From Microbacterium natoriense (GTDB lineage: Bacteria; Actinomycetota; Actinomycetes; Actinomycetales; Microbacteriaceae), in contig NZ_JAUSXV010000001.1 of the NCBI RefSeq assembly GCF_030816295.1, forward strand, positions 4,030,001-4,094,000: a stretch of 64,000 nt of DNA, given 5' to 3'. A program made the position numbers and the translations under genes. The notes under the pieces are model-generated. The model was given only the letters and a program-made list of their open reading frames with translations. It had not been told where the DNA came from and ran no database searches. Of the stretch, positions 1-64,000 are shown in pieces. Position 1 is the stretch's first letter, and each line of letters opens with the position of its first letter.

Positions 1-19
1 CGACCCCATGACAGTTCGG
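1..19 (+). repeat. Direct repeat copy 1, tail of an upstream lipoprotein paralogue
   Basis: This 19-base stretch matches bases 858-876 at 18 of 19 positions. The single difference turns TGA into TAA. In both copies the frame reads ...Thr-Pro-stop and is followed by CAGTTCGG. The second copy is the 3' end of the lipoprotein gene that ends at 868. I infer that a paralogue of that gene ends at base 11, just inside the left edge. Copy 2 is at 858-876. Confidence 0.5.
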
Positions 20-32
20 CGGTTTGCGCACG

Positions 33-128
33 ATGCCGGGTGACAGTGTCGGCTATCTCGACCCGCGCAGCCAGTCGTTCAAGCAGGCGGTCGCGGATTT
101 CATGACTCGGATCGAGGAGCACGGATGA
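33..128 (+). CDS. Short ORF or gene remnant upstream of the lipoprotein
   Basis: An ATG at 33 opens a 31-codon frame ending in TGA at 126-128. That stop overlaps the ATG of the next gene in an ATGA junction, which suggests translational coupling and hence a real coding end. An in-frame stop at 9-11 prevents a long upstream extension. The peptide ends in an amphipathic helix-like stretch (SFKQAVADFMTRIEEHG). It loosely resembles the C-terminal end of DUF1023-type alpha/beta hydrolases, but this is a weak impression. It could be the surviving 3' end of a gene whose 5' part was replaced when the flanking lipoprotein was duplicated. Function unknown. Confidence 0.25.
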   Translation: MPGDSVGYLDPRSQSFKQAVADFMTRIEEHG

Positions 129-868
129 CCCGCCGCACAACGCATCGCCGCACGGCGACCCACCGGATGACGACACGACGATTCGCCGTGGCGATCGCGA
201 CCGTTCTAGGAGTGACCATGACACTGACCGGATGCGCCCCCACCGGAAAAGACCTCTTCACCCAGGCGCAGACGGTGAACGCTACGGCGAAGCAGGCCGT
301 CGCGGAGCTGCAGCTGTACCTGCACGACGGGCCCTGGCATGTGGGCACGGGCCTTGCCTACGGTGAGCGGCCAGACCCGTGCGGGGCCGACGGGTACGTG
401 TTCAAGTTCACCCGGTCCACGATCGGCGACTTCGACGCACCGTGGCGTCTGCCGCAAGGGACCGTTGATGCGCAGGCGGAGGACATCACGGCCTGGTTGG
501 AGGAGCATGGCTGGTCGGGGATCGTGTTCCGCTCTTACACCGGAGGTGTCACCGACGTCACCATCACGACCCGCAAACCCGATGCCTACATCGACGACCT
601 CCTCATCACCATCGGCCCCGGCGAAGCCACAGACAGCATCAGCCTCCGCACCACCACCACCTGCGAACCCGGCAACGCCACGGCGCTCTTCGATCTCATG
701 TTCCCGGACGGCGGTTGGGACTACACATCGCCCCAGTCCGAGCATCCGTCGGCCGAGCCGTTCTTCGGGATGGCGCCGGATTCTCCGTCGCCGGGTCCGC
801 GCCCCGCCCCGGTCACCTACCCCGCACCGACCGACTCCCCCACCCCGGCGCCTTCTCCGACCCCATAA
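125..868 (+). CDS. Putative secreted lipoprotein, unknown function
   Basis: The protein has 247 residues. A basic N-terminus is followed by a hydrophobic stretch and the lipobox LTGC (Cys at about residue 38), so it should be exported and lipid-anchored. The start at 125 is preceded by AGGAG at a good distance and overlaps the previous stop. An internal ATG at 167 (MTTRRFAV...) would give a more typical signal-peptide length and is a reasonable alternative. The mature domain (about residues 40-200) holds several acidic and Tyr/Trp residues and at least two Cys. The last 40 residues are a Pro/Ser/Thr-rich tail. I do not recognise the family. The repeated 3' end at the window's left edge points to a tandem paralogue. 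Confidence 0.75.
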   Translation: MTRRTTHRRTATHRMTTRRFAVAIATVLGVTMTLTGCAPTGKDLFTQAQTVNATAKQAVAELQLYLHDGPWHVGTGLAYGERPDPCGADGYVFKFTRSTIGDFDAPWRLPQGTVDAQAEDITAWLEEHGWSGIVFRSYTGGVTDVTITTRKPDAYIDDLLITIGPGEATDSISLRTTTTCEPGNATALFDLMFPDGGWDYTSPQSEHPSAEPFFGMAPDSPSPGPRPAPVTYPAPTDSPTPAPSPTP

Positions 869-876
869 CAGTTCGG
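858..876 (+). repeat. Direct repeat copy 2
   Basis: Second copy of the 19-base repeat at 1-19. It includes the stop codon of the lipoprotein gene. Confidence 0.5.
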
Positions 877-921
877 AGCCGGAACGCCTTGCACCGGCAT
901 CCGCGCTTCCCCCGGAACCGG

Positions 922-948
922 ACATTACTTAGACTGTCTAAGTAATGT
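922..948. promoter_or_regulatory. Perfect 27-bp palindrome, probable MarR operator over the start codon
   Basis: Two 13-base arms (ACATTACTTAGAC and its exact reverse complement) flank a single central T at 935. The right arm contains the ATG (945-947) of the MarR gene. MarR-family proteins typically bind palindromes of this type and repress their own gene and a neighbouring transporter. A site placed on the start codon implies a leaderless or very short 5' leader and direct blocking of initiation. The AT-rich sequence stands out sharply from its surroundings. Confidence 0.8.
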
Positions 949-1385
949 CTGCTCCTGATGAATCCCTCCCCGCCACAGCCGCAGACCTGCGCATGGCCAC
1001 GTTCCGGCTGGCCCGGCGCCTGCGATGCGTGCGCGTCGCCGACGCGATGAGCGATGCGCAGCTCGGGGTCCTGATGACCCTCCGGCTGCACGGCCGCCGC
1101 ACGATCACCGCACTCGCCGAGCGCGAGCGGGTCACCGCGCCGTCGATGACGAGCCTCATCAACGGCCTCGAGGAGCAGGGGCTCGTCACCCGCACTCCCG
1201 ACGATGAAGACCGTCGGCGCGTGCAGGTCGACGTCACGGATGCCGGCATCGACATCGTCGAGCAGACCATGCGGCGGCGCGACGAGCTGCTCGTCGGCGC
1301 GATGCGCGAACTCGAACTCAGCGCCGACGAGGTGCAGACGCTGCGCGATGCATCCGCGCTGATGTGGAAGCTGGCCGAACGATGA
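945..1385 (+). CDS. MarR-family transcriptional regulator
   Basis: The protein has 146 residues, the usual MarR size. The winged helix-turn-helix spans roughly residues 35-105: a helix containing TITALAERERVTAPSMTSL, then the wing motif DDEDRRRVQVDVTDAG, which matches the conserved D-x-R-S/R-x x-V/L-x-L-T-x-x-G pattern. Flanking helices would form the dimer interface. The start is fixed by the ATG inside the palindrome at 922-948. The gene overlaps the MFS transporter by four bases (ATGA), so the two form an operon. The likely role is self-repression and repression of the efflux pump, relieved by a small lipophilic ligand. The ligand cannot be told from sequence. Confidence 0.92.
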   Translation: MSAPDESLPATAADLRMATFRLARRLRCVRVADAMSDAQLGVLMTLRLHGRRTITALAERERVTAPSMTSLINGLEEQGLVTRTPDDEDRRRVQVDVTDAGIDIVEQTMRRRDELLVGAMRELELSADEVQTLRDASALMWKLAER

Positions 1386-2707
1386 GCGCGATGTTCCGGT
1401 CGTTCGCGAACGTCAACTACCGCATCTGGTTCGCAGGGGCCCTGGTGTCGAACATCGGCGGATGGATGCAGTCCACCGCCCAGGACTGGGTCGTCCTCAC
1501 CGAGCTGACGAACAACGACGCCGCAGCCATGGGCGCCACGATGGCACTGCAGTTCGGCCCTCCGCTGGTCCTTGTGAGCCTCACCGGCTGGGTCGCCGAC
1601 CGGTTCGACCGCCGTCGCATCCTGCTCGTCACGCAGAGCCTGCTCCTCCTCCTCGCCGTGGCCGTCGGCGTGCTGCTGCTCATCGACGTGATGACGCTGC
1701 CGATGATGTTCTGCTTCGCCGCGGGCTTCGGCGTCGTGAACGCGTTCGATGCCCCGGCCCGCCAGGCCTTCGTCTCCGACGTGGTGTCGACCGGCGACAC
1801 CTCGAACGCGGTCGCCCTGAACTCCGCGTCCTTCAACATGGCCCGCATGATCGGCCCCGCCGTCGGCGGCCTCCTGATCGTCGCGATCGGGTCGGGCTGG
1901 GTCTTCATCGCGAACGCGGCCACCTTCCTGGCGATGCTCGTCGCGCTGCTCGTCATGCGGCGCAGTCAGCTGGCGCCGCGCCTGAAGAACCGCAGTCGCG
2001 GCGGACTGGCCGCCGGATTCCGCTACGTCTGGGCGCGCAGCGACCTGCGGGTGGTGTTCGTGACGGTGTTCCTCATCGGCGCGTTCGGCATGAACTTCCC
2101 GATCTTCGCCTCGACCATGGCTCTCGAGTTCGGCGCCGGTGCCGACGGCTACGGAGTGCTGAGCTCGATCCTCGCGATCGGCTCGCTCACCGGCGCGCTG
2201 CTCGCCGCTCGCCGCGACCGGGCCCGCGTGCGGGTGGTGGTGCTCGCAGCCGGCGGGTTCGGGGTGTTCGCGTTCGTCTCTGCATCCATGCCCACCTATG
2301 CGGCCTACGCCGTCACCCTGATGTTCACCGGCTTCACGATCGTGACGCTGCTCACCACGGCGAACGGCTACGTGCAGACGACCACCGACCCCGCGCTGCG
2401 CGGACGCGTGCTCGCGCTGTACATGGCCGTCATCATGGGATCGACGCCGGTGGGCGCACCGATCGCCGGATGGGTGGCGGATGCCTTCGGCCCTCGCACC
2501 GCGATCATGCTCGGCGGCACGGCCGGACTCGTCGCCTGCGCGATCGGAGTCACGTGGATGCTCACCAGCGGTCGCCTGCACCGCGACGAGAGCCGGCGCT
2601 TCCTGATGACGATCGACGAGACACGACCGATCGACGTCGTCGATCCTGTCGAGTTCAGCGACGAGGCCGCGGCCACCACTCCGATCCGCACCGCGAAGAA
2701 GGACTGA
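1382..2707 (+). CDS. MFS efflux transporter
   Basis: This is a 441-residue integral membrane protein of the major facilitator superfamily. The start at 1382 overlaps the MarR stop (ATGA); an in-frame ATG at 1364 lies inside the MarR gene and is less likely. About 12 hydrophobic segments are visible. The loop after the second segment has the MFS motif A-like stretch GWVADRFDRRRILL, and GPAVGGLL (about residue 160) resembles the antiporter motif C of drug exporters. The sequence resembles the EntS/MFS_3-type exporters. Co-transcription with a MarR repressor suggests export of a toxic compound. The C-terminal 50 residues are cytoplasmic and charged. Confidence 0.9.
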   Translation: MSAMFRSFANVNYRIWFAGALVSNIGGWMQSTAQDWVVLTELTNNDAAAMGATMALQFGPPLVLVSLTGWVADRFDRRRILLVTQSLLLLLAVAVGVLLLIDVMTLPMMFCFAAGFGVVNAFDAPARQAFVSDVVSTGDTSNAVALNSASFNMARMIGPAVGGLLIVAIGSGWVFIANAATFLAMLVALLVMRRSQLAPRLKNRSRGGLAAGFRYVWARSDLRVVFVTVFLIGAFGMNFPIFASTMALEFGAGADGYGVLSSILAIGSLTGALLAARRDRARVRVVVLAAGGFGVFAFVSASMPTYAAYAVTLMFTGFTIVTLLTTANGYVQTTTDPALRGRVLALYMAVIMGSTPVGAPIAGWVADAFGPRTAIMLGGTAGLVACAIGVTWMLTSGRLHRDESRRFLMTIDETRPIDVVDPVEFSDEAAATTPIRTAKKD

Positions 2708-2742
2708 GCCGGGCTGGATCGTCGGAAGGTCGTGTCAGCGGC

Positions 2743-3840
2743 TCACGGTGTGGGCCACTCGTCGTATGCGTAGGTGCGGGCGAACGCGTCGTCGAGACCG
2801 TAGCCGAGCTCGTCGGAGATATCCCAGGAATCGCCCCACCACGAGGGAGAGAGCAGCGACACCCTGAGGCCGTTCTCGTTCGAGAAGATCTCGACGACGT
2901 TCCCGTCCGGGTCGACGAGGGCGCCCTTCTCATCCTTCATCCACCCCTGTCCGATGAGCTCGCCCTCGATCGCCTCCACGTCGACGGGCCCCTCAGCCAG
3001 GGGTTCGTGATGGAAACGCAGGTCGAAGCCGTAGCTGTCGACCGCTTCGGTGAAGCTCGTGCGTCTGTCGATGCCGCGCTGCGAGATCCCCCAGCCGTCG
3101 TCCGCGATCATCCCGCGCACCAGCGAGAGCTGCCCCTGCGCCTGCTCGTGCCGTTCGAGGGCCCGCTCCGCCTGCACGCTCAGGGCGAGCGCCTGCACCT
3201 CTGCGACGGTCTCTCCCGCAGCATCGCGCTGCTGCGCGGTCACGGCCCCGCCGAGCCAGATCATCGCCACGAACAGCACCGGGAGCATCACGGCGGCGAT
3301 CCATGCGATGAGCGTCCCCCGCTTCGATGCGGCAGGCGGAGACGTTTTCGTACGCAGCATGATCGCCAGGACGAGAACGGCGATCCAGCACATGACGGCG
3401 ATCCCGGAGCCTCCGAGCATCACCGCCTGCAGGAAGCCGCCCGAGATCGGGGCGGGCGAGAGCCCTTGCATGACGGCGGGGATCGGGCTGCCGTCGGTCG
3501 CCCCCGGTGGCGTGATCATCGCCGCGACCCAGGCCCACCACTGCACGAACAGCAATGCGGTGATCGAAGCCGGCGTGGTCGTGATCCCCGACTTGCGAAG
3601 GAGGAACCGCGGGAGTGATCCGAGCAGACCGAGCACCGGGACCAGGACCGGCGAGATCACCAGCAGAATCAGCAGGGCCCAGCCGCCGTTGCCCACCGTG
3701 ATGATGGCGACCAGGGGCAGTCCCCAGTTCATCCAGGGCCAGATGCCCCAGGCGAACGAGTGGATGTCGCTGCGGCCGCTCCCGGGCGACCTCCACACGG
3801 GCTCGTTCCTGATCTTCAGCAGCCACGTCTGATCTGTCAT
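2743..3840 (-). CDS. Polytopic membrane protein of unknown function
   Basis: The chosen start (MTDQTWLL, 365 residues) has a G-rich ribosome-binding site. Upstream codons in the same frame would add five residues. The N-terminal half (about residues 30-180) contains five or so hydrophobic segments. A further segment near 190-215 is followed by a long soluble C-terminal domain: a predicted helical stretch rich in Glu/Gln/Ala (possible coiled coil) and then GWGISQRGIDRRTSFTEAV. I do not recognise the family. It is convergent with the MFS gene across a 35-base gap and divergent from the small acidic protein gene. Confidence 0.7.
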   Translation of the reverse strand: MTDQTWLLKIRNEPVWRSPGSGRSDIHSFAWGIWPWMNWGLPLVAIITVGNGGWALLILLVISPVLVPVLGLLGSLPRFLLRKSGITTTPASITALLFVQWWAWVAAMITPPGATDGSPIPAVMQGLSPAPISGGFLQAVMLGGSGIAVMCWIAVLVLAIMLRTKTSPPAASKRGTLIAWIAAVMLPVLFVAMIWLGGAVTAQQRDAAGETVAEVQALALSVQAERALERHEQAQGQLSLVRGMIADDGWGISQRGIDRRTSFTEAVDSYGFDLRFHHEPLAEGPVDVEAIEGELIGQGWMKDEKGALVDPDGNVVEIFSNENGLRVSLLSPSWWGDSWDISDELGYGLDDAFARTYAYDEWPTP

Positions 3841-3937
3841 GACACCCCCGAGCACACACTACCGTCCCCGTTCCGATGGCGATCCGAACGGTGTCAACCC
3901 CCTCACCCGGGCGGCGCCGGAGGCGTACCGTCGCCGC

Positions 3938-4282
3938 ATGGACGAGAACATGGAACGCACACCGCACCCCGAGGATCCGGCAGAGGGAGCGCCCGATGTC
4001 GACGGCGCGACGCATCGCGGCGATCCCGCAGGCATCCCCGAGCACAATTCGGCTCCAGACGGGTATACCGAACAAGACCGCGCCCGAGACGAATCGACCG
4101 GTGGGGCAATCCAGGGCGACAGCTCCGACGGCGGAACCGGCGGGGCCGTCCAGGGCGACGCGAACCCCGAGCGCAGGACCTCGCTCGGAGGTGACGCGAC
4201 CACAGAGAGCCAGCTCGACGCCGACAACGAGGTCGAGGAGGACAGCCTGAAGACGCTCGACCCCGACGATCCGCCGGCCTGA
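3938..4282 (+). CDS. Small acidic, probably disordered protein
   Basis: The protein has 114 residues from the ATG at 3938 (MDENMERTPHPE). GGAGG occurs about 14 bases upstream, which is a little far; ATG 3950 is an alternative. The composition is dominated by Asp, Glu, Gly, Pro, Thr and Ser, with almost no hydrophobic core. A short internal repeat is visible (GGAIQGD / GGAVQGD). There is no signal peptide or membrane segment. Such proteins are common near the ends of actinobacterial operons, but no function can be assigned. The long open frame upstream of 3938 overlaps the divergent gene's promoter and is not counted. Confidence 0.55.
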   Translation: MDENMERTPHPEDPAEGAPDVDGATHRGDPAGIPEHNSAPDGYTEQDRARDESTGGAIQGDSSDGGTGGAVQGDANPERRTSLGGDATTESQLDADNEVEEDSLKTLDPDDPPA

Positions 4283-4325
4283 GCCACTCGTCGAGCGGAC
4301 GGATGAGCCCTGGACGCGCTTGGAC

Positions 4326-5565
4326 TCAGCGCCCCAGCACGAGCCGCAGCTGCTCCACCGCCCAGTCGAGTTCGGTCGCGCGCACCACGATCGGCGGTGC
4401 GATGCGGATCGTCTGGCCGTGCGTGTCCTTCACGAGCACTCCGCGCTCGAGCAGCTTCTCGGCGATCTCGCGTCCGGTTCCGAGCGCCGGATCGATGTCG
4501 ACGCCGGCCCAGAGGCCCGCGATCCGGACCGCGGTGACGCCATGGCCGATCAGCGCGTCCAGCGAGGCCGCGAGGTGCTCGCCGAGCGCGCGGGCGCGCT
4601 CCTGGACCTCGCCCGTCTCGAGCATCTCGACCACGCGCAGGCCCACGGCGGCCGCGAGCGGGTTGCCGCCGAAGGTGGAGCCGTGCTCGCCGGGCTGGAT
4701 GACTCCGAGAACATCGCTGTTCCCGACGACCGCCGACACCGGCAGGATGCCGCCGCCGAGGGCCTTGCCCAGCAGGTAGAGATCGGGCACGACGCCTTCC
4801 CGATCGCACGCGAAGGTCTCGCCGACGCGGCCGAGACCCGACTGGATCTCGTCCGCGATGAACAGCGCGTTCTTCTCGTCGCAGATCTCACGGATGCGGC
4901 GCAGGTAGCCATCCGGCGGGATGATCACGCCGCCCTCGCCCTGGATCGGCTCGATCAGCACGGCGGCGGTGTCATCCGTGATCGCGGCGGCGACGGCATC
5001 CGCGTCTCCATAGGCGACCACGTCGAAGCCCGGCGTGTACGGTCCGAATCCGTCGCGCGCCTGCTCGTCGTCGCTGAAGCTCACGATCGTGGTGGTGCGG
5101 CCGTGGGAAATTACCCGCCGCAACGATGATGCGCGCCTGTCCGTCGGCGATTCCCTTGACCCGATAGCCCCACGCACGGGCCACCTTGATGCCGGTCTCG
5201 ACGGCCTCGGCGCCCGTGTTCATCGGCAGGACCATGTCTTTGCCGCACAGCGTCGCCAGCGCGGCAGCGAACGGTTCGAGGCGGTCGCTCATGAAGGCAC
5301 GGCTGGTCAGCGTGACCCGGCCGAGCTGCTCGGTGAGCGCGGCGACGAGGGCCGGATGCCGGTGGCCGAAGTTCACGGCCGAATATGCGGCGAGCAGATC
5401 GAGATACCTCTTGCCTTCGACGTCGGTCACCCACGCGCCCTCACCGCGGGCGATCGTGACGGGCAGCGGGTGGTAGTTGTGCGCGACGTGCGGCTCGACC
5501 TGGGTCGCGGCGCCCGTCGGAGCGCCCTCTACGGACTCGACCACGACCGGCTCGACCGCGGTCAT
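4326..5565 (-). pseudogene. rocD: Ornithine aminotransferase (rocD), broken by a one-base frameshift
   Basis: The two halves together encode a class-III PLP aminotransferase that converts ornithine and 2-oxoglutarate into glutamate semialdehyde and glutamate. The first half (start ATG 5565, [14 protein letters not shown]) carries the substrate-entry region through [10 protein letters not shown]. The second half resumes with [10 protein letters not shown] in another frame and carries IADEIQSG (PLP-ring Asp) and LLGKALGGG (Schiff-base Lys). An extra G in the run 5105-5107 (antisense CCC) explains the shift: removing one base restores a continuous protein of about 412 residues, the normal length. 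The start overlaps the ddaH stop by four bases. It is either a real inactivating mutation or a sequencing error. No strong slippery site for programmed shifting is visible. Confidence 0.88.
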
Positions 5566-6434
5566 TTCGCACCACGCAGTTCGAGGGTGCAGCACTTGAT
5601 CCCGCCGCCGCCGAGCAGCAGCTCGGACAGATCGATGAGGATCGGGTTGTAGCCTCGCTCGCGCAGCTGTGCTTCGAACCCCTTCGCTCGCGGCGAGATG
5701 ATCACGTTGTATCCGTCGCTCGCCGAGTTCAGCCCGAACACCGAGCCGTCCTCGTCCGAGACGAGGATCGCATCGGGGAAGCGCTCCTCGAGGATCGCGC
5801 GGCTGGCGTCGTCGAAGGCGCCGGGCAGGTAGGCGATGTTGGCGCGCTCGGGGCCGCCGTTCTCGGCGCCCTGCACCGGGTCGAGCACCGCGATCGCGGT
5901 GTCGAGGTGATAGAAACGCGGGTCGACCAGGTTCAGCGACACGACCTCGCGACCGAACACCTCGCCGACCTCGCGGTGGCTGTCTCCGGTGGAGCGGAAT
6001 CCGGTGCCGGCGAGGACGATGTCGCCGACGAGCAGGAAGTCGCCCTCGCCCTCGTTGACCTCTTCGGGGATGACCGTGTCGTAGCCCGCTGCGCGGAACC
6101 ACTCCGCGAACGCCGGGGCCTCGCCCTGACGCTCCACGAAGCGGAACTTCGGCACGTAGGCGCGGCCGTCGATGAGGAAGCCGCCGTTGGCCGTGTAGAC
6201 CATGTCGGGGTAGCCGGCGAGCGGCTCGATGAGTTCGACCTCGTGGCCGAGCTCGAGGTACAGGTCATACAGCTTCTGCCACTGCGCGACGGCCTTCGCG
6301 GTGTCGGTCGGTTTGGCCGGCTCCATCCACGGGTTGATGGAGTAGTTCACCGTGAAGAACTCCGGCTTGCACATCAGATAGCGGCGGTGATGCGCGGTGC
6401 GGGTGGACGTGACGGCAGCCTCGGGCGTCGACAT
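5562..6434 (-). CDS. ddaH: Dimethylarginine dimethylaminohydrolase / arginine deiminase-like amidinohydrolase
   Basis: The protein has 290 residues in the guanidino-group-modifying (pentein) fold. The start at 6434 has an AAGGAG site nearby. It shows the early substrate-loop stretch [15 protein letters not shown], the catalytic His in [13 protein letters not shown], and the C-terminal catalytic Cys in [13 protein letters not shown]. Family members hydrolyse methylated arginine or a related guanidino compound to citrulline plus an amine. The gene is the first of a two-gene operon with rocD. The same neighbours occur in Mycobacterium tuberculosis (Rv2323c with rocD1/rocD2), supporting a role in arginine/ornithine use. 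Exact substrate preference is not readable from sequence. Confidence 0.85.
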
Positions 6435-6504
6435 GGTGCTCCTTGAGAGACAGGTGCGGCGGACGCTGTCCAGGGGCCCGGCGGTCCTTCGACCCGTACG
6501 ACTA

Positions 6505-6530
6505 GGCCCTTCGACAAGCTCAGGGACCCA
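6505..6530. repeat. REP-like dispersed repeat, copy A
   Basis: The stretch GGCCCTTCGACAAGCTCAGG plus GACCCA matches the element at 45057-45091 (opposite strand) at 24 of 26 positions. It is an imperfect palindrome of a type widely scattered in high-GC genomes. It lies in the leader upstream of ddaH. The rest of this 175-base gap contains no ORF or clear promoter that I can support. Confidence 0.65.
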
Positions 6531-6609
6531 GTAGCGAGGAAGATGCGACTCGGGCACGCCAGCGTCCATTCTGTCACCCGCCCCCTGGACGCCGCCAGAG
6601 CGCGCGAGT

Positions 6610-7605
6610 TCAGCCCACCCGCACGATGAGCTTGCCCGCGACATGGCCCTCCTCGATGCGGGCGAGCGCGGCATCCGCCTCACGGAAGGGGTACTCGTGC
6701 TCGATGACGGGCGCGAAGCGCCTCGCGGCGAGCAGTTCGAGCATCTTGGTGATCACCTCCGGTCGGTTCGTCGCGGCGAGCGAGCGGATGCCGGGACCTG
6801 CACCGACCGACAGGAGTGCCGCTCTCAGCATCCGCGGGATCGGCCCGAGAACGTGCCCGCCGGCGCCGGTCGCGAGAACGATCACGCCGTCGTCCGTGAC
6901 GAGCCGCTGCAGATCACGCAGGCCGACGTCGCCCGCGATGTCGATCACGGCGTCGAAATGCCCCCCGGGGATGGCCGAGAGCGGCTCGCGCCGGTGATCG
7001 AGCGTGCGCACGGCGCCGAGCCCTTCGACAAGAGCGCGGTTGCGCTCGGCGCAGCTCGCCCACACCTCGGCGCCGCGCAGAGCGGCGAACTGCACCGCGA
7101 ACGTTCCCACTCCTCCGGAAGCGCCGATGACGAGCACCCGCTCCGCGCGCGAGCGGAGTCCCACTCGGGCGAGATCGAGCGCTTGCCAGGCCGTGCCACC
7201 GGCGATCGGCAGCGTCGCCGCCTCACCTTCGTCGATGCCGGGCGGCAGCGGCTGCACACGTGAAGCGGGAACCGCGACGTATTCGCCGAGCCCGCCCCCG
7301 CTCTGCAGCTCGCCGACCACGACATCGCCGACCTCGACTCCGATCACGTTCGGGCCCGCCTGCACGACCTCGCCGACAGCATCCATCCCCCGGATCGGGA
7401 ACTTCGGGCGGGTCATGCCGAACATCGGCCGCACGAGCAGGGGCTCGCCTTGCATGAGCCGCACGTCTCCCGCATTCAGCGCAGTGACGCGCATGCGCAG
7501 GAGCACCTCGCCCGTACGCGGCACCGGGATCGGCACCTCGTCGAGCGCCACGTCCGCGGCGCGGCCGTACGCCTCGTTCCGCCACGCCTTCATCGATTCC
7601 GTCAT
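6610..7605 (-). CDS. Zinc-independent MDR oxidoreductase (quinone oxidoreductase-like)
   Basis: The protein has 331 residues in the medium-chain dehydrogenase/reductase superfamily. The GroES-like N-terminal domain (residues 1-125) lacks the catalytic-zinc Cys/His pair and the structural-zinc four-Cys loop, placing it with quinone oxidoreductase/enoyl-reductase members. The Rossmann domain shows VLVIGASGGVGTFAVQFA for NADP(H) binding (about residues 155-175). It would reduce quinones or conjugated ketones. The start overlaps the stop of the XRE regulator gene (ATGA), so both are on one transcript and the regulator probably controls this enzyme. True substrate unknown. Confidence 0.85.
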   Translation of the reverse strand: MTESMKAWRNEAYGRAADVALDEVPIPVPRTGEVLLRMRVTALNAGDVRLMQGEPLLVRPMFGMTRPKFPIRGMDAVGEVVQAGPNVIGVEVGDVVVGELQSGGGLGEYVAVPASRVQPLPPGIDEGEAATLPIAGGTAWQALDLARVGLRSRAERVLVIGASGGVGTFAVQFAALRGAEVWASCAERNRALVEGLGAVRTLDHRREPLSAIPGGHFDAVIDIAGDVGLRDLQRLVTDDGVIVLATGAGGHVLGPIPRMLRAALLSVGAGPGIRSLAATNRPEVITKMLELLAARRFAPVIEHEYPFREADAALARIEEGHVAGKLIVRVG

Positions 7606-7823
7606 CTCGACACCTCCGGGTACTGGAACAGGTCGTCGATCCCGACCCCGAACGCCCGCGCGATCTGGAAGGCCAGTTCGAGTGTGGGCGAGTACCGCTG
7701 CTGTTCGATGGCGATCAGGGTCTGCCTGGTCACCCCGATCGTGCGGGCGAGCTCGGCCTGGGTGAGACCGGCGGCCTCACGGTGGGAGCGGATGCTGTTC
7801 GAGACGAGCGTCGGTTTGACCAT
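7602..7823 (-). CDS. Small XRE-family transcriptional regulator
   Basis: The protein has 73 residues and is essentially a single helix-turn-helix: SIRSHREAAGLTQAELARTI followed by GVTRQTLIAIEQQRYSPTLELAFQIARAFG. It has no sensor domain. This is the size of the YgzD/HTH_3 group of short repressors that usually control an adjacent gene. The start at 7823 (MVKPTLV) has GGAG about nine bases upstream; an upstream in-frame ATG would add 17 unlikely residues. The gene is co-transcribed with the MDR oxidoreductase. Repeated TGACAC half-sites lie about 75-105 bases upstream and are candidate operators. Confidence 0.88.
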   Translation of the reverse strand: MVKPTLVSNSIRSHREAAGLTQAELARTIGVTRQTLIAIEQQRYSPTLELAFQIARAFGVGIDDLFQYPEVSR

Positions 7824-7896
7824 CACACGAGACTCCGACGATACGCGATCACGCGGGCGATGCCTCCCGTCCACGCATTGCGCTCCGCGTAGACCA

Positions 7897-7928
7897 TGAC
7901 ACCTCGCGTGTCAAACATTATTGACACG
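7897..7928. promoter_or_regulatory. Clustered TGACAC/GTGTCA inverted repeats, candidate XRE operator
   Basis: TGACAC-N5-GTGTCA occupies 7897-7913, and the second half-site pairs again with a further TTGACACG (CGTGTCAA-N6-TTGACACG, 7907-7928). This gives three half-sites in alternating orientation. A near-palindrome around AAGAATTCTT follows at about 7957-7966. The cluster is upstream of the XRE regulator gene and fits autoregulation. The rest of the 245-base gap (7824-8068) shows no ORF. Confidence 0.45.
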
Positions 7929-8068
7929 AGAGTACGCCGCGGCATCCGCGCATGTCAAGAATTCTTTACACTCAAGTTGACCGGCCACCTCGAGTGGCGG
8001 CTCTCGACGGAAAGCGAGCCGAGTTCCGGCAACAGACGCCACCCGAACGCGTGTGCGGGGCGTGTTTC

Positions 8069-8278
8069 TCAGCGCGGACCAGGCGTCTCGGGCGCCGCAC
8101 GGTTCGGCAGCGCAGGCCACACGACCAACAGGAAGGCGGAGATCGGCCCGAGGAACATCGTGAGCAGGAACCAGAACCACCCCGAACGATTCCGGCTTCG
8201 CGCGAAACCGGCGGCGAGCAGCGCCACTGTGAGCCACATGGCGGAGACGGTTGTCGAGAGTGCAGCGACGTCAGACAT
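8069..8278 (-). CDS. Small two-helix membrane protein
   Basis: The protein has 69 residues (MSDVAALSTTVSAMW...). Two hydrophobic stretches (about residues 12-25 and 33-55) are separated by the basic loop FARSRNRSG. The second contains WFWFLLTMFLGPISAFLLVVWP. This arrangement resembles small PLDc_N-like or superinfection-immunity-type membrane proteins, but no family can be fixed. A weak AGG ribosome-binding site precedes the ATG at 8278. It sits 47 bases downstream of the PutA-like gene's stop and may share its transcript. Confidence 0.6.
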   Translation of the reverse strand: MSDVAALSTTVSAMWLTVALLAAGFARSRNRSGWFWFLLTMFLGPISAFLLVVWPALPNRAAPETPGPR

Positions 8279-8325
8279 GCGCTCGAGCCTATGTTCGAAC
8301 GCTCGCCCGCCCCGCGGCGACGCGC

Positions 8326-11300
8326 TCAGATGACCTCGCTGCTCCAGTCGTCGGGAACGCCGCCGCGGTGCGCGGTGATCGAGATCGACTGCTCCCGCAC
8401 GAAGCACAGCAGCTCGATGCGGCCCGCGGAGGTGACCTCTCCATCGTGGACCGATATGTCCGCACCCACCCCCAGCGTCTCGATCAACGTCGCACGCAGT
8501 CCCGCCACCGCATCCGCACCGCCCACCAGGCGCACGCGACCGGCGCTCGGCTGGCCGGCGAGCTCGCCGTCGCCCTCCGAGGCCCCGAATCGCAGTCCGC
8601 GCTGGAGCCATTCCGCGTCGCTCTCGAGATAGACCGTGGCCCGCAGCTCCGCGAGCGCGTGCCGCACTCCGGCCGGAAGGCCCTCGGCGAGCGACAGCAC
8701 GAACGGCGACCCGGCGCGCACCGCCGCGATCGCGACGCGCAGCAGATCCTGCAGCCGCGCGTCCGCTGCCACCCGCACCTCGACCGGCACCGGCCGATAC
8801 CGCAGCAGATTGCGCTCGATGCCGAGCTTCGACACGTCGCGCACCTGCCCGAACTCGCGATCCCAGGCCAGAGCGTCCGAGAGCGCAGCCCTTCGCAGCC
8901 ACTCGAACTCTTCGTAGCCCAGAGACGGCTGCGCCGCTTCGATCAGAGCCGTGATGCGCGAGTCGAGGCCGCGCAGATGCAGGGTGCTCGACAGCGTGGT
9001 CGACCGCTGCGCATGCCACGATCCGAACCCGATCAGACGGTTCGGTCCCCCGCTCTTCGCACACGGGCCTGTCGACGATCGCGCCCAGCCGCCGTCGGGC
9101 TGCCGCTGCACCTTCGTGCCGACGGTGCTGCGATTGACGAACAGGCTGCCCGCCTCGACGGCGTCGAGCCACGTCGCAAGCTGCTCGGGGTCGCGCGTGT
9201 GCAGGCCCGCCGCGATGCCCACGGCGACCTCATCGTGCAGCTCGATGGCCTTCTCGAGCGTGGGCGCATGCATGATGCCGACGACGGGGACGGCATGGTC
9301 CTCGGCGAGGAACCGCGAACCAGGGCGCACTCCGATGCGGATGCCGGGACTCCAGAGCCGGCCGGACGGATCGGTTGTCTCGAGTCGAGGCTGCACGAGC
9401 CACTGCTCATCGTCGTCGAGCTCGGTGAGTGCCCGCTCCGCCGCACCCTGCGGCTTCTCGATCATCGGGCCGACCTGAGTACGCGGGTCGGCCGGCTGGC
9501 CGACGCGTAGAGACCTGGTGGCATCGGCCAGCTGCCTCGCGAACCTCTTCGAGCGTCCGGCCGATCCGACGAGGATCACGACCTTCACCGCACCGCTCGC
9601 CTGGCCGGCGCGCGCGAAAGCGCTGCGCACGACGTCCGAGGCCGCCAGGTCGAGATCCGCCGAGGCGGTCACGATCACGGCACTCGCCCCCTCGGCCTCG
9701 GCGAGAACCGGAAGCCCAGGGCGCCAGGTTCGCACGCGATCGACGACTTCTCGCGAACCGTGCAGCACGACAAGACCCACCGCCTCGTGCGCGACCAGAT
9801 CCTGGTGGAGTCCACCGTCGGCGATGACCAGAGCGTCGCGCGGCACGCCCACCTGCCACAGCGTTTCGGCGACCGCCTCTGCCGAGCGACGTGCGCGCGG
9901 ATCGGCCGCCAGGACGACGGTCGAGCCCGCGGCGAGAGCGGCGAGCACGCCGTCGGCGGGTTCGGCGAGGGGTGCACGCCACGACGACGAGACGACGACC
10001 ACGTCTGACGGCACGAAGGCGGCGCCCGAGATGGCATCCAGCTCCCGAGCGGTCGCCGCGTAGTAGCGGGCACAGTCGACGGCTCTGCTCACGTCGGCGT
10101 CGGCGTCGGCGAAGAGCAGGCCTGTCTCGGATGCCGCGACCTCGATCAGGGACCCGCGGCCCCCGTCGAGAGCCGCAGCGGCTCTGAGCAGGATCTCTGC
10201 TCGCTCGGATGCCGGTCGGGATGCCCATCCGTCGTGCCCGTCGCGCGCACGACGGAGGAGGGCGTCGACGTCCGCTGTCGACTGCGGCGCTGGGGTTGCG
10301 TCCGCCGACGCCGCAGTGATCCGCGGGAAGATCCCTTGCGCCCACTCGCGGTTGGCCGGCAGCGCGGGATCGCTGTCAGGGGTGTTCTCGAACCCCGGTG
10401 CGCCCCCGGCGCCGGCCTCGATCTCGAGCGCCGAGTACACGGCCGTCTCGAAGAACGACTCGTCGTCGGAGCCTCTGATGATGCCGAGCACAGCCTGGGT
10501 CAGCTGCTCTTCGGGCCGCGGCGTCTGCACGACTGGGCGCACGGATTCGTGCACGGGCGCCAGCCGATCCTGCGTGCGGCGGGCGCCGATGCGCAGCGAA
10601 GGCTCGCTCGAGCGCCGCAGAGCAGCGCGCAGGCCGTCGGCCGCGGCATCCGATGGCGCTTCCTCGTCGAGCAGGCGGAGGATGCTTCCGATCGCGACGT
10701 CGAAATCGGCGGGCGCGACCACAGCCACCCGCCTCATCACGTTCCCGGTCTCGCGCGCGAGCGCCCGGATCCGTCCCGCCTGATATCCGTGCACCATGTC
10801 GAACTGCACGGCTGCGGTCACATCGCGATCCTGCGCGAGCAGCCAGGCATAGGCGGCGACACCGAGGTCGTCACCGCTGACACCGATCCGCACCGCCGCC
10901 GTGTGCTCGGGGCGCAGTGCCCAGTCCAGACAGCGGAGCCGGTTGGCGTCGGCGTCGAGCGGCGAGTCGTAGGACGCGGGGATCCATCCGTGCAGGGCGG
11001 AGTCGGCCCGCTCGAGGGCGAGGTTCGCGCCCTTCGTCAGGCGCACCGTGATCGGCGCTCCTCCGTGTGCGACGCGGTCCTGCGCCCATGCAGTGAGTTC
11101 CTGCAGTGCCGGCAGCGCATCGGGGAGCGATGAGGGCAGGGCGATCCCGGCGGCGAGACCGGTCAGCCGCGGGTCCTCCAGAAGACGCGTGAACACCGCG
11201 ATCGTCAGGTCGAGCTCCCGGTGCTCCTGCACCTCGAGGGTGATCGCCGTGTTCCCGGCGGATGCGGCCTCGTACAGCGGCAGGAGCCGATCGGCGGATT

Positions 11301-11895
11301 GCGCGACGAGCGCGTCGAACGCCCACTCCGACGCCTGTCCGATCACCGCCGACACCGAGAGCGAGACGTGCTCGACGTCATCGCGGAGGATCAGATCGCG
11401 GACGCCCTCGAGCCGCCGCGTCGCCTCGGCGTCGCCGAGAACCTTCGCACCGAGCAGGCTGAGGTTCAGGCTCACGCCGGGGGCCGCGAGCCGCTCGAGC
11501 TCGGCTCCGAGTTTCGCCGGACGGCCGTCGGCGACGAGCGGGCGGAGCACCTCTCGCAGCATCCGTCGAGCGATCGGCACGATCGGAGCCGGGAGGATGG
11601 GAGCAGCACCGCCACCCCATCGCACAGCTCCGCGCACGTACCACGGCAGCGCGGAGGGCACGACCGGCGCCGAACGCCGCAGCTGGACCGCCGCAGCCGC
11701 CAGACTCTCGGGTCGCATCACGCCGTCGGCGATGTCGAGGGCGAACCGCCGGCCGCTCGGATCGTGCAGCAGCTCAGCGAGCCGGGTCTCTTCTGCTTTC
11801 GCCTCCGCGCTCGCCGCTTCTGCTGCCCACCGCTCGGCGAGCTGCACCGCCCGCTCGACGAGCGGAGCGAGTGCGGAGGGCGACGGCTCTGACAT
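8326..11895 (-). CDS. PutA-like proline dehydrogenase/aldehyde dehydrogenase fusion with altered active sites
   Basis: The protein has 1189 residues, the length of bifunctional PutA. The N-terminal third follows the PRODH barrel (ELDLTIAVFTRLLEDP, ITVRLTKGANLALERADSAL, EFDVAIGSIL-like). The middle follows an aldehyde dehydrogenase fold and the end has the family tail (GGWARSSTGPCAKSGGPN). Hallmarks are missing. The substrate-binding RRxxEN motif reads RLLDEE, and the ALDH nucleophile region, normally GQ(R/K)CSA, reads GQASGA with AGC (Ser) at bases 9595-9597 where Cys is expected. The usual Lys of the NAD-site KP motif is also absent. True PutA oxidises proline to glutamate via P5C. This copy is probably a divergent paralogue with lost or changed activity, so I withhold the symbol. 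Confidence 0.8.
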   Translation of the reverse strand: MSEPSPSALAPLVERAVQLAERWAAEAASAEAKAEETRLAELLHDPSGRRFALDIADGVMRPESLAAAAVQLRRSAPVVPSALPWYVRGAVRWGGGAAPILPAPIVPIARRMLREVLRPLVADGRPAKLGAELERLAAPGVSLNLSLLGAKVLGDAEATRRLEGVRDLILRDDVEHVSLSVSAVIGQASEWAFDALVAQSADRLLPLYEAASAGNTAITLEVQEHRELDLTIAVFTRLLEDPRLTGLAAGIALPSSLPDALPALQELTAWAQDRVAHGGAPITVRLTKGANLALERADSALHGWIPASYDSPLDADANRLRCLDWALRPEHTAAVRIGVSGDDLGVAAYAWLLAQDRDVTAAVQFDMVHGYQAGRIRALARETGNVMRRVAVVAPADFDVAIGSILRLLDEEAPSDAAADGLRAALRRSSEPSLRIGARRTQDRLAPVHESVRPVVQTPRPEEQLTQAVLGIIRGSDDESFFETAVYSALEIEAGAGGAPGFENTPDSDPALPANREWAQGIFPRITAASADATPAPQSTADVDALLRRARDGHDGWASRPASERAEILLRAAAALDGGRGSLIEVAASETGLLFADADADVSRAVDCARYYAATARELDAISGAAFVPSDVVVVSSSWRAPLAEPADGVLAALAAGSTVVLAADPRARRSAEAVAETLWQVGVPRDALVIADGGLHQDLVAHEAVGLVVLHGSREVVDRVRTWRPGLPVLAEAEGASAVIVTASADLDLAASDVVRSAFARAGQASGAVKVVILVGSAGRSKRFARQLADATRSLRVGQPADPRTQVGPMIEKPQGAAERALTELDDDEQWLVQPRLETTDPSGRLWSPGIRIGVRPGSRFLAEDHAVPVVGIMHAPTLEKAIELHDEVAVGIAAGLHTRDPEQLATWLDAVEAGSLFVNRSTVGTKVQRQPDGGWARSSTGPCAKSGGPNRLIGFGSWHAQRSTTLSSTLHLRGLDSRITALIEAAQPSLGYEEFEWLRRAALSDALAWDREFGQVRDVSKLGIERNLLRYRPVPVEVRVAADARLQDLLRVAIAAVRAGSPFVLSLAEGLPAGVRHALAELRATVYLESDAEWLQRGLRFGASEGDGELAGQPSAGRVRLVGGADAVAGLRATLIETLGVGADISVHDGEVTSAGRIELLCFVREQSISITAHRGGVPDDWSSEVI

Positions 11896-11990
11896 GGTTT
11901 CAGCCTAGGTGCGTCGGATGCCTTTGACCGGGAGCGTCGCACGCGTCGAGCACACGCTCCCTGGAGCGTCGCGGAGCGCCGCTCTAAGCT

Positions 11991-12662
11991 GTGAACGTGG
12001 GGGAGATCGACGCATCCGACGACGACGCCGCGCCTGCCGGCGCGGCCGTTCGACGGCGGCTGTCCCGCGGCTGGATCATCACGATCGCAACAACCGCCGT
12101 TCTCGGCTTCTGCGTCGGCGTCATCGCGGCGACCGGCGGCTTCCGTTCGGTGGCCGGTACCGGCCCTGCCGCCTATCGCCTCGGTGACGAGATCTCCAGC
12201 GCGGAGGCGACCCTGGTCGTCGAACGCGTGGCCGTCATGGACGAGCTGTGGGGATATGGATCCTCGCCTGATGACACGAAGGGCGAGAGGGTGCTCGCCG
12301 TGCTGGTCGACGTGACCAACCTCGACGACGAGCCGCGTCTCGCCTCCAGCAGCGGCAGTCTCGCCGACATCCGTCTCCAGCATCGCCCCGACGACCGCCC
12401 GACCGTGTCGATCTACGCGGACGACGATTTCAGCGTCGTCACCCTGCAGCCGGACGTGCCTGCACGCGTGCTGCTGACCTGGGTGGTGGAGGAGGACGAG
12501 ATCGTCGACGGCGACCCCGTTCGGCTCGTGATCCCCGACGCCGAGAAGAACGACAGCACGATCTTCAGCGGGGAGACGCTCTGGAATCCTCTCGACCCCG
12601 CCGGTGTCGTCTCCGTCCGTCCGGAGGATCTCGGTCCCGGCAGCGAGGACGGACGGCTGTGA
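11991..12662 (+). CDS. Membrane-anchored extracytoplasmic protein, DUF4352-like (gene 1 of 3)
   Basis: The protein has 223 residues from a GTG at 11991; the GTG at 11997 is an alternative. A cytoplasmic acidic N-terminus and Arg patch precede one transmembrane helix (about residues 26-48, WIITIATTAVLGFCVGVIAA). The extracytoplasmic part (residues 55-220) looks beta-rich, with RVLAVLVDVTNLDDEP as the typical strand of DUF4352-type immunoglobulin-like domains. The stop overlaps the next GTG start by four bases, so the three genes are translationally coupled. Function unknown; the three products probably work together at the cell surface. Confidence 0.65.
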   Translation: MNVGEIDASDDDAAPAGAAVRRRLSRGWIITIATTAVLGFCVGVIAATGGFRSVAGTGPAAYRLGDEISSAEATLVVERVAVMDELWGYGSSPDDTKGERVLAVLVDVTNLDDEPRLASSSGSLADIRLQHRPDDRPTVSIYADDDFSVVTLQPDVPARVLLTWVVEEDEIVDGDPVRLVIPDAEKNDSTIFSGETLWNPLDPAGVVSVRPEDLGPGSEDGRL

Positions 12663-13219
12663 AAACCGCCATGACATGGCTGCTCGCGATCGCCCTGCTC
12701 GGCGGCGCGTGGGCGGTGACTCTTCTCGCACCTTCGGACGATGCCGGGCGCGACGCCTTCGTCACCGAGGTGGCCCTCGGCGAGCGCGGTGTCGGGCGCA
12801 ACATCGCCGCCACCGTCACCGACGTGAGGGCGGCGAACAGCATCACCGCGGAGAGCGGATGGCACGCGGAGGGCGACTGGCTGGTCGTGGATCTGACGGC
12901 CGAGGCCACGGCGAGCCAGTCCTCCGGCATCCTCGGCGCCGCCACGCTGCGCATCGGCGACCGCACCTTCAGCGCGACCGAACGCGGCCCCGATGAGATG
13001 ACCCTCTACCGCACGCAGCTCGTTCCGGGTGTGCCCCAGCACGGGAGCCTGCTGTTCGAGCTGCCCGACACGGCACTGCACGGCATCGGCGTCCTGCGAC
13101 TGTCGACGGGATACGGAGACCCGTGGGGAGACTCCGTCCTCGAGATCCCGATCGACCTCGACGCTGTGGAGCATGCGGGAGCGGTCACCGTGGACGACAA
13201 GGGTTGGGCGAAGCCGTGA
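12659..13219 (+). CDS. Exported or anchored protein, DUF4352-like (gene 2 of 3)
   Basis: The protein has 186 residues from a GTG that overlaps the previous stop (GTGA). The N-terminal hydrophobic helix MTWLLAIALLGGAWAVTLLA could be an uncleaved signal anchor, since no clear cleavage or lipobox motif is present. The rest is a beta-rich extracytoplasmic domain with GDWLVVDLTAEAT in the position of the core strand seen in its neighbours. Topology matches genes 1 and 3, so the trio looks like an old duplication that diverged strongly. No enzymatic motif is visible. Confidence 0.65.
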   Translation: MKTAMTWLLAIALLGGAWAVTLLAPSDDAGRDAFVTEVALGERGVGRNIAATVTDVRAANSITAESGWHAEGDWLVVDLTAEATASQSSGILGAATLRIGDRTFSATERGPDEMTLYRTQLVPGVPQHGSLLFELPDTALHGIGVLRLSTGYGDPWGDSVLEIPIDLDAVEHAGAVTVDDKGWAKP

Positions 13220-13773
13220 GCCGCCGCCGGTGGCCTCGCAACGCGGCAGCTCTCGTCGCGCTCGCCGTGCTCGTTCCCGCCTCGGCCGCCGCGATCGGCT
13301 GGCGGGAATGGGTCGGCGCGTACGACACCAGCGGCCAGCACGTGTACGCGGTGCTGCCCGCGGGCGACGAAGACACGGTCGATCTGGATGACACGACCTG
13401 GGGCCCGGTGCGCGCGGGAGTGTTCACCGCGGCCGACGGCCTTCCCGTTCCCGATGGAGCCAAGGTGATCGCGGTCAAGATCACGGTCGACAATCACGAC
13501 CTCGACGAGCCGTCGGGATGCGGTTCGCCGGTGCTGGTCGAGCAGAGCAGCGGTCGTCAATGGAGCGAGATGTCGCTCGCTCTCGACCTCCCCTACGACC
13601 CCGACTCGCCGACGCTGTGCTCGACCGACACCTCCGCCGATTACGGGGTGTCGGGGCCGTACGAGATGCTCGTGCCGTTCATCGTCCCCGAGGATGCCGA
13701 GGGACCGTTCTGGTTCGACGTCGCCCCGTACGACACCGAACCCTCGTTCGCACGGTTCTCGATCGCGCCCTGA
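13216..13773 (+). CDS. Exported or anchored protein, DUF4352-like (gene 3 of 3)
   Basis: The protein has 185 residues from a GTG that overlaps the previous stop (GTGA). The open frame extends upstream in frame, but coupling supports 13216. The N-terminus (SRRRWPRNAAALVALAVLVP) is an Arg-rich signal or anchor. The extracytoplasmic domain shows AKVIAVKITVDNHD as the core strand. Two cysteines (in SGCGSP and PTLCST) could form a disulfide. The last 133 bases overlap the 3' end of the convergent membrane-protein gene, and its stop lies in the first unit of a 15-base tandem repeat. Confidence 0.65.
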   Translation: MSRRRWPRNAAALVALAVLVPASAAAIGWREWVGAYDTSGQHVYAVLPAGDEDTVDLDDTTWGPVRAGVFTAADGLPVPDGAKVIAVKITVDNHDLDEPSGCGSPVLVEQSSGRQWSEMSLALDLPYDPDSPTLCSTDTSADYGVSGPYEMLVPFIVPEDAEGPFWFDVAPYDTEPSFARFSIAP

Positions 13774-15038
13774 TCGATCGCACCCTGATCTATCGCTCCC
13801 TGATCGCGCGGGACCATCTCGACGAATCCGGCATCCACCGCGACCGAACGGAGGGCCGTGTCGTACGCCCCCGCGATCAGGCTCACCCTGAGCGGCTCGA
13901 CGAGGAGGACCGTGACGAGGGCGATCACGACAGAGGTCGCCTCCCAGAACACTCCCTCGTGCGGGCCGAGCAGGCGCACCAGGCCGAATCCGATCACCGG
14001 TTCGAGAGCTTTCACCACGGCGTAGAGCAGCAGATACGAGGCGATCAGCAGGGGGCCCGACCGCCACAGCAGTGCGAGGGTCCGCCCGATCGCCTGCAGC
14101 TGCGAGGTCAGCTCTCCGGTCAATCCGGCGACACGCGTGCGGAGCACCTCGGGCACGCGGCCGGTCCGCGCCGCCACGCGCTGGAGCAGTCGGTTCTCGA
14201 CGCGCAACCTCTCGGCGGCGACGGCCTGACCGTAGATCACGCCCGCGACCACCAGCCAGGCGATCGGTTCGATGATGATGCGTCCCGCGTCGGCGATCAC
14301 GAGCTCGACACCGCTGACGACCCAGTCGAGAGGGACGAGCTGGTCGGCGATCCACGCCCGAAGATCGGTCAGCCAGGCGGTCGCCGCGCGAGTCTCGATC
14401 CATGCGACCGCGCCGTCGAGGACCTGCCCGAACAACAGCAGCGAGAAGAAGACCCACACCACTTCGAGATACAGCGCGAGCAGCGCCAGCATCCGTGGCA
14501 GCCGATCTCCCCACCGCTTCCACGCCCATCTGCCCGCGACGGCGAGCACGATGATGAGGATCGTCCAGACGTTGAACGTGAGGTTGAGCACCGCCTCGTT
14601 GCTCCCTGGCTCTTCCGGCTGGCCGACCCGCGAGAGGATCTGCGCCGTGCTCACCTCCAGCGCGCGCTGCGCATACTCGATCACATCGCCCTGAAGCTCC
14701 CTCTGCGCGGTGTACACGGCGAAGAAGGGAAGCACGCTCGCGAGAAGTGCGGCGACGAAGTCCTGCCGTCGCTCCCTGGCCGTGGCCGGGAGCGGGGCGA
14801 TGGCCTGAAGACTGCGCAGACCGTCGCGGATCACGAGGAACATGCCGACGAAGCCGATCAGGCGTGCGAGCACGGCGAGCGGCAGGATCAGCAGACCGCC
14901 CGTGGCCGTGTAGCCGCCGACGAAGCCGGCCAGCTCGATGAGCAGGTGCCGCACCAGCATCCCGCCGAGCAACCACGCGAGAAGGGCCGGCCAGTGCCTC
15001 CACAGCACACGACCGGTCGACCTCAGGATCTCCCGCAC
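13641..15038 (-). CDS. Polytopic membrane protein with a tail overlapping its neighbour
   Basis: The protein has 465 residues from a GTG at 15038. About eight or nine hydrophobic segments span residues 10-400, with WPALLAWLLGGMLVRHLLIE first and TSVVIALVTVLLVEPLRVSLIAGAY near the end. After GFVEMVPR comes a polar tail with DQGAI three times and then a Ser/Asn/Gly-rich stretch. These last 44 codons are antisense to the convergent gene. The likely ancestral stop lay near 13800 and was lost at the repeat. I do not recognise the family. Possible roles include transport or envelope maintenance together with the neighbouring three-gene set, but this is only adjacency. Confidence 0.65.
   Translation of the reverse strand: MREILRSTGRVLWRHWPALLAWLLGGMLVRHLLIELAGFVGGYTATGGLLILPLAVLARLIGFVGMFLVIRDGLRSLQAIAPLPATARERRQDFVAALLASVLPFFAVYTAQRELQGDVIEYAQRALEVSTAQILSRVGQPEEPGSNEAVLNLTFNVWTILIIVLAVAGRWAWKRWGDRLPRMLALLALYLEVVWVFFSLLLFGQVLDGAVAWIETRAATAWLTDLRAWIADQLVPLDWVVSGVELVIADAGRIIIEPIAWLVVAGVIYGQAVAAERLRVENRLLQRVAARTGRVPEVLRTRVAGLTGELTSQLQAIGRTLALLWRSGPLLIASYLLLYAVVKALEPVIGFGLVRLLGPHEGVFWEATSVVIALVTVLLVEPLRVSLIAGAYDTALRSVAVDAGFVEMVPRDQGAIDQGAIDQGAIENRANEGSVSYGATSNQNGPSASSGTMNGTSISYGPDTP
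13762..13806. repeat. Three tandem 15-bp repeats at a convergent gene junction
   Basis: The unit ATCGC(G/A/T)CCCTGATC(G/T) occurs three times in a row. On the plus strand the first unit holds the TGA of the third anchored-protein gene. On the minus strand the array encodes three copies of the pentapeptide DQGAI in the tail of the membrane protein that reads through. Confidence 0.85.
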
Positions 15039-15062
15039 GCCCCCAAACTACTACCGGGCCGG

Positions 15063-15629
15063 TCAGCTCCAGACGCTGGGCGCACTCTTTCGCACGGGTG
15101 GAAGAGTCGACGCCGCGGCCCACTCGTGCACCCACTCGTCGATCTCGGGCACGCCGTCGGGACGCCCGACCGCGGCGAACAGCTCTTCATTGCTGACCGT
15201 GCCGCCGGTGCGGCGCAGCATCCGCGCCCTCACGATGGCCCGCGCGTAGATCTCGCCGTCGACGACCGCACGATGCTCCATGAACACGGCCTTGTCGTCG
15301 TGTCCGATGAACCTCGACTGCACCTCGAACCGCTGCCACAGCTGCAGCGACTTGCGGAACGTGATGGTCTCGCTCGAGACGACGGCGTACCAGCCGCGCT
15401 CCTTCATCGCATCGAACAGACCCGTGCGGATGAGCTGGTCCCAGCGGCCGAGGTCGAACAGCGACAGATAGCGGCCGTTGTTCATGTGGCGCAGGATGTC
15501 GATGTCGGTGGGCAGGGTGGTCAGCCGGATGGTGCCGACCGCGGCCGGTTCGAGGGTCTTTCCCCGGCGGACGCGGCGTCGAGCGCCGAGGATCACGAGC
15601 AGGGTGCGCCAGATCACATTCACGAGCAC
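15063..15629 (-). CDS. Thioesterase-like hotdog-fold protein
   Basis: The protein has 188 residues from the GTG at 15629 (GAGG ten bases upstream); GTG 15623 is an alternative and the longer frame to 15755 has no good site. The first 20 residues are hydrophobic and may be a membrane-associated helix. The hotdog domain contains PTDIDILRHMNNGRYLSLFDLGRWD, of the 4-hydroxybenzoyl-CoA thioesterase kind (the Asp before the HMNN is catalytic in that family). Members hydrolyse acyl-CoA thioesters. The specific acyl group is unknown. It is divergent from the GNAT gene. Confidence 0.78.
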   Translation of the reverse strand: MLVNVIWRTLLVILGARRRVRRGKTLEPAAVGTIRLTTLPTDIDILRHMNNGRYLSLFDLGRWDQLIRTGLFDAMKERGWYAVVSSETITFRKSLQLWQRFEVQSRFIGHDDKAVFMEHRAVVDGEIYARAIVRARMLRRTGGTVSNEELFAAVGRPDGVPEIDEWVHEWAAASTLPPVRKSAPSVWS

Positions 15630-15753
15630 TGATCGTAGCCTCACGCTCACGAAACGCGAACATCGTTGTGTGCATCCTCCATCCCCGCAGAACGGGTCGT
15701 GCACGGCATCCGCTCGATTTCCTCTTCGCGCGAGCCGCGCGTAGAGTCGCGGC

Positions 15754-16260
15754 ATGAGCGCCGAAGCCCACTCTCAGATCACCGTCCGCCCGGTCCGCGA
15801 CGTGGATGCGGAAGCCCTAGGTCGCGTGCATGCGCAGTGCTGGCACGAGACCTACGATCACCTGATCAGCAAGGCGGCACTCGAGAAGATCTCGCCGCGT
15901 CGCATGGCCGAGCTGTGGACGCACTGGGCCTCCCAGGGCGAGGAGTTCAAGATGAGCGCCGCGCTGGTCGACGGCGAGATCGTCGGCTTCGTCGGCTCGG
16001 GCCCCGCCCGCGACAAGGACGCCCCCGCGTTCCGCGAGCTCTACTTCATCTACCTGCTCGACGCGTACCACGGTACGGGTATCGGCCAGAAGCTCTTCGA
16101 CGCCGCCGTCGAGAAGGACGAGCCTCTCTACCTCTGGGTCGCCGAGGACAACCCTCGCGCGCACCGGTTCTACACGCGCAACGGCTTCTCGCTCGACGGC
16201 GCCAGCCACACCGAGCCCTTCCTCGGCGAGACGCTGACCGAGGTGCGCTTCACCCGCTGA
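15754..16260 (+). CDS. GNAT-family N-acetyltransferase
   Basis: The protein has 168 residues covering one complete GNAT domain. The beta-alpha-beta acetyl-CoA site is visible as ELYFIYLLDAYHGTGIGQKL (motif A, G-x-G-x-G/A type). YLWVAEDNPRAHRFYTRNGF is the usual motif B with the Asn and Tyr near the thiolate. The acetyl acceptor is unknown; small amines or protein N-termini are typical. It ends before a strong hairpin terminator and is divergent from the thioesterase gene. Confidence 0.88.
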   Translation: MSAEAHSQITVRPVRDVDAEALGRVHAQCWHETYDHLISKAALEKISPRRMAELWTHWASQGEEFKMSAALVDGEIVGFVGSGPARDKDAPAFRELYFIYLLDAYHGTGIGQKLFDAAVEKDEPLYLWVAEDNPRAHRFYTRNGFSLDGASHTEPFLGETLTEVRFTR

Positions 16261-16278
16261 GCACGACGCGACTCACGA

Positions 16279-16313
16279 GAATCGGCCGCCATCGTCTCGA
16301 TGGCGGCCGATTC
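16279..16313. terminator. Bidirectional hairpin terminator
   Basis: Two perfect 16-base arms (GAATCGGCCGCCATCG and complement) flank a three-base TCT loop. It lies between the convergent GNAT and cytochrome b genes. Confidence 0.88.
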
Positions 16314-16350
16314 CGCGTCTCGGGCGGATGCGGTCCTGAGCTCTGAAAGC

Positions 16351-18102
16351 TCAGCGTCCGGAGACCGTGCCGAACATCTTCGCGATCGGAGCGATCACCA
16401 GCGGTCGGGCGGCGGCCCAGCCGGCGGCGATCGCCACGAGCGCGGCGATGAACACCCAGAATCCGGTCCAGCTCACGGCGTCGGACGACGCGAACATGTG
16501 GTTCAGGTTCGCGAGGCACCCGGTGAGGAACACGAGCGCGACGTGCGCGATGATGAACAGCACGAAGTAGAGCATGACCGGGAAGTGCACCCTGCGCGCC
16601 CACTCGATCGGATAGGCCTTCGACAGCTTCTCGGCCTTCTTCGGCCATAGCCCCGACATCCGGAACCCCGTGACGGCGGCGAGAGGCGCGGCGAGGAACA
16701 CCGTGACGAAGTAGGCGAGCTGCTGAAGGCTGTTGTAGTTGTTCCAGCCGTTCTCGGTCGGCCAGTCGAACGAGATGTACTGCAGCGCCGCCGACAGCGC
16801 GTTGGGCAGCACCTCCCAGCTGGTCGGCACGATCCGCACCCAGTGCCCGGTGACGAACAGCAGCACGAGGAAGATCACGCCGTTCGTCAGCCACAGGATG
16901 TCGAGAGCCTGGTGGAACCAGATCGTCAGGCTCACCTTGCCCTTGGGGTTGTTCTTCGGAGTCCAGAAGGCGGTCGGCCGTTTCTCCCGCCGGATCGTGA
17001 GTCCCGAGCGGATGATCAGCACCATCAGGAACATGTTGAAGAAGTGCTGCCAGCCGATCCACGGCGCGAAACCGGGCTCTACGGCGATCGAGGGCTCGTA
17101 GTGGCCGGGGAACGCGGCGAGGAAGTCCTGCAGGGCGTCGAGGCTGAGCAGCGTTCGCGCGAACGCGACGGCCGCCGCGGCCAGCACGCCGAGACCCGCA
17201 GCAGCGAAGAGGACGGCGATCGCCTGCGGCCAGGTCGGGCGCGGACGAGCGGATGCCGGCGCCTCGGGGATGTGCCGGGGAGCCCGTCCGTCCCACACCG
17301 TGCGCCGGAATGGGATCGGACCGAGTTCGGCCGCGGGGAGGATGGCGGCAGATGCCGGGGGCAGGACTGCCGTGGCCGACGAGGTCGCGACAGCTGCTGT
17401 GACCGCGGTGCCTGCGGCCGATGCCGCCGATACGAGCCCCTCGTCGCCCTTGTCTTCGACGGCCGGAGTCGAGATGCGTGTGACGACGCCTGCGGGCGGC
17501 CACCGATCTCCCCCGGCCGTTCGCGGCAGGCCGCGGCGGAGCCGAGTGCCCTCTGCGGGTTCCACTTCGATGGCCGACACGCCACTTCGGGGGACCGATT
17601 CGCGATTCCGTCCGATATCTGGCGCGTCGTCCCCCGATGTGGCCGGGGCGGAGACAAACGTGGCACGATCCGTCGCCATCGGCGCTTCGCGCTGGACCGC
17701 GGCCGGCGCAGCGGCGCCGGCGGTCGGGGCAGTCTCCGCGGGGGGCCAGGGCTCGCCGCCGGGAGTGCGAGGGAGTCCGCGGCGGAGGGTCGTCGAATGC
17801 GGGAACGAACCGACCGGGACCGCTTCATCGAGGGCGGCTTGCGACGTTTCGTCTCGCTCCGCTCGCTCAACGACCGGCGAGGAGAAATCCACTCGCTCGG
17901 CGACCGGGGACGCATCCGCTCGCTCAACGACCGGGGGCAAGGAATCGACCGGGGAGGGTGCATCCGCTCGCTCGACGACGGCAGGCGCGCCCGTCGTGCC
18001 GGTGACATCCTCGCCCGGCACGTCGACGACCGCCTCGGCCGGAGGCCAGGGCTCGCCGCCGGGCACGCGCGGCAGCCCGCGCCTGAGCATCCGCGTGGCC
18101 AT
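16351..18102 (-). CDS. Cytochrome b561-like membrane protein with repeated Pro/Arg N-terminal tail
   Basis: The protein has 583 residues. The C-terminal half (about 290-583) is a six-helix cytochrome b of the formate-dehydrogenase/hydrogenase gamma-subunit type, with potential heme His residues in GWQHFFN, IWFHQA, VTGHWV, RRVHFP and IIAHVA. The N-terminal 280 residues are low-complexity, Pro/Ala/Val-rich and presumably cytoplasmic. They carry three copies of the motif RRGLPR(V/T)(P/A)GG-(E/D)-x-WPP (near residues 6, 107 and 188) and several VVERA(D/E) units derived from a dispersed repeat. It follows etfA by two bases, so it belongs to the ETF operon. The inferred role is passing electrons from ETF into the membrane quinone pool; no ETF:quinone oxidoreductase gene is adjacent. 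Confidence 0.78.
17845..17876. repeat. Dispersed repeat inserted in frame in the cytochrome b gene
   Basis: These 32 bases match the right arm of the intergenic element at 29498-29590 (reverse complement) at 31 positions. On the coding strand they encode [10 protein letters not shown]. Shorter degenerate copies follow at about 17888-17910, 17913-17932 and 17961-17977, encoding VERVDF, VVERADA and VVERADA units. Confidence 0.8.
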
Positions 18103-18104
18103 GC

Positions 18105-19082
18105 CTACTTCTTCCGCGCCTCGAGTGCGGCGATGATCTGCGGGACGACCGTGAACAGATCGCCGACGATGCCGAAGTCGGCGACGTCGAAGATCGGCGC
18201 GTCGGCGTCCTTGTTGATCGCGACGATCGTCTTCGAAGTCTGCATGCCCGCACGGTGCTGGATCGCGCCCGAGATGCCGAGAGCGACGTACAGCTGCGGA
18301 GACACCGAGACGCCGGTCTGCCCGACCTGGTGCGACTGCGGGATGTATCCCGCATCGACCGCGGCGCGAGAGGCGCCGACCGCGGCGCCGAGCGCATCGG
18401 CGAGCTCCTCGACGAGCACGAACTTCTCCTTCGAGGCCAGACCGCGTCCACCCGACACGACCGTGGTCGCTCCGCGCAGATCGGGGCGCGACGACGCCTG
18501 CTCGACGGCTTCGATGGCGCCGGCGGTCGCTGCCGCGGTGGGCACCGGGATGTCGGAGGTCAGCCCCTCGAACACCGGTGCCTCGACGGCTGCGGCGCGT
18601 GCGTCGACGGCTCCCTGCCTGACCGTGATGACCGGGGCTCCGAACGTCGACGCCGAGTCCGTGAGATAGGCCCCGCCGTAGACGGAGTGGTGCGCGATGA
18701 TGCCCTCGTCGTCGCGTGAGACGCCGACGGCGTCGACCAGGAGCGCGAGCTTCGCGCGCACGGCGAAGCGGCCGGCGACGTCGCGGCCGGCGATCGAGTT
18801 CGACAGGAGCACGGCGTCCGGCTGCACCCGCTCGTAGACGAGGTGGAGTGCGTCGACGATCGGCACCGTGAGGCTCCTGGCATCGCCCTCGGCGGTGATC
18901 ACGACGGGGGCGCCGGCCGCTGCGGCCTGGCCTGCGGCTTCTGGCGTTCCGCCGACGATGAGCGCGACGGGTGTTCCGATGGTCGATGCGGCGCCGATCA
19001 GGCCGGCGGTGCTCGATGCCGCCTCACCGGACGGGGTGACGTCGACGACGACAAGGATCGGGTTCTCGGGATAGCTCATCAT
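18105..19082 (-). CDS. etfA: Electron transfer flavoprotein alpha subunit
   Basis: The protein has about 325 residues. The N-terminal alpha/beta domain covers residues 1-190. The C-terminal FAD domain contains [20 protein letters not shown] (the conserved SGGRG loop), [34 protein letters not shown] and [14 protein letters not shown], all ETF-alpha signatures. With EtfB it accepts electrons from acyl-CoA dehydrogenases. Three overlapping start codons exist: GTG 19085, ATG 19082 and ATG 19079; I report 19082. The start overlaps the etfB stop, giving translational coupling. The valine-pathway acyl-CoA dehydrogenase in this window is a plausible donor. Confidence 0.95.
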
Positions 19083-19858
19083 CACACCAGCCTGTTCTGC
19101 ACGAGGTACTCCACCAGCTTGTCTGCGGCGTCGCCCTCATCGACGATCTTCACGCCGGCCGCGCGCGGCGGCTTCTCCGCCACAGCGGTCATGATCGCCC
19201 GGGGTGCGAGCGACGGATCGGCTGAGACGTCGAGGTCTGCGAGAGAGAGCACTTCGAGCGGCTTCTTCTTCGCCGCCATGATGCCCTTGAAGTTCGGGAA
19301 CCGCGCGTCCGGCAGGGCCTCTGTGATCGAGATGACTGCGGGCAGGGACGCCGAGACCTCCTGCGAACCGGCATCCGCTCCTCGTGTGCCCTTCACACCT
19401 TCGGCGCTGATCTCCACCGTCGTCAGCGCGGTCGCCTGCGCCCATCCCAGGTGCTCGGCGAGCATCGCGGGGAGCACCCCTCCGGAGCCGTCGGTCGACA
19501 GGTTGCCCGTGATCACCAGGTCGGGCTCGCCGCGTCGGACGGCCGCTGCCAGCACCTCGGCGGTGAGGGTCAGATCCGCGCCGGCGAGCTGCTCGTCGGC
19601 GATGTGGACGGCGGATCCCGCCCCGATCGCGAGAGCCCGGCGCAGGGATGCGGTCGAGCCGGCGGGTGCCATCGAGAGCGCCACGACCTCGGTGCCCTCA
19701 TTCTTGTCGGCATGGCTCAGGGCCACCTCGAGGGCGCGCTCGGTGATCTCGTCGAGCACCACGTCGCCGGCTGTCCGGTCGGCCAGCCCTGTCTCGAGAT
19801 TCAGCTTGCGATCGCCATAGGTGTCTGGCACCTCTTTGACCAGGACGAAGATCTTCAT
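19082..19858 (-). CDS. etfB: Electron transfer flavoprotein beta subunit
   Basis: The protein has 258 residues starting MKIFVLVKEVPDTYGDRKL, typical of EtfB. It contains the AMP-binding region (VITGNLSTDGSGGVLPAMLAEHLG) and the family stretch LPAVISITEALPDARFPNFKG. EtfB pairs with EtfA to form the FAD/AMP-containing electron carrier. It is the first gene of the etfB-etfA-cytochrome b operon. A GAGGAGC-like site precedes the ATG. The upstream 100-base region shared with a divergent MarR gene holds two TGA(A/G)ACTCA boxes. Confidence 0.95.
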   Translation of the reverse strand: MKIFVLVKEVPDTYGDRKLNLETGLADRTAGDVVLDEITERALEVALSHADKNEGTEVVALSMAPAGSTASLRRALAIGAGSAVHIADEQLAGADLTLTAEVLAAAVRRGEPDLVITGNLSTDGSGGVLPAMLAEHLGWAQATALTTVEISAEGVKGTRGADAGSQEVSASLPAVISITEALPDARFPNFKGIMAAKKKPLEVLSLADLDVSADPSLAPRAIMTAVAEKPPRAAGVKIVDEGDAADKLVEYLVQNRLV

Positions 19859-19894
19859 CGATTGCTCCTCACGACTGCCTCGATTCTAGTCCCA

Positions 19895-19931
19895 TGAAAC
19901 TCAGTGTCATTCTGGATGCAACTGAGACTCA
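19895..19931. promoter_or_regulatory. Paired TGA(A/G)ACTCA boxes between etfB and marR
   Basis: TGAAACTCA (19895-19903) and TGAGACTCA (19923-19931) lie 28 bases centre to centre, close to three helical turns. They are part of a larger inverted repeat CTCAGT...ACTGAG. They sit in the 100-base divergent promoter region and could be bound by the neighbouring MarR regulator. Confidence 0.45.
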
Positions 19932-19958
19932 AGGCATCCGATGCCCTAGCCTAGAACC

Positions 19959-20495
19959 GTGGTCCAGCCCCGCCCCTTGCCCGTGGATCCGCTCGCCGAG
20001 GCGAAGCGGCAATGGGTCGCGCACGGATGGACGGATGCCGCCGACGGCATGACCGTCGTGACCTCGGTGATGCGCGCACAGCAGCTGCTTCTCGCAAGGG
20101 TCGACGCCACCCTGAAGCCCTTCGCGCTGAGCTTCGCCCGCTACGAGGTGCTGCGCCTGCTGGCTTTCAGCCGGTCAGGGCGCCTGCCGCTGTCGAGCGT
20201 GGTGGCGCGCCTGCAGGTGCATGCGACGACGATCACCAGCACCGCCGAGCGGCTGGTGCGCGACGGTCTCGTGATCCGCGAGCCGCACCCGCACGACGGC
20301 CGGGCCGCGCTGCTCTCCCTCACCCCCGCTGGCCGCGAGCTCGTCGATCGAGCCACGACCGCACTCAACGCCGAGGTGTTCGCGGATCCGGGTATCAGCA
20401 CGGAGGACGCCGCCGAACTCGTCGCGATCGTCGCGCGCATGCGCAAGGCCGCGGGCGACTTCGCGGATCCGCGCCCGCAACCCGAACCGCTCTGA
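19959..20495 (+). CDS. MarR-family transcriptional regulator
   Basis: The protein has 178 residues from a GTG at 19959. The winged helix-turn-helix covers roughly residues 60-130 (LPLSSVVARLQVHATTITSTAERLVRDGL, then EPHPHDGRAALLSLTPAGREL as the wing). Helical arms at both ends would form the dimer. It is divergent from etfB, and the paired boxes between them suggest it controls the ETF operon, itself, or both. It overlaps the SRPBCC gene (TGATG), so it is the first gene of a three-gene operon. Confidence 0.9.
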   Translation: MVQPRPLPVDPLAEAKRQWVAHGWTDAADGMTVVTSVMRAQQLLLARVDATLKPFALSFARYEVLRLLAFSRSGRLPLSSVVARLQVHATTITSTAERLVRDGLVIREPHPHDGRAALLSLTPAGRELVDRATTALNAEVFADPGISTEDAAELVAIVARMRKAAGDFADPRPQPEPL

Positions 20496-20959
20496 TGGCC
20501 GAGTTCGTTCTCGAGACCGTGATCGCGGCGGCGCCCGAGGCAGTGTTCGCCGCATCCCTCGACCCGGCCCTTCATGTGCGCTCCATGGCACAGTACGGCG
20601 AGACGATGGTCGAGGCGCCGGCCGGCGGCGCCTTCGCCGAAGGATCGACCGTGACTTGGCGCGCGAAGCACTTCGGCATCCCGTTCCGGCTGCGCTCCGT
20701 CGTCTTCGACATCGATCCGCCGCACCGGTTCTGCGACCGCCAGCTGTCGGGACCGTTCGGGGCGTTCCTGCACGAGCACGTGTTCGAGGAGCATCCGCGG
20801 GGCACGCTGATGCGCGACACGATCACGTTCCGCTCACCCGCGGGCCCCATCGGCCGCCTCGTCGATCGGCTGTTCATGCGCGAGTACATGCGGCGCCTGA
20901 TCGCCGAGCGCAACGAGACGCTGGCCGCGGAGATCGAGGGGCGTAGCCTGTCGGCATGA
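20495..20959 (+). CDS. SRPBCC-superfamily (START/Bet v1-like) protein
   Basis: The protein has 154 residues. The start at 20495 overlaps the MarR stop (TGATG). Length and pattern fit the SRPBCC ligand-binding fold: an N-terminal strand FVLETVIAAAPEAVFAASLD, a central GSTVTWRAKHFGIPFRLRSVVFDIDPP, and the C-terminal helix IGRLVDRLFMREYMRRLIAERNETL. These proteins bind hydrophobic ligands or modify aromatics. No catalytic motif is evident. It overlaps the following gene by four bases. Confidence 0.82.
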   Translation: MAEFVLETVIAAAPEAVFAASLDPALHVRSMAQYGETMVEAPAGGAFAEGSTVTWRAKHFGIPFRLRSVVFDIDPPHRFCDRQLSGPFGAFLHEHVFEEHPRGTLMRDTITFRSPAGPIGRLVDRLFMREYMRRLIAERNETLAAEIEGRSLSA

Positions 20960-21399
20960 CCGAACTCCGGCTTCACACCGTTCTCTGGGCATCCGGGCCC
21001 GCGGCCGCGATCGTGCTCACCGACGAGCAGGTCGAGTCCTTCGGGGCCGGCAAGGCGTTCCCCGTGTCCGTGACCATCGGCGACCGCACCGCCCGATTGC
21101 GTCTGTCCCGCATGGGCGGCAAGAACCTGATCGGCTTCAGCAAGGCGGTGCGCACCGAACTCGGGGTCGAGGCCGACCAGGAGATCGACGCCGTGATCAC
21201 GGTCGATACCGGCGAACGCACGGTCGAGGTCCCGTCGGCGCTGGCGGAGGCCCTCGACGCCGACCCCGCGCTGCGCGCGGCGTTCGACGCCCTGTCGTAC
21301 ACGAACCGCAAGGAGCACGCGCGAGCGGTCGCCGAGGCCAAGCAGGAGGCGACCCGAGAGCGCCGCCTCGCCAAGATCGTCGAGGCGCTGCGCGGCTGA
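20956..21399 (+). CDS. DUF1905/YdeI-OmpD-associated family protein
   Basis: The protein has 147 residues. The N-terminal part (residues 1-90) has the small beta-barrel pattern of DUF1905 (FPVSVTIGDRTARLRLSRMGGKNLIGFSKAVR). The C-terminal part has the YdeI/OmpD-associated stretch ALRAAFDALSYTNRKEHARAV followed by a basic helix. Such proteins are often annotated as bacteriocin-protection proteins, but the activity is not established. It is the last gene of the MarR-SRPBCC operon (ATGA overlap). Confidence 0.82.
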   Translation: MTELRLHTVLWASGPAAAIVLTDEQVESFGAGKAFPVSVTIGDRTARLRLSRMGGKNLIGFSKAVRTELGVEADQEIDAVITVDTGERTVEVPSALAEALDADPALRAAFDALSYTNRKEHARAVAEAKQEATRERRLAKIVEALRG

Positions 21400-21400
21400 A

Positions 21401-22177
21401 TCAGCGGTTCTGGAAGTCGGGGGAACGCTTCTCCCGGAACGCGGCCATGCCCTCCTTCTGGTCGGCCGTGTCGAACAGCGCGGCGAACGCCTGCTTCTCG
21501 TGGGCCAGTCCTTCGGCGAGGGTGGTCTCCATTGCGGCATCGAGCGCGGCCTTGGCCGCGTAAACCGAGGGCAGCGACTTCGACGCGATCGTCACGGCCA
21601 GCTTCTCAGCTTCGGCGAGGAGATCGGATGCCGGCACGACGCGCGACACGAGGCCTGAGCGCTCCGCCTCCTCGGCGCCCATGAAGCGGCCGGAGAGCAC
21701 GAGCTCGGCCGCCTTGTAGTAGCCGACTGCGCGGATGAGTCGCTGCGTGCCGCCCATGCCGGGAATGACACCGAGGTTGATCTCGGGCTGCCCGAACTTC
21801 GCGGTGTCGGCGGCGAGGATGATGTCGCACATCATCGCCAGCTCGCAGCCGCCGCCGAGCGCGAAGCCCGAGACCGCGGCGATCACCGGGGTGTGCACGG
21901 CGGCGAAGTCGCGCCAGATGCCGAAGTGATCGGTCGCGATCATCTCGGCGGCCGACATCGTCTCCATCTCCTTGATGTCGGCTCCGGCTGCGAACGCCTT
22001 CTCCGACCCGGTCACGACGATCGCGCCCACACCGTCGTCGGCGTCGAAGGCGACGGCCGCCGCGGTGACCTCTTCGGCCACGCGCCCGTTCAGCGCGTTC
22101 AACGCCTCGGGGCGGTTCAGGGTGATCCATCCCACGCGCCCGCGCTGCTCGACCAGAATCGTCTCGTACTCGGTCAT
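21401..22177 (-). CDS. Enoyl-CoA hydratase
   Basis: The protein has 258 residues starting [16 protein letters not shown]. Crotonase-fold hallmarks are present: the oxyanion-hole stretch [28 protein letters not shown] with the first catalytic Glu, and [15 protein letters not shown] with the second. In the valine pathway it would hydrate methacrylyl-CoA to 3-hydroxyisobutyryl-CoA. It is the last gene of the mmsA-acyl-CoA dehydrogenase-mmsB operon, 46 bases after mmsB. The longer frame upstream of 22177 lies in the mmsB gene and is rejected as a start. The broader crotonase family also serves fatty-acid oxidation. Confidence 0.93.
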
Positions 22178-22223
22178 CGTGAAGGCCCTCTCCGTTGTGG
22201 TCTTCCCAGTATGTCCCGCGCCC

Positions 22224-23111
22224 TCAGACCAGATCCTCGCGGATGTCGGTGATGATGCCCGAGAAGTCTCGGGTCGCGCCGGGCCCCTCGGCGTACACCG
22301 CGTAGAGCTCCTGCGCGAGTCGCCCCATCCTGGCATCCGTCGAGGTCTGCTCGATCGCCTGCAGCGCGAGGCCGAGGTCCTTCGCCATCAGGGCGCCGGC
22401 GAAGCCCGGCTGGTAGTCGCGATTGGCGGGACTGGTCGGCACGGGCCCCGGAACCGGGCAGTTGGTCGTGATCGACCAGCACTGGCCGGATGCCTGCGAC
22501 ACCACGTCGAACAGTGCCTGATGCTCGAGACCCAGCCGCTCCCCCAGCACGAAAGCCTCAGCGACCGCGATCTGCGAGACTGCGAGGATCATGTTGTTGC
22601 ACACCTTGGCGGCCTGACCGAGCCCCGGGCCGCCGCAGTGCACGATGCGCTTTCCCATCGCCTCGAGCAGTGGCAGCGCCGCGGCAAAGTCCTCATCCGT
22701 GCCGCCGACCATGAACGCGAGAGTGCCGTTCTCCGCTCCCACCACACCGCCCGAGACGGGCGCGTCGATGTTGCGATGCCCGGCGGCGACCGCGAGCTCG
22801 TGCGCGGTGCGGGCCTCGTCGACGGCGATCGTGGAGGATTCGATGAACAGCGTGCCGGGCTCGGCCGCAGCCAGCAGACCATCCTGGTATGCGGAGATCA
22901 CGTGCCTGCCTGCGGGGAACATCGTGATCACGACCTCGGCGCCGGATACCGCGTCGATTCCGAATTCGGTCACCGGCACGCCCGCTGCCTTGGCCGCCTC
23001 CACCGCGGCGTCCATGAGGTCGAATCCACGCACCTCATGCCCCGCGGCGATGAGGTTCTTCGCCATCGGCAGCCCCATGTGGCCGAGGCCCAGGAACGCG
23101 ACCCTGCTCAT
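22224..23111 (-). CDS. mmsB: 3-hydroxyisobutyrate dehydrogenase
   Basis: The protein has 295 residues. The N-terminal NAD(P) Rossmann motif is [17 protein letters not shown]. It then has the beta-hydroxyacid dehydrogenase substrate motif [22 protein letters not shown], the catalytic Lys in [12 protein letters not shown], and [12 protein letters not shown] near the C-terminus. It oxidises 3-hydroxyisobutyrate to methylmalonate semialdehyde. It overlaps the acyl-CoA dehydrogenase gene by four bases, and the product is the substrate of the adjacent mmsA. Confidence 0.93.
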
Positions 23112-24289
23112 GATGAGGCCCGCATCGAAGCAGAGCCGGCAGGGCGCAGCATCTCTCGTCCGACGATGAGTCGCATGATCTCGTTCGTCCCTTCCAGGAT
23201 CTGATGCACGCGCAGATCACGCACGACCCGCTCGATCCCGTAGTCCTGAAGGTACCCGTAGCCGCCGTGCAGCTGAAGGGCCTTGTTGGCCACGTCGAAC
23301 CCGGCGTCCGTGGCGAAGCGCTTGGCCATCGCGCAGCGCATGGTCGCGTCGGGGGCCTTCTCGTCGACGGCCTGCGCGCCGTCGCGCACCATCAGCCTTG
23401 CCGCCTGCAGGTCGGTGCGCATGTCGGCGATCGCGAACATGATCGACTGCTTCTCGGCCAGCGGCTCGCCGAATGCGACGCGCTCGTGCACGTACTGCAC
23501 TGCACGATCGAGCGCCCACTGCGCTCCGCCGATCGAGCAGGCGGCGATGTTGAGGCGTCCGCCGTTGAGCGCCGACATCGCGATCGCGAAGCCCTTGCCC
23601 TCGTCTCCGAGCATGGCGGATGCCGGTACGCGCACGCCATCGAAGATGACCTGGCGAGTGGGCTGGGCGTGCCAGCCCATCTTCTTCTCGGGAGCGCCGA
23701 AGCCGAGGTTCTCCGAGTCGCCCGGCACGAGGAAGGCGCTGATGCCACGCGCACCTGCCTCTCCCGTGCGGGCCATGACGACGTAGACGGCGGCCTCGCC
23801 TGCCCCCGAGATGAACTGCTTCATGCCGGTGAGCACGTAGTGATCGCCGTCGCGAACCGCGCTGGTGGAGATGTTGGCGGCATCCGACCCCGCGCCGGGC
23901 TCGGTGAGGCAGTACCCGCCGAACTCCTCCATCGCGGTCAGCTTCGGCAGCCATTCGCCGCGCTGTCTGTCATCGCCGTAGGTGTCGATCATCCAGACGA
24001 CCATGTTGTGGATCGAGATGTAGGCGGCGACGGCGGTGTCTCCCTTGGCCAGCTCCTCGAAGATGGCGACGGTGTCGGCGCGGCTCAGCCCGCTGCCGCC
24101 GAAGTCCTCGCGCACGTAGATGCCGCCGAGGCCGAGCTCGCCCGCTCGGTTCAGCGATTCCCGCGGGAAGAGGTGGTCCTCGTCGCGCTCCGCAGCGTAG
24201 GGCGCGAGCTCGGTGTCGGCGAAGTCGCGGACGGCCTCGAGGATCGCCTCGCGTTCCTCGGCGGTGGTGGTGACGGTGGTCATTGTCAT
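23108..24289 (-). CDS. Acyl-CoA dehydrogenase, probably isobutyryl-CoA specific
   Basis: The protein has 393 residues with a complete acyl-CoA dehydrogenase fold. It shows YCLTEPGAGSDAANISTSAV (flavin/substrate loop), QFISGAGEAAVYVVMART, the FAD-binding RMALSALNGGRLNIAACSIGGAQ-like region, LQLHGGYGYLQDYGIERVVR, and the catalytic-base region LEGTNEIMRLIVGREM. Position between mmsA and mmsB points to isobutyryl-CoA as substrate, giving methacrylyl-CoA. Electrons would go to ETF, whose genes are 4 kb away. The start has a long Thr-rich N-terminus (MTMTTVTTTAEER); the second Met is possible. Confidence 0.92.
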   Translation of the reverse strand: MTMTTVTTTAEEREAILEAVRDFADTELAPYAAERDEDHLFPRESLNRAGELGLGGIYVREDFGGSGLSRADTVAIFEELAKGDTAVAAYISIHNMVVWMIDTYGDDRQRGEWLPKLTAMEEFGGYCLTEPGAGSDAANISTSAVRDGDHYVLTGMKQFISGAGEAAVYVVMARTGEAGARGISAFLVPGDSENLGFGAPEKKMGWHAQPTRQVIFDGVRVPASAMLGDEGKGFAIAMSALNGGRLNIAACSIGGAQWALDRAVQYVHERVAFGEPLAEKQSIMFAIADMRTDLQAARLMVRDGAQAVDEKAPDATMRCAMAKRFATDAGFDVANKALQLHGGYGYLQDYGIERVVRDLRVHQILEGTNEIMRLIVGREMLRPAGSASMRASS

Positions 24290-24314
24290 CGTGGTTCCTT
24301 GTGGGCGAGCAGGA

Positions 24315-25814
24315 TCAGTGCATGGTGGGGATGACGAAGCTGGCGCCGTCGCGGATGCCCGACGGCCAGCGGCTGGTCACGGTCTTGGTCTTCGTGTAGA
24401 AGCGGAAGGCGTCGGCGCCGTGCTGGTTGAGGTCGCCGAAACCCGATCTCTTCCAGCCTCCGAAGGTGAAGTACGCGATCGGCACCGGGATCGGCACATT
24501 GACGCCGACCATCCCGACCTCGACGCGGGCGGCGAAGTCACGGGCCGCATCGCCGTCGCGCGTGAAGATCGCGACGCCGTTGCCGTACTCGTGCTCGTTC
24601 GCCATCCGCAGCGCCTGCTCGTAGTCGGCGGCGCGAGCGATCACGAGCACCGGGCCGAAGATCTCCTCACGGTAGATCGCCATGTCTGTGGTGACGTGAT
24701 CGAACAGCGTCGGGCCGAGGTAGAAGCCCTCCTCGTGTCCGGGCACCGTGAAACCACGTCCGTCGGCGAGCAGTGTCGCTCCCTCGTCGATGCCCTGCTG
24801 GATGTAACCCTCCACCCGCTCGACAGCGGCGCGGGTGACGAGCGGTCCGTAGTCGACGTCTGCGGCGAGCGACGGCCCGACGCGCAGCCGCGCGACTCGC
24901 TCCACCAGCTTGGCGGCGAGAGCATCCGCCGTCTCCTGCCCCACGGGCACCGCGACGGAGATCGCCATGCAGCGCTCCCCCGCCGAGCCGTACCCGGCGC
25001 CGATCAGCGCATCTACGGCTTGGTCCAGATCGGCATCCGGCATCACGATCATGTGGTTCTTCGCACCGCCGAAGCACTGAGCGCGCTTTCCGTGGGCCGC
25101 CGCGGTGGAGTAGATGTACTCGGCGATCGGCGTGGACCCGACGAAGCCGACGGCACGGATGCGGTCGTCGGTCAGAAGCGCGTCGACGGCTTCCTTGTCG
25201 CCGTGCACGACGTTGAGGACACCCGCGGGCAACCCCGCCTCGAGGAAGAGCTCGGCGAGACGCACCGGCACCGAAGGGTCGCGTTCGCTCGGCTTCAGGA
25301 CCACCGCGTTGCCCGCGGCGAGCGCCGGGCCGGCCTTCCACAGCGGGATCATGGCCGGGAAGTTGAACGGGGTGATCGCCGCGACCACTCCGAGAGGCTG
25401 CCGCATGGAGTACACGTCGATGCCGGCGCCCGCGCCGGTGGAGTACTCGCCCTTGAGCAGGTGCGGGGCGCCGGCGGCGAACTCGATGACCTCGAGGCCG
25501 CGCTGGATGTCGCCCTTCGCGTCATCGACCGTCTTGCCGTGCTCGCTCGCGAGCATCTCGGCGAGCGTCTGCATCTCGCGCTGGACCAGATCGAGGAAGC
25601 GCAGCAGCACACGGGCGCGCTTCTGCGGGTTCGTCGCCGCCCAGCCGACCTGCGCCGCCTCGGCGTTGTCGATCGCTTCGCGGACCTCGCCTGTAGAGGC
25701 CAGTGGCACGCGTGCCTGCACGGCGCCAGTGCTGGGGTCGAAGACGTCCGCGAAGCGTCCTACTTCGGGCGTGAGAAGCGATCCGCCCACGAAATGCGGA
25801 ATTGTGCGAGTCAT
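24315..25814 (-). CDS. mmsA: CoA-acylating methylmalonate-semialdehyde dehydrogenase
   Basis: The protein has 499 residues in the aldehyde dehydrogenase superfamily. Cofactor-site motifs are TPFNFPAMIPLW and VVLKPSERDPSVP. The nucleophile Cys is in AGERCMAIS. Unlike hydrolytic ALDHs, the usual general-base Glu position reads FGGAKNHMIVMPDAD, the CoA-acylating signature. It converts methylmalonate semialdehyde to propionyl-CoA and CO2. It starts at ATG 25814 with an AAGGG site. It leads the valine operon, and the near-palindrome at 25877-25894 in its promoter is a likely operator. The family also acts in inositol catabolism, but the neighbours favour valine. Confidence 0.94.
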   Translation of the reverse strand: MTRTIPHFVGGSLLTPEVGRFADVFDPSTGAVQARVPLASTGEVREAIDNAEAAQVGWAATNPQKRARVLLRFLDLVQREMQTLAEMLASEHGKTVDDAKGDIQRGLEVIEFAAGAPHLLKGEYSTGAGAGIDVYSMRQPLGVVAAITPFNFPAMIPLWKAGPALAAGNAVVLKPSERDPSVPVRLAELFLEAGLPAGVLNVVHGDKEAVDALLTDDRIRAVGFVGSTPIAEYIYSTAAAHGKRAQCFGGAKNHMIVMPDADLDQAVDALIGAGYGSAGERCMAISVAVPVGQETADALAAKLVERVARLRVGPSLAADVDYGPLVTRAAVERVEGYIQQGIDEGATLLADGRGFTVPGHEEGFYLGPTLFDHVTTDMAIYREEIFGPVLVIARAADYEQALRMANEHEYGNGVAIFTRDGDAARDFAARVEVGMVGVNVPIPVPIAYFTFGGWKRSGFGDLNQHGADAFRFYTKTKTVTSRWPSGIRDGASFVIPTMH

Positions 25815-25876
25815 TGTGTGACATCCCTTCATGCCGTCGTTGGCACAATGCGATGCTACTCCGAGGGCCGAACATT

Positions 25877-25894
25877 TACTAGGACGTCCTTGTA
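25877..25894. promoter_or_regulatory. 18-bp near-palindrome TACTAGGACGTCCTTGTA upstream of mmsA
   Basis: The core AGGACGTCCT (25881-25890) is a perfect palindrome. The 18-base sequence equals its own reverse complement except at one symmetric pair. It lies 63 bases upstream of mmsA, within likely promoter sequence (TATAC next to it), so a repressor bound there would block the valine operon. The cognate regulator is not in the window. Confidence 0.55.
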
Positions 25895-26053
25895 TACCGG
25901 AATGATCATGGAGGCGAACCGCGTCCATCTCGCGCACCCTCTTCCCTTGCACGACAGGAGCACGGTAGACCTTTATCCGTGCGCCTGATCGGCGCACACC
26001 CGATCGCATCGTGGCGATGACCTTTCGCACCGATGCGCGCGAAAAGGAGAAAC

Positions 26054-28873
26054 ATGTCTCAACGGACGGCTCAAGCACGACGGCGTGCTTTGGCGACGAC
26101 GACGGCGCTCGCACTGGCGACCACCGGATTCGTGGCCCTCGGCTCCGGCGCGGCCACCGCGGCCCCGCCGAATGCGGATGCCCCTCAGGCTCCGGCAGTG
26201 ATCGGCGACGACGAGTACTACATGAACTACGTGGCACCGCGGGCGGAAGGCGCATTCGACTCATCCGACGACTCGCTGATCACGAGCGGCAGCGCCAGAG
26301 GCCCGTATGGCGGCAGCCCCATCGAACGGGCGAACAAGAACGACGAGAAGTTCGCGCAGGGCAACCCGGTGGCGGCGAGGCAGCTCGCGAAGACCGAGGC
26401 TCAATCGATCAAGACCGGCAAGAGCCCCAAGGCGCTGAAGCACTCGAAGACCACGCAGCAGGCGAAGCTGCTCACGATCCTGGTCGAGTTCGACGGCACC
26501 GACGACTTCTCCGACCTCTACGTCCCCACCGAGTTCGGCGCCACGACCTGCATGCCGGGCGGTCAGCAGGATCCGACCCTGCACAACAACATCCCGAACC
26601 CCGCAGATGCGGCACAGCCCGACAACAACAGCATGTGGGTGTCGGACTTCTCCTCCGAGCACTACAACAAGATGCTGTTCTCCGAGGACGGCATCACCGA
26701 GCGGGTGCGCACCGATCTGACGGGGCCCGACGGACAGCCCGGATTCGACATCTCGGGTTACACGATGAAGAACATGTACGAGGAGATGTCGCGCGGCGCA
26801 TACTCCCTCACGGGCGAAGCGACGGCGTGGGTCTCCGTGCCGCATTCCGAGGGATACTACGGCGCGACGGTCTGCCATCTGAACGACGAGGGCGTGTACG
26901 AGGCCGGCCCGATGCAGGACCAGCAGGGCCACCCTGACAACCCGCTCGGACCCGGCCAGCTGCCGATCGATGCTGTCGCAGCCGTCGCCGCGGCCGACCC
27001 GGACTTCCCCTGGGCCGAATACGACATCGAGGACCAGGGCGACCGTGACGGCGACGGCAACGTCAACGAACCCGACGGCGTGATCGACCACGTCGTCCTC
27101 GTGCACGCCGGCGAGGACAAGTCGGGCGGCGGCGGCAAGGAGGGCACCTACGCGATCTGGGCGCATTCCTCGGCTGTGGCCGGCGGCGCCACGATCCCCG
27201 GCACCGACTTCAAGATCTCGAACTACATCATCCAGCCGGAGGACTCGGGCGTCGGCGTGTTCGCTCACGAGTACGGTCACGACCTCGGTCTGCCCGACCT
27301 GTACGACACGTCGAACAACGGCAACTCCGACGTCGACTTCTGGGATCTGATGAGCTCGGGATCGCACTCGGGCCCGATCTTCCAGTCGATGCCGACGCAC
27401 ATGGGCATCTGGGACAAGTGGGTGCTCGGCTGGGTGGACCCGCAGGTCGTGAACCCCGGTGACGACCCGACGACGATCAAGGTCGGTCAGTCATCACGGC
27501 CGAAGAAGGGCACGAAGGACGGCATCAAGATCAACCTCCCCGACAAGGAGATCGTGTTCACCACGCCGCACAGCGGCGCGGAGGCGTGGTACTCGGGCGC
27601 CGATCAGAGCTGGGCGGATGCACGCCTGACCCGCACGATCGACTCCGTGCCCGCCGACGCGCGTTTCTGGATGTGGAACGACTACGTGATCGAGGAGGAC
27701 TGGGATTACGGCTTCATCGAGGTCTCGACCGACGGCGGAAGCACCTGGACCGAGCAGAAGGTCTATGACGAGTCCGGGGCGCTGGTGTCCACAGATGACG
27801 GCTACAACGACCCGAACGGGCGCATGGCCGACTTCGGCGGCAAGAAGTACGGCCTCACCGGGTCGTCCGGCGGCTGGCGCCACGACTACGTCGATCTGAC
27901 GGCGTTCGCCGGGCAGAGCATCCAGATCCGCCTTCGTCAGGCGACGGATGCCGGCTTCGAGGAGCGCGGCTGGTTCTCCGACGACTTCGCGCTGACGAGC
28001 GCCGGCGCCGAGGTCTGGACCGACGACGTCGAGTCGGGCGACAACGGCTGGACCGCAACGGATGTCAGCTGGACCGACACGAGTGGCGCCGGCTGGCACC
28101 GCGACACCGGCACGCAGATCAAGGCGCAGTTCTACATGGTCGAGTGGCGCAACTACGACGGATTCGACGAAGGCCTGAAGTACGGATACACCACGGTGTA
28201 CTCCGCCGAGGGCTGGAAGGTCGAGAAGGTGCCGTACAACGCGCCCGGCGCGCTCGTCTGGTACCGCGACACCGCCTATGGTGATGCGAACGATGTGGTG
28301 AACCACGTCGCCGACAACCTGACGAACCTGCCGAGCTACGGAGCCAAGGGCGGTCTGCTGCTCGTCGACAGTCACTTCGATCCGCTGCGCCGCACCGGAG
28401 CCGAAGCAGCTCTCGACCCGTCGACGCTGAAGAACGTCTCCACCCGCGCACAGTCGTCGAACGCCGCGTTCGGCCTCGTGCCGACCACGTCGTTCAAGGA
28501 CTGCCTGGTCGACGCGAACCTCGCCAACGAGGCATGCACGACGTTCGCTCCGCAGGCGCCGGTGAGCACCTTCACGGACGACCAGGGTTGGGTCGCCGGC
28601 ATCGAGGTGCGGGACGGTCAGCTGTTGAACCGTCTGCGTGACGCCTCGGTCGTCGTGCCCTCGGTGAACGGGGCGCCCTACTCGACGCGAGTGGTGAACC
28701 CCGACGGCACCCCGGCGACCGACGCGTACGGTCTCGACCTCGGGTTCACGGTGCTCGGCACCGGCAACCCCGCGGACGCGGGCGTAGGCTACGGCACGGT
28801 GGTCACGGTCAAGAAGTCGATGCAGGGCGACACCGCCGCCCTCATCACGGTGACCGCGCCGCGCGCGGGCTGA
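26054..28873 (+). CDS. Secreted M6-family metalloprotease (immune inhibitor A-like)
   Basis: The protein has 939 residues; ATG 26054 has a strong AAGGAG site. A twin-Arg-like basic start and hydrophobic segment end at AAPPN, so a cleaved Sec-type signal of about 40 residues is likely. A propeptide region follows to about residue 135. The M6 catalytic domain has the zinc motif HEYGHDLGLPD at residues 405-415 (His405, His409, catalytic Glu406) and DLMSSGSHSG nearby as the expected Met-turn region. The C-terminal half has beta-sandwich modules with FIEVSTDGGSTWTEQ and SIQIRLRQATDAG, as in InhA-type proteases. It degrades extracellular protein. Transcription ends at the hairpin just downstream. 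Confidence 0.93.
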   Translation: MSQRTAQARRRALATTTALALATTGFVALGSGAATAAPPNADAPQAPAVIGDDEYYMNYVAPRAEGAFDSSDDSLITSGSARGPYGGSPIERANKNDEKFAQGNPVAARQLAKTEAQSIKTGKSPKALKHSKTTQQAKLLTILVEFDGTDDFSDLYVPTEFGATTCMPGGQQDPTLHNNIPNPADAAQPDNNSMWVSDFSSEHYNKMLFSEDGITERVRTDLTGPDGQPGFDISGYTMKNMYEEMSRGAYSLTGEATAWVSVPHSEGYYGATVCHLNDEGVYEAGPMQDQQGHPDNPLGPGQLPIDAVAAVAAADPDFPWAEYDIEDQGDRDGDGNVNEPDGVIDHVVLVHAGEDKSGGGGKEGTYAIWAHSSAVAGGATIPGTDFKISNYIIQPEDSGVGVFAHEYGHDLGLPDLYDTSNNGNSDVDFWDLMSSGSHSGPIFQSMPTHMGIWDKWVLGWVDPQVVNPGDDPTTIKVGQSSRPKKGTKDGIKINLPDKEIVFTTPHSGAEAWYSGADQSWADARLTRTIDSVPADARFWMWNDYVIEEDWDYGFIEVSTDGGSTWTEQKVYDESGALVSTDDGYNDPNGRMADFGGKKYGLTGSSGGWRHDYVDLTAFAGQSIQIRLRQATDAGFEERGWFSDDFALTSAGAEVWTDDVESGDNGWTATDVSWTDTSGAGWHRDTGTQIKAQFYMVEWRNYDGFDEGLKYGYTTVYSAEGWKVEKVPYNAPGALVWYRDTAYGDANDVVNHVADNLTNLPSYGAKGGLLLVDSHFDPLRRTGAEAALDPSTLKNVSTRAQSSNAAFGLVPTTSFKDCLVDANLANEACTTFAPQAPVSTFTDDQGWVAGIEVRDGQLLNRLRDASVVVPSVNGAPYSTRVVNPDGTPATDAYGLDLGFTVLGTGNPADAGVGYGTVVTVKKSMQGDTAALITVTAPRAG

Positions 28874-28894
28874 TTCCGAGCAATCGACCGAGAG

Positions 28895-28926
28895 GCGCCG
28901 GCTCTGACATGCGTCAGGGCCGGCGC
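28895..28926. terminator. Hairpin terminator after the M6 protease
   Basis: GCGCCGGCTCTGAC pairs with GTCAGGGCCGGCGC across a four-base ATGC loop, with one mismatch-type bulge. It lies between the convergent protease gene and the gene that ends at 28952, and can serve both. Confidence 0.8.
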
Positions 28927-28951
28927 TTCTGCGCGTGCGATGGTTTCACGG

Positions 28952-29398
28952 TCATGTGATGTCGTCGAGCTGCAGTGCGCGCACGCCCCTGTTGTGCAGC
29001 ACGAACTGGGCGCGAAGCGGCACATCGAGGGCGGTCGCCGCATCGAGCATCGCGCGCGACCACTCCCGGTCCTCGACGCCCACCACGCTGGACCCGAGAC
29101 GCTCCCACACGAGCACGACCGCGGCGTTGCCGGTCATCTCGCGCAGCATGCCGATGCGGTGCATCAGCAGCGTCGCCTGATCGACGTCGCCCAGGTCGTC
29201 GGTGCGGGTGATCACGGTCGGATCGTCGGGGTAGTCGTCCATCGGCATCAGCGGGTCGCCCAGGCAGCCACGATCGTCGATGAACAGCAGCCACATCTGG
29301 CGCCGATTGGCACGGTCGAGCAGGAGCTCGATCAGCGAGCGCAGGTCTTCGCTGCTCTCGAGCGGACGGTCTTTCAGAGGAGTGGTCGTGTCTGTCAT
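28952..29398 (-). CDS. Conserved hypothetical protein
   Basis: The protein has 148 residues from ATG 29398 (MTDTTTPLKDRPLES). It has no signal or membrane segment. A central helical N-terminal part is followed by alternating strands (QMWLLFIDDRGCLGDPLMPM, NAAVVLVWERLGSSVVG, PLRAQFVLHNRGVRAL), suggesting an alpha/beta domain similar to the RadC-like or DUF-type nucleic-acid repair-associated folds. This is only a shape impression. I do not recognise a family or active site. The start in the longer frame (29458) lacks a ribosome-binding site. Confidence 0.62.
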   Translation of the reverse strand: MTDTTTPLKDRPLESSEDLRSLIELLLDRANRRQMWLLFIDDRGCLGDPLMPMDDYPDDPTVITRTDDLGDVDQATLLMHRIGMLREMTGNAAVVLVWERLGSSVVGVEDREWSRAMLDAATALDVPLRAQFVLHNRGVRALQLDDIT

Positions 29399-29497
29399 GC
29401 CCCGATCCTGCGGCATCCGCGGGATCGCCCTCCGCGGAATTCCGCGGGCTGGGGACAAGTTCCCGGCATCCGTCCTCCGGTGCAGGAAGAGTCGACG

Positions 29498-29590
29498 CGT
29501 TTCGTCACTTCGACTCGCTTCGCTCGCTCAGTACGGCGCTCGGTCGTTGAGCGAGCGCCGGTCGTTGAGCGAGCGAAGCGAGACGAAACG
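29498..29590. repeat. Intergenic inverted-repeat element (GTTGAGCGAGCGAAGCGAGA family)
   Basis: A left arm (29498-29530) and a right arm (29566-29590, TGAGCGAGCGAAGCGAGACG plus AAACG) are reverse complements, apart from an eight-base insertion in the left arm. Between them a partial copy CGGTCGTTGAGCGAGCG occurs (29541-29557). GACGAAACGCAGA is then repeated up to 29608. The element fills most of the 215-base gap between the hypothetical gene and the amylopullulanase stop, and may also act as a terminator. The same unit occurs inside the cytochrome b gene at 17845-17876. Confidence 0.75.
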
Positions 29591-29613
29591 CAGAGACGAA
29601 ACGCAGAGAGCTC

Positions 29614-32600
29614 TCAGTACGCGAGCAGCGGCAGCGGGATCCGCGACCGCGATGCCGTGTACGGCTCGGCGCCCTCGAACGTCGCCGTCACGAGGTGCAG
29701 ACCCCGCGTCAGCCTCGGCAAGGCGATGGCGACCTTTCCGCGATCGGCGGCGGTGATGTCGACCGTCGCGACGACCTTGCCTCGGTCGAGTACTGTGACC
29801 GTACCCGCCGGAGCGCTGTCGTCGTCGGCTGACACCCGAACGGTGACGGTCGTGCTCCTGCCCGCCTTGACGAACACGTCGGACGCCGAGAGCCGCAGAG
29901 AGGTTCCGACAGGCTGCGCCTGGTCGTCCACGAGCACGGCCACCGAGCGGGCGGGAACCGAGACCGTGCCGGTCGCGGCATCCCACGTCGTCGTCTTCAC
30001 GACGGCATCCGCCCCGTCGGCCTGAGCCGGCGTCAGCGCGAACGAGCGGCCGGCGAGTTCCGCCACGGTCTGCGAAGCCTGCGACGGCGAGGCGTTGAAC
30101 ACGACCAGCGCGCCGTCGAGCTCGGGATCGACGTCGGACCCCACGAGATCGTCGATCTGCATCACGATCACGCCCGGCGCGGCATCCGCTCCCCCGTTCG
30201 GGAACGTGACCTTCTGCTCGATGAGGTCGGCCGAGCCCAGACGCAGCAGGTCGACCTCGTCGCGCACGCGGAGCAGATCGAGAGCGGATGCCTCGGCCGT
30301 CGCCATGTCGGCGGCCGCCGGCTTGAGCGCCGGGTTCTCGAGCAGCGGTGCCATGAGCGGCCACTTCTCCTGGTTGTCGGCCGCGGTGGGCAGGCCCGAG
30401 CCGAAGGTCGACTCCTGACCGGTCCAGTCGATGCGGTTGAACCAGTCGCCGGAGTTGTAGCTGTTGCGGTCGAGCGACTTCGAGCGCAGCAGCTCGGTGC
30501 CGGCGTGCCAGAACGAGGGCGATTGCGACAGCGTTACGGTCGCGAGCTCGAGCGTGTTCATGCGCACCCGGTCGGCCATCGAGGTGCCGACCGGCAGCTT
30601 GAACACCGAGAGGTCGTACAGCGTCTCGTTGTCGTGCGCATCGACGTAGTTGATGACTTCGCCCGGTTCCTCGGCGTAGCCGGCGGCCGAGCCGCGATAG
30701 TCGATGTCCTCGCCGGCGGTGACCTGCCCATCGCTGGTGACGAACGTGAAGTCGCGCAGGTTGCCTGCGAGCCCCAGCTTCACGAGATCGGTCTCGTGGC
30801 CGAGGTCGGCCAGAGCCTGCTCGGTCGAGCCGTTGATCGGGTCGCCGTTCGGGTCGGTGCCGAGGCCGGTGCCGAAGCCCTGCCGGAACGTCGAGGTGCC
30901 GTCGACCGGGCTGCCCCCGTGCACGGCGTCGCGCAGCCGGTCGTTGAAGGTGCCGATGCCCGTGCCGCCGAGCTGCCCCTGCGTGGCCTGCTCGAACAGC
31001 GCGTTGTTCGCGACCTCGCCGAAGTTCCAGCCCTCGCCGTACAGGTAGATCTTCGACCCGTCGACGCCGTCGTCCTTCACCGTCAGCGCGTCGAGCGCGT
31101 CGCGGATCGCCTGCATGTTCGTCGTCGAGTGGTGCCCCATCAGGTCGAATCGGAACCCGTCGACCTTGTAGTCGCGCGCCCAGGTGACGATCGAGTCGAC
31201 CATGAGCTTCTGCGCCGCGAGGTGCTCGGTGGCCACGTTCTGGCAACAGGTGGAGGTCTCCACCGCACCCGCCGCGTTCAGACGGTGGTAGTAGCCGGGA
31301 ACGACCTGATCGAGCACCGAGGTGTCGGCCTCGCCCGACGCTGCGGTGTGGTTGAACACCTGGTCGAGCACGACCTGCAGTCCGATCTCGTGCAGCGAGC
31401 CGACCATCGAGCGGAACTCGCTGACCCGCGCTCCGCCGTTCGCGTCGACCGCGTACGAGCCCTCCGGCGTGGAGAAATGGTACGGGTCGTAGCCCCAGTT
31501 GAAACCGTCCTGATCGGCCATGGCCTGCACGCAGGCCTGCTGCTGATCGGATGCCGGACCGAACGACGCGAGGTCGCAGTCGGGGGTCGCCTGGGCAGCC
31601 CGGTCCTCTTCGATCGTGGCGAGATCGAACGAGGGGAGCAGGTGCACGGTGTTGATGCCGGCGTCCGCCAGTTCGCGCAGGTGATCCGTGCCCGCGCTCT
31701 TCTCGGTGAAGGCCAGGTAGGTGCCACGTTCCTCAGCGGGAACTGTCTCGTCGCCGATCGAGAAGTCGCGGATGTGCAGCTCGTAGATGGCCCGGTCGAC
31801 CGACTTGTCGACCGAGGGCGACTTCGTCTTCTGCCATGCCTTGGGCTGCCACGCCTTGTCGTCGAGATCGATCGCGACCGAGCGCTCGGAGTTCAGCGTG
31901 AGGGCTGCCGAGTACGGATCGGTCACCTGATTGGTCTCGATCGTGCCGGTGCTCGGGACATAGACGACGACCTCCCAGAGGTACTCGTCGCCCTTGAGGC
32001 TCTTCTCGCCCTTGACCGTCCAGGAACCGGATGCCGCATCCCACGTCGCGTCATGACGCTGCGGGTCGCCGGTGGCGCCGGGGTTCCAGGTGAGCAGGGC
32101 GGCGCTCTGCGCGGTCGGCGCCCACAGGCGGAACGTCGGCTTCTTGCCGCTGAAAGTCACGCCCAGGTCGACCTCGTCCAGCGCAGTCGCGTAGAGATCG
32201 TCGAGCACTCCGGGGATCTGCACCGCGGTGAAGGCGGTGAGCGACCCGGCGGCGTCGCGCTGGGCGACGGCCAGCTGGCCGCGTACGAGGGCTGCGGCAT
32301 CCGCGTCGTCGACCTTGAGGGCGAGGTAGCCCTTCAGCGCCGGGAAGCGGGCGAGCTGCGCCTCGGTCAGCCCGCCGTCGGTCACCGTGAGGGCGATCGG
32401 ATCGGCTCCGGCGACCTCGCCGTCGACCACCGCGAGCGAAGCGTCCGCCGAGGAGTACAGCTGGTAGACCGCCTTGTCCGTCGCACCGAGGTTCGCAGGC
32501 CAGGCGATCGTCGTGGCGTCGATCCAGTGCGCGCGGGATTCTCCCGTGCCGGGGAGCGGCGGGTCGGTGCTCACGATCTCGAGCACGTGCGTCGCGAGCG

Positions 32601-35600
32601 TGTAGCGGAACGTCGTGACCTTGCCCTCGGTCGCGCTGAACGAGATGTTCGCTCCCCCGGGTGCGCCGTCGGCGCCGTAGTTCTCGGTCCAGCTGAGTCC
32701 GTGCGCGACCTTCAACTCGTACGCTCCGGTCGGCAGCTCGTCGGTGGCGAACTCGTACACGCCGTCACGATCGCCATCGGCCATGAGCGTGGTGAGGCAG
32801 TCGGGAGACCAGTCGGCCGCGCAGCCGAGCTCTGACTGCTCGGATCCAGGCAGGGTCACGATGGGTCCCTCGGCAGTCGACTGCATGATGTTCGTGCGCG
32901 GGTCGAAGTAGAACGTGATCGGGCCGCCCGCATGGTGGATGGCGATGTTCGAGCCGTCGGGCACGCCGTTCGCCCCGTAGTTGATGGCCCAGCTGCCGTT
33001 CACGGCCGCCTTGTACTCGTAGTCGCCGGCGGGGAGGTCGAAGGTTCCGCCCCACACACCGTCGGGGCGGAGCGCCAGCTTCGCCTTCTCGCACGCCGGG
33101 TCCCAATCCCCCGCGCAGCCGATCTCGGAGTCGAGGCTGCCGGCCACCGTGACCATGTCGATCGGCGACTCGGGCTCTTCGGGCGCCTCGAGGGTCACCG
33201 CGTTGCCGACGGAGGCGTAGGTCGATGCTGCGGAATGGTGGCCGGCGGCATCCGTCGTCACTGCGCGGTACTCGACCAGCGTGCCCTTCTTGAGTCCCGC
33301 GATGTCGTGGAACACGCGGGGGTCGGTGTCCTCCGCGGTGCCGAGCGCATGCCATTCGTCGTCGCCTGCGACGCGGTACGCGAAGCTCGTCTGCGTCCAC
33401 TGGTCGGCGATGCTCGCCTGCACGGCCGACTGGCCGGTGACGCCGGCGCCTGCGGCGGGGACGCTCACGGTGACGGGGGCGGCCTCGGCCGGCGCGGTGA
33501 CCGTCTTGTCGGCCTTCCAGACGACGGCCGAGAGTGCAGGCACCGTGATGCTGGTGGCGGCACCGGCATCCGTCGTCAGCGCTGCGCCGTCGCCGTAGAT
33601 CACGCTGTAGCCGGCATCCGAGGTCAGGGTCTTCAGGTCGACGGTCTGCGGAGTCGTCGCGTTGTTGACCGCCACGAGGTACTCGACCTTGTCGGAGGCG
33701 TCGACCCGCGAGAAGGCGTAGACGCCGGCTCCGGATGCCGCGTACCGCTCGATCTGCGCGCCGTCGACGAGCGCGGGGTTCGCTTCGCGGAGGTCGGACA
33801 GGCCTGCGATGTGCTGGTACAGCTCACCGTCGGTGCCGTAGCGGTCGGCGGAGCCCGCCTGCTCGCCGGTGATGAGCTTCTGGTTCGCGTACTCGGCGAC
33901 CTGCGTCGCGAACAGGGTCTGGCGGGCGTCTTTGTCGCCGCCGGGACCCGCGAAGCCCTGCTCATCGCCGTAGTACACCACCGGCTGACCGCGGGTGAGG
34001 AACATCAGATCATGCGCGAGCTCGTCGCGCTGCACCGCATTGTCGGTGTTCTGCAGGAAGGAGCCGACCCGGCCCATGTCGTGGTTGCCGAGGAAGGTCG
34101 GCAGTGCGGTCGCACTCGTGTCGGCGGTCGTGTACCGGTCGTCGCCCGCGAAGAGGCTCTGCAGTCCCCTGGCCGAGTTGCCGGAGGAGTAGCTCACGGC
34201 GGACGACTGGAACGTGAAGTCGAGAACGGAGTTCATGTCGGTGTCACGCACGTACGGGGCGAGCTTCACCGGGTCGGCGTCGTATACCTCGCCGAACATG
34301 AAGAAGTCGTCGTTGCCCTTCGCGTGGGCGTAGTCGAGCACCTCGGTCGTGAACTGCTCCCAGAACTCGAAGTTCACGTGCTTGACGGTGTCGATCCGGA
34401 AGCCGTCGATGCCGAGGTCGACCCACTGGTCGTAGACCTGCACGAAGCCGTTCACGACGGTCGGGCTCTCGGTCATGAGGTCGTCCAGGCCGCTGAAGTC
34501 GCCGTAGGTCACGGACTCCCCCGACCAGGTCGAGTCTCCACGGTTGTGATAGAGCGTGGGGTCGTTGAGCCAGGCCGGGGTCTTCGCCTCGGCATCCGTC
34601 ACGATCGGCGTGTACGGGAAGCTCGTTGCCGCATCGAGCGTCGGGAAATCGCCGGTGCCCGCGTAGTCGGCAGGGTCGAAGGCGGTTCCGTTCGCGTCCT
34701 TGTACGGGCTTGTCGCCTGGTCGATGTAGTCGTACTTCTTCTGCGTGTAGTCGATGACGTCGGCGGTGTGGTTGGTGATGATGTCGAAGTAGACCTTGAT
34801 GCCACGGGCGTGCGCATCGGCGATCAGCGCCTGCAGCTCCTCGTTCGTGCCAAGGTGCGGGTCGATGCGAGTGAAGTCGGTGACCCAGTAGCCGTGATAC
34901 CCCGCGCTGGCGTCGGCCCCCTCGCCCTGCACCGGCTTGTTCGCGAAGCTCGGTGTCAACCAGATCGCGCTCGTGCCGAGGCCTTCGATGTAGTCGAGGT
35001 TGTCGCGGATGCCGGCGATGTCGCCGCCCTGGTAGAAGCCCTTGTCGACCGGGTCGAAGCCGGTCGTCAGGCGGTCGCCCTCGAGGCCACCCGTGTCGTT
35101 GGAGGTGTCGCCGTTCGCGAAGCGATCGGTCATCACGAAGTAGAACTGCTCGCCTGCTCCCGCCTGGCGCACGGGCGGCGCGATGAGCGCGTCGTCTTCG
35201 CTCGTGTAACCGCCGCGGAGATCCTCCACCGCGACGCCCACACGGTGAACGTTGTCGTCGTAGGTGAAGCGCAGCGTCGCGGGGCCGGCGATCGTGAGGG
35301 GGATGTTGTCGCCGCCGCCGTCGAGTCCGTAGGCCTCGTCCCAGCTGTCGTTCAGCGCCACTTTGTACTCGTAGGTGCCGGCCGGCACCTCGAAGGCCGC
35401 GCTGTAGATGCCGGCGGCGCCGGTCGGAGTGAGCTCGGTCGCGGCGCAATCGGGCGCCCAGTCGGCGGCGCAGCCCAGCTCGGACTGCAGGTCACCGACG
35501 AGGGCGGCCGTTCGGTCGGCGGCGGATGCCGGAGGCGCCGCCACGACCGCGAGACCTGCGGCGATGAGCGTGCTGATGGCGAGGAGGGCGGTACGGCGTG

Positions 35601-35622
35601 CGGCGGCTGTCGTCTTCGACAC
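29614..35622 (-). CDS. Secreted two-catalytic-domain amylopullulanase
   Basis: The protein has 2002 residues. A signal peptide ends near residue 34 (PASAADRT). A pullulanase X25-like module precedes a GH13 alpha-amylase domain with all four motifs: DIITNHT, GFRIDTVKH (nucleophile Asp411), GEVYD (acid/base Glu445) and FLGNHDMG. Two further X25-like modules (SELGCAADW repeated) lead to a pullulanase-type GH13 domain: YELHIRDFS, VLDQVFNHT, GFRFDLMGHH (Asp1493), YGEGWNF (Glu1530) and VDAHDNET. A beta-domain and an Ig-like end follow. It should cut both alpha-1,4 and alpha-1,6 bonds in starch, glycogen or pullulan. LacI-type AAGCGCTT boxes lie upstream. It has no sortase or SLH anchor. Confidence 0.95.
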   Translation of the reverse strand: MSKTTAAARRTALLAISTLIAAGLAVVAAPPASAADRTAALVGDLQSELGCAADWAPDCAATELTPTGAAGIYSAAFEVPAGTYEYKVALNDSWDEAYGLDGGGDNIPLTIAGPATLRFTYDDNVHRVGVAVEDLRGGYTSEDDALIAPPVRQAGAGEQFYFVMTDRFANGDTSNDTGGLEGDRLTTGFDPVDKGFYQGGDIAGIRDNLDYIEGLGTSAIWLTPSFANKPVQGEGADASAGYHGYWVTDFTRIDPHLGTNEELQALIADAHARGIKVYFDIITNHTADVIDYTQKKYDYIDQATSPYKDANGTAFDPADYAGTGDFPTLDAATSFPYTPIVTDAEAKTPAWLNDPTLYHNRGDSTWSGESVTYGDFSGLDDLMTESPTVVNGFVQVYDQWVDLGIDGFRIDTVKHVNFEFWEQFTTEVLDYAHAKGNDDFFMFGEVYDADPVKLAPYVRDTDMNSVLDFTFQSSAVSYSSGNSARGLQSLFAGDDRYTTADTSATALPTFLGNHDMGRVGSFLQNTDNAVQRDELAHDLMFLTRGQPVVYYGDEQGFAGPGGDKDARQTLFATQVAEYANQKLITGEQAGSADRYGTDGELYQHIAGLSDLREANPALVDGAQIERYAASGAGVYAFSRVDASDKVEYLVAVNNATTPQTVDLKTLTSDAGYSVIYGDGAALTTDAGAATSITVPALSAVVWKADKTVTAPAEAAPVTVSVPAAGAGVTGQSAVQASIADQWTQTSFAYRVAGDDEWHALGTAEDTDPRVFHDIAGLKKGTLVEYRAVTTDAAGHHSAASTYASVGNAVTLEAPEEPESPIDMVTVAGSLDSEIGCAGDWDPACEKAKLALRPDGVWGGTFDLPAGDYEYKAAVNGSWAINYGANGVPDGSNIAIHHAGGPITFYFDPRTNIMQSTAEGPIVTLPGSEQSELGCAADWSPDCLTTLMADGDRDGVYEFATDELPTGAYELKVAHGLSWTENYGADGAPGGANISFSATEGKVTTFRYTLATHVLEIVSTDPPLPGTGESRAHWIDATTIAWPANLGATDKAVYQLYSSADASLAVVDGEVAGADPIALTVTDGGLTEAQLARFPALKGYLALKVDDADAAALVRGQLAVAQRDAAGSLTAFTAVQIPGVLDDLYATALDEVDLGVTFSGKKPTFRLWAPTAQSAALLTWNPGATGDPQRHDATWDAASGSWTVKGEKSLKGDEYLWEVVVYVPSTGTIETNQVTDPYSAALTLNSERSVAIDLDDKAWQPKAWQKTKSPSVDKSVDRAIYELHIRDFSIGDETVPAEERGTYLAFTEKSAGTDHLRELADAGINTVHLLPSFDLATIEEDRAAQATPDCDLASFGPASDQQQACVQAMADQDGFNWGYDPYHFSTPEGSYAVDANGGARVSEFRSMVGSLHEIGLQVVLDQVFNHTAASGEADTSVLDQVVPGYYHRLNAAGAVETSTCCQNVATEHLAAQKLMVDSIVTWARDYKVDGFRFDLMGHHSTTNMQAIRDALDALTVKDDGVDGSKIYLYGEGWNFGEVANNALFEQATQGQLGGTGIGTFNDRLRDAVHGGSPVDGTSTFRQGFGTGLGTDPNGDPINGSTEQALADLGHETDLVKLGLAGNLRDFTFVTSDGQVTAGEDIDYRGSAAGYAEEPGEVINYVDAHDNETLYDLSVFKLPVGTSMADRVRMNTLELATVTLSQSPSFWHAGTELLRSKSLDRNSYNSGDWFNRIDWTGQESTFGSGLPTAADNQEKWPLMAPLLENPALKPAAADMATAEASALDLLRVRDEVDLLRLGSADLIEQKVTFPNGGADAAPGVIVMQIDDLVGSDVDPELDGALVVFNASPSQASQTVAELAGRSFALTPAQADGADAVVKTTTWDAATGTVSVPARSVAVLVDDQAQPVGTSLRLSASDVFVKAGRSTTVTVRVSADDDSAPAGTVTVLDRGKVVATVDITAADRGKVAIALPRLTRGLHLVTATFEGAEPYTASRSRIPLPLLAY

Positions 35623-35701
35623 TTCTGCTCCCTGGAGGGTGGGAGGGCACGGCGGCGTGCCCGGATGCTGTGGTGCGAAGTTACCAGCTATCCGTCGAGG
35701 A

Positions 35702-35783
35702 CTGCAAGCGCTTCCAGTAGTCTTTCCGGGCAGTCAGGCGAAGCAGAATGCCTGGATGTGCCGCAAGCGCAAGCGCTTTCAGT
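35702..35783. promoter_or_regulatory. Two AAGCGCTT operators upstream of the amylopullulanase gene
   Basis: CTGCAAGCGCTTCCAG (palindromic core 35706-35713) and GCAAGCGCTTTCAGT (core 35771-35778) are 65 bases apart. The form NNGCAAGCGCTTNCNN with a central CG is typical of LacI-family maltose/starch repressor sites. The first is about 85 bases upstream of the ATG. The second overlaps the end of the TetR gene. No cognate LacI gene is adjacent. Confidence 0.7.
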
Positions 35784-36345
35784 CGCGTGCGAGCACCGCG
35801 ACGGCGCGCGCGAACTCCTCGCCGCTGGGCAGGGACTCCGGATTCATCAGCCACATGATGCCCAGGCTCTGCACGAGGGCGAAGTCGAGCTTTGCGACCG
35901 CCACGACCTCGTCTTCGCCGAGTTCCGGATGCGCGTCGCGCAACTGCTCGGCCACGCCGAGATACCCCTGCTCCGCAGCCTCCCCCAGCGCCTTCGCGCC
36001 GTCGGCGTCGCGCAGGACGCGGACCGTGTTCTCCAGGCTCGCGAGCAGCGCCTCGCGATTGCGCTCGAAGACTTCCGGCATGCGATCCCACAACCGCGCG
36101 AAGCCGTCGAGCAGCGGCAGCGCGGCCGTCTCGCCGACGATGGCCTCCATACCGTCGCCGATGCCGTCACCCACCGACTCCAGCAGGGCGGCGGTCACGA
36201 GCTCATCCTTCGAACCGAAGTGATAGCCGATCGCGGCGAGGCTGACCCCCGCTTCGGCGGCGATGTCGCGGGCTGTCACCTTGGCGACGCCCCGTTCGAG
36301 GATCGCGCGGCGAGCGCCCGCGAGCAGGTCTTCACGATTTCCCAT
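35779..36345 (-). CDS. TetR-family transcriptional regulator
   Basis: The protein has 188 residues from ATG 36345 (MGNREDLLAGA). The N-terminal helix-turn-helix is VTARDIAAEAGVSLAAIGYHFGSKDEL (about residues 22-48), a textbook TetR_N domain. The remainder is the helical ligand/dimer domain. The longer frame to 36636 runs into the divergent gene and is rejected. It is divergent from the FAD monooxygenase gene. AGACANATGT boxes and a 31-base palindrome between them are the likely operators, so it probably represses the monooxygenase and itself. Confidence 0.92.
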   Translation of the reverse strand: MGNREDLLAGARRAILERGVAKVTARDIAAEAGVSLAAIGYHFGSKDELVTAALLESVGDGIGDGMEAIVGETAALPLLDGFARLWDRMPEVFERNREALLASLENTVRVLRDADGAKALGEAAEQGYLGVAEQLRDAHPELGEDEVVAVAKLDFALVQSLGIMWLMNPESLPSGEEFARAVAVLARD

Positions 36346-36365
36346 GACATGAGAATAACCGATTT

Positions 36366-36430
36366 CAGACAAATGTATTAGACATGTGTCCCAAACCGTG
36401 TTAGACAGATGTTTGAGACATGTGTCTAAC
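36366..36430. promoter_or_regulatory. TetR operator region with a 31-bp interrupted palindrome
   Basis: Bases 36400-36430 begin GTTAGACA-N-ATGT and end ACAT-N-TGTCTAAC, a near-perfect 31-base inverted repeat. A second copy of the same boxes (CAGACAAATGT / TTAGACATGTGTC) lies at 36366-36390. They fill the promoter between the TetR and monooxygenase genes. AT-rich composition and symmetry make an operator very likely. Confidence 0.75.
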
Positions 36431-36451
36431 TTTTCGATCAAGGAGAATCCG

Positions 36452-37669
36452 ATGAACGCCACCGCTCCCACCACCCACATCCTCGTCTCCGGTGCCGGCA
36501 TCGCCGGACTCGCCCTGGCTCTGCAATTGGTGCGCGCTGGCATCCGCACCACCGTCGTCGAACGCGCCGACGGCCCGCGACCCGGCGGCCAGGCCGTCGA
36601 TCTGCGCGGCGCCAGCCGCGAGGTCGCCGAGCGCATGGGCCTCCTGGAGAAGATCGAGCCCTACCGCGTCGACGAGAAGGGGCTCGCCTACGTCGACGCC
36701 CGCGGCCGCGTGTTCGGGCGCATGTCGATGGAGGACTTCGACGGCAAGGGCGCCGTGGCGGAGATCGAGATCGCCCGCGGAGATCTCAGCGAGGTGCTGC
36801 GCCGCGAGCTCGCGGCTGGCCCCTCCGGCCTGCTCGACCTGCGCTACGGCGACCGGATCACCTCGGTGATGCAGGATGCGAGCGGGGTCGACGTCGCGTT
36901 CGCGAGCGCGGCCACCGCCCGCTACGACATCGTCGTCGCCACCGACGGCGTGCACTCCTCTACGCGGCGACTCGTCTTCGGCCCCGAGGAGCAGTTCCGC
37001 ACCTATCTCGGCGGATACGCCGCCTTCTTCACCCTGCCCACGCCGGCCGACGTCGAGGAGGGCTGGTTCTCGATGCGGTTCACGCCCGGGGCCACCTTCG
37101 GCATCCGTCCCGATCTCGACCCGAGGACGTCGAAGGCGATGCTGACGCTGCGCGTCGATCGGGACCCATCGCTGCGCGGCGACCTCGACGCGCAGAAGTC
37201 GTTGATCAGGCGGATGCTGGCGGGGGCCGGCTGGCACGCCGAGACGATCCTCGCGGCCATGGAGACCGCCGACGATTTCTACTTCGACGAGCTCATGCGC
37301 CTCGAGGTGCCGAACCCCGTGCGAGGGCGGGTGGCGCTGCTGGGTGATGCCGCATCGAGCGGCTCGCCGATGTCGGGCATGGGCACCGCCACCGCGCTGA
37401 TCGGCGCCTACCTCCTCGCGGCGAGGATCGCCGACGGCGACCGTGACGCCCTGCCCGATGCGCTCGCCCGGTACGCCGAGCAGATCCGTCCGTTCGCCGC
37501 ACAGGGAATGACGCTGATGGGAGGAGGCGTCGAGCGGATGGTGCCGGCCAGCAGGCTGCAGGCGGCGATCATGCGGGCGACTATGGGCGTCATGCTGTCG
37601 CGCCCGTTCCGCCCGATCGTGCGCCGGATGTTCGCCGCCTCGCAGCAGGATCTCCCGCTGCCGGAGTGA
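36452..37669 (+). CDS. FAD-dependent aromatic-type monooxygenase
   Basis: The protein has 405 residues. The start at 36452 follows AAGGAG; an upstream in-frame ATG at 36386 lies in the operator region. It belongs to the PHBH/TetX-like flavin monooxygenases: HILVSGAGIAGLALALQLVR (Rossmann GxGxxG), the DG motif VVATDGVHSSTRR, and the second FAD motif VALLGDAASSGSPMSGMGTATAL (GD motif). It uses NAD(P)H and O2 to hydroxylate an aromatic or antibiotic-like substrate. The adjacent TetR repressor suggests induction by its substrate; tetracycline-type inactivation is possible but unproven. Confidence 0.9.
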   Translation: MNATAPTTHILVSGAGIAGLALALQLVRAGIRTTVVERADGPRPGGQAVDLRGASREVAERMGLLEKIEPYRVDEKGLAYVDARGRVFGRMSMEDFDGKGAVAEIEIARGDLSEVLRRELAAGPSGLLDLRYGDRITSVMQDASGVDVAFASAATARYDIVVATDGVHSSTRRLVFGPEEQFRTYLGGYAAFFTLPTPADVEEGWFSMRFTPGATFGIRPDLDPRTSKAMLTLRVDRDPSLRGDLDAQKSLIRRMLAGAGWHAETILAAMETADDFYFDELMRLEVPNPVRGRVALLGDAASSGSPMSGMGTATALIGAYLLAARIADGDRDALPDALARYAEQIRPFAAQGMTLMGGGVERMVPASRLQAAIMRATMGVMLSRPFRPIVRRMFAASQQDLPLPE

Positions 37670-38024
37670 ACGACGAGTTCGCCCCCCGTTCACCATCCGG
37701 ACACGTTCGCCGACTACAACTGCTTCTGCGCGGACGAAGGCTTGGACCGGATCGGGTAGTCACGGCATCCGCGCTCTGCGGCCCTTCTTCACGGGCCCGC
37801 ATACAAAGACCCCCGCCGAATCGGGTCGGCGGGGGTCTTCTCCTGCCCCGTCGCGCAGCGCCAGCGCCAGCGCCGGACATTCACGCTTGGGAAGGAAGGA
37901 TCGCGGCGCAGCATCCGTCTGAAGTGCGGTTCGCCTTCCGAGGAGAGACCGGGGAGAGACCGGGGAGAGACGGAGGAGGGACGGAGGAGGACCGGGGAGA
38001 GACGGAGGAGGGGCGGATGCTCCG
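37670..38024. other. 355-base intergenic region with terminator and purine-rich repeats
   Basis: No believable ORF is present: frames that cross it run through the hairpin at 37806-37839 and the low-complexity run. Between 37941 and 38014 a GGGGAGAGACC/GGAGGAGG-type purine-rich sequence repeats about seven times on the plus strand. No tRNA-like cloverleaf was seen. Confidence 0.6.
37806..37839. terminator. Strong hairpin terminator
   Basis: AAGACCCCCGCCGA pairs perfectly with TCGGCGGGGGTCTT around a six-base loop (ATCGGG) and is followed by TCTCCTG. It ends the monooxygenase transcript and may also serve the convergent thiolase gene. Confidence 0.9.
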
Positions 38025-39209
38025 CTACAGGCGCTCCAGGACCAGGGCGTTCGCCATGCCGCCGCCCTCGCACATCGTCTGCAGGCCGTAGCGGCCGCCG
38101 GTCGCCTCCAGATGGCTCAGCAGCGTTCCGAGCAGGCGCGTGCCGGAGGAGCCGAGCGCATGACCGAGGGCGATCGCGCCGCCGCGCGGATTGAGCCGAT
38201 CGGGATCCGCGTCGAGCTCTGCCGCCCAGGCGAGCGGCACCGAGGCGAAGGCCTCGTTCACCTCGTAGGCGTCGATGTCGTCGATCGAGAGCCCTGCACG
38301 CTCGAGCACCCGCCGCGTGGCCGGGATAGGCCCGGTGAGCATCATCAGCGGATCGTCGCCGACCACGTCGAAGGCGCGGAAGCGGGCGCGTGGCGTCAGC
38401 CCGAGCTGTTCCGCGCGCTCCGCGCTCATGAGCAGAGCGGCTGATGCGCCGTCGGTGAGGGGCGACGAGTTGCCCGGGGTGATGCTCCAGTCGAGGTCAG
38501 GGAACCGCGCGGCGAGGGCATCGGTGCGGAAGGATGCCGGCAGCCCCGCAAGCTTCTCGACGGTGGTGCCGTCGCGCACGGTCTCGTCGGTCGCGGCATC
38601 CGGCGCCTCGGGAACCGCGATCACGGTGCGGTCGAAGAAGCCGTCCTGCCACGCGCGGACGGCTCGCGCATGCGACTCGGCGGCGAAGGCATCGAGGTCG
38701 TCGCGTCCCAGTCCCCACTTCTGCGCGATGAGCTCGGCGCTCACGCCCTGGTTCACGAGCCCTTCCGGGTAGCGGTCGCGCAGACGCTGCGACATCGGCG
38801 ATCCTCCTGTCGCCGACGATCCGAGTGGCACCCGGCTCATCGACTCGACTCCCCCGACGAGCACGACGTCGTTGTGCCCTGCCGCGATGCCGGCGGCCGC
38901 GAAGTGCACGGCCTGCTGGCTCGAGCCGCACTGCCGATCGATCGTCGTCGCGGGCACCGACTCGTCGAATCCGGCTGCCAGCACGGCCTGACGCGCGATG
39001 TTCATCGACTGGTCGCCGACCTGGCTCACGCAGCCGAGCATGACATCGTCGACTTGCGCGGATTCCAGGCCGTTGCGCTCGAGGACCGCCGCGAGCACTC
39101 CGGCGGCGAGATCCACCGGGTGGACGTCCGACAGCGCGCCTCCCGGCTTGCCTCGGCCCACCGGGGTGCGGACGACATCGATCAGGACGGCTTCGCTGCG
39201 CGTGCTCAT
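38025..39209 (-). CDS. Acetyl-CoA C-acyltransferase (thiolase)
   Basis: The protein has 394 residues, the usual thiolase length. The acyl-accepting Cys is in TTIDRQCGSSQQAVH (about residue 90). The other catalytic elements are NEAFASVPLAW, the His in GGAIALGHALGSSGTR, and the base Cys in TMCEGGGMANA. It catalyses the last step of beta-oxidation or condensation of acyl-CoAs. Chain length is uncertain: the DRQCGSSQQA form is found in many FadA-like degradative actinobacterial thiolases. It stands alone, convergent with the monooxygenase gene. Confidence 0.93.
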   Translation of the reverse strand: MSTRSEAVLIDVVRTPVGRGKPGGALSDVHPVDLAAGVLAAVLERNGLESAQVDDVMLGCVSQVGDQSMNIARQAVLAAGFDESVPATTIDRQCGSSQQAVHFAAAGIAAGHNDVVLVGGVESMSRVPLGSSATGGSPMSQRLRDRYPEGLVNQGVSAELIAQKWGLGRDDLDAFAAESHARAVRAWQDGFFDRTVIAVPEAPDAATDETVRDGTTVEKLAGLPASFRTDALAARFPDLDWSITPGNSSPLTDGASAALLMSAERAEQLGLTPRARFRAFDVVGDDPLMMLTGPIPATRRVLERAGLSIDDIDAYEVNEAFASVPLAWAAELDADPDRLNPRGGAIALGHALGSSGTRLLGTLLSHLEATGGRYGLQTMCEGGGMANALVLERL

Positions 39210-39342
39210 ACGTCCATTCTCGCCCCGGTTGCTCGGCTCCGCGCCGCGGCATCCGAATTAGAATCGACCGTGCGCCGCAACCCTGGCGCCGACCGTCTCG
39301 ACGCGCCCGCGACCCGGGCCGTCCGTTCACCGAGGACCCACC

Positions 39343-39930
39343 ATGTCCAGCGAACCCATCACCGTGTCCATCCGCCGCGAGGTCGACCCCGAGCGAATCG
39401 CCGAGGCGACCGCCTGGGTGCAGACCGGCGTGAACCTCGCGCACCGCTATCCCGGCTTCCTCGGCTCGGGCTGGGTGCGCGACGGCGAGGACTCGAACGT
39501 CTGGCACATGCTCTACCGCTTCGCAGACGAGAAGACGCTGCTCGCGTGGGAGCAATCAGGCGAGCGCGAGTGGTGGCGGGCGACGGGCGACGGCTTCGTG
39601 CGCAGCGAGCGGGCGCGGCGCCGCTCGGGCATAGAGGGCTGGTTCGACGAGCCCACCACCGACACCATCACGATCCCACGCGGCGACGGCACCACGACGA
39701 CCATGTCGGTCGTGCGCACCCCGCCGCGCTGGAAGCAGGCGATCTCGATCTGGCTCGGCTTCTTCCCCCTCAACGTGGCCTTCACCTATGCGACCAGTCC
39801 GATCCCCGGCTGGAGCGAGCTGCCGATCTGGCTGCGGGTTCTCGGGACGACCGTCGTGCTCACCCCGATCATGACCTACTGGGTGCTGCCGTGGGTGACC
39901 CGCTCGCTGCGGAACTGGCTGGCGCGCTGA
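39343..39930 (+). CDS. Antibiotic biosynthesis monooxygenase (ABM)-domain membrane protein
   Basis: The protein has 195 residues. The N-terminal 100 residues follow the ABM dimeric ferredoxin-like fold (ITVSIRREVDPERIAEATAW, YPGFLGSGWVRDGED, WHMLYRFADEKTLLAWEQS). Two hydrophobic helices follow: about 135-155 (ISIWLGFFPLNVAFTYA) and 165-187 (VLGTTVVLTPIMTYWVLPWV). Membrane-bound ABM proteins of this layout are conserved but of unknown role; ABM domains usually oxidise small aromatics without cofactors. It is convergent with the LysR gene. Confidence 0.85.
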   Translation: MSSEPITVSIRREVDPERIAEATAWVQTGVNLAHRYPGFLGSGWVRDGEDSNVWHMLYRFADEKTLLAWEQSGEREWWRATGDGFVRSERARRRSGIEGWFDEPTTDTITIPRGDGTTTTMSVVRTPPRWKQAISIWLGFFPLNVAFTYATSPIPGWSELPIWLRVLGTTVVLTPIMTYWVLPWVTRSLRNWLAR

Positions 39931-39942
39931 ACCGCCCGCGGG

Positions 39943-40824
39943 TCAGAACTTCGCGACGGCGGCGCGCAGCGCGGTGTCGATCACGTCGATCCCCGTGACC
40001 GGCGGACCGGGCCGCCGCACCAGATACAGCGTGTTGATCGGCGGATCATCGGTCGGATGCAGCACGAAGAGGCGCCCGTCGGCGAGCTCATCGGCGATCA
40101 GATAGGTCGGCAACACGGTGACGCCCGCTCCTGCGACGGCCGCCGCGGCCACGGCGCGCAGATCGGCGATCACGAGGTCGGGCTCGCGTTCGAGACGCTC
40201 ACCGAACACGTGGCGCCAGTATCGGCGCAGGATCGGCAGGTCACGCGCGTAGGCGAGCAGCGGATGCTCGAGGCGCGGGCGCTCGGCCGGGTCGATGCCG
40301 AGCGAGGGCGCGGCCACGAGCGCGAACTCCTCGTCGCACAGCGCGGATGCCGGCAGCGTCCTGCCGCGGGGACGAACGGCCGAGATCACGAGATCGAGGC
40401 TGCCGACACGCAGCTGCTCGAGCAGGTCGTCGGCGAGACCGGGTACGACGGTGAGCCGCAGCCCTGCGGCGATCGCCGGGCCCAGAGCCGGCATCGCGAC
40501 GCGCTCGAGGAACTCAGCGGCCCCGCCGAGCCTCACCGGGGAGGCCGGGGCCGCCGCACCGGCGACGAGGGCCAGCTGGTCCATGGGACCGGCGAGCCGC
40601 GCGGCGAGATCGTCGGCCCGCGGCGTGGGGCGGATGCCGCGCGCGTGGCGTTCGAACAGCGGCTCGCCCATGTGCCGCTCCAGCGTCTGCAGTTGAGCGG
40701 TCACCGAGGACTGTGCCAGCCCGAGCATCCGCGCCGCCGCCGAGACCGAACCCGAGCGATGGGCCGCGAGAAAGGTACGCCACAGCGAGACATCGCGTAG
40801 CCCATCGATATTCCGATCGCTCAT
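39943..40824 (-). CDS. LysR-family transcriptional regulator
   Basis: The protein has 293 residues. The N-terminal winged HTH is LWRTFLAAHRSGSVSAAARM then LGLAQSSVTAQLQTLERHMG, which matches the LysR signature. The C-terminal substrate-binding domain spans residues 90-290. It is divergent from the DJ-1-like gene, the classic LysR arrangement, and an ATTCCGAT...ATCGGAAT inverted repeat lies over its start region. The likely role is activation or repression of the DJ-1-like gene and autorepression. The effector is unknown. Confidence 0.92.
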   Translation of the reverse strand: MSDRNIDGLRDVSLWRTFLAAHRSGSVSAAARMLGLAQSSVTAQLQTLERHMGEPLFERHARGIRPTPRADDLAARLAGPMDQLALVAGAAAPASPVRLGGAAEFLERVAMPALGPAIAAGLRLTVVPGLADDLLEQLRVGSLDLVISAVRPRGRTLPASALCDEEFALVAAPSLGIDPAERPRLEHPLLAYARDLPILRRYWRHVFGERLEREPDLVIADLRAVAAAAVAGAGVTVLPTYLIADELADGRLFVLHPTDDPPINTLYLVRRPGPPVTGIDVIDTALRAAVAKF

Positions 40825-40843
40825 ATCGGCAATCTATCGGAAT
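40810..40843. promoter_or_regulatory. Inverted repeat ATTCCGAT...ATCGGAAT, candidate LysR site
   Basis: The arms 40810-40817 and 40836-40843 are perfect reverse complements around an 18-base spacer that itself contains TATCGG. The left arm falls within the first codons of the LysR gene and the right arm points to the divergent DJ-1-like gene. Confidence 0.5.
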
Positions 40844-40900
40844 CGTGAACCATCGGCGTCCGTTCTCCCTGAGACACCCTCACCGAACTGGAGCTCCGAA

Positions 40901-41566
40901 ATGTCTCACGTCCTCTTCGTCGTCACCGCCGCCCGCACCTGGACGCTCTCCGACGGCACCGCACACCCCACCGGCTACTGGGCCGAGGAGCTGATCACCC
41001 CTTACGAGCAGCTCACCGCCGCCGGTCACGAGGTGTCGTTCGCGACGCCCGGCGGCATCGCTCCGGTCGCCGACGCCGGAAGCCTGCGCGACGGCGACGC
41101 CGAGGCGATCGCCGCGATCGATGAGCTCGCCTCCCCGCTCGTGCTCGCCGACGTCGACCCGGCGGCCTACGACGCGGTGTACTACCCGGGCGGACACGGC
41201 CCGATGCAGGATCTCGCGACGGATGCCGACTCGGCCGCCCTGATCGCCGCCACGATCGGCGGCGGCCGTCTGCTCGCCGCCGTCTGCCACGGCCTCGCCG
41301 CACTGCTTCCTGCGCGCGATGTCTCTGGGCAGCCGATCGTCGCCGGGCGCACGATCACCGGCTTCTCGGACGAGGAGGAGCGCATCGGCGGCCTCGCCGA
41401 CCGCGCGCCGTTCCTACTCGAGTCCTCGCTGCGCGAGCTCGGGGCCGAGGTCGAGGTGGCAGAGCCGTGGAGCGACCACACCGTGGTCGACGGCCGGCTC
41501 ATCACGGGACAGAACCCGCAGTCGTCGGCATCCGCTGCCGCAGCGCTGGTCGCCGCTCTCGGCTGA
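40901..41566 (+). CDS. DJ-1/PfpI (Hsp31-like) class I glutamine amidotransferase-like protein
   Basis: The protein has 221 residues. The DJ-1/PfpI fold is recognisable: VLFVVTAARTW, the stretch YPGGHGPMQDLATD, and the nucleophile elbow LLAAVCHGLAALL with the conserved Cys-His. The inserted Glu region (GYWAEELITPYEQL) fits the Hsp31-like subgroup. Members act as glyoxalase III, deglycase or chaperone; activity here is unassigned. The neighbouring LysR gene likely regulates it, perhaps in response to reactive carbonyl or oxidative stress. A large hairpin ends the transcript. Confidence 0.88.
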   Translation: MSHVLFVVTAARTWTLSDGTAHPTGYWAEELITPYEQLTAAGHEVSFATPGGIAPVADAGSLRDGDAEAIAAIDELASPLVLADVDPAAYDAVYYPGGHGPMQDLATDADSAALIAATIGGGRLLAAVCHGLAALLPARDVSGQPIVAGRTITGFSDEEERIGGLADRAPFLLESSLRELGAEVEVAEPWSDHTVVDGRLITGQNPQSSASAAAALVAALG

Positions 41567-41605
41567 GGCCATCCGCTCCTCCGCACGCCGGAACCGACGC
41601 TCGCG

Positions 41606-41664
41606 TTCCGGTCGCGATTCGTGTCGCCCGCTCCGAGCGCAGGCGGCACGAGTCGCGACCGGAA
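41606..41664. terminator. Long imperfect hairpin between convergent genes
   Basis: Left arm 41606-41628 (TTCCGGTCGCGATTCGTGTC plus GCC) and right arm 41642-41664 are reverse complements with two or three mismatches around a 13-base loop. It separates the DJ-1-like gene from the GH43 gene. Confidence 0.75.
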
Positions 41665-41669
41665 TGGCC

Positions 41670-44495
41670 TCAGCCGCAGGTCGCTGCGGGGTACCCGACC
41701 GTCAGCGTCTGTTCACGGGCCGTGACCGTCACCTCTCCCGCGGAGATGTCCGCCGAGCGTGTCGCGGCGGTCGCCGAGCGGCTGCCGTCGGCGACGATCG
41801 ACGAGATCGTCTTCGTGCCGTAGACGGTCGCGATGTCGGCATCCGTCGCCTCCTCCCCCGAGTTCTGCACGGTCGTGACGAGCTGCACCTTGCCTGCCAC
41901 GCACCGCGTGGTGATCGCCGCCGACACCTCGAGCGTGGTCTCGCCCACCGCCAGCACCGGGATCTTCAGATATGAGCCCGGGGTCGCGAAGGTGAGGCGC
42001 ACGGCCGATGCGAGCACCGGCTCGAACACGACCGACGTGGGCTTTCCGTTCGCGCTCGGCACGACGTTCTGCGCGCCGGTCGCGTGCCAGGCGCCCTTCT
42101 CGTCCAGGTACTCGACGCTGATGCCCGCGATCACGCCTTCGATGTTGGTGAATCCGATGCGGTCGACCACGTGCGCCTGAGCGGGCTGCACAGTGAAGGT
42201 CGCCGACGGCCGCACCGTCGACGCCCAGGTAGACCACGCGGTCGCCGCACTGCCGTCGCAGGCGTTCGCGGCGGGCAGGGAAGCGTACTCGGTCTGGTGG
42301 AAGCTCGCAGACACGGTGGTTCCGGCGGCCGAGCAGATGTCCTGGCTGCTGTCGGCGCCCCAGATCTGCACTTCCGAGATCGACTGCCAGGTGCTCGTCG
42401 CCGTGGTCAGCTGCAAGCGGATGCCGTTCGTCTGCGGAAGGGTCGACAGATCGAAGGTCGCCACGGGAGCGGATGCTGCGGCATCCTGCGCCAGGTCGAC
42501 CGACACATCGGCCGACACCCAGTCGCCTGCGGCATCGAGGTATTCGGCCGCGACCGTCGAGGGCCAGGTCGCGCCGGCTCCGTCCTTGTAGGTGTGCACC
42601 ACGACCTGGTCGACATCCTGCGCGAACGGCCACGAGAACGACAGCCAGCTCGACTTCGGGTACGCGCCGCCGGCCACCCAGTCGTCCCAGCCTTTGCCCT
42701 TGACGCTGCCGTCGACCAGCGTGCCGCTGAGCTCCGGGCGGCTCGACACCGCGACCGCCGACCGCGCAGCGAGGTTCACGATGCCTTCCGTGGCCACCTC
42801 GATCGTGCGTGTGAACGCGCGACCTGCACCGAACCGGTCGTCACCCGACAGGGTTCCGGTGATCGTCTGGGTGCCGCGCTCGGCGAACGACGTCGCACTC
42901 CAGGTCACCGGCGTCGCCGCGGTCACACCGCCCGCGGCCACAGGCACGGTGGCCGGCAGCGCATCTGCGAAGTCCTCCCCCGGTGCGACGGTCTTCGGCA
43001 GCCCGTCGTCGACGACGCTCCAGATCTCCTCGCCTGCGCCCTTGTCGTCCCAGTAGGAGGCGTCCCATCCGCTCGCCCACCGCGTCGGATCCTCGACGGC
43101 CGGGTTGCGCATCTCGGCGCGGCCGTTCTCGCCGATCGTGATCGGGAGCCACACGTACGTCGAGTCGGCGGCGCCCGCATTCCAGCGGTCGCCCATGTAG
43201 ACGAAGCGGCCGCCGCCGAGATCGAGCACGTTGGTCGACTGCGAGCCGAACGTGGTGCGGCGGGTGTCGCCGACCGACAGCAGGCCGTCCCCTCCCTCGG
43301 GGATCGAGCTGTACGAGACGTTCTCGTTCGCGTCGCCGCTCTCCACTCCGCGGATCCAGGATCCGAGGATGCTGTCAGCGGTGTAGTAGGTCTGCGGATT
43401 CGGGCCCCAACCGGTGGCTCCGGACGCGACGGCGTAGTACCTGCCGCCGTGCTGGAAGAGCGCAGGCGCCTCGAGCATGCCGCACTCCTTGACGATCTGG
43501 AAGTCCTCGCCGCGCACGGGCGCATCAGCGGAGCCGTCGGCGAACAGGTAGGGGTAGCGTCCGTCTTCCGAGAACTGGTGCGCGTTCGCCATATCGGTCG
43601 ACGTGGTGTGCGTGACGTTGGTGTACGAGTCGTCGAGCTCGGCGACGTACAGCGAGCGGTTCTCCTCCGAGGAGTACACGATGTACGCGGTGCCGTCGCC
43701 ATCCTGGAAGACCGTCATGTCCCGGGCCTGACCGGGAACGGCAGCGGATGTGCAGGCCTTGTAGTCGGTGCGGTTCGGCATCCGGTACACCCCGGTGAGT
43801 CGGAACGGACCCGTCGGGCTGTCGGACACGGCGACCCCGGCCATGGACCGCGCGTACATGCTGCCGCCCGGCGTCGTCTGCCCGTCGGAGTGCCACCACA
43901 GCACCCATTTGCCGGTGCTCTCGTTGTAGAGCGCTTTCGGGCGCTCGAAGATCGTCGTGAGGTCGGCGGCGTCGTTCGTGTCGAGATGGTAGGCCAGCTC
44001 GGCGATGCGGTCGGCCCGTGGCTGGCCGTCGTCGTCGACGGTGTCGTAGAGCGCGTCGAAGTAGTCGGATTCCAATTCGGATGCGGCGGAGACCGACCTC
44101 ATCACGACGCCCTGGTCCTGCCAGTTGAGGGTGTCATAGGACTTGTAGGCGTGCACTCCGGGGCTGCCGTAGTAGCCGTTGCTGCGGTCTTCGCCGTACC
44201 AGTAGTACACCGTGCGCCCGTCTTCGGACCCGGTGACCACGTCGCCGCCGTCGACGCCGAGTTCCTGCGCCGACACGATCGCCCCGCCGTGCGCCTGGAT
44301 GTGCGAACCGTTGTCGTCGAACCAGAAGGGGGCGAAATAGCCTGCCGCGGTCGCACCGGGATCCTGAATAGCGGGATACGCCGTGTACGTCGTCGGGTCG
44401 CCTGCAGGGACCTCGGCCTGCGCGGACGCCGCGGCCACCATGCTCAGTGCGACCGTGAGACAGGTCGCCGCGGCGACCGTCCTGATTCTCTTCAT
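41670..44495 (-). CDS. Secreted GH43 glycosidase, exo-beta-1,3-galactanase-like, multi-domain
   Basis: The protein has 941 residues; ATG 44495 (MKRIRTVAAATC) opens a signal peptide cleaved near ASAQA. The GH43 five-blade domain (about 35-480) shows HIQAHGGAIVSAQELG, VYYWYGEDRSNGYYG and TIFERPKALYNESTGKWVLW. The YWYGE and ERPK signatures resemble the GH43_24/34 group that includes galactan 1,3-beta-galactosidases. It is followed by an Ig-like/Big_4 domain, two F5/8C-like carbohydrate-binding domains (with GKGWDDWVAGGAYPKSSW), and an unclassified C-terminal module bounded by RCVAG and TCG. It probably trims type II arabinogalactan. The GTTGACGTCAAC pair upstream is its likely operator. Confidence 0.88.
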   Translation of the reverse strand: MKRIRTVAAATCLTVALSMVAAASAQAEVPAGDPTTYTAYPAIQDPGATAAGYFAPFWFDDNGSHIQAHGGAIVSAQELGVDGGDVVTGSEDGRTVYYWYGEDRSNGYYGSPGVHAYKSYDTLNWQDQGVVMRSVSAASELESDYFDALYDTVDDDGQPRADRIAELAYHLDTNDAADLTTIFERPKALYNESTGKWVLWWHSDGQTTPGGSMYARSMAGVAVSDSPTGPFRLTGVYRMPNRTDYKACTSAAVPGQARDMTVFQDGDGTAYIVYSSEENRSLYVAELDDSYTNVTHTTSTDMANAHQFSEDGRYPYLFADGSADAPVRGEDFQIVKECGMLEAPALFQHGGRYYAVASGATGWGPNPQTYYTADSILGSWIRGVESGDANENVSYSSIPEGGDGLLSVGDTRRTTFGSQSTNVLDLGGGRFVYMGDRWNAGAADSTYVWLPITIGENGRAEMRNPAVEDPTRWASGWDASYWDDKGAGEEIWSVVDDGLPKTVAPGEDFADALPATVPVAAGGVTAATPVTWSATSFAERGTQTITGTLSGDDRFGAGRAFTRTIEVATEGIVNLAARSAVAVSSRPELSGTLVDGSVKGKGWDDWVAGGAYPKSSWLSFSWPFAQDVDQVVVHTYKDGAGATWPSTVAAEYLDAAGDWVSADVSVDLAQDAAASAPVATFDLSTLPQTNGIRLQLTTATSTWQSISEVQIWGADSSQDICSAAGTTVSASFHQTEYASLPAANACDGSAATAWSTWASTVRPSATFTVQPAQAHVVDRIGFTNIEGVIAGISVEYLDEKGAWHATGAQNVVPSANGKPTSVVFEPVLASAVRLTFATPGSYLKIPVLAVGETTLEVSAAITTRCVAGKVQLVTTVQNSGEEATDADIATVYGTKTISSIVADGSRSATAATRSADISAGEVTVTAREQTLTVGYPAATCG

Positions 44496-44532
44496 GCCAC
44501 TCCCTCGTGATCGGAGCGTCGTCGCCCCGCAT

Positions 44533-44559
44533 GTTGACGTCAACTGAGTTGACGTCAAC
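44533..44559. promoter_or_regulatory. Two tandem GTTGACGTCAAC palindromes upstream of GH43
   Basis: Two perfect 12-base palindromes at 44533-44544 and 44548-44559 are 15 bases apart start to start. They lie about 38-64 bases upstream of the GH43 ATG, in promoter position. A central CG and 12-base symmetry fit LacI-family regulators, though the sequence differs from the other two operator families in this window. Confidence 0.7.
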
Positions 44560-44599
44560 ACACATACAACCAGAAGGTTCGAGAGGCACGCAAGGAGAC

Positions 44600-44623
44600 G
44601 ACCCGTTCCCGAGGGAACAGGTC
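44600..44623. terminator. Hairpin between epimerase stop and GH43 promoter
   Basis: GACCCGTTCCC and GGGAACAGGTC form an 11-bp stem with one mismatch and a two-base loop. Read on the minus strand it follows the aldose epimerase stop by nine bases and would end the arabinose operon. Confidence 0.6.
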
Positions 44624-44631
44624 ATCTCAGA

Positions 44632-45570
44632 TCAGAGCGCCCGGATCCGCCAGTCGGCCGAGTGCTCGGCGCCGGGCTCGAGCACCACGAGATCGGTGCC
44701 GGAGTTGAAGGCGTCGGGCGGGCACGTCATCGGCTCGACCGCGAGGCCGATGCGGTGGATGTCGTCGAAGCCGGGGTTGTCGGCCGTGTGGATCTGCACC
44801 CACGGGCAGCGCTCATCCCAGGTCATCGCGACACCGGTGCCGGCATCCGTCACCAGGCGCACCTCGGCGATGCCGTCGGTGCGCGAGAGTCCGGTGAAGG
44901 CGTGATCGATGAACACGTCGCCGATCGGCCGCGACGTCTGGAAATCCCACTCCGGATGCGCGGCGACGGGTTCCACGGAGACCGGGCTCAGGCGGTCGGG
45001 CGTGACGGTGAGCACCGCGGATGCCGGGAGCAGCAGAGTCCACTCGTCGACCGGAGGGCCTTGGGTCCCTGAGCCTGTCGAGGGGCCGGCCACGAGATAC
45101 GGGTGCGGGCCCGTGCCCCAGGGGGCGGCATCCGTCCCGAGATTGCGAGCGGTGACCGTCTGCTGCAGGCCGTTCTCGTCGAGCCGATACTCGGTCTCGA
45201 CCTCGACCCGGAACGGGTAGCCCGTCTGCGGCTCGATGACGGCGACCAGCACGACACGGTCGTCTTCGATCACGCGGTGGGCGTACTCGGCCCACGACAG
45301 CAGCCCGTGCAGCGCCTGACCGCGCGCCGGCTCGGTGAGGGCGAGCTGATGCTCGACGCCGTCAAACTCGTAGCGTCCGTCGACGATGCGGTTGGGCCAG
45401 GGCGCGAGCGTGGTGCCCCGATAGCCCGGGCGCACCTCGTCTGCCGCGAAGGGCACGACCAGGTCGCGGCCCTCGTGGGTCAGCGAGCGCAGTGAAGCGC
45501 CGACGCTCGCGATGACCGCCTCGTAGCCGTGCGCCGCGATCCGCAGCTGACGGCCGGAACGGGGCGTCAT
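44632..45570 (-). CDS. Aldose 1-epimerase-family protein
   Basis: The protein has 312 residues. It is the last gene of araD-araB-araA-epimerase and overlaps the araA stop by one base (TGATG). Galactose mutarotase-like features include RGTTLAPWPNRIVDGRYEFDG, the catalytic His in GQALHGLLSW, the second His in GTGPHPYLVAG, and a C-terminal WVQIHTADN with Glu in LAVEPMTCPPDAFNSG. It would interconvert alpha and beta anomers of arabinose or galactose before isomerisation or phosphorylation. After LVAG the protein carries GPSTGSGTQGP, which is the in-frame translation of a dispersed REP-like repeat. Most homologues should lack this stretch. Confidence 0.88.
   Translation of the reverse strand: MTPRSGRQLRIAAHGYEAVIASVGASLRSLTHEGRDLVVPFAADEVRPGYRGTTLAPWPNRIVDGRYEFDGVEHQLALTEPARGQALHGLLSWAEYAHRVIEDDRVVLVAVIEPQTGYPFRVEVETEYRLDENGLQQTVTARNLGTDAAPWGTGPHPYLVAGPSTGSGTQGPPVDEWTLLLPASAVLTVTPDRLSPVSVEPVAAHPEWDFQTSRPIGDVFIDHAFTGLSRTDGIAEVRLVTDAGTGVAMTWDERCPWVQIHTADNPGFDDIHRIGLAVEPMTCPPDAFNSGTDLVVLEPGAEHSADWRIRAL
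45057..45091. repeat. REP-like dispersed repeat, copy B, inside the epimerase gene
   Basis: The reverse complement matches copy A (6505-6530) at 24 of 26 bases. It inserts about 11 codons in frame into the aldose epimerase gene. Confidence 0.75.
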
Positions 45571-47087
45571 CAGAGCCCCTGGGCCAGGCGGTAGTACGCC
45601 TGGTTCCAGCGGACCTGCTTCTGGAACTCGATGAGCGTCGTCTCCTCGTCGATCACGAGCAGCTCGACCTCGGCCATCTCGGCGAAGTCGCGGAACGCCT
45701 CGATGCCGAGGGCCGTCGACATCACGGTGTGGTGCGCGGCGCCCGCCGTCAGCCAGGCCGCGGCAGAGGTGTTGAAGTCGGGAGCCGGCTTCCAGACGGC
45801 ACGGCCGACCGGGAGCTTCGGCAGCGAGGCTCGTGGCTCGACGTTCTCGACGACGTTCGCGGTGAGACGGAAGCGGTCGCGCATGTCGCTGAGCGCGACG
45901 ACCACGGCGGGACCCGAGTCGGCCGTGAAGACCAGGCGCACCGGGTCATCCTTGCCGCCGATGCCGAGCGGGTGGATCTCGAGCGTGGGCTTCGCGGTCG
46001 TGAGCGAGGGCGAGACCTCGAGCATGTGCGCGCCGAGGATGAGCTCGTCACCAGGGGTCATGTCGTAGGTGTAGTCCTCCATGAGGCTCGCGCCACCGGG
46101 GAGCCCTGCGCCCATGACGTTCGCGATGCGCACGAGGATCGCGGTCTTCCAGTCGCCTTCGGCGCCGAAGCCGTAGCCCTCGGCCATCAGGCGCTGCACG
46201 GCGAGCCCCGGCAGCTGCTTGAGCGACCCGAGGTCCTCGAACGAGGTGGTGAAGGCGCCGAAGCCGCCCTCTTCGAGGAACGAGCGCAGGCCGATCTCGA
46301 TCGCGGCGCCGTCGCGCAGCGACTGGTGCCGCTCGCCGCCCTTGCGGAGCTCCGGCACGACCTCATACAGCTCTTCGTATTCGGCGACGAGCGCGTCGAC
46401 GTCCGACTCGGATGCGGCGGCGACGGCATCCGCCAGCTCGTTCACGCCCCACGTGTTCACCTGCACGCCGAAGCGCAGCTCGGCCTCGGTCTTGTCACCC
46501 TCGGTGACGGCGACGAAGCGCATGTTGTCGCCGAAGCGGGCGAGCTTCAGATCACGGCTCGCGGCGAGACCGGCCGCGGCGCGCTGCCAGATGCCGATCT
46601 CGCGCTGCACGCGCGGGTCGGACGCGTGGCCGACGATCGTCTTGCGCGGCACACCGAGGCGCGTCTGGATGTAGCCGAACTCGCGGTCGCCGTGCGCGGC
46701 CTGGTTCAGGTTCATGAAGTCGAAGTCGATGTCGGCCCACGGGAGCTCGACGTTCGCCTGCGTGTGCAGGTGGGCGAGCGGCTTCTGCAGGGCATCGAGA
46801 CCCGCGATCCACATCTTCGCGGGGCTGAATGTGTGCATCCAGGCGACGAGTCCGATGACGTTCTCTGCCGCGTTCGCCTCGAGCGCCGTGCGCTTGATGG
46901 CGGCGGAGTCGGTGAGCACCGGCTTCCAGACGATCTTCACCGGCACGTCGCCCGCCTCGTCGAGCAGACGCGCGATCTCCTGCGACTGCTCGGCGACCTG
47001 CGCGAGCGTCTCGGGGCCGTACAGGTGCTGGCTGCCGGTGAGGAACCAGACCTCGTACTGGTCGAGGGAGGTGGTGAGCTTCGGCAT
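45570..47087 (-). CDS. araA: L-arabinose isomerase
   Basis: The protein has 505 residues, normal for AraA. It begins [20 protein letters not shown], a signature of the family. The catalytic and metal-site region includes [43 protein letters not shown] (Glu ligands), [20 protein letters not shown] (His ligands) and [11 protein letters not shown] near the end. It isomerises L-arabinose to L-ribulose with Mn2+. It is nine bases after the araB stop and overlaps the epimerase start. Confidence 0.97.
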
Positions 47088-47096
47088 GGTGCGTCC

Positions 47097-48674
47097 TTAG
47101 AGTGCGGTGGTGGCGGCGGCCTCGATGGCGAGGCCTGCGCGGTAACGGTCGAGGTAGGCGGTGAACCCGGCCACGTCGGCGGGGTCGGGATCGACGACGG
47201 AGACGGATGCGGTGGCGAACACGCTCTCGTCGAGATACGCGGCCAGCGGCTCTGCGTGACCGAGGTAGGAGGCGAGCACGGCGATGCCCCAGGCGCCGCC
47301 TTCGGAGGCGAGTTCGCCCACCGCGACGGGTGCGCCGAGCGCACCGGCGAGGAAGCGCTGGGCGACGCCGGCCGTGCGGAACATCCCGCCGTGCGCGAAC
47401 ATGCGGTCGAGTCCGACGCCTTCGGCGGTGAGGACCTGCATGCCCAGCGCGAGCGTGCCGAACACGCCGTAGAGCTGGGCGCGCATGAAGTTCGCGAGCG
47501 TGAAGGCGCTGTCGGGCGTGCGCACGAACAGCGGACGCCCCTCGTCGAGCCCGGCGATGGGCTCGCCCGCGAGGTGGTTGTAGGCGATCAGTCCGCCGGC
47601 ATCCGCTTCTCCGGCGAGCGCCTCGCGGAAGAGGGCGTCGAAGGCGGCATCGTCGCTCACGGGGTTCCCCGCAGCGGCGGCGAACCGGGTGAACAGACCC
47701 GCCCAGGCCGCGAGCTCTGACGCGCCGTTGTTGCAGTGCACCATGGCGACCGCGTCGCCGGCGGGCGTGGTCACGAGGTCGAGTTCGTGGTGCACCTCGC
47801 CGAGCGGACGCTCGAGGACCACCATCGCGAAGATGCTGGTGCCGGCCGAGACGTTGCCGGTACGCGGCGCGACCGAGTTCGTCGCGACCATGCCCGTGCC
47901 GGCGTCGCCCTCGGGCGGGCACAGCGGAATGCCCGCCGGCGTCGCACCGGTGGGGTCGAGCAGCAGGGCGCCCTCGGCCGTCAGCGATCCGGCCGCCGCA
48001 CCTGCGGGCAGCACGGCGGGGAACAGGGCGGTGAGCGGCGCGGGGAGGCGATCGGCGGCGAGCGCGTCGTACGCCTGCAGCATCCACTCGTCGTATCCGC
48101 CGGTCGTCGAGTCGATCGGGAACATCCCCGAGGCGTCGCCCACGCCGAGAATCCGCTCTCCCGTGAGCTTCCAGTGCACGTAGCCGGCGAGGGTGGTCAC
48201 GAAGTCGAGCTGCGGCACGTGGGCCTCGGCGTCGACGACGGCCTGGTGCAGGTGCGCGATCGACCAGCGCAGGGGGATGTTCACACCGAACAGCTCGGTG
48301 AGCTCGGCGGATGCTGCGCCCGTGTTGGTGTTGCGCCAGGTGCGGAACGGCACGAGAAGCTCGCCTTCGGCGTCGAACGCGAGGTAGCCGTGCATCATCG
48401 CGGAGATGCCGATCGCGCCGAAGGTCGCAGGCCTCACGCCGTAGCGATCGTGGGCGTCGGCGACGAGATCGGCGAACGCCGACTGCAGGCCCGCCCACAC
48501 CTCGTCGAGTCCGTAGGTCCACAGGCCCTCTTCGAGCTTGTTCTCCCACGAGAACGCGCCGGTGGCGAGCACCTCGGTGGCATCGGAGCCGATCAGGCAG
48601 GCCTTGATGCGGGTCGAGCCGAATTCGATGCCGAGGCTCGTGCGGCCGGCGACGATGTCTTCGCGGCCGCTCAT
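47097..48674 (-). CDS. araB: L-ribulokinase, FGGY family
   Basis: The protein has 525 residues from ATG 48674, which overlaps the araD stop (ATGA). The N-terminal FGGY domain starts SLGIEFGSTRIKACLIGSDATE (phosphate-loop type). Later it has GTGMVATNSVAPRTGNVSAGTS and FAHGGMFRTAGVAQRFLAGAL, the ATP-binding GG. By position between araD and araA it phosphorylates L-ribulose to L-ribulose 5-phosphate. Sequence alone would also fit xylulokinase-like FGGY kinases, so context decides. Confidence 0.92.
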   Translation of the reverse strand: MSGREDIVAGRTSLGIEFGSTRIKACLIGSDATEVLATGAFSWENKLEEGLWTYGLDEVWAGLQSAFADLVADAHDRYGVRPATFGAIGISAMMHGYLAFDAEGELLVPFRTWRNTNTGAASAELTELFGVNIPLRWSIAHLHQAVVDAEAHVPQLDFVTTLAGYVHWKLTGERILGVGDASGMFPIDSTTGGYDEWMLQAYDALAADRLPAPLTALFPAVLPAGAAAGSLTAEGALLLDPTGATPAGIPLCPPEGDAGTGMVATNSVAPRTGNVSAGTSIFAMVVLERPLGEVHHELDLVTTPAGDAVAMVHCNNGASELAAWAGLFTRFAAAAGNPVSDDAAFDALFREALAGEADAGGLIAYNHLAGEPIAGLDEGRPLFVRTPDSAFTLANFMRAQLYGVFGTLALGMQVLTAEGVGLDRMFAHGGMFRTAGVAQRFLAGALGAPVAVGELASEGGAWGIAVLASYLGHAEPLAAYLDESVFATASVSVVDPDPADVAGFTAYLDRYRAGLAIEAAATTAL

Positions 48675-49390
48675 CGGCGGGCGTCCGCGTTCTGGCCGTA
48701 CACGTTCTGATACCGGTTGAAGAGGCTGTCGATCGCCTCCTGCGGGATCGGGATGAGCGGCCCCGCCTCGCGGGCGAGGTGCACGGTGCGTGCGACGTCC
48801 TCGACCATGACGGCGGCCTTCACCGCGTCTTTCGCGTCCACGCCGATCGTGAACGGTCCGTGGTTCTGCATGAGCACCGCACGGCTGCGGTGCCCACGCA
48901 GGGTCTCGACGATCCCGCGGCCGATCGAGTCGTCGCCGATGATGGCGAAGGGGCCGACCGGAATCGGTCCGCCGAACTCGTCCGCCATGGCGGTGATCAC
49001 GCAGGGGATCTCCTCGCCGCGCGCAGCCCAGGCCACCGCGTAGTCGGAGTGGGTGTGCACGACGCCGCCGACCTCTGGCATGTTGCGGTACACGTAGGCG
49101 TGCGCCGCCGTGTCGCTCGACGGGCTGCGTTCGCTGCCGGCGGTGCCGGGGACGACGTTGCCATCGAGATCGCACAGGATCATGTTCGAGGCGTCGAGGT
49201 CGTCGTAGCTCACACCGGAAGGCTTGATCACGAACAGTTCAGCGCCGGGGACACGGCCGGAGACATTGCCGCCGGTCCAGACGATGAGGTTGTAGCGCAC
49301 CAGTTCGCCGTGCAGGCGGGCGACGTCCTCCCGGACGGTCTGGATGGCTGCTTCGACCTCGGGGGTGAAGGCGGGGGCTTCGCTGCTCAC
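48671..49390 (-). CDS. araD: L-ribulose-5-phosphate 4-epimerase
   Basis: The protein has 239 residues in the class II aldolase family. Motifs are GGNVSGRVPG, MILCDLDGNVV, VVHTHSDYAVAWA (zinc His-x-His) and AVLMQNHGPFTIG (third zinc His). It converts L-ribulose 5-phosphate to D-xylulose 5-phosphate. I take GTG 49390 as the start: GAGG lies six bases upstream, and the alternative GTG 49420 falls inside the palindromic operator at 49415-49434. First gene of araD-araB-araA-epimerase, probably repressed by the adjacent LacI protein. Confidence 0.95.
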   Translation of the reverse strand: MSSEAPAFTPEVEAAIQTVREDVARLHGELVRYNLIVWTGGNVSGRVPGAELFVIKPSGVSYDDLDASNMILCDLDGNVVPGTAGSERSPSSDTAAHAYVYRNMPEVGGVVHTHSDYAVAWAARGEEIPCVITAMADEFGGPIPVGPFAIIGDDSIGRGIVETLRGHRSRAVLMQNHGPFTIGVDAKDAVKAAVMVEDVARTVHLAREAGPLIPIPQEAIDSLFNRYQNVYGQNADARR

Positions 49391-49414
49391 GGGTACCTCT
49401 TCGGTGCTGTCGAC

Positions 49415-49434
49415 GGTCACTGTGACCGGTCACA
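49415..49434. promoter_or_regulatory. Overlapping palindromes upstream of araD, probable LacI operator
   Basis: TGTGACCGGTCACA (49421-49434) is a perfect 14-base palindrome with central CG. GGTCACTGTGACC (49415-49427) overlaps it as an odd palindrome. They lie 25-44 bases upstream of the chosen araD start, between it and the LacI gene that ends at 49499. Confidence 0.75.
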
Positions 49435-49498
49435 GAAGTGTGACACGGGGCGGGGCAAGGCGTCAAGGTCGACACGTCGCCGGCCTCGGCGACGCCGG

Positions 49499-50512
49499 TC
49501 ACGCACGCGGCGGCGCGACGGATTCGCGCTCGACCAGTACGGGAGCGACCGGGGCGAGGTCGGATGCCGCGGAATCCGACTCGCCCACCAGCGCGGCGAC
49601 AGCCCTGCGGGCCAGCTCGTCGAAGTCCTGACGCACCGTCGTCAGTTTCGGCCAGTAGTACGCGGCGTCCGGGATGTCGTCGAAGCCGACGACGCTGATG
49701 TCAGCGGGCACAGAGAGGCCGGCCTCGTGCAGCCCGCTCAGCAGCCCGAGCGCCATCTGGTCGTTCGCGGCGAACACCGCCGTGACGCCGGACTCGCGCA
49801 CGGCCGCGGCGGCGGCGTACCCGGAGCCCGCCGACCAGTCCCCCACGATCACGGGTCCGCCCCGCAGTCCGCGAGAGGCGAGCTCTGCGGCGCATCCGTC
49901 CGCACGCGACTCGGCCTCGAGCCAGTCGGCGGGCCCCGCGAGGTGCGCGATCCGCGTGTGGCCGGCGTCGGCCAGCGCGGCGACCGCGAGCCGGGCGCCT
50001 GCGGCCTGGTCGACCGAGAGACCGCGCGATCCGCGGCCGGCCGAGTGCAGGGTGACCACGGGGACGTTCACGTGCAGGGCGTCGAGTGCGGCCAGGGTGC
50101 GCGCATGTGGCGCGACGACGACGATGCCCTCGACGCCCTGGGTGATCAGGTGGTCGACGGCCGCGACCACCGCGGCGGCGTCTCCGGCATCCGCGAAAGC
50201 CGCGCTGACCCAGTAGCCCGCCTCGCGGGCGGATGCCTCGATCGCGGCGATGCTGCGGGAGGGGCCGTACTGCAGCGCGTCGGAGGCGAGGATGCCGATG
50301 GTCCGCGAGCGACGCGTGCCCAGGGCGCGAGCCGCGTTGTTCATGCGGTAGCCGAGCTCGGCCATCGCGGCCAGCACGCGCTCCTTGGTGTCGGCCGCGA
50401 CCTCGGGGTGATCGTTCAGCACCCGCGACACGGTCTGCCGCGAGACGCCGGCCAGCGCCGCGACATCGCGCACGCCGGCCGTGCGTCCGGGGGCGCTGCT
50501 GGACTCACTCAC
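49499..50512 (-). CDS. LacI-family transcriptional regulator of the arabinose operon
   Basis: The protein has 337 residues from GTG 50512 (VSESSSAPGR). The HTH is VRDVAALAGVSRQTVSRVLNDHPE with hinge AARALGTRRSRTIGI. The periplasmic-binding-protein-like effector domain ends with VVGFDDIPDAAYYWPKLTTVRQDF. It lies immediately upstream of araD in the same orientation, so it is the natural candidate for the TGTGACCGGTCACA operator and for sensing arabinose or a galactoside. It is divergent from the NAD-epimerase gene. Confidence 0.92.
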   Translation of the reverse strand: MSESSSAPGRTAGVRDVAALAGVSRQTVSRVLNDHPEVAADTKERVLAAMAELGYRMNNAARALGTRRSRTIGILASDALQYGPSRSIAAIEASAREAGYWVSAAFADAGDAAAVVAAVDHLITQGVEGIVVVAPHARTLAALDALHVNVPVVTLHSAGRGSRGLSVDQAAGARLAVAALADAGHTRIAHLAGPADWLEAESRADGCAAELASRGLRGGPVIVGDWSAGSGYAAAAAVRESGVTAVFAANDQMALGLLSGLHEAGLSVPADISVVGFDDIPDAAYYWPKLTTVRQDFDELARRAVAALVGESDSAASDLAPVAPVLVERESVAPPRA

Positions 50513-50570
50513 GCGGATGAGTGTACGGCGTCGGGCGCCCCGGCTCTCGCCGTCGTGCCAGGCTGGTGGC

Positions 50571-51416
50571 ATGCGCATCGCTCTCACCGGTTCATCGGGC
50601 AAGCTCGGCCGCGTCGTCGCACGCGAGCTGCGGTCTCAGGGGTACGAGGTCATCGGGATGGACCTCGACGGCCCGCGCGGCGCGGGATTCGTACAGGTCG
50701 ACCTGACCGACTACGGTCAGGTCGTCGACGCGTTCACCGCCGTCGGCGACCGCCACGACGGCATCGACGCGGTGGTGCATCTGGGGGCGATCCCCGCACC
50801 CGGCATCCGCAGCGACGTGGCGACCTTCCACAACAACATGCCCGCGACGTTCAACGTGTTCTGGGCGGCGGTGCGCCTCGGCATCCGTCGCATCGTGTAC
50901 GCGTCCAGCGAGACGGTGCTCGGCCTTCCGTTCGACGCGCCTCCGCCCTACATCCCCGTCGACGAGGACTACCCCGCGCGCCCCGAGTCGGTGTACTCGC
51001 TCGTGAAGACGCTGGAGGAGCAGCTCGCCACCGAGCTCGTGCGCTGGCATCCCGATCTGTCGATCACGGCGCTGCGGTTCTCGAACGTCATGGATCCCGA
51101 GGACTACGCCGCCTTCCCCTCGTTCGATCACGACGCCCTCCAGCGCAAGTGGAACCTGTGGGGATACATCGATGCGCGCGACGGAGCGCAGGCGGTCCAG
51201 CGCGCGCTCGAGGTCGCCCCGCCCGGGTTCGACCGGTTCATCATCGCCGCGGCGGACACCGTGATGTCGCGCCCGAACGCCGAGCTGATCGCCGAAGTGT
51301 TCCCCGGCGTACCGGTCACCCGTGACATCGGCCCGAACGAGACGCTCCTGTCGATCGACAGGGCGCGGCGCGTACTCGGCTTCGAGCCGCAGCATTCCTG
51401 GCGCGACGAGGTCTGA
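50571..51416 (+). CDS. NAD-dependent epimerase/dehydratase
   Basis: The protein has 281 residues from ATG 50571 (MRIALTGSSGKLGRVVAREL), an extended-SDR Rossmann motif TGxxGxxG. The catalytic pattern is SSE (YASSETVLG) plus YSLVK, matching S-Y-K of nucleotide-sugar epimerases. It might act on a sugar nucleotide or an open-chain sugar acid. Divergence from the LacI gene puts it within the sugar locus and suggests co-regulation. Family members are often annotated as uronate dehydrogenase-like; I cannot fix the substrate. Confidence 0.85.
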   Translation: MRIALTGSSGKLGRVVARELRSQGYEVIGMDLDGPRGAGFVQVDLTDYGQVVDAFTAVGDRHDGIDAVVHLGAIPAPGIRSDVATFHNNMPATFNVFWAAVRLGIRRIVYASSETVLGLPFDAPPPYIPVDEDYPARPESVYSLVKTLEEQLATELVRWHPDLSITALRFSNVMDPEDYAAFPSFDHDALQRKWNLWGYIDARDGAQAVQRALEVAPPGFDRFIIAAADTVMSRPNAELIAEVFPGVPVTRDIGPNETLLSIDRARRVLGFEPQHSWRDEV

Positions 51417-51479
51417 GCCGGCCCGGCGCCTGACGATCGGATCGCGCACAGGGGTGACGCCGCTCTCGGCCGACCCGTG

Positions 51480-51899
51480 TCAGGAGGGCTCGAGAGCCAG
51501 TGCACCACGTGCGATGAGCGCTGTCCGATAGGCGTCGATCTTGCCGCCGATCACGGCGCGGCTTGCCATCAGCGCCTGGATCTGCTCATCGAGGGCGGCG
51601 GCGTGCGCCTCCATCAGTGCGATGCGTTCGGGCTCGTTCCCCTCGCCGGCGCGCACCAGGGCGGAGTACTTCGCCATCTCGGCGACAGGCATGCCCGACT
51701 CGCGAAGCCGGGCGATCAGGGTGAGCCAGCCGACCGTCTCGGGACCATAGGCGCGGCGCCCGCCGCTGGTCCGCGGTACGTCGCGCGGGAAGAGTCCGCG
51801 GGACTCGTACCAGCGGAGGGTGTGAACGCTGAGACCGGTGATGTCGGCGAGTTCGCCGATGCTGTAGACCTGATCGGCGTCGGGAGGCGTGTGGGTCAT
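51480..51899 (-). CDS. MerR-family transcriptional regulator
   Basis: The protein has 139 residues. The N-terminal MerR HTH is YSIGELADITGLSVHTLRWY followed by ESRGLFPRDVPRTSGGRRAYGPE. A C-terminal coiled-coil helix (residues 85-130) forms the dimer. No Cys cluster for metals is present. It is divergent from the SDR gene, whose promoter has the long 19-base spacer that MerR proteins remodel, so it likely activates that gene in response to a small molecule or stress. Confidence 0.92.
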   Translation of the reverse strand: MTHTPPDADQVYSIGELADITGLSVHTLRWYESRGLFPRDVPRTSGGRRAYGPETVGWLTLIARLRESGMPVAEMAKYSALVRAGEGNEPERIALMEAHAAALDEQIQALMASRAVIGGKIDAYRTALIARGALALEPS

Positions 51900-51908
51900 G
51901 CGTGCTCC

Positions 51909-51939
51909 TTGACTTCGAGTCGACTCTAGGTCATATGGT
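51909..51939 (+). promoter_or_regulatory. MerR-type promoter with 19-base spacer
   Basis: TTGACT (51909-51914) and TATGGT (51934-51939) are separated by 19 bases, longer than the usual 17. Within the spacer TTCGAGTCGACTC is dyad-symmetric (GAGTCGACTC perfect). This is the standard MerR architecture. The SDR ATG at 51947 would be close to the transcript start, so the mRNA may be leaderless. Confidence 0.65.
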
Positions 51940-51946
51940 GACGAAC

Positions 51947-52930
51947 ATGACTACGAAGATCGACATGCTCGCCCGCCAACAGCCGATGACGTCGCCTTTC
52001 GGCTACCGATCGACCGCCGCAGAGGCCATCGCCGGCATCGAGCTCCAGGGGAAGACCGCGATCGTGACCGGCGGATACTCCGGGCTCGGCCTCGAGACGG
52101 TCAAGGCCCTGGCGGATGCCGGTGTACAGGTCATCGTTCCGGCCCGCCGCCCAGACGCGGCCAGCGCCGCCCTCTCCGATGTGTCGGGCGTGCGTGTGAG
52201 CGCGATGGACCTCGGCGACCTCGACTCGGTCGCGGCGTTCACCGAACGGGTGCGCGCCGATGCGACACCCATCGACCTCATGATCAACGTCGCCGGCATC
52301 ATGGCATCCCCTTTCCAGCTCACCCCGCAGGGATGGGAGTCGCAGTTCGGCACGAACCATCTCGGGCACTTCGCGCTCGTCGGCGGCGTGGCCGACCTGC
52401 TGACGAGCGGTGCGCGCGTGATCGCGTACTCCTCGGGGGCGCATTTTCGATCCCCTGTGCTGTTCGACGATGTCAACTTCGCCGGGACCGCCTACGACCC
52501 GTGGGTGGCATACGGTCAGTCGAAGACGGCTGACGCGCTCTTCGCCGTCGGCCTGGATGCTCGGGCTGCGGGCCGAGGCATCCACGCCTACTCGGTGCAC
52601 CCCGGCGGAATCCTCACCGACCTGCAGCGCCACATGCCGCGAGAGGAGCTGATCGAGCGCCGGTGGATGGATGCCGACGGCACACCCAACCCCCGGTTCA
52701 AGACCCCCGCGCAGGGCGCCTCGACCGGCCTGTGGGCCGCGACCGCACCCGAACTCGTGGACCGGGGCGGCGTGTATTGCGAGGACTGTTCCATCAAGGG
52801 CGTCGTCCCGGCCGACTTCACCGACATGACCGCCGGCGGAGTCAAGGAATGGGCGATCGATCCCGAGGCCGCCGATCGCCTGTGGGCGCTCTCGGTCGAG
52901 GCCACCGGCGTCGACCCCTTCCGCGCCTGA
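51947..52930 (+). CDS. Short-chain dehydrogenase/reductase
   Basis: The protein has 327 residues from ATG 51947 (MTTKIDMLARQQPM); ATG 51935 is possible. The SDR cofactor motif is TAIVTGGYSGLGLETVKAL (TGxxxGxG). NVAGIM is the NAG-like motif. The catalytic set is Ser in AYSSGAHF, and Tyr/Lys in YGQSK (YxxxK). The size and motifs fit the WWOX/retinol-dehydrogenase-like group. It is MerR-controlled and divergent. Substrate unknown, with carbonyl detoxification plausible. Confidence 0.9.
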   Translation: MTTKIDMLARQQPMTSPFGYRSTAAEAIAGIELQGKTAIVTGGYSGLGLETVKALADAGVQVIVPARRPDAASAALSDVSGVRVSAMDLGDLDSVAAFTERVRADATPIDLMINVAGIMASPFQLTPQGWESQFGTNHLGHFALVGGVADLLTSGARVIAYSSGAHFRSPVLFDDVNFAGTAYDPWVAYGQSKTADALFAVGLDARAAGRGIHAYSVHPGGILTDLQRHMPREELIERRWMDADGTPNPRFKTPAQGASTGLWAATAPELVDRGGVYCEDCSIKGVVPADFTDMTAGGVKEWAIDPEAADRLWALSVEATGVDPFRA

Positions 52931-52957
52931 CCGTCGAGCGACCGGGGATCGGCTGAC

Positions 52958-53000
52958 GAGCGGGAGAGGGCGTCTGCACGCAGGACGCCCTCTCCCGCTC
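52958..53000. terminator. Perfect 17-bp hairpin terminator
   Basis: GAGCGGGAGAGGGCGTC and its exact complement (52984-53000) flank a nine-base loop. It lies between the convergent SDR gene and the last gene of the ABC operon. Confidence 0.9.
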
Positions 53001-53011
53001 GGTGGCGTCGG

Positions 53012-54049
53012 CTAATCCCGTTTGCGGGTCACGGCGCGCTGCAGGAGCACGAACACGAGCAGGATGCCGCCCGTGATGATGGTCGTCATCTCCGGAGGGA
53101 TGCCGCCGTCGCGCGTGATCAGGACGGTCATGAGTCCGAGCACGAGGGCGCCGACGACCGAGCCGAGCACGTACCCGTACGCCCCCGTGAGCACTGTTCC
53201 GCCGATCACCGCGGCGGCGATCGCGTCGAGCTCCCAGCCGATGCCGGTGATGTTCTGCGCAGTGCCGAGGCGCGAGGTGTACAGCACGGCCGCGAGTCCG
53301 GCGAGCGACCCGCTGATCACGTACACGAGGACCTTCGTGCGGTGCACGGGAAGGCCCATCAGCAGAGCCGAGTTCTCCGATCCGCCGATCGCGTAGACGG
53401 TGCGACCCGTGCGCGTGCGGTGCAGGACGAAGAACGCGGCGAGCACGACGACGATCGCGATGATCACGGCCGGGGTGATGACGAGGTCGTTCACCTTGGG
53501 TCCGTCGACGATCTTGATCTTGTCGGAGAGCGCGCGGATCGGCGAGTCGCTGGGCAGCTGCTCCGGCTTGGTGCTCAGAAGCGAAGCGAGACCGCGGCCG
53601 AGGAACATCATGGCCAGGGTCGCGATGAAGGGCTGCACGTTGAAGTACCTGATCAGCACGCCCGAGACGAGGCCGAACAGCGCTCCGATCGCGATCATCG
53701 TGACGATCACCGCGAGCGGATTCCACCCGGAGTTCGACAGCATGACGCCGGCGACCGAGGAGACCGCGATGACAGAGCCGACCGACAGGTCGATGCCACC
53801 CGTGATGATGACGAAGGTGAGGGCGACCGCCAGCACGATCACGTGCGCGTTGTTGATCAGCAGGTTCGACAGGGTGCTCGCCTGCACGATGCGGCCGTAG
53901 GCGACCTCGCCGTAGACGATCATGCCGACGAAGATGACGACCGAGGCGATGGTGGGCACCACCGACGGGTTCGACGTGATGAGGCGGCGCACGCGGTCTG
54001 CGAAACCCTCCTCCTTGCCCTGCACTGGTGCCGCTGCGATGGCGCTCAT
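53012..54049 (-). CDS. yjfF: Sugar ABC transporter permease (YjfF-like)
   Basis: The protein has 345 residues from ATG 54049, which overlaps the previous gene's stop (ATGA). It belongs to the BPD_transp_2 family with about ten hydrophobic segments: ITGGIDLSVGSVIAVSSVAG and QPFIATLAMMFLGRGLA are signature stretches. It is the second membrane subunit of a carbohydrate-uptake transporter-2 (CUT2) importer and the last gene of the operon. In E. coli the ytfQRT-yjfF system imports galactofuranose; here arabinofuranose or oligosaccharides from arabinogalactan are also plausible. Confidence 0.9.
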   Translation of the reverse strand: MSAIAAAPVQGKEEGFADRVRRLITSNPSVVPTIASVVIFVGMIVYGEVAYGRIVQASTLSNLLINNAHVIVLAVALTFVIITGGIDLSVGSVIAVSSVAGVMLSNSGWNPLAVIVTMIAIGALFGLVSGVLIRYFNVQPFIATLAMMFLGRGLASLLSTKPEQLPSDSPIRALSDKIKIVDGPKVNDLVITPAVIIAIVVVLAAFFVLHRTRTGRTVYAIGGSENSALLMGLPVHRTKVLVYVISGSLAGLAAVLYTSRLGTAQNITGIGWELDAIAAAVIGGTVLTGAYGYVLGSVVGALVLGLMTVLITRDGGIPPEMTTIITGGILLVFVLLQRAVTRKRD

Positions 54050-55125
54050 GCCGCAGCCTCCTCTTTCACGATCTCGACTCGGGGTGCGGGCGCCACGGTC
54101 TTCTTGCGGCGCTGGAACCAGCTGCGCACCCGGTCGGACTGCAGCAGGCAGATGGCGACGATCACGATCGCCTTGAAGGCTGGGGTCGCCGAGGAGGAGA
54201 CCCCGAGATACAGCACGGTCTTGTCGAGGGTCGCGATCAGCAGGGCGCCCACGAAGGCGCCGCTGAGGGAGAACTTGCCGCCGGCGAGCGAAGCGCCGCC
54301 GATCACGACCGCGAGGATCGCGTCGAGCTCGAGCTGGTAGCCGGTTCGGGAGATGTCGACCGTCATGACGCTGCCGACCGACATGACTCCGGCGATGCCG
54401 GCGAGGATGCCGCTGAGGACGTACGCGGTCAGCAGCAGCCCCTTGGGCTTGATGCCGGCCATCCGGCTCGCCTTCGGGTTGATGCCGATGGCCTCGATCA
54501 TGAGGCCCAGCGCGCTGCGGCGCACGACCCAGGCCACCAGGACGACGATGAGCACCGCGAGGATGAACACGACGGGGATGCCGATCACGAAGCCGTTCGC
54601 GATCCACCGGAACGGGTCGCTCGAGGCCGCCGTGTTCTGGCCGCCCGTGATCACCTTCGCGACGCCGCGACCCGCGAGCATCAGCACGAGAGTCGCGATG
54701 AAGGGCTGAAGGCCCACATAGGCGACGAGGACGCCGTTGACGGCGCCCAGGATGCCGGTGATGAGCAGCGACAGTCCGACCGCGGCGAGCGCGACGCCGA
54801 TCGAGGTCGAATCGCCGGCGGCGGCGAGGAACTCCATCGAGACGGCTCCGGAGACGGCCATGAGAGAACCGACCGAGAGGTCGATGCCGCCGGTCGCGAT
54901 CACGAGAGACATGCCGATCGCGATCATCATGACGGGCGCGGCCTGACGCAGGATGTCGATCAGGTTGCCGACCAGGTTGCCGTTGTTCGGGTTGATCGAG
55001 ATCGCGAGATAGGTCGGGTCCTTGATCACGTTGAGCGCGAGCAGCGCGACGATCGCGACGATGCCCCAGAAGAACGGCTTGTGGATCAGATCGCGCCACA
55101 GGGACGCGCGGGTGGGGGCGCTCAT
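54046..55125 (-). CDS. ytfT: Sugar ABC transporter permease (YtfT-like)
   Basis: The protein has 359 residues; ATG 55125 overlaps the ATPase stop (ATGA). It is a BPD_transp_2 membrane subunit with roughly ten transmembrane segments and the family stretch ATGGIDLSVGSLMAVSGAVS. VGLQPFIATLVLMLAGRGVA follows. It pairs with YjfF as a heterodimeric permease. The basic C-terminus (QRRKKTVAPAPRV) is cytoplasmic. Two unequal permeases plus a single binding protein is the ytfQRT-yjfF arrangement. Confidence 0.9.
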   Translation of the reverse strand: MSAPTRASLWRDLIHKPFFWGIVAIVALLALNVIKDPTYLAISINPNNGNLVGNLIDILRQAAPVMMIAIGMSLVIATGGIDLSVGSLMAVSGAVSMEFLAAAGDSTSIGVALAAVGLSLLITGILGAVNGVLVAYVGLQPFIATLVLMLAGRGVAKVITGGQNTAASSDPFRWIANGFVIGIPVVFILAVLIVVLVAWVVRRSALGLMIEAIGINPKASRMAGIKPKGLLLTAYVLSGILAGIAGVMSVGSVMTVDISRTGYQLELDAILAVVIGGASLAGGKFSLSGAFVGALLIATLDKTVLYLGVSSSATPAFKAIVIVAICLLQSDRVRSWFQRRKKTVAPAPRVEIVKEEAAA

Positions 55126-56739
55126 CGGATCTCCTCCTCGAGAGTCTCGGACGCGGGTTCCGCGTCGTTCACGACGTTCGCTGCGAGCTCCTCTTCGAGG
55201 GTCTCGGCGGCCGCCTCGACGCCGTGGGCGGCGATCACGTCGACGATCTCCTGCGCGGTCACGTCGGGGCCGTTCTGGATCTCGCCGATCTTGCTGTGGT
55301 CCTTGAGCACGACGATGCGCTCCGAGAGGCGGACCACCTCCTCCAGCTCGGACGAGACGAACACGACCGCGACACCCGTGTCGGCGAGCTCGGCCACCGC
55401 CTCCTGGATCTCGGCCTTCGCGCCCACGTCGATGCCGCGGGTCGGCTCGTCGAGGATGAGCAGCTCGGGCTCGGTGGCGAGCCAACGTCCGAGCAGCACC
55501 TTCTGCTGGTTGCCGCCGGACAGGTTCTTGATCATCCGCTCGGGGTCCGCGGGGCGGACGTTGAGCTCGGCGATGTACTTGTCGACGATCGCGTCCTGCT
55601 CCTTGCGCGGCATCGGCCGCGCCCAGCCGCGCTTCGCCTGCACGGCGAGGATGATGTTCTCGCGGATCGTCAGGTCGCCGATGATCCCTTCGTCGCGCCG
55701 GTTCTCGGTCGAGAACGCGATGCGCTGCGAGAGTGCGGCGGAAGGAGACGTGAGGTCGACCTTGCGACCCTTGACCGTGATCTGGCCGGATTCCGAGCGG
55801 TCGGCGCCGTAGAGCAGGCGCGCGAGTTCGGTGCGACCGGAGCCGAGCAGACCCGCGAAGCCGACGACCTCGCCGGGACGGATGTCGAGATCGGTGGCGT
55901 TCACAGCCCCGGTGCGGGAGATGCCGGATGCCGACAGGAAAGATTCTTCATCGGCGTCGCGCGGCGTGGTGCGGCGGTTGCCGCCCAGCGACTTCAGCGC
56001 GTCGAGGTCCTTGCCGATCATCTTCGAGATGAGGGCGTGCCGGTCGAGTTCGCGGGTGAGGTACTCGCCCACGTACTGTCCGTTGCGCAGCACCGTGAGC
56101 CGGTCGCTGATCGCGTAGATCTGGTCGAGGAAGTGCGAGACGAAGAGGATCGCGACGCCCTGGTCCCGAAGCGTGCGTATGACGGCGAAGAGGCCCTCGA
56201 CCTCGGCGGCGTCCAGGCTCGAGGTCGGCTCATCGAGGATGAGCACCTTCGCCTTGATCGCCATGGCGCGGCTGATGGCGACGAGCTGCTGCATCGCGAT
56301 CGAGAGCGTCGAGAGCGGCTTGCGGGTGTCGAGGTAGTCGAGCCCCAGTCGGGCGAGGGCGTCGGTGGCGGCCTTGTGGGTGGCCCTCCAGTTCACGCCG
56401 AACGGACCGCGGATCTCGTGCCCGAGCATCACGTTCTCGCCGATCGTGAGGTTGGGCGCGAGGTTCACCTCCTGGTACACGGTGGAGATCCCGGCGGCCT
56501 GCGCGTCGCCCGTGCCGGCGAAGCTGCGCTCCTGACCCGCCACGACGATCGAGCCGGAGTCGATCCGGTAGACGCCGGTGAGCGCCTTGATCAGGGTCGA
56601 CTTGCCGCGCGCCGTTCTCGCCCATGAGCGCGTGCACCTCGCCCTGGAAGAGGCGGAAGTCGACACCGTCGAGCGCCTTCACTCCGGGGAACTCGATGGT
56701 GATCCCGCGCATCTCGACGATGGGCAGTTCTTCGTTCAT
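55122..56739 (-). pseudogene. ytfR: Sugar ABC transporter ATPase (YtfR-like), frameshifted in Walker A
   Basis: Two overlapping frames together make a CUT2 ATPase of about 539 residues with two ABC domains. The first (start ATG 56739, [20 protein letters not shown]) runs to [12 protein letters not shown]; the second resumes at [12 protein letters not shown]. The sequence GGCGCGCGGCAAG has one base more than an in-frame GGCGC(G/C)GGCAAG, so the shift is inside the first Walker A (56605-56612). The paralogue at 58001-59530 is intact there. Later elements ([32 protein letters not shown]) are normal. It is either a real lesion or a base-calling error in a GC run. Confidence 0.85.
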
Positions 56740-56763
56740 CGCTGTCTCTCAGTCTGTTCCGGC

Positions 56764-56798
56764 CCTGGAGGCGGCGCGCGGTGCGCACCGCCTCCAGG
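56764..56798. terminator. Intra-operon hairpin after the binding-protein gene
   Basis: CCTGGAGGCGG pairs with CCGCCTCCAGG (perfect 11 bp, GC-rich loop). It lies 15 bases after the binding-protein stop and before the ATPase start in an operon. Such hairpins commonly let binding protein be made in excess by partial termination or by protecting the 3' end. Confidence 0.7.
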
Positions 56799-56812
56799 TC
56801 ACGGGGTCTTGC

Positions 56813-57820
56813 TCAGTACTTGCGGTCCGCGAGGACGGCCTTGGCCGCCTCAGCCGAGTCGAACGCCTCGCTCGGCACGACGATGTACGACTCCACCTTG
56901 TCGCCGTCGAGAGCCTTCTTGACGACGTCGAGAGCGGTCTCGCCGAACAGCGGGTTGTACTCGTGCACGTAGCTGAGCTGACCGTCGGCGAGCGCCTGCA
57001 TGGCGTTCTTGGTGCCGTCGATCGTGGCGATCTTCACGTCGGTGCCGATCACGAGGCCGGCTTCCTCAGCCGCCTGCGCCGCGCCGAGGCCCATCTCGTC
57101 GTTCTGGGCGAAGACGAACTGGATGTTGTTGTTGTTGGCCTTGAGCATGGTCTCGAAGACGCTCTTGCCCTCTTCAGCGGACCAGTTGGCGGTCTGCGCG
57201 TCGAGCTTCACGAGCGACGAGTCGCCGAGACCGGCTTCGAAGCCCTCGTTGCGCTCGTTGACGACGCCGACGCCGGCCGGGCCCTCGAGGACGACGTAGT
57301 TGCCGCCGTCGGGGAACTCTGCCGCAGCCCAGGTGCCGACCTCCTTGGCGACCTCGACGTTGTCGGGCGCGATGCGGGTGACGTACAGGCTCGTGTCGTC
57401 GGGCTCGATGCCGCGGTCGAGCAGGATGACCGGGATCTCGGCCTCCTGAGCGAGCTTGAGCGAGTCCTCCCAGCCGCTGGCCTCGGTGGCCGACAGCAGG
57501 ATGACGTCGACGCCCTCGTCGACGAACGACGTGAACGCGTCGATCTGCGACTTCTGGTCGAGGTTGGTGGCCGGAGCGTACTTGAGCTCGAAGCCGGCAT
57601 CCTCGGTGAACGTGTCCTGGATGTTCTGCTCGTTGGCTTCGCGCCATGCTCCCTCAGGGCCGACGGCCACGAAGCCGACGGTCGTGAGATCGCCCGAGTC
57701 TCCGCTGCCGCCGTCACCACCGGCGTCGCCGCCGCCGCTCGAGCACGCCGCCAGGCCGAATGCGAGCGCGCCGACAGCGGCGAGCCCCAGAACGGTACGA
57801 GTGCGCTTCATTGCAGACAT
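56813..57820 (-). CDS. ytfQ: Sugar ABC transporter substrate-binding lipoprotein (YtfQ-like)
   Basis: The protein has 335 residues from ATG 57820, preceded by AGGAGGAG. The lipobox LAAC (Cys about 26) and a Ser/Gly/Asp-rich linker follow a typical signal. The periplasmic-binding-protein-1 fold shows LTTVGFVAVGPEGAWREANEQ, VILLSATEASGW, VILLDRG and FAQNDEMGLGAAQAAEEAGL, close to YtfQ. It delivers a furanose or oligosaccharide to the adjacent permeases. LacI operators at 57917-57930 and 57985-57998 lie upstream. Confidence 0.92.
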   Translation of the reverse strand: MSAMKRTRTVLGLAAVGALAFGLAACSSGGGDAGGDGGSGDSGDLTTVGFVAVGPEGAWREANEQNIQDTFTEDAGFELKYAPATNLDQKSQIDAFTSFVDEGVDVILLSATEASGWEDSLKLAQEAEIPVILLDRGIEPDDTSLYVTRIAPDNVEVAKEVGTWAAAEFPDGGNYVVLEGPAGVGVVNERNEGFEAGLGDSSLVKLDAQTANWSAEEGKSVFETMLKANNNNIQFVFAQNDEMGLGAAQAAEEAGLVIGTDVKIATIDGTKNAMQALADGQLSYVHEYNPLFGETALDVVKKALDGDKVESYIVVPSEAFDSAEAAKAVLADRKY

Positions 57821-57916
57821 TGATCTCCTCCTCGAGATTCCGGGTCGATCCCCGGGTTGGACCTGACCCGGTCCGGTGTGTGATTACAGAACGACGTGGG
57901 TGCGTCGTCTGGTTGA

Positions 57917-57930
57917 TGTTACCGGGAACA
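57917..57930. promoter_or_regulatory. LacI operator TGTTACCGGGAACA upstream of ytfQ
   Basis: A near-palindrome with central CG, 97 bases upstream of the ytfQ start. It matches the site at 60654-60667 at 13 of 14 positions and the site at 57985-57998 at 12. Confidence 0.8.
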
Positions 57931-57984
57931 ATTTCTGGAACACAAGCATCTTCGGAAAACTCCCGCGGTTCGTGACCAATTCGT

Positions 57985-57998
57985 TGTTACCGGACACA
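57985..57998. promoter_or_regulatory. Second LacI operator TGTTACCGGACACA
   Basis: It is centred 68 bases from the first operator, three bases beyond the stop of the second ATPase gene. Paired sites could support looping or cooperative binding. The 180-base gap 57821-58000 otherwise contains no ORF. Confidence 0.7.
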
Positions 57999-58000
57999 CC

Positions 58001-59530
58001 TCAGACGTCGGAAGGGCCCAGTTCCGCGGCGATCATCTCCACGATGCTGTCGACCGTGACGCCCGGTCCGTTGCTGAGCTCCCCGATCTTGTCGCGGTCC
58101 TTGAGCACCACGATCCGGTCGCTGAGGCGCACGACCTCCTCGAGCTCGGCGGAGATGAACACCACACCCACGCCGTCGCCCGCCAACTGGCTCACCCGCC
58201 GCTGGATGTCGAGCTTCGCCGCGATGTCGATGCCGCGCGTCGGCTCGTCGAGGATCAGCACGTGCGGTCTGACCGCGAGCGCGCGCGCCAGCAGCAGCTT
58301 CTGCTGCGTGCCGCCGGAGAGGAGCTTCGCGGGCCGGGCGAGATCGGCAGGATCGAGATGCAGCGTCTCGATGTAGGTCTCGGCCAGCGCGGCGGTCTCG
58401 GCGGGCGACAGCGGTCTGGTCCAGCCACGCAGCGCCTGCAGCGACAGCACGATGTTCTCGCGGGCCGTGAGGTCGCCGATGATCCCGTCTGCGCGACGGT
58501 TCTCCGCCGACATGGCGATCCGGCTGCGCAGAGCGGCTGACGGACTCCGCAGCTGCACGTGGTCCCCATCCACGACGATCTCTCCGCTGTCGGCGCGCAG
58601 CGACCCGCTCAGGAGCGAGGCCAGCTCGGTGCGCCCCGACCCGCGCAGACCCGCGAGTCCGACGATCTCGCCGCGGTGCACGTCGATGTCGATCGGGTCG
58701 AGCTCTCCCCTGCGTCCGACCGCCGTGGCGCGCAGCGCCGGCTCGCCGTCGGCCGCGTAGTGATGCGCCTTGCGTTCGGATCCCAGAGCCCGCAGCGCCT
58801 CGAGATCCTTGCCGAGCATCTGCGAGATCAGATCTGCCCGCTCCAGCTCGCGCGTCGGGGTCTCGGCGATCCTCCGGCCGCCGCGGAGCACCGTCATCCG
58901 GTCGCTGATCGCGAAGGCCTGCTCGAGGAAGTGCGAGACGAACAGGATCGCCACCCCGCGGTCGCGAAGCCCTCTGATCACGCGCATCAGCACGTCGACA
59001 TCAGCCTGGTCGAGGCTCGAGGTCGGCTCGTCGAGCACGAGGATGCGAGGGTCGTCCACGACCGAGCGGGCGAGCGCGACGAGCTGCTTCTGCGCCGGTG
59101 ACAGCACCGTCATCGGCGTCTTCGGGTCCATGTCGTCGAGCCCGAGGCGTGCGAGGGCGTCTGCGGCATCCGCTCTCGTGCGACGCCAGTCGATGCCGAA
59201 GCGCCCTCGCCGCTCGCGGCCGAGCATGACGTTCTCGGCGACGCTGAGAGTCGGGCCGAGCTGCGTCTCCTGGAACACCGTGGCGATGCCCGCCGCTCTG
59301 GCGTCGGCGACGCCGGAGAACCGGCGCTCCTCCCCCGCGACGACTACGCTGCCCGCCACCGGGGTGCAGGTGCCGGTGAGCACGCCGATCAGCGTCGACT
59401 TGCCCGCGCCGTTCTCGCCCATCAGGGCGTGCACCTCACCGGGGAAGAGCCGGAAGTCGACGTCGTCGAGTGCGACGACGTCGGGGAATTCCACGCGGAT
59501 GCCGGTGAGCTCGACGATCGGGACGACCAT
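58001..59530 (-). CDS. Second sugar ABC transporter ATPase, intact YtfR paralogue
   Basis: The protein has 509 residues with two tandem ABC domains. The first has GENGAGKSTLIGVLTG, LSPAQKQLVALARS and LDEPTSSLD. The second (about 260-500) has the degenerate nucleotide site of CUT2 ATPases (GLRGSGRTELASLLSG), LSGGTQQKLLLARAL and LDEPTRGID. It starts MVVPIVELTGIRVEFPDVV, overlapping a 25-codon mini-ORF. It lies in the LacI operon and has no permease or binding protein of its own, so it may supply ATPase to the ytfQ-ytfT-yjfF importer, especially if the first ATPase is broken. Confidence 0.9.
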   Translation of the reverse strand: MVVPIVELTGIRVEFPDVVALDDVDFRLFPGEVHALMGENGAGKSTLIGVLTGTCTPVAGSVVVAGEERRFSGVADARAAGIATVFQETQLGPTLSVAENVMLGRERRGRFGIDWRRTRADAADALARLGLDDMDPKTPMTVLSPAQKQLVALARSVVDDPRILVLDEPTSSLDQADVDVLMRVIRGLRDRGVAILFVSHFLEQAFAISDRMTVLRGGRRIAETPTRELERADLISQMLGKDLEALRALGSERKAHHYAADGEPALRATAVGRRGELDPIDIDVHRGEIVGLAGLRGSGRTELASLLSGSLRADSGEIVVDGDHVQLRSPSAALRSRIAMSAENRRADGIIGDLTARENIVLSLQALRGWTRPLSPAETAALAETYIETLHLDPADLARPAKLLSGGTQQKLLLARALAVRPHVLILDEPTRGIDIAAKLDIQRRVSQLAGDGVGVVFISAELEEVVRLSDRIVVLKDRDKIGELSNGPGVTVDSIVEMIAAELGPSDV

Positions 59531-59628
59531 CAGCGCACCTCCCGCGGCACCGCATCGAACGTTCGGGCGACCCGTCCGACCGAGAACCGGATGAGCACGA
59601 CCATCAGCGCACCTCCCGCGGCGCCGCG
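59524..59628. repeat. Direct repeat pair with 74-base spacing between LacI and ATPase genes
   Basis: CGACCATCAGCGCACCTCCC plus GCGGC(A/G)CCGC occurs at 59524-59553 and again at 59598-59627. Each copy carries a gene's end and the next gene's start. Confidence 0.8.
59530..59604 (-). CDS. 24-residue coupled mini-ORF made by a tandem duplication
   Basis: The frame MVVLIRFSVGRVARTFDAVP plus REVR ends in TGA. Its ATG overlaps the LacI stop, and its stop overlaps the ATPase start (TGATG at both joints). Its start (MVV) copies the ATPase start and its end (PREVR-stop) copies the LacI end. It fits a duplication with a period of 74 bases: 59524-59554 and 59598-59628 are nearly identical. It may simply couple translation of LacI to the ATPase. 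A functional peptide is unproven. Confidence 0.4.
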   Translation of the reverse strand: MVVLIRFSVGRVARTFDAVPREVR

Positions 59629-60623
59629 CTGGATCCGCGGGCGACGAGTTCGGTGGGGATGCGGGTCAGCTGCGGCAGCTCGCGCTCTTCGAGCGCGGCG
59701 CGCAGCATCTCGACGACCGCGCCGCCGAGGGCTGTGAAGTCCTGCCGGACGGTGGTCAGCGGCGGAAGGAAGTGGCGGGCGAGCGGCACGTCGTCGAATC
59801 CGACCACGCTGAGATCCTTCGGAACCTCGAAGCCCTTGTCGTGGAGGCCGTGGATGAGGCCGATCGCCATGTCGTCGTTCGCGACGAACACGGCCGTGTA
59901 GTCGGGCAGCCGATTCAGCCCCTTCGCGAAGTCGTAGGCGAAGTCGGCGGTCCAGTCGCCCACGACGATGGGCCGCTCGCGGATGCCCCACGACTTGGCC
60001 CTGGCGTGGAAGGCGCGCTCGCGCGCGCGGGCGTCGAGCCAGTCGAGAGGACCCGCGATGTGGAGGATGTCACGATGGCCCAGCGCCACCAGGTGATCGA
60101 CGACGAGCCCCGTCCCGGCCTGCTGATCGATCGAGACGGTGAGGAAGGTGGGGTCGGCGTCGGCCTTAACGACGAGCATCGGCACGTTCAGCGAGATGCG
60201 GCGCAGCGCCGCCACGGACGACGAGCGCGGGGCGATCACGCACAGCGCGTCGACGCCCTGTGCCGTGAGGTTGTCGACCGCATCCTGCGGCGAGAGCGTG
60301 TCACCTTCGTGCAGGGCCACCGCCGTGACCGAATAGCCCGAGGTGCGCGCGGCCATCTCGACCGCACGGAGGATGCTGGTCGGCCCGAACGACACCGCGC
60401 TCTCGATGATCACGCCGATGCGCCGGGTGCGCTGGGTCGCGAGCGCCCTGGCGACCATGTTCGGCCGGTAGTCGAGCTCCTCGATGGCCTCGAGCACCCG
60501 CCGACGCGTGTCGGGTTTGATGTTGGGGTGATCGTTCAGCACCCGAGAGACGGTCATGTGCGAGACGCCGGCGAGGTCCGCCACGTGGCGGATGCCGGGT
60601 TTGTCCGAACCGAGGCTGGCCAT
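59604..60623 (-). CDS. LacI-family regulator of the ABC importer
   Basis: The protein has 339 residues from ATG 60623 (MASLGSDKPGIRHV). The HTH is IRHVADLAGVSHMTVSRVLNDHPN and the hinge VARALATQRTRRIGVII. The effector domain ends VVGFDDVPLARHFLPPLTTVRQDF. It is 49% or so alike in layout to the other LacI protein at 49499 (an estimate by eye). Its own promoter carries TGTTACCGAGAACA, the same motif as the two sites upstream of ytfQ, so it very likely represses itself, the second ATPase and the importer. The longer upstream frame is rejected because it includes the operator. Confidence 0.92.
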   Translation of the reverse strand: MASLGSDKPGIRHVADLAGVSHMTVSRVLNDHPNIKPDTRRRVLEAIEELDYRPNMVARALATQRTRRIGVIIESAVSFGPTSILRAVEMAARTSGYSVTAVALHEGDTLSPQDAVDNLTAQGVDALCVIAPRSSSVAALRRISLNVPMLVVKADADPTFLTVSIDQQAGTGLVVDHLVALGHRDILHIAGPLDWLDARARERAFHARAKSWGIRERPIVVGDWTADFAYDFAKGLNRLPDYTAVFVANDDMAIGLIHGLHDKGFEVPKDLSVVGFDDVPLARHFLPPLTTVRQDFTALGGAVVEMLRAALEERELPQLTRIPTELVARGSSAAPREVR

Positions 60624-60653
60624 GCGCACCTCCGTCGGTCTCGCCTGGAGAGA

Positions 60654-60667
60654 TGTTACCGAGAACA
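60654..60667. promoter_or_regulatory. LacI operator TGTTACCGAGAACA upstream of the lacI gene
   Basis: It lies 31 bases upstream of the LacI start and matches the ytfQ operator at 13 of 14 positions. It implies autoregulation. The remaining gap (60668-60773) contains no other supported feature. Confidence 0.8.
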
Positions 60668-60773
60668 GGCAGGGCGGTGCAATCCGATGGGCGGATGCCG
60701 CCCCCACGGGGTGCGCGTCGTGGTCGTCTTCTCACGCGATGGCGACCACAACGCGCACCCGGTGCTCAGTTGA

Positions 60774-63700
60774 TCACCGGCACGCCCCCGCGAGGTACGC
60801 GAACTGCAGGTTCTCCGTGATGCGGGTGCCGCCGGCATCCGCTCCCAGCTCCACCTGCGCGGCACCGGCGGGGAAGGCCGTGAGCCTGGTGGCCTGGGCG
60901 ATCGAGGAGCGGGCGTCCGGCTGCACATCCGACAGCGTCTTGCTGCCGTAGGGCGTGGTCACCGTGATGTCTGTCGCGACATCTCCCGTGTTCGTCACGG
61001 TCAGCACCAGCTGCGCCCTGCCGGCGACGCAGCGCACCGAGGTCGACACCGCAGCATCGAGATCGGGCACAGCCGCGGCCGTGAAGGCGAGCGTGTAGGT
61101 GCGCACGGCGCCCGACGGTGCGGTGACCACGATGCGCGCCTGGCCGGCGGCATCCGCCTGTGCGACCTCGACGGTCGCGTCGCGGTCGACACCGACGGCA
61201 CGCACCGTCGGATACTCCGCACCCTGCCACGGCACCTCGTACGCGGTGACGTCGGAGGAGAACCCGGCCAGCGGCACGCCGTCGAGGGTGATCGCGGCGA
61301 GGGCGTCGACGGTCGAGGGGCTGGGCGCGGCGGCGTACAGCTCGACCTCCGACACGATCATGTGCGTCGCGGCGCGAGCGGTCATGACCACGCGCACGGC
61401 ATCCGCCTGCACGCCGTTCATCGGCACCTCGACGATCGGCGCAGTGCCGTCCGCCGGCACCGGCACGTCCACCGTGCCGAGCGAGGTCCACGCCCCCGAT
61501 CCGATGCGGTGCTCGACCGACAGCGATTGCGGCCAGCTGTTCGACGAGCCGTCCTTGTAGAAGAAGAGCTTCGCGCTCTGCATGGTCGATCCGTGCGCGA
61601 GCGTGTAGGTCAGCGTGTCCTGGGTGTTCTTCGTGCCGGACCTCCAGTTCGACCAGCCCTTGTCGGCGGTGAGACCGTTCTTGGTGCGATCGACGCCGTA
61701 GCTCGAGCTCTCGGTGAAGGTGGCGGACGCCGTGCTCTGCGGCGCGATGTTCGCCGCCGACGGCGCGGTCACGACGACCGACAGCTTCGCGACGAGGTCC
61801 ACGCCACCAGGGGCCTTCGCGGTTCCGGCGACCGTGACGACCCCGGTGTCCGCGAACGAGGCGTCGGAGACGCCCGACCAGTCCCACACGACCGGCACGT
61901 CGACCCGCTGGTCGGTCGCGCCGACGATCGCCGGAACCGCGGCGGGCGCCGCGGCCTTCACCGTCGATGCCGGAGCCCCGGCGTACGTGGTGAGCGACAC
62001 CGGATCCGTGAGCGACACGGACCCGACCTCGACGACGGCGATCGCCTCGAAGGCGACGCCGAACAGGTCGGTGCCGGAGCCTGCGATCGTCTGGGTCCCG
62101 GCGACCTTCCAGTCGACTCCCGCGGTGTTCCAGGTGACGGGCGCCGTGCGCTCCACGCCTCCGCGATACACGAGCGTGGCGTTCGCCGGCAGGGCAGGGG
62201 CCGTGCCTGTGGCGGTGCCGACGGCGACCTGCTCGACCGACACCAGGCCCGTGTCGGCGAGCGTCCACAGCTGGTTCGCACCGTCGTTCGACGTCCACAA
62301 GCCCACCCCTGCTCCATCGGCCGAGCTCTGCCCGTTCACGTCGAGCACGCGCTCGTTCGAGACGCTGAGGATCGAGAACCTCGTGCCGTCGGTGGTCGAC
62401 GAGATCCACTGCAGGGCCGGATCGCTCGCCGCCTGCTCGAGCGTCGCAGTCGCCATCGTGACTGCACCCCCGGACTCGGCGAGGAAGCGTCCGTCTCCCG
62501 ACTGCAGCGCGAAGCGGTGACGATCCGTGCCTTCGCCCGCGAGGGTGCGCACGGTCCAGGTCTGGGCGGTAGCGGCATCCGTCGTCGTCGCCGAGGTGCG
62601 GATGACGGCGGCCGAACCCGACGCGGCGAGCGCCTTGCCGCTCTGCGCGCCGAACAGCTGGTAGCTGTGCCCGTCGCGCAGCGCGGTCGCCTCATCCGAC
62701 ACACCGGAGACGCCGGAGACCACGAGCGTGACGACCGACTTGCCAGGCACCGTGAGGGTGGCCGACCGGGTCGCCGCGTTCACCGGCACCGGAGCGCCCT
62801 CGACCAGAGCGTTGGAGGTCGGGTCGGCCTCGGTGGACTGCGTGGTGACGATCGGGGTGACCGTCGCCCCCGGGGAGATGGTGCCGAAGCGCGACAGATC
62901 GATCGTCAACTCGCGAGCCGAGGCCTCGGTGTTGACGTGCACGAGGGTCGCGCCGTCGCCGGCGGCCGACACGGCAGCAGTGGTCTGGGCGTTGCCCGAG
63001 GGGATCAGCGCATCGCCCGGGTGGATGTAGTGCGTGAAGTTGCGCACAGTGTTGTACTTCGCGTTCGTCTTGACCTGGCAGCTCGGGTCGGCATCGCCGT
63101 CGGCGATGCGCCGCTCGGAGTCGCCCTCGGCGTTGCAGTCGAAGTCCACCAGGACCGATCCCCAGTTCAGGTCCTCGACCTTCTCCATGTTGTAGGCGTC
63201 TTCGACGGGCTGCCAGAACACCCAGGCGCTCGGCTCGAGCTCGCGCAGGTCGTCGACGATGCGGCCCGCCATGCCCAGACCGTTCTCGATGTTCGTGAGG
63301 TTGTGCCCTGTGCCGTCCCAGTCGCCTTCGACTTCGCTCATCCAGAGCGGCTTGTCAGCGCTCTTGGCGATGTCGCGCACGACGAGGCGTCCTGAGGTGC
63401 CGTAGGTGTGCACGTTCAGCTGGTCGACCTCGGCCTTCGACGAATCGCTCCAGGCGTTCCAGTTCGTGGCGAAGATCGACGGGTTGGTCTCGTCCATCGC
63501 GGAGATCGGCACGTCGGTCGTGGTGCCGGGTTCGGCGAGGCGAGCGGCCAGCGCCTGGATCATCTGATCCTGTGCCGCCGGGCCGACGTGCGCGCCCTCC
63601 TGACGGCTGGCCGAGGTCGGCCAGCCGTCGCCGCCGAGGGTCGTCGACCAGTAGTTCGTGTTCGGCTCGTTGAACGGATCGAGGCTGTCGAACTGGATGC

Positions 63701-64000
63701 CGTGCTCTTGCTCGATGTGCTCGACGACCGTGACGAGGTAGTCGGCGAAGGCGTCCATGTCGGCGGCGGACAGCTGCTCGGTGCTGCCGTTGCCGATGCC
63801 GCCCGAGACGTAGCCGCTCTGGGTGAGGAAGTACGGCGGGGAGTTGCTGAACGCCTCCCAGTGCGTGATCTTGCCCTTCAGCGCATCGATCCACCAGCGC
63901 TGGGTCGCGTCGGCGTCGAAGTCGTAGCTCGCCGGGTCGTCTCCGTCCCAGGCCGCGCGGTATGCCGCACGGTCGGCGTAGGTGGAGCTCGCGAGATCGG
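60774..64000 (-). CDS. Secreted GH30 glycosidase, endo-beta-1,6-galactanase-like (5' end beyond window)
   Basis: The open frame runs off the right edge, so the N-terminus and signal peptide are missing; at least 1075 residues are seen. The catalytic domain shows ITHWEAFSNSPPYFLTQSGY, the acid/base LDPFNEPNTNYW, and the nucleophile SEVEGDWDG, a pattern typical of GH30_5 beta-1,6-galactanases. An all-beta domain follows. Next come a ricin B-type lectin domain (SYQLFGAQSGKAL, RVLDVNGQSSADGAGVGLW), two Ig-like repeats, an F5/8C-like domain (KGWSNWRSG, FFYKDGSSNSWP), a Big/cadherin-like end and the same RCVAG-to-Cys C-terminal module as the GH43 enzyme. It should cut beta-1,6-galactan side chains of arabinogalactan. 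Confidence 0.9.
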   Translation of the reverse strand, partial: DLASSTYADRAAYRAAWDGDDPASYDFDADATQRWWIDALKGKITHWEAFSNSPPYFLTQSGYVSGGIGNGSTEQLSAADMDAFADYLVTVVEHIEQEHGIQFDSLDPFNEPNTNYWSTTLGGDGWPTSASRQEGAHVGPAAQDQMIQALAARLAEPGTTTDVPISAMDETNPSIFATNWNAWSDSSKAEVDQLNVHTYGTSGRLVVRDIAKSADKPLWMSEVEGDWDGTGHNLTNIENGLGMAGRIVDDLRELEPSAWVFWQPVEDAYNMEKVEDLNWGSVLVDFDCNAEGDSERRIADGDADPSCQVKTNAKYNTVRNFTHYIHPGDALIPSGNAQTTAAVSAAGDGATLVHVNTEASARELTIDLSRFGTISPGATVTPIVTTQSTEADPTSNALVEGAPVPVNAATRSATLTVPGKSVVTLVVSGVSGVSDEATALRDGHSYQLFGAQSGKALAASGSAAVIRTSATTTDAATAQTWTVRTLAGEGTDRHRFALQSGDGRFLAESGGAVTMATATLEQAASDPALQWISSTTDGTRFSILSVSNERVLDVNGQSSADGAGVGLWTSNDGANQLWTLADTGLVSVEQVAVGTATGTAPALPANATLVYRGGVERTAPVTWNTAGVDWKVAGTQTIAGSGTDLFGVAFEAIAVVEVGSVSLTDPVSLTTYAGAPASTVKAAAPAAVPAIVGATDQRVDVPVVWDWSGVSDASFADTGVVTVAGTAKAPGGVDLVAKLSVVVTAPSAANIAPQSTASATFTESSSYGVDRTKNGLTADKGWSNWRSGTKNTQDTLTYTLAHGSTMQSAKLFFYKDGSSNSWPQSLSVEHRIGSGAWTSLGTVDVPVPADGTAPIVEVPMNGVQADAVRVVMTARAATHMIVSEVELYAAAPSPSTVDALAAITLDGVPLAGFSSDVTAYEVPWQGAEYPTVRAVGVDRDATVEVAQADAAGQARIVVTAPSGAVRTYTLAFTAAAVPDLDAAVSTSVRCVAGRAQLVLTVTNTGDVATDITVTTPYGSKTLSDVQPDARSSIAQATRLTAFPAGAAQVELGADAGGTRITENLQFAYLAGACR

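Follow-up and report, generated by a model that had tools for sequence, protein, structure and literature searches.

A shared C-terminal domain joins the secreted enzymes of a predicted arabinogalactan locus in Microbacterium natoriense to WxL-like and WxLIP-like genes

The stretch of Microbacterium natoriense DNA analysed here (64,000 nucleotides, hereafter the window) encodes two secreted enzymes of predicted galactan-degrading type, next to genes for arabinose catabolism and sugar import. It raises the question of what these enzymes share with the other secreted proteins of their locus, and how such proteins could be kept at the cell once exported.

Gene content of the window

A preliminary description had named a GH43 and a GH30 enzyme with their signature motifs, araDBA, an aldose epimerase, an importer, two LacI regulators and an epimerase. 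All are present at the positions assigned to them, and the genes other than the importer are as follows.

41670..44495, minus strand: GH43, secreted, predicted exo-beta-1,3-galactanase type (Pfam GH43, 42 bits; F5_F8_type_C, 49 bits)
44632..45570, minus strand: aldose 1-epimerase (Pfam PF01263, 144 bits)
45570..47087, minus strand: araA, L-arabinose isomerase (NCBIfam equivalog, 797 bits, cut-off 622)
47097..48674, minus strand: FGGY sugar kinase, araB by position (Pfam FGGY_N/C)
48671..49420, minus strand: araD, L-ribulose-5-phosphate 4-epimerase (NCBIfam subfamily, 368 bits, cut-off 251)
49499..50512, minus strand: LacI-family regulator (Pfam)
50571..51416, plus strand: NAD-dependent epimerase/dehydratase (Pfam PF01370, 84 bits)
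59604..60623, minus strand: LacI-family regulator adjoining GH30 (Pfam)
60774..64000, minus strand, full gene to 64343: GH30, secreted, predicted endo-beta-1,6-galactanase type (Pfam)

The GH43 protein, whose start codon was placed by eye from the signal peptide, contains the motifs YWYGE and ERPK; besides its GH43 domain it has an F5/8 type C domain and, C-terminally, the domain (CTD) described below. The GH30 protein contains the motifs FNEP and SEVEGDW, and Pfam identified as its accessory parts Ricin-B, Big_4 and an F5/8C-like stretch (24.4 bits, below the cut-off of 28.2); its C-terminus is again formed by the CTD. For the FGGY kinase, the best NCBIfam matches are xylulokinase/ribulokinase, below cut-off.

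The importer genes lie at 53012-57820, with a further ATPase gene beside them.

53012..54049, minus strand: CUT2 permease, YjfF-like (best NCBIfam YjfF, 267 bits, cut-off 363)
54046..55125, minus strand: CUT2 permease, YtfT-like (best NCBIfam YtfT, 258 bits, cut-off 535)
55122..56739, minus strand: CUT2 ATPase gene, YtfR-like by position, frameshifted (three-frame reading; Pfam ABC_tran on the longer frame)
56813..57820, minus strand: sugar-binding lipoprotein, YtfQ-like, galactofuranose-binding type (best NCBIfam YtfQ, 197 bits, cut-off 510)
58001..59530, minus strand: second YtfR-like ATPase, intact, without permease genes (best NCBIfam YtfR, 541 bits, cut-off 850)

The YtfQ/YtfR/YtfT/YjfF-like set claimed for the importer is present; the best NCBIfam matches of the binding protein, both permeases and the second ATPase all fall under the equivalog cut-offs, and the first ATPase gene carries a frameshift near 56607, in its Walker A region (three-frame reading). 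The solved chains nearest to the YtfQ-like lipoprotein are those of YtfQ (6hb0/6hbd, 3e-66).

Extent of the locus and predicted activities

The solved chains closest by sequence to the GH43 enzyme are 6eug, named Beta-glucanase (1e-36), 7bys, Galactan 1,3-beta-galactosidase (6e-26), 3vsf, named Ricin B lectin (2e-23), and 5flw, exo-beta-1,3-galactanase (1e-12); we take 6eug to be an exo-beta-1,3-galactanase and 3vsf to be a 1,3-galactanase. The chain nearest to the GH30 enzyme is 24td, a secreted endo-beta-1,6-galactanase (2e-40 over residues 41-503). These galactanase chains support the earlier proposal that the pair breaks arabinogalactan, as a predicted activity.

The preliminary description placed the locus within about 22 kb. 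Its genes are real, but the cluster continues past the window edge: in window-extended coordinates, CTD proteins reach about 98 kb and genes with the alpha-L-arabinofuranosidase C-terminal domain (Alpha-L-AF_C) about 109 kb. Arabinofuranosidases, absent from the window and expected beyond its right edge or elsewhere, are predicted to the right of the edge: a GH127 (Pfam, 258 bits), GH43 enzymes of arabinofuranosidase type, including one closest to 3akf (arabinofuranosidase, 1e-56), and two Alpha-L-AF_C genes. A GH59 is also predicted to the right of the edge, and a GH42 gene lies elsewhere. The window appears to hold the left part of a locus of about 56 kb whose predicted role is arabinogalactan/arabinan utilisation.

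The two galactanase-type genes have similar upstream sites.

44532..44560, no strand: two adjoining LacI-type palindromes, each with one mismatch to TGTTGACGTCAACA, upstream of GH43
64362-64375, just outside the window: perfect TGTTGACGTCAACA copy, upstream of GH30

These sites make up three of the four best copies of the palindrome genome-wide. A general palindrome scan was swamped by GC-rich sites, and the TGTTGACGTCAACA type alone was taken further. Because the palindrome is common to both upstream regions, the GH43 and GH30 genes are probably under common regulation.

A previously unrecorded C-terminal domain

Eleven secreted proteins encoded over about 56 kb end in the CTD, a previously unrecorded tail domain of about 90 residues. 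Two of the eleven are in the window.

41673..41954, minus strand: CTD of GH43 (profile match 1.5e-31; alignments A1, A3 and A5)
60777..61082, minus strand: CTD of GH30 (profile match 1.9e-31)

Each of the eleven carriers has an N-terminal signal peptide (by eye). In this genome (4.19 Mb) the CTD is used solely in this locus: a profile built from these same 11 CTDs gave 11 matches, all in 4071673-4125812 and none outside, and a wider 70-row profile returned the same 11.

The CTD of GH43 has the pattern RCVAGK...N...YGTK...TR...TC at the C-terminus. AlphaFold2 predicts the CTD fold confidently (mean pLDDT 92.4 for the GH43 copy) as a seven-strand sandwich with two covarying cysteines. In two overlapping aligned sets, 67 of 70 and 115 of 119 sequences have both cysteines, the remaining 3 and 4 have neither, and none has just one; the larger set (alignment A5) comprises the two CTDs of the window and others hand-picked from 152.

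Searches of Pfam, NCBIfam and PDB sequences gave no credible match to the CTD, and no description of it, or of its pairing with a WxL-like protein, was found in searches of open-access literature. A protein-database search with the CTD alone, which needs exact shared words, returned just 5 proteins, and genomes were therefore searched by profile; at most 16 CTD candidates per genome were scored in the family sample and 12 in the class sample used below, so that CTD counts per genome are "at least" values. Pfam scans reported no known wall-anchoring domain in the eleven carriers, among them no LPXTG, SLH, LysM or PEP-CTERM domain, and their C-termini are occupied by the CTD.

The small WxL-like protein and the WxLIP-like membrane protein

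Two further genes lie amid those of the CTD enzymes: one encodes a small secreted WxL-like protein, the other a WxLIP-like (DUF916) membrane protein. In the alignment of the small protein, the first motif is mostly W-Y-V; the second is L-S-L and retains its YxxxLT context. The fold shows a moderate match, possibly of the type of chaperone-usher pilins such as FimA. Pfam WxL (PF13731) had no match at E <=1 in 21 members of this family, nor any in the genome. Two proteins encoded elsewhere in the genome end in a WxL-like domain.

The membrane protein carries a WxLIP-like domain: WxLIP_PGBD (PF06030, DUF916) matched 18 of 18 aligned members at E <=1 (best 3e-9), the copy of this genome scoring 20.3 bits (E 6e-4), below the cut-off of 27.3. 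DUF3324, the second domain of WxLIP, is not among the 24 families that matched any of the 18 members at E <=1. The alignment has a hydrophobic C-terminal segment (by eye).

The preliminary description mentions neither the shared CTD, of which the window contains two copies, nor the WxL-like/WxLIP-like pair, which is encoded past its edge.

Linkage of the CTD with the two genes

The CTD and the small WxL-like gene are linked in many genera. Wherever a genome matched the small protein strongly (>=150 bits), it also had a CTD, namely in 18 of 18 cases among 299 family genomes (9 genera) and 20 of 20 among 394 class genomes (7 genera), counts that are uncorrected for shared ancestry. In 72 of the 79 loci from named genomes, the small gene has a CTD gene as its direct neighbour (by a script distance rule); 76 have a CTD gene anywhere on the locus, the three without one being L150 (at a contig end), L183 and L194, and 53 have the membrane-protein gene. 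Because these 79 loci come from the best 80 of 322 matches, with several loci per genome, the set favours close relatives. Among the best membrane-protein homologues (own copy included), 22 of 23 have their start no more than 5 kb from a listed CTD. This test used 148 CTD and 64 membrane-protein places among the matches listed, hand-copied; weaker matches were not part of it, nor were at least two tandem CTD copies from a single protein. In one 7.4-Mb genome the pairs of CTD and small WxL-like gene are dispersed: 5 of 5 examined loci show the pair, and 1 the membrane gene; the five were taken from seven strong places and selected for a listed CTD nearby.

The linkage also has exceptions. In the family sample, 20 of 38 CTD genomes have no strong small WxL-like protein, 8 have no match to it at all, and 2 of 39 strong small-protein places have no listed CTD on their contig. 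In genome G106, three CTDs lie at a great distance from the WxL-like gene.

A proposed model of surface docking

The reading that we favour, with some confidence, is a surface-displayed enzyme team in which the CTD would dock on the small WxL-like protein, itself held by the WxLIP-like membrane protein. Signal peptides would direct the export of the CTD proteins, and the CTD, as a disulfide-locked beta-sandwich, would bind the small protein non-covalently; the WxLIP-like protein, and possibly also peptidoglycan, would retain the small protein at the cell surface, where the enzymes would act together. Released arabinose and galactose products could then be taken up via the YtfQ-type and other importers, arabinose entering the pentose phosphate route via araA/araB/araD. 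A bolder version is offered tentatively: that the CTD and the small protein are a new actinobacterial docking pair, with a dockerin/cohesin-like role in a wall-bound plant-polysaccharide complex, in Microbacterium, Rathayibacter, Agromyces, Arthrobacter, Glycomyces and others, and that the small protein, with its possibly pilin-like fold, may self-assemble by donor-strand exchange.

Alternatively, the CTD may itself bind wall or glycan, as a new wall- or carbohydrate-binding module, and the WxL-like and WxLIP-like genes would be neighbours with a separate role. The confinement of strong small-protein matches to CTD genomes, and the direct adjacency of the genes in most named loci as well as in the dispersed loci of the 7.4-Mb genome, make this rather unlikely, since a generic accessory module would not be expected to follow one partner gene.

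The position of the CTD would also suit an export or processing signal that is read, and perhaps removed, by the WxL-like/WxLIP-like pair in the manner of other C-terminal sorting tags: the CTD match ends within 3 residues of the protein end in 154 of the 159 stop-codon-bearing CTD proteins from the 79 loci, and the CTD occurs independently of the enzyme type. A disulfide-locked folded domain would, however, be an unusual signal, the protein ends have no hydrophobic segment or sortase-type motif (by eye), and no protease or ligase was recognised among the scanned part of the locus genes, so that we regard this role as improbable.

That the locus is an ordinary secreted-enzyme cluster whose CTD is a mere remnant of enzyme gene duplication is very improbable. 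In its favour, GH43 proteins with the same types of accessory domain recur among the eleven; against it, the CTD is common to unrelated families, namely GH43, GH30, GH59 and GH127 here and GH53, GH62, GH95 and others elsewhere. GH43 accounts for 20 of the 41 dereplicated CTD proteins (of 47) covered by a domain census, the others including GH127, GH59, GH30, GH53, GH62 and GH95. Because it spans unrelated catalytic families, the tail has either moved between enzymes or been under selection of its own.

Comparison with known systems

Type II arabinogalactan systems of Bifidobacterium and Bacteroides combine GH43_24 with GH30_5. The present locus resembles them in having the same enzyme pair, judged by the closest solved structures, with arabinofuranosidases and importers alongside, but differs in its eleven secreted proteins with one tail domain and its WxL-like/WxLIP-like pair; no SusCD was noticed among the genes scanned. 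Unlike the cohesin-dockerin system of cellulosomes, the CTD is a predicted beta-sandwich, Pfam scans matched no dockerin on the CTD enzymes, and the proteins scanned gave no match to a scaffoldin with repeated cohesins.

The D-arabinan locus of Microbacterium arabinogalactanolyticum, of the same genus, likewise combines enzymes and an ABC transporter in one locus, but is reported to target mycobacterial D-arabinan via GH183/GH172/GH116, whereas the genes here are for L-arabinose and for GH43/GH30/GH127/GH59 (PMC10509167).

The present locus is best read as a putative actinobacterial counterpart of the Csc/WxL clusters of Firmicutes, in which the CTD would replace the C-terminal WxL domain. Those clusters also co-encode a DUF916-type membrane protein, a small WxL-type protein and large multidomain secreted proteins (PMC10599100, PMC1534035, PMC9772566, PMC5817068), and the small protein of the present locus retains their DxR ahead of the first Trp motif and the YxxxLTxxL layout of the distal motif. 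The present locus differs in its actinobacterial host, in large proteins that bear a CTD and no WxL domain and are mostly recognisable glycoside hydrolases, and in the single small gene that accompanies eleven CTD proteins. In the WxL motif, Leu takes the place of the second Trp here, with Pfam WxL unmatched and DUF3324 undetected.

Csc/WxL clusters were proposed in 2006 as surface complexes for plant polysaccharides, on the grounds of plant association, catabolite control and domains for sugar binding and degradation (PMC1534035). The locus described here makes that hypothesis testable by binding and deletion, because most of its large proteins are recognisable plant-polysaccharide enzymes sharing one tag. 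If the docking model is true, it would explain how large secreted enzymes that lack LPXTG or SLH anchors can stay on the cell in high-GC Gram-positives, and a portable C-terminal tag of this kind would also serve surface display.

Predicted arabinogalactan degradation and sugar uptake

The solved-structure sequences nearest to the secreted GH43 enzyme are exo-beta-1,3-galactanase type enzymes, and the one nearest to the GH30 enzyme is a secreted endo-beta-1,6-galactanase. The entries 6eug/6euf and 3vsf, named 'Beta-glucanase' and 'Ricin B lectin' by their depositors, are presumably 1,3-galactanases. These closest structures support putative assignments to GH43_24 and GH30_5, and with them the use of arabinogalactan that the preliminary description had proposed for the two enzymes. 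The palindrome TGTTGACGTCAACA has a single exact copy genome-wide, upstream of GH30, and two of its three one-mismatch copies lie upstream of GH43; at up to two mismatches it occurs at 14 places in the genome, versus 2 for the reversed pattern.

All genes named in that description are present at the locus. araA scores above its NCBIfam equivalog cut-off and araD above a subfamily cut-off; the FGGY kinase, whose top NCBIfam match is a xylulokinase (under cut-off), is probably araB, judging by position. The importer binding protein, permeases and second ATPase have YtfQ, YtfT, YjfF and YtfR as top NCBIfam matches, all under cut-offs, and YtfQ structures are the closest solved chains to the binding protein (3e-66). 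The importer's first YtfR-like ATPase gene (55122-56739) carries a frameshift near 56607, in the Walker A region. An intact YtfR-like paralogue (58001-59530), without permease genes of its own, adjoins the second LacI gene and lies 1.3 kb from the frameshifted copy. The frameshift is either a sequencing error or a sign that the role of the gene has passed to its intact neighbour.

The locus beyond the right edge

The window (4030001-4094000) lies in a contig of 4,191,385 bases, and the locus continues to its right.

Genes right of the window (window-extended coordinates, numbered on past 64000)
64558-65586, LacI
65695-68325, GH43
68370-70928, GH43
71204-72265, membrane protein with a WxLIP-like domain
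72290-72916, small WxL-like protein
73124-77266, GH127
77284-79971 (6284-8971 of fetched locus L020), LamG/Big_4 protein in which Pfam matches no catalytic domain; may be a divergent GH43
80190-83150, GH43-like (24.5 bits, below the 32.2 cut-off)
83166-86066, GH43-like (30.7 bits, below the 32.2 cut-off)
86060-88222, GH43 with Ricin-B, nearest solved structure 3akf, an arabinofuranosidase (1e-56)
91294-95283, GH59
95519-97987, GH43 with CBM6, nearest solved structures 3c7g/3c7e (about 6e-103)
after 97987, sugar ABC genes
104886-106409 and 107504-109003, genes with an alpha-L-arabinofuranosidase C-terminal domain

Arabinofuranosidases had been predicted just past the right edge, and putative ones are present there, among them the GH43 closest to 3akf and the last two genes, which we take to be GH51. 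An identical copy of the small WxL-like protein, over 208 residues, occurs in a Microbacterium metagenome bin. A further protein (88672-89985; 672-1985 of fetched locus L021) sits within the enzyme cluster; its C-terminal stretch presumably represents an HNH endonuclease-like, DUF222-type sequence.

A C-terminal domain shared by the secreted enzymes

The last ~90 residues of GH43 form a C-terminal tail domain (CTD) in which ten more proteins of the extended locus end. A profile built from these 11 copies found the same 11 in the whole genome, all inside 4071673-4125812 and none elsewhere, as did a wider 70-row profile. The 11 copies share an invariant R-C-V-A-G, single invariant Asn, Gly, Arg and Ala positions, and a terminal or next-to-terminal Cys. 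Pfam, NCBIfam and the sequences of PDB entries gave no credible match to the CTD; its AlphaFold2 model is a seven-strand sandwich (mean pLDDT 92.4). The two cysteines occur together in 67/70 and 115/119 aligned copies (overlapping sets) and are missing together in the remaining 3 and 4, the pattern expected of a disulfide. At 79 loci from named genomes, the CTD match ends at most 3 residues from the protein end in 154 of 159 stop-codon-bearing proteins. One open frame of 3052 residues (3361-12519 of fetched locus L119) has three tandem CTDs at its C-terminal end, the last with neither cysteine.

A domain census covered 41 of 47 dereplicated CTD proteins (148 before dereplication). Of 52 families matched, the first 25 listed include GH43 in 20 proteins, LamG in 17, GH127, GH59 and GH30 in 2 each, and GH95, GH53, melibiase (presumably GH27), GH62 and ThuA once each. 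Given this spread, the CTD marks plant-polysaccharide enzymes in general, not those of one substrate.

Linkage to the WxL-like and WxLIP-like proteins

The CTD is present in 38 of 299 family genomes (17 of 85 genera). The small WxL-like protein, at 150 bits or more, is found in 18 of the 299 (9 genera), all 18 carrying the CTD (Fisher p 1e-18, uncorrected for shared ancestry). A class sample of 394 genomes, overlapping the first in some genomes, has the CTD in 35 and the small protein (at least 150 bits) in 20, all 20 with both (7 genera). Strong small-protein places start less than 8 kb from a listed CTD in 37 of 39 cases in the family sample and 24 of 24 in class genomes outside it.

A contig scan with the small protein gave 322 matches, of which the best 80 yielded 79 loci, from Microbacterium, Agromyces, Rathayibacter, Agreia, Arthrobacter, Paenarthrobacter, Glycomyces, Promicromonospora, Tessaracoccus, Actinotalea, Frigoribacterium and others. 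Among these best-matching loci, a CTD protein is present at 76, a CTD gene directly adjoins the small gene at 72 (by the script's distance rule), the membrane protein gene is present at 53, and all three genes stand in the order CTD, small, membrane at 37. A 7.4-Mb actinobacterial genome (G454) has the CTD gene beside the small gene at five of five dispersed loci (L205-L209; 5 of 7 strong places, picked for a listed CTD nearby); one of them also carries the membrane gene. The best membrane-protein homologues start less than 5 kb from a listed CTD in 22 of 23 cases, own copy counted; for weaker homologues, 0 of 4 and 3 of 37 lie within 6 kb. The linkage of the CTD to the WxL-like/WxLIP-like pair is strong.

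Comparison with Csc/WxL clusters

Csc clusters comprise a DUF916 membrane protein (CscA), a small WxL protein (CscB) and large proteins with a C-terminal WxL domain (CscC) (PMC1534035), and are reported almost wholly from Lactobacillales and Bacillales (PMC10599100). The CTD locus has the same anatomy of membrane, small and large proteins; however, it lacks DUF3324, a PF13731 match and a WxL domain on the large proteins. Because these defining features are absent, we call the locus Csc-like and do not assign it as a member, although by analogy it may work like one. According to a 2025 paper that studied an Ang-2 protein from Microbacterium maritypicum, DUF916 occurs in the gene neighbourhoods of Ang-2 proteins; its account of these neighbourhoods does not mention the CTD tail (PMC12537917).

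Weaker small-protein matches (at most 108 bits in the family sample) lie mostly within larger reading frames, and the six that were read end 1-4 residues from the protein C-terminus. At two other places in the M. natoriense genome (L111 9448-12644, in 71001-90000; L112 7454-10375, in 2609001-2628000), a further WxLIP-like gene adjoins a large secreted protein with a C-terminal WxL-like domain, one of the two proteins being a metallophosphatase; this actinobacterium therefore also has fused WxL-like systems. At the arabinogalactan locus the WxL-like domain is instead a free small protein, beside eleven CTD proteins. The most parsimonious interpretation is that the CTD would substitute for the absent fusion and dock onto the small WxL-like protein. 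Strand-insertion contacts are plausible in such a system, since the WxLIP hairpin of Firmicutes is predicted to complete the WxL sandwich (PMC10599100). The wider finding, lying mostly past the window, is a tail-tagged set of enzymes together with a linked WxL-like/WxLIP-like pair.
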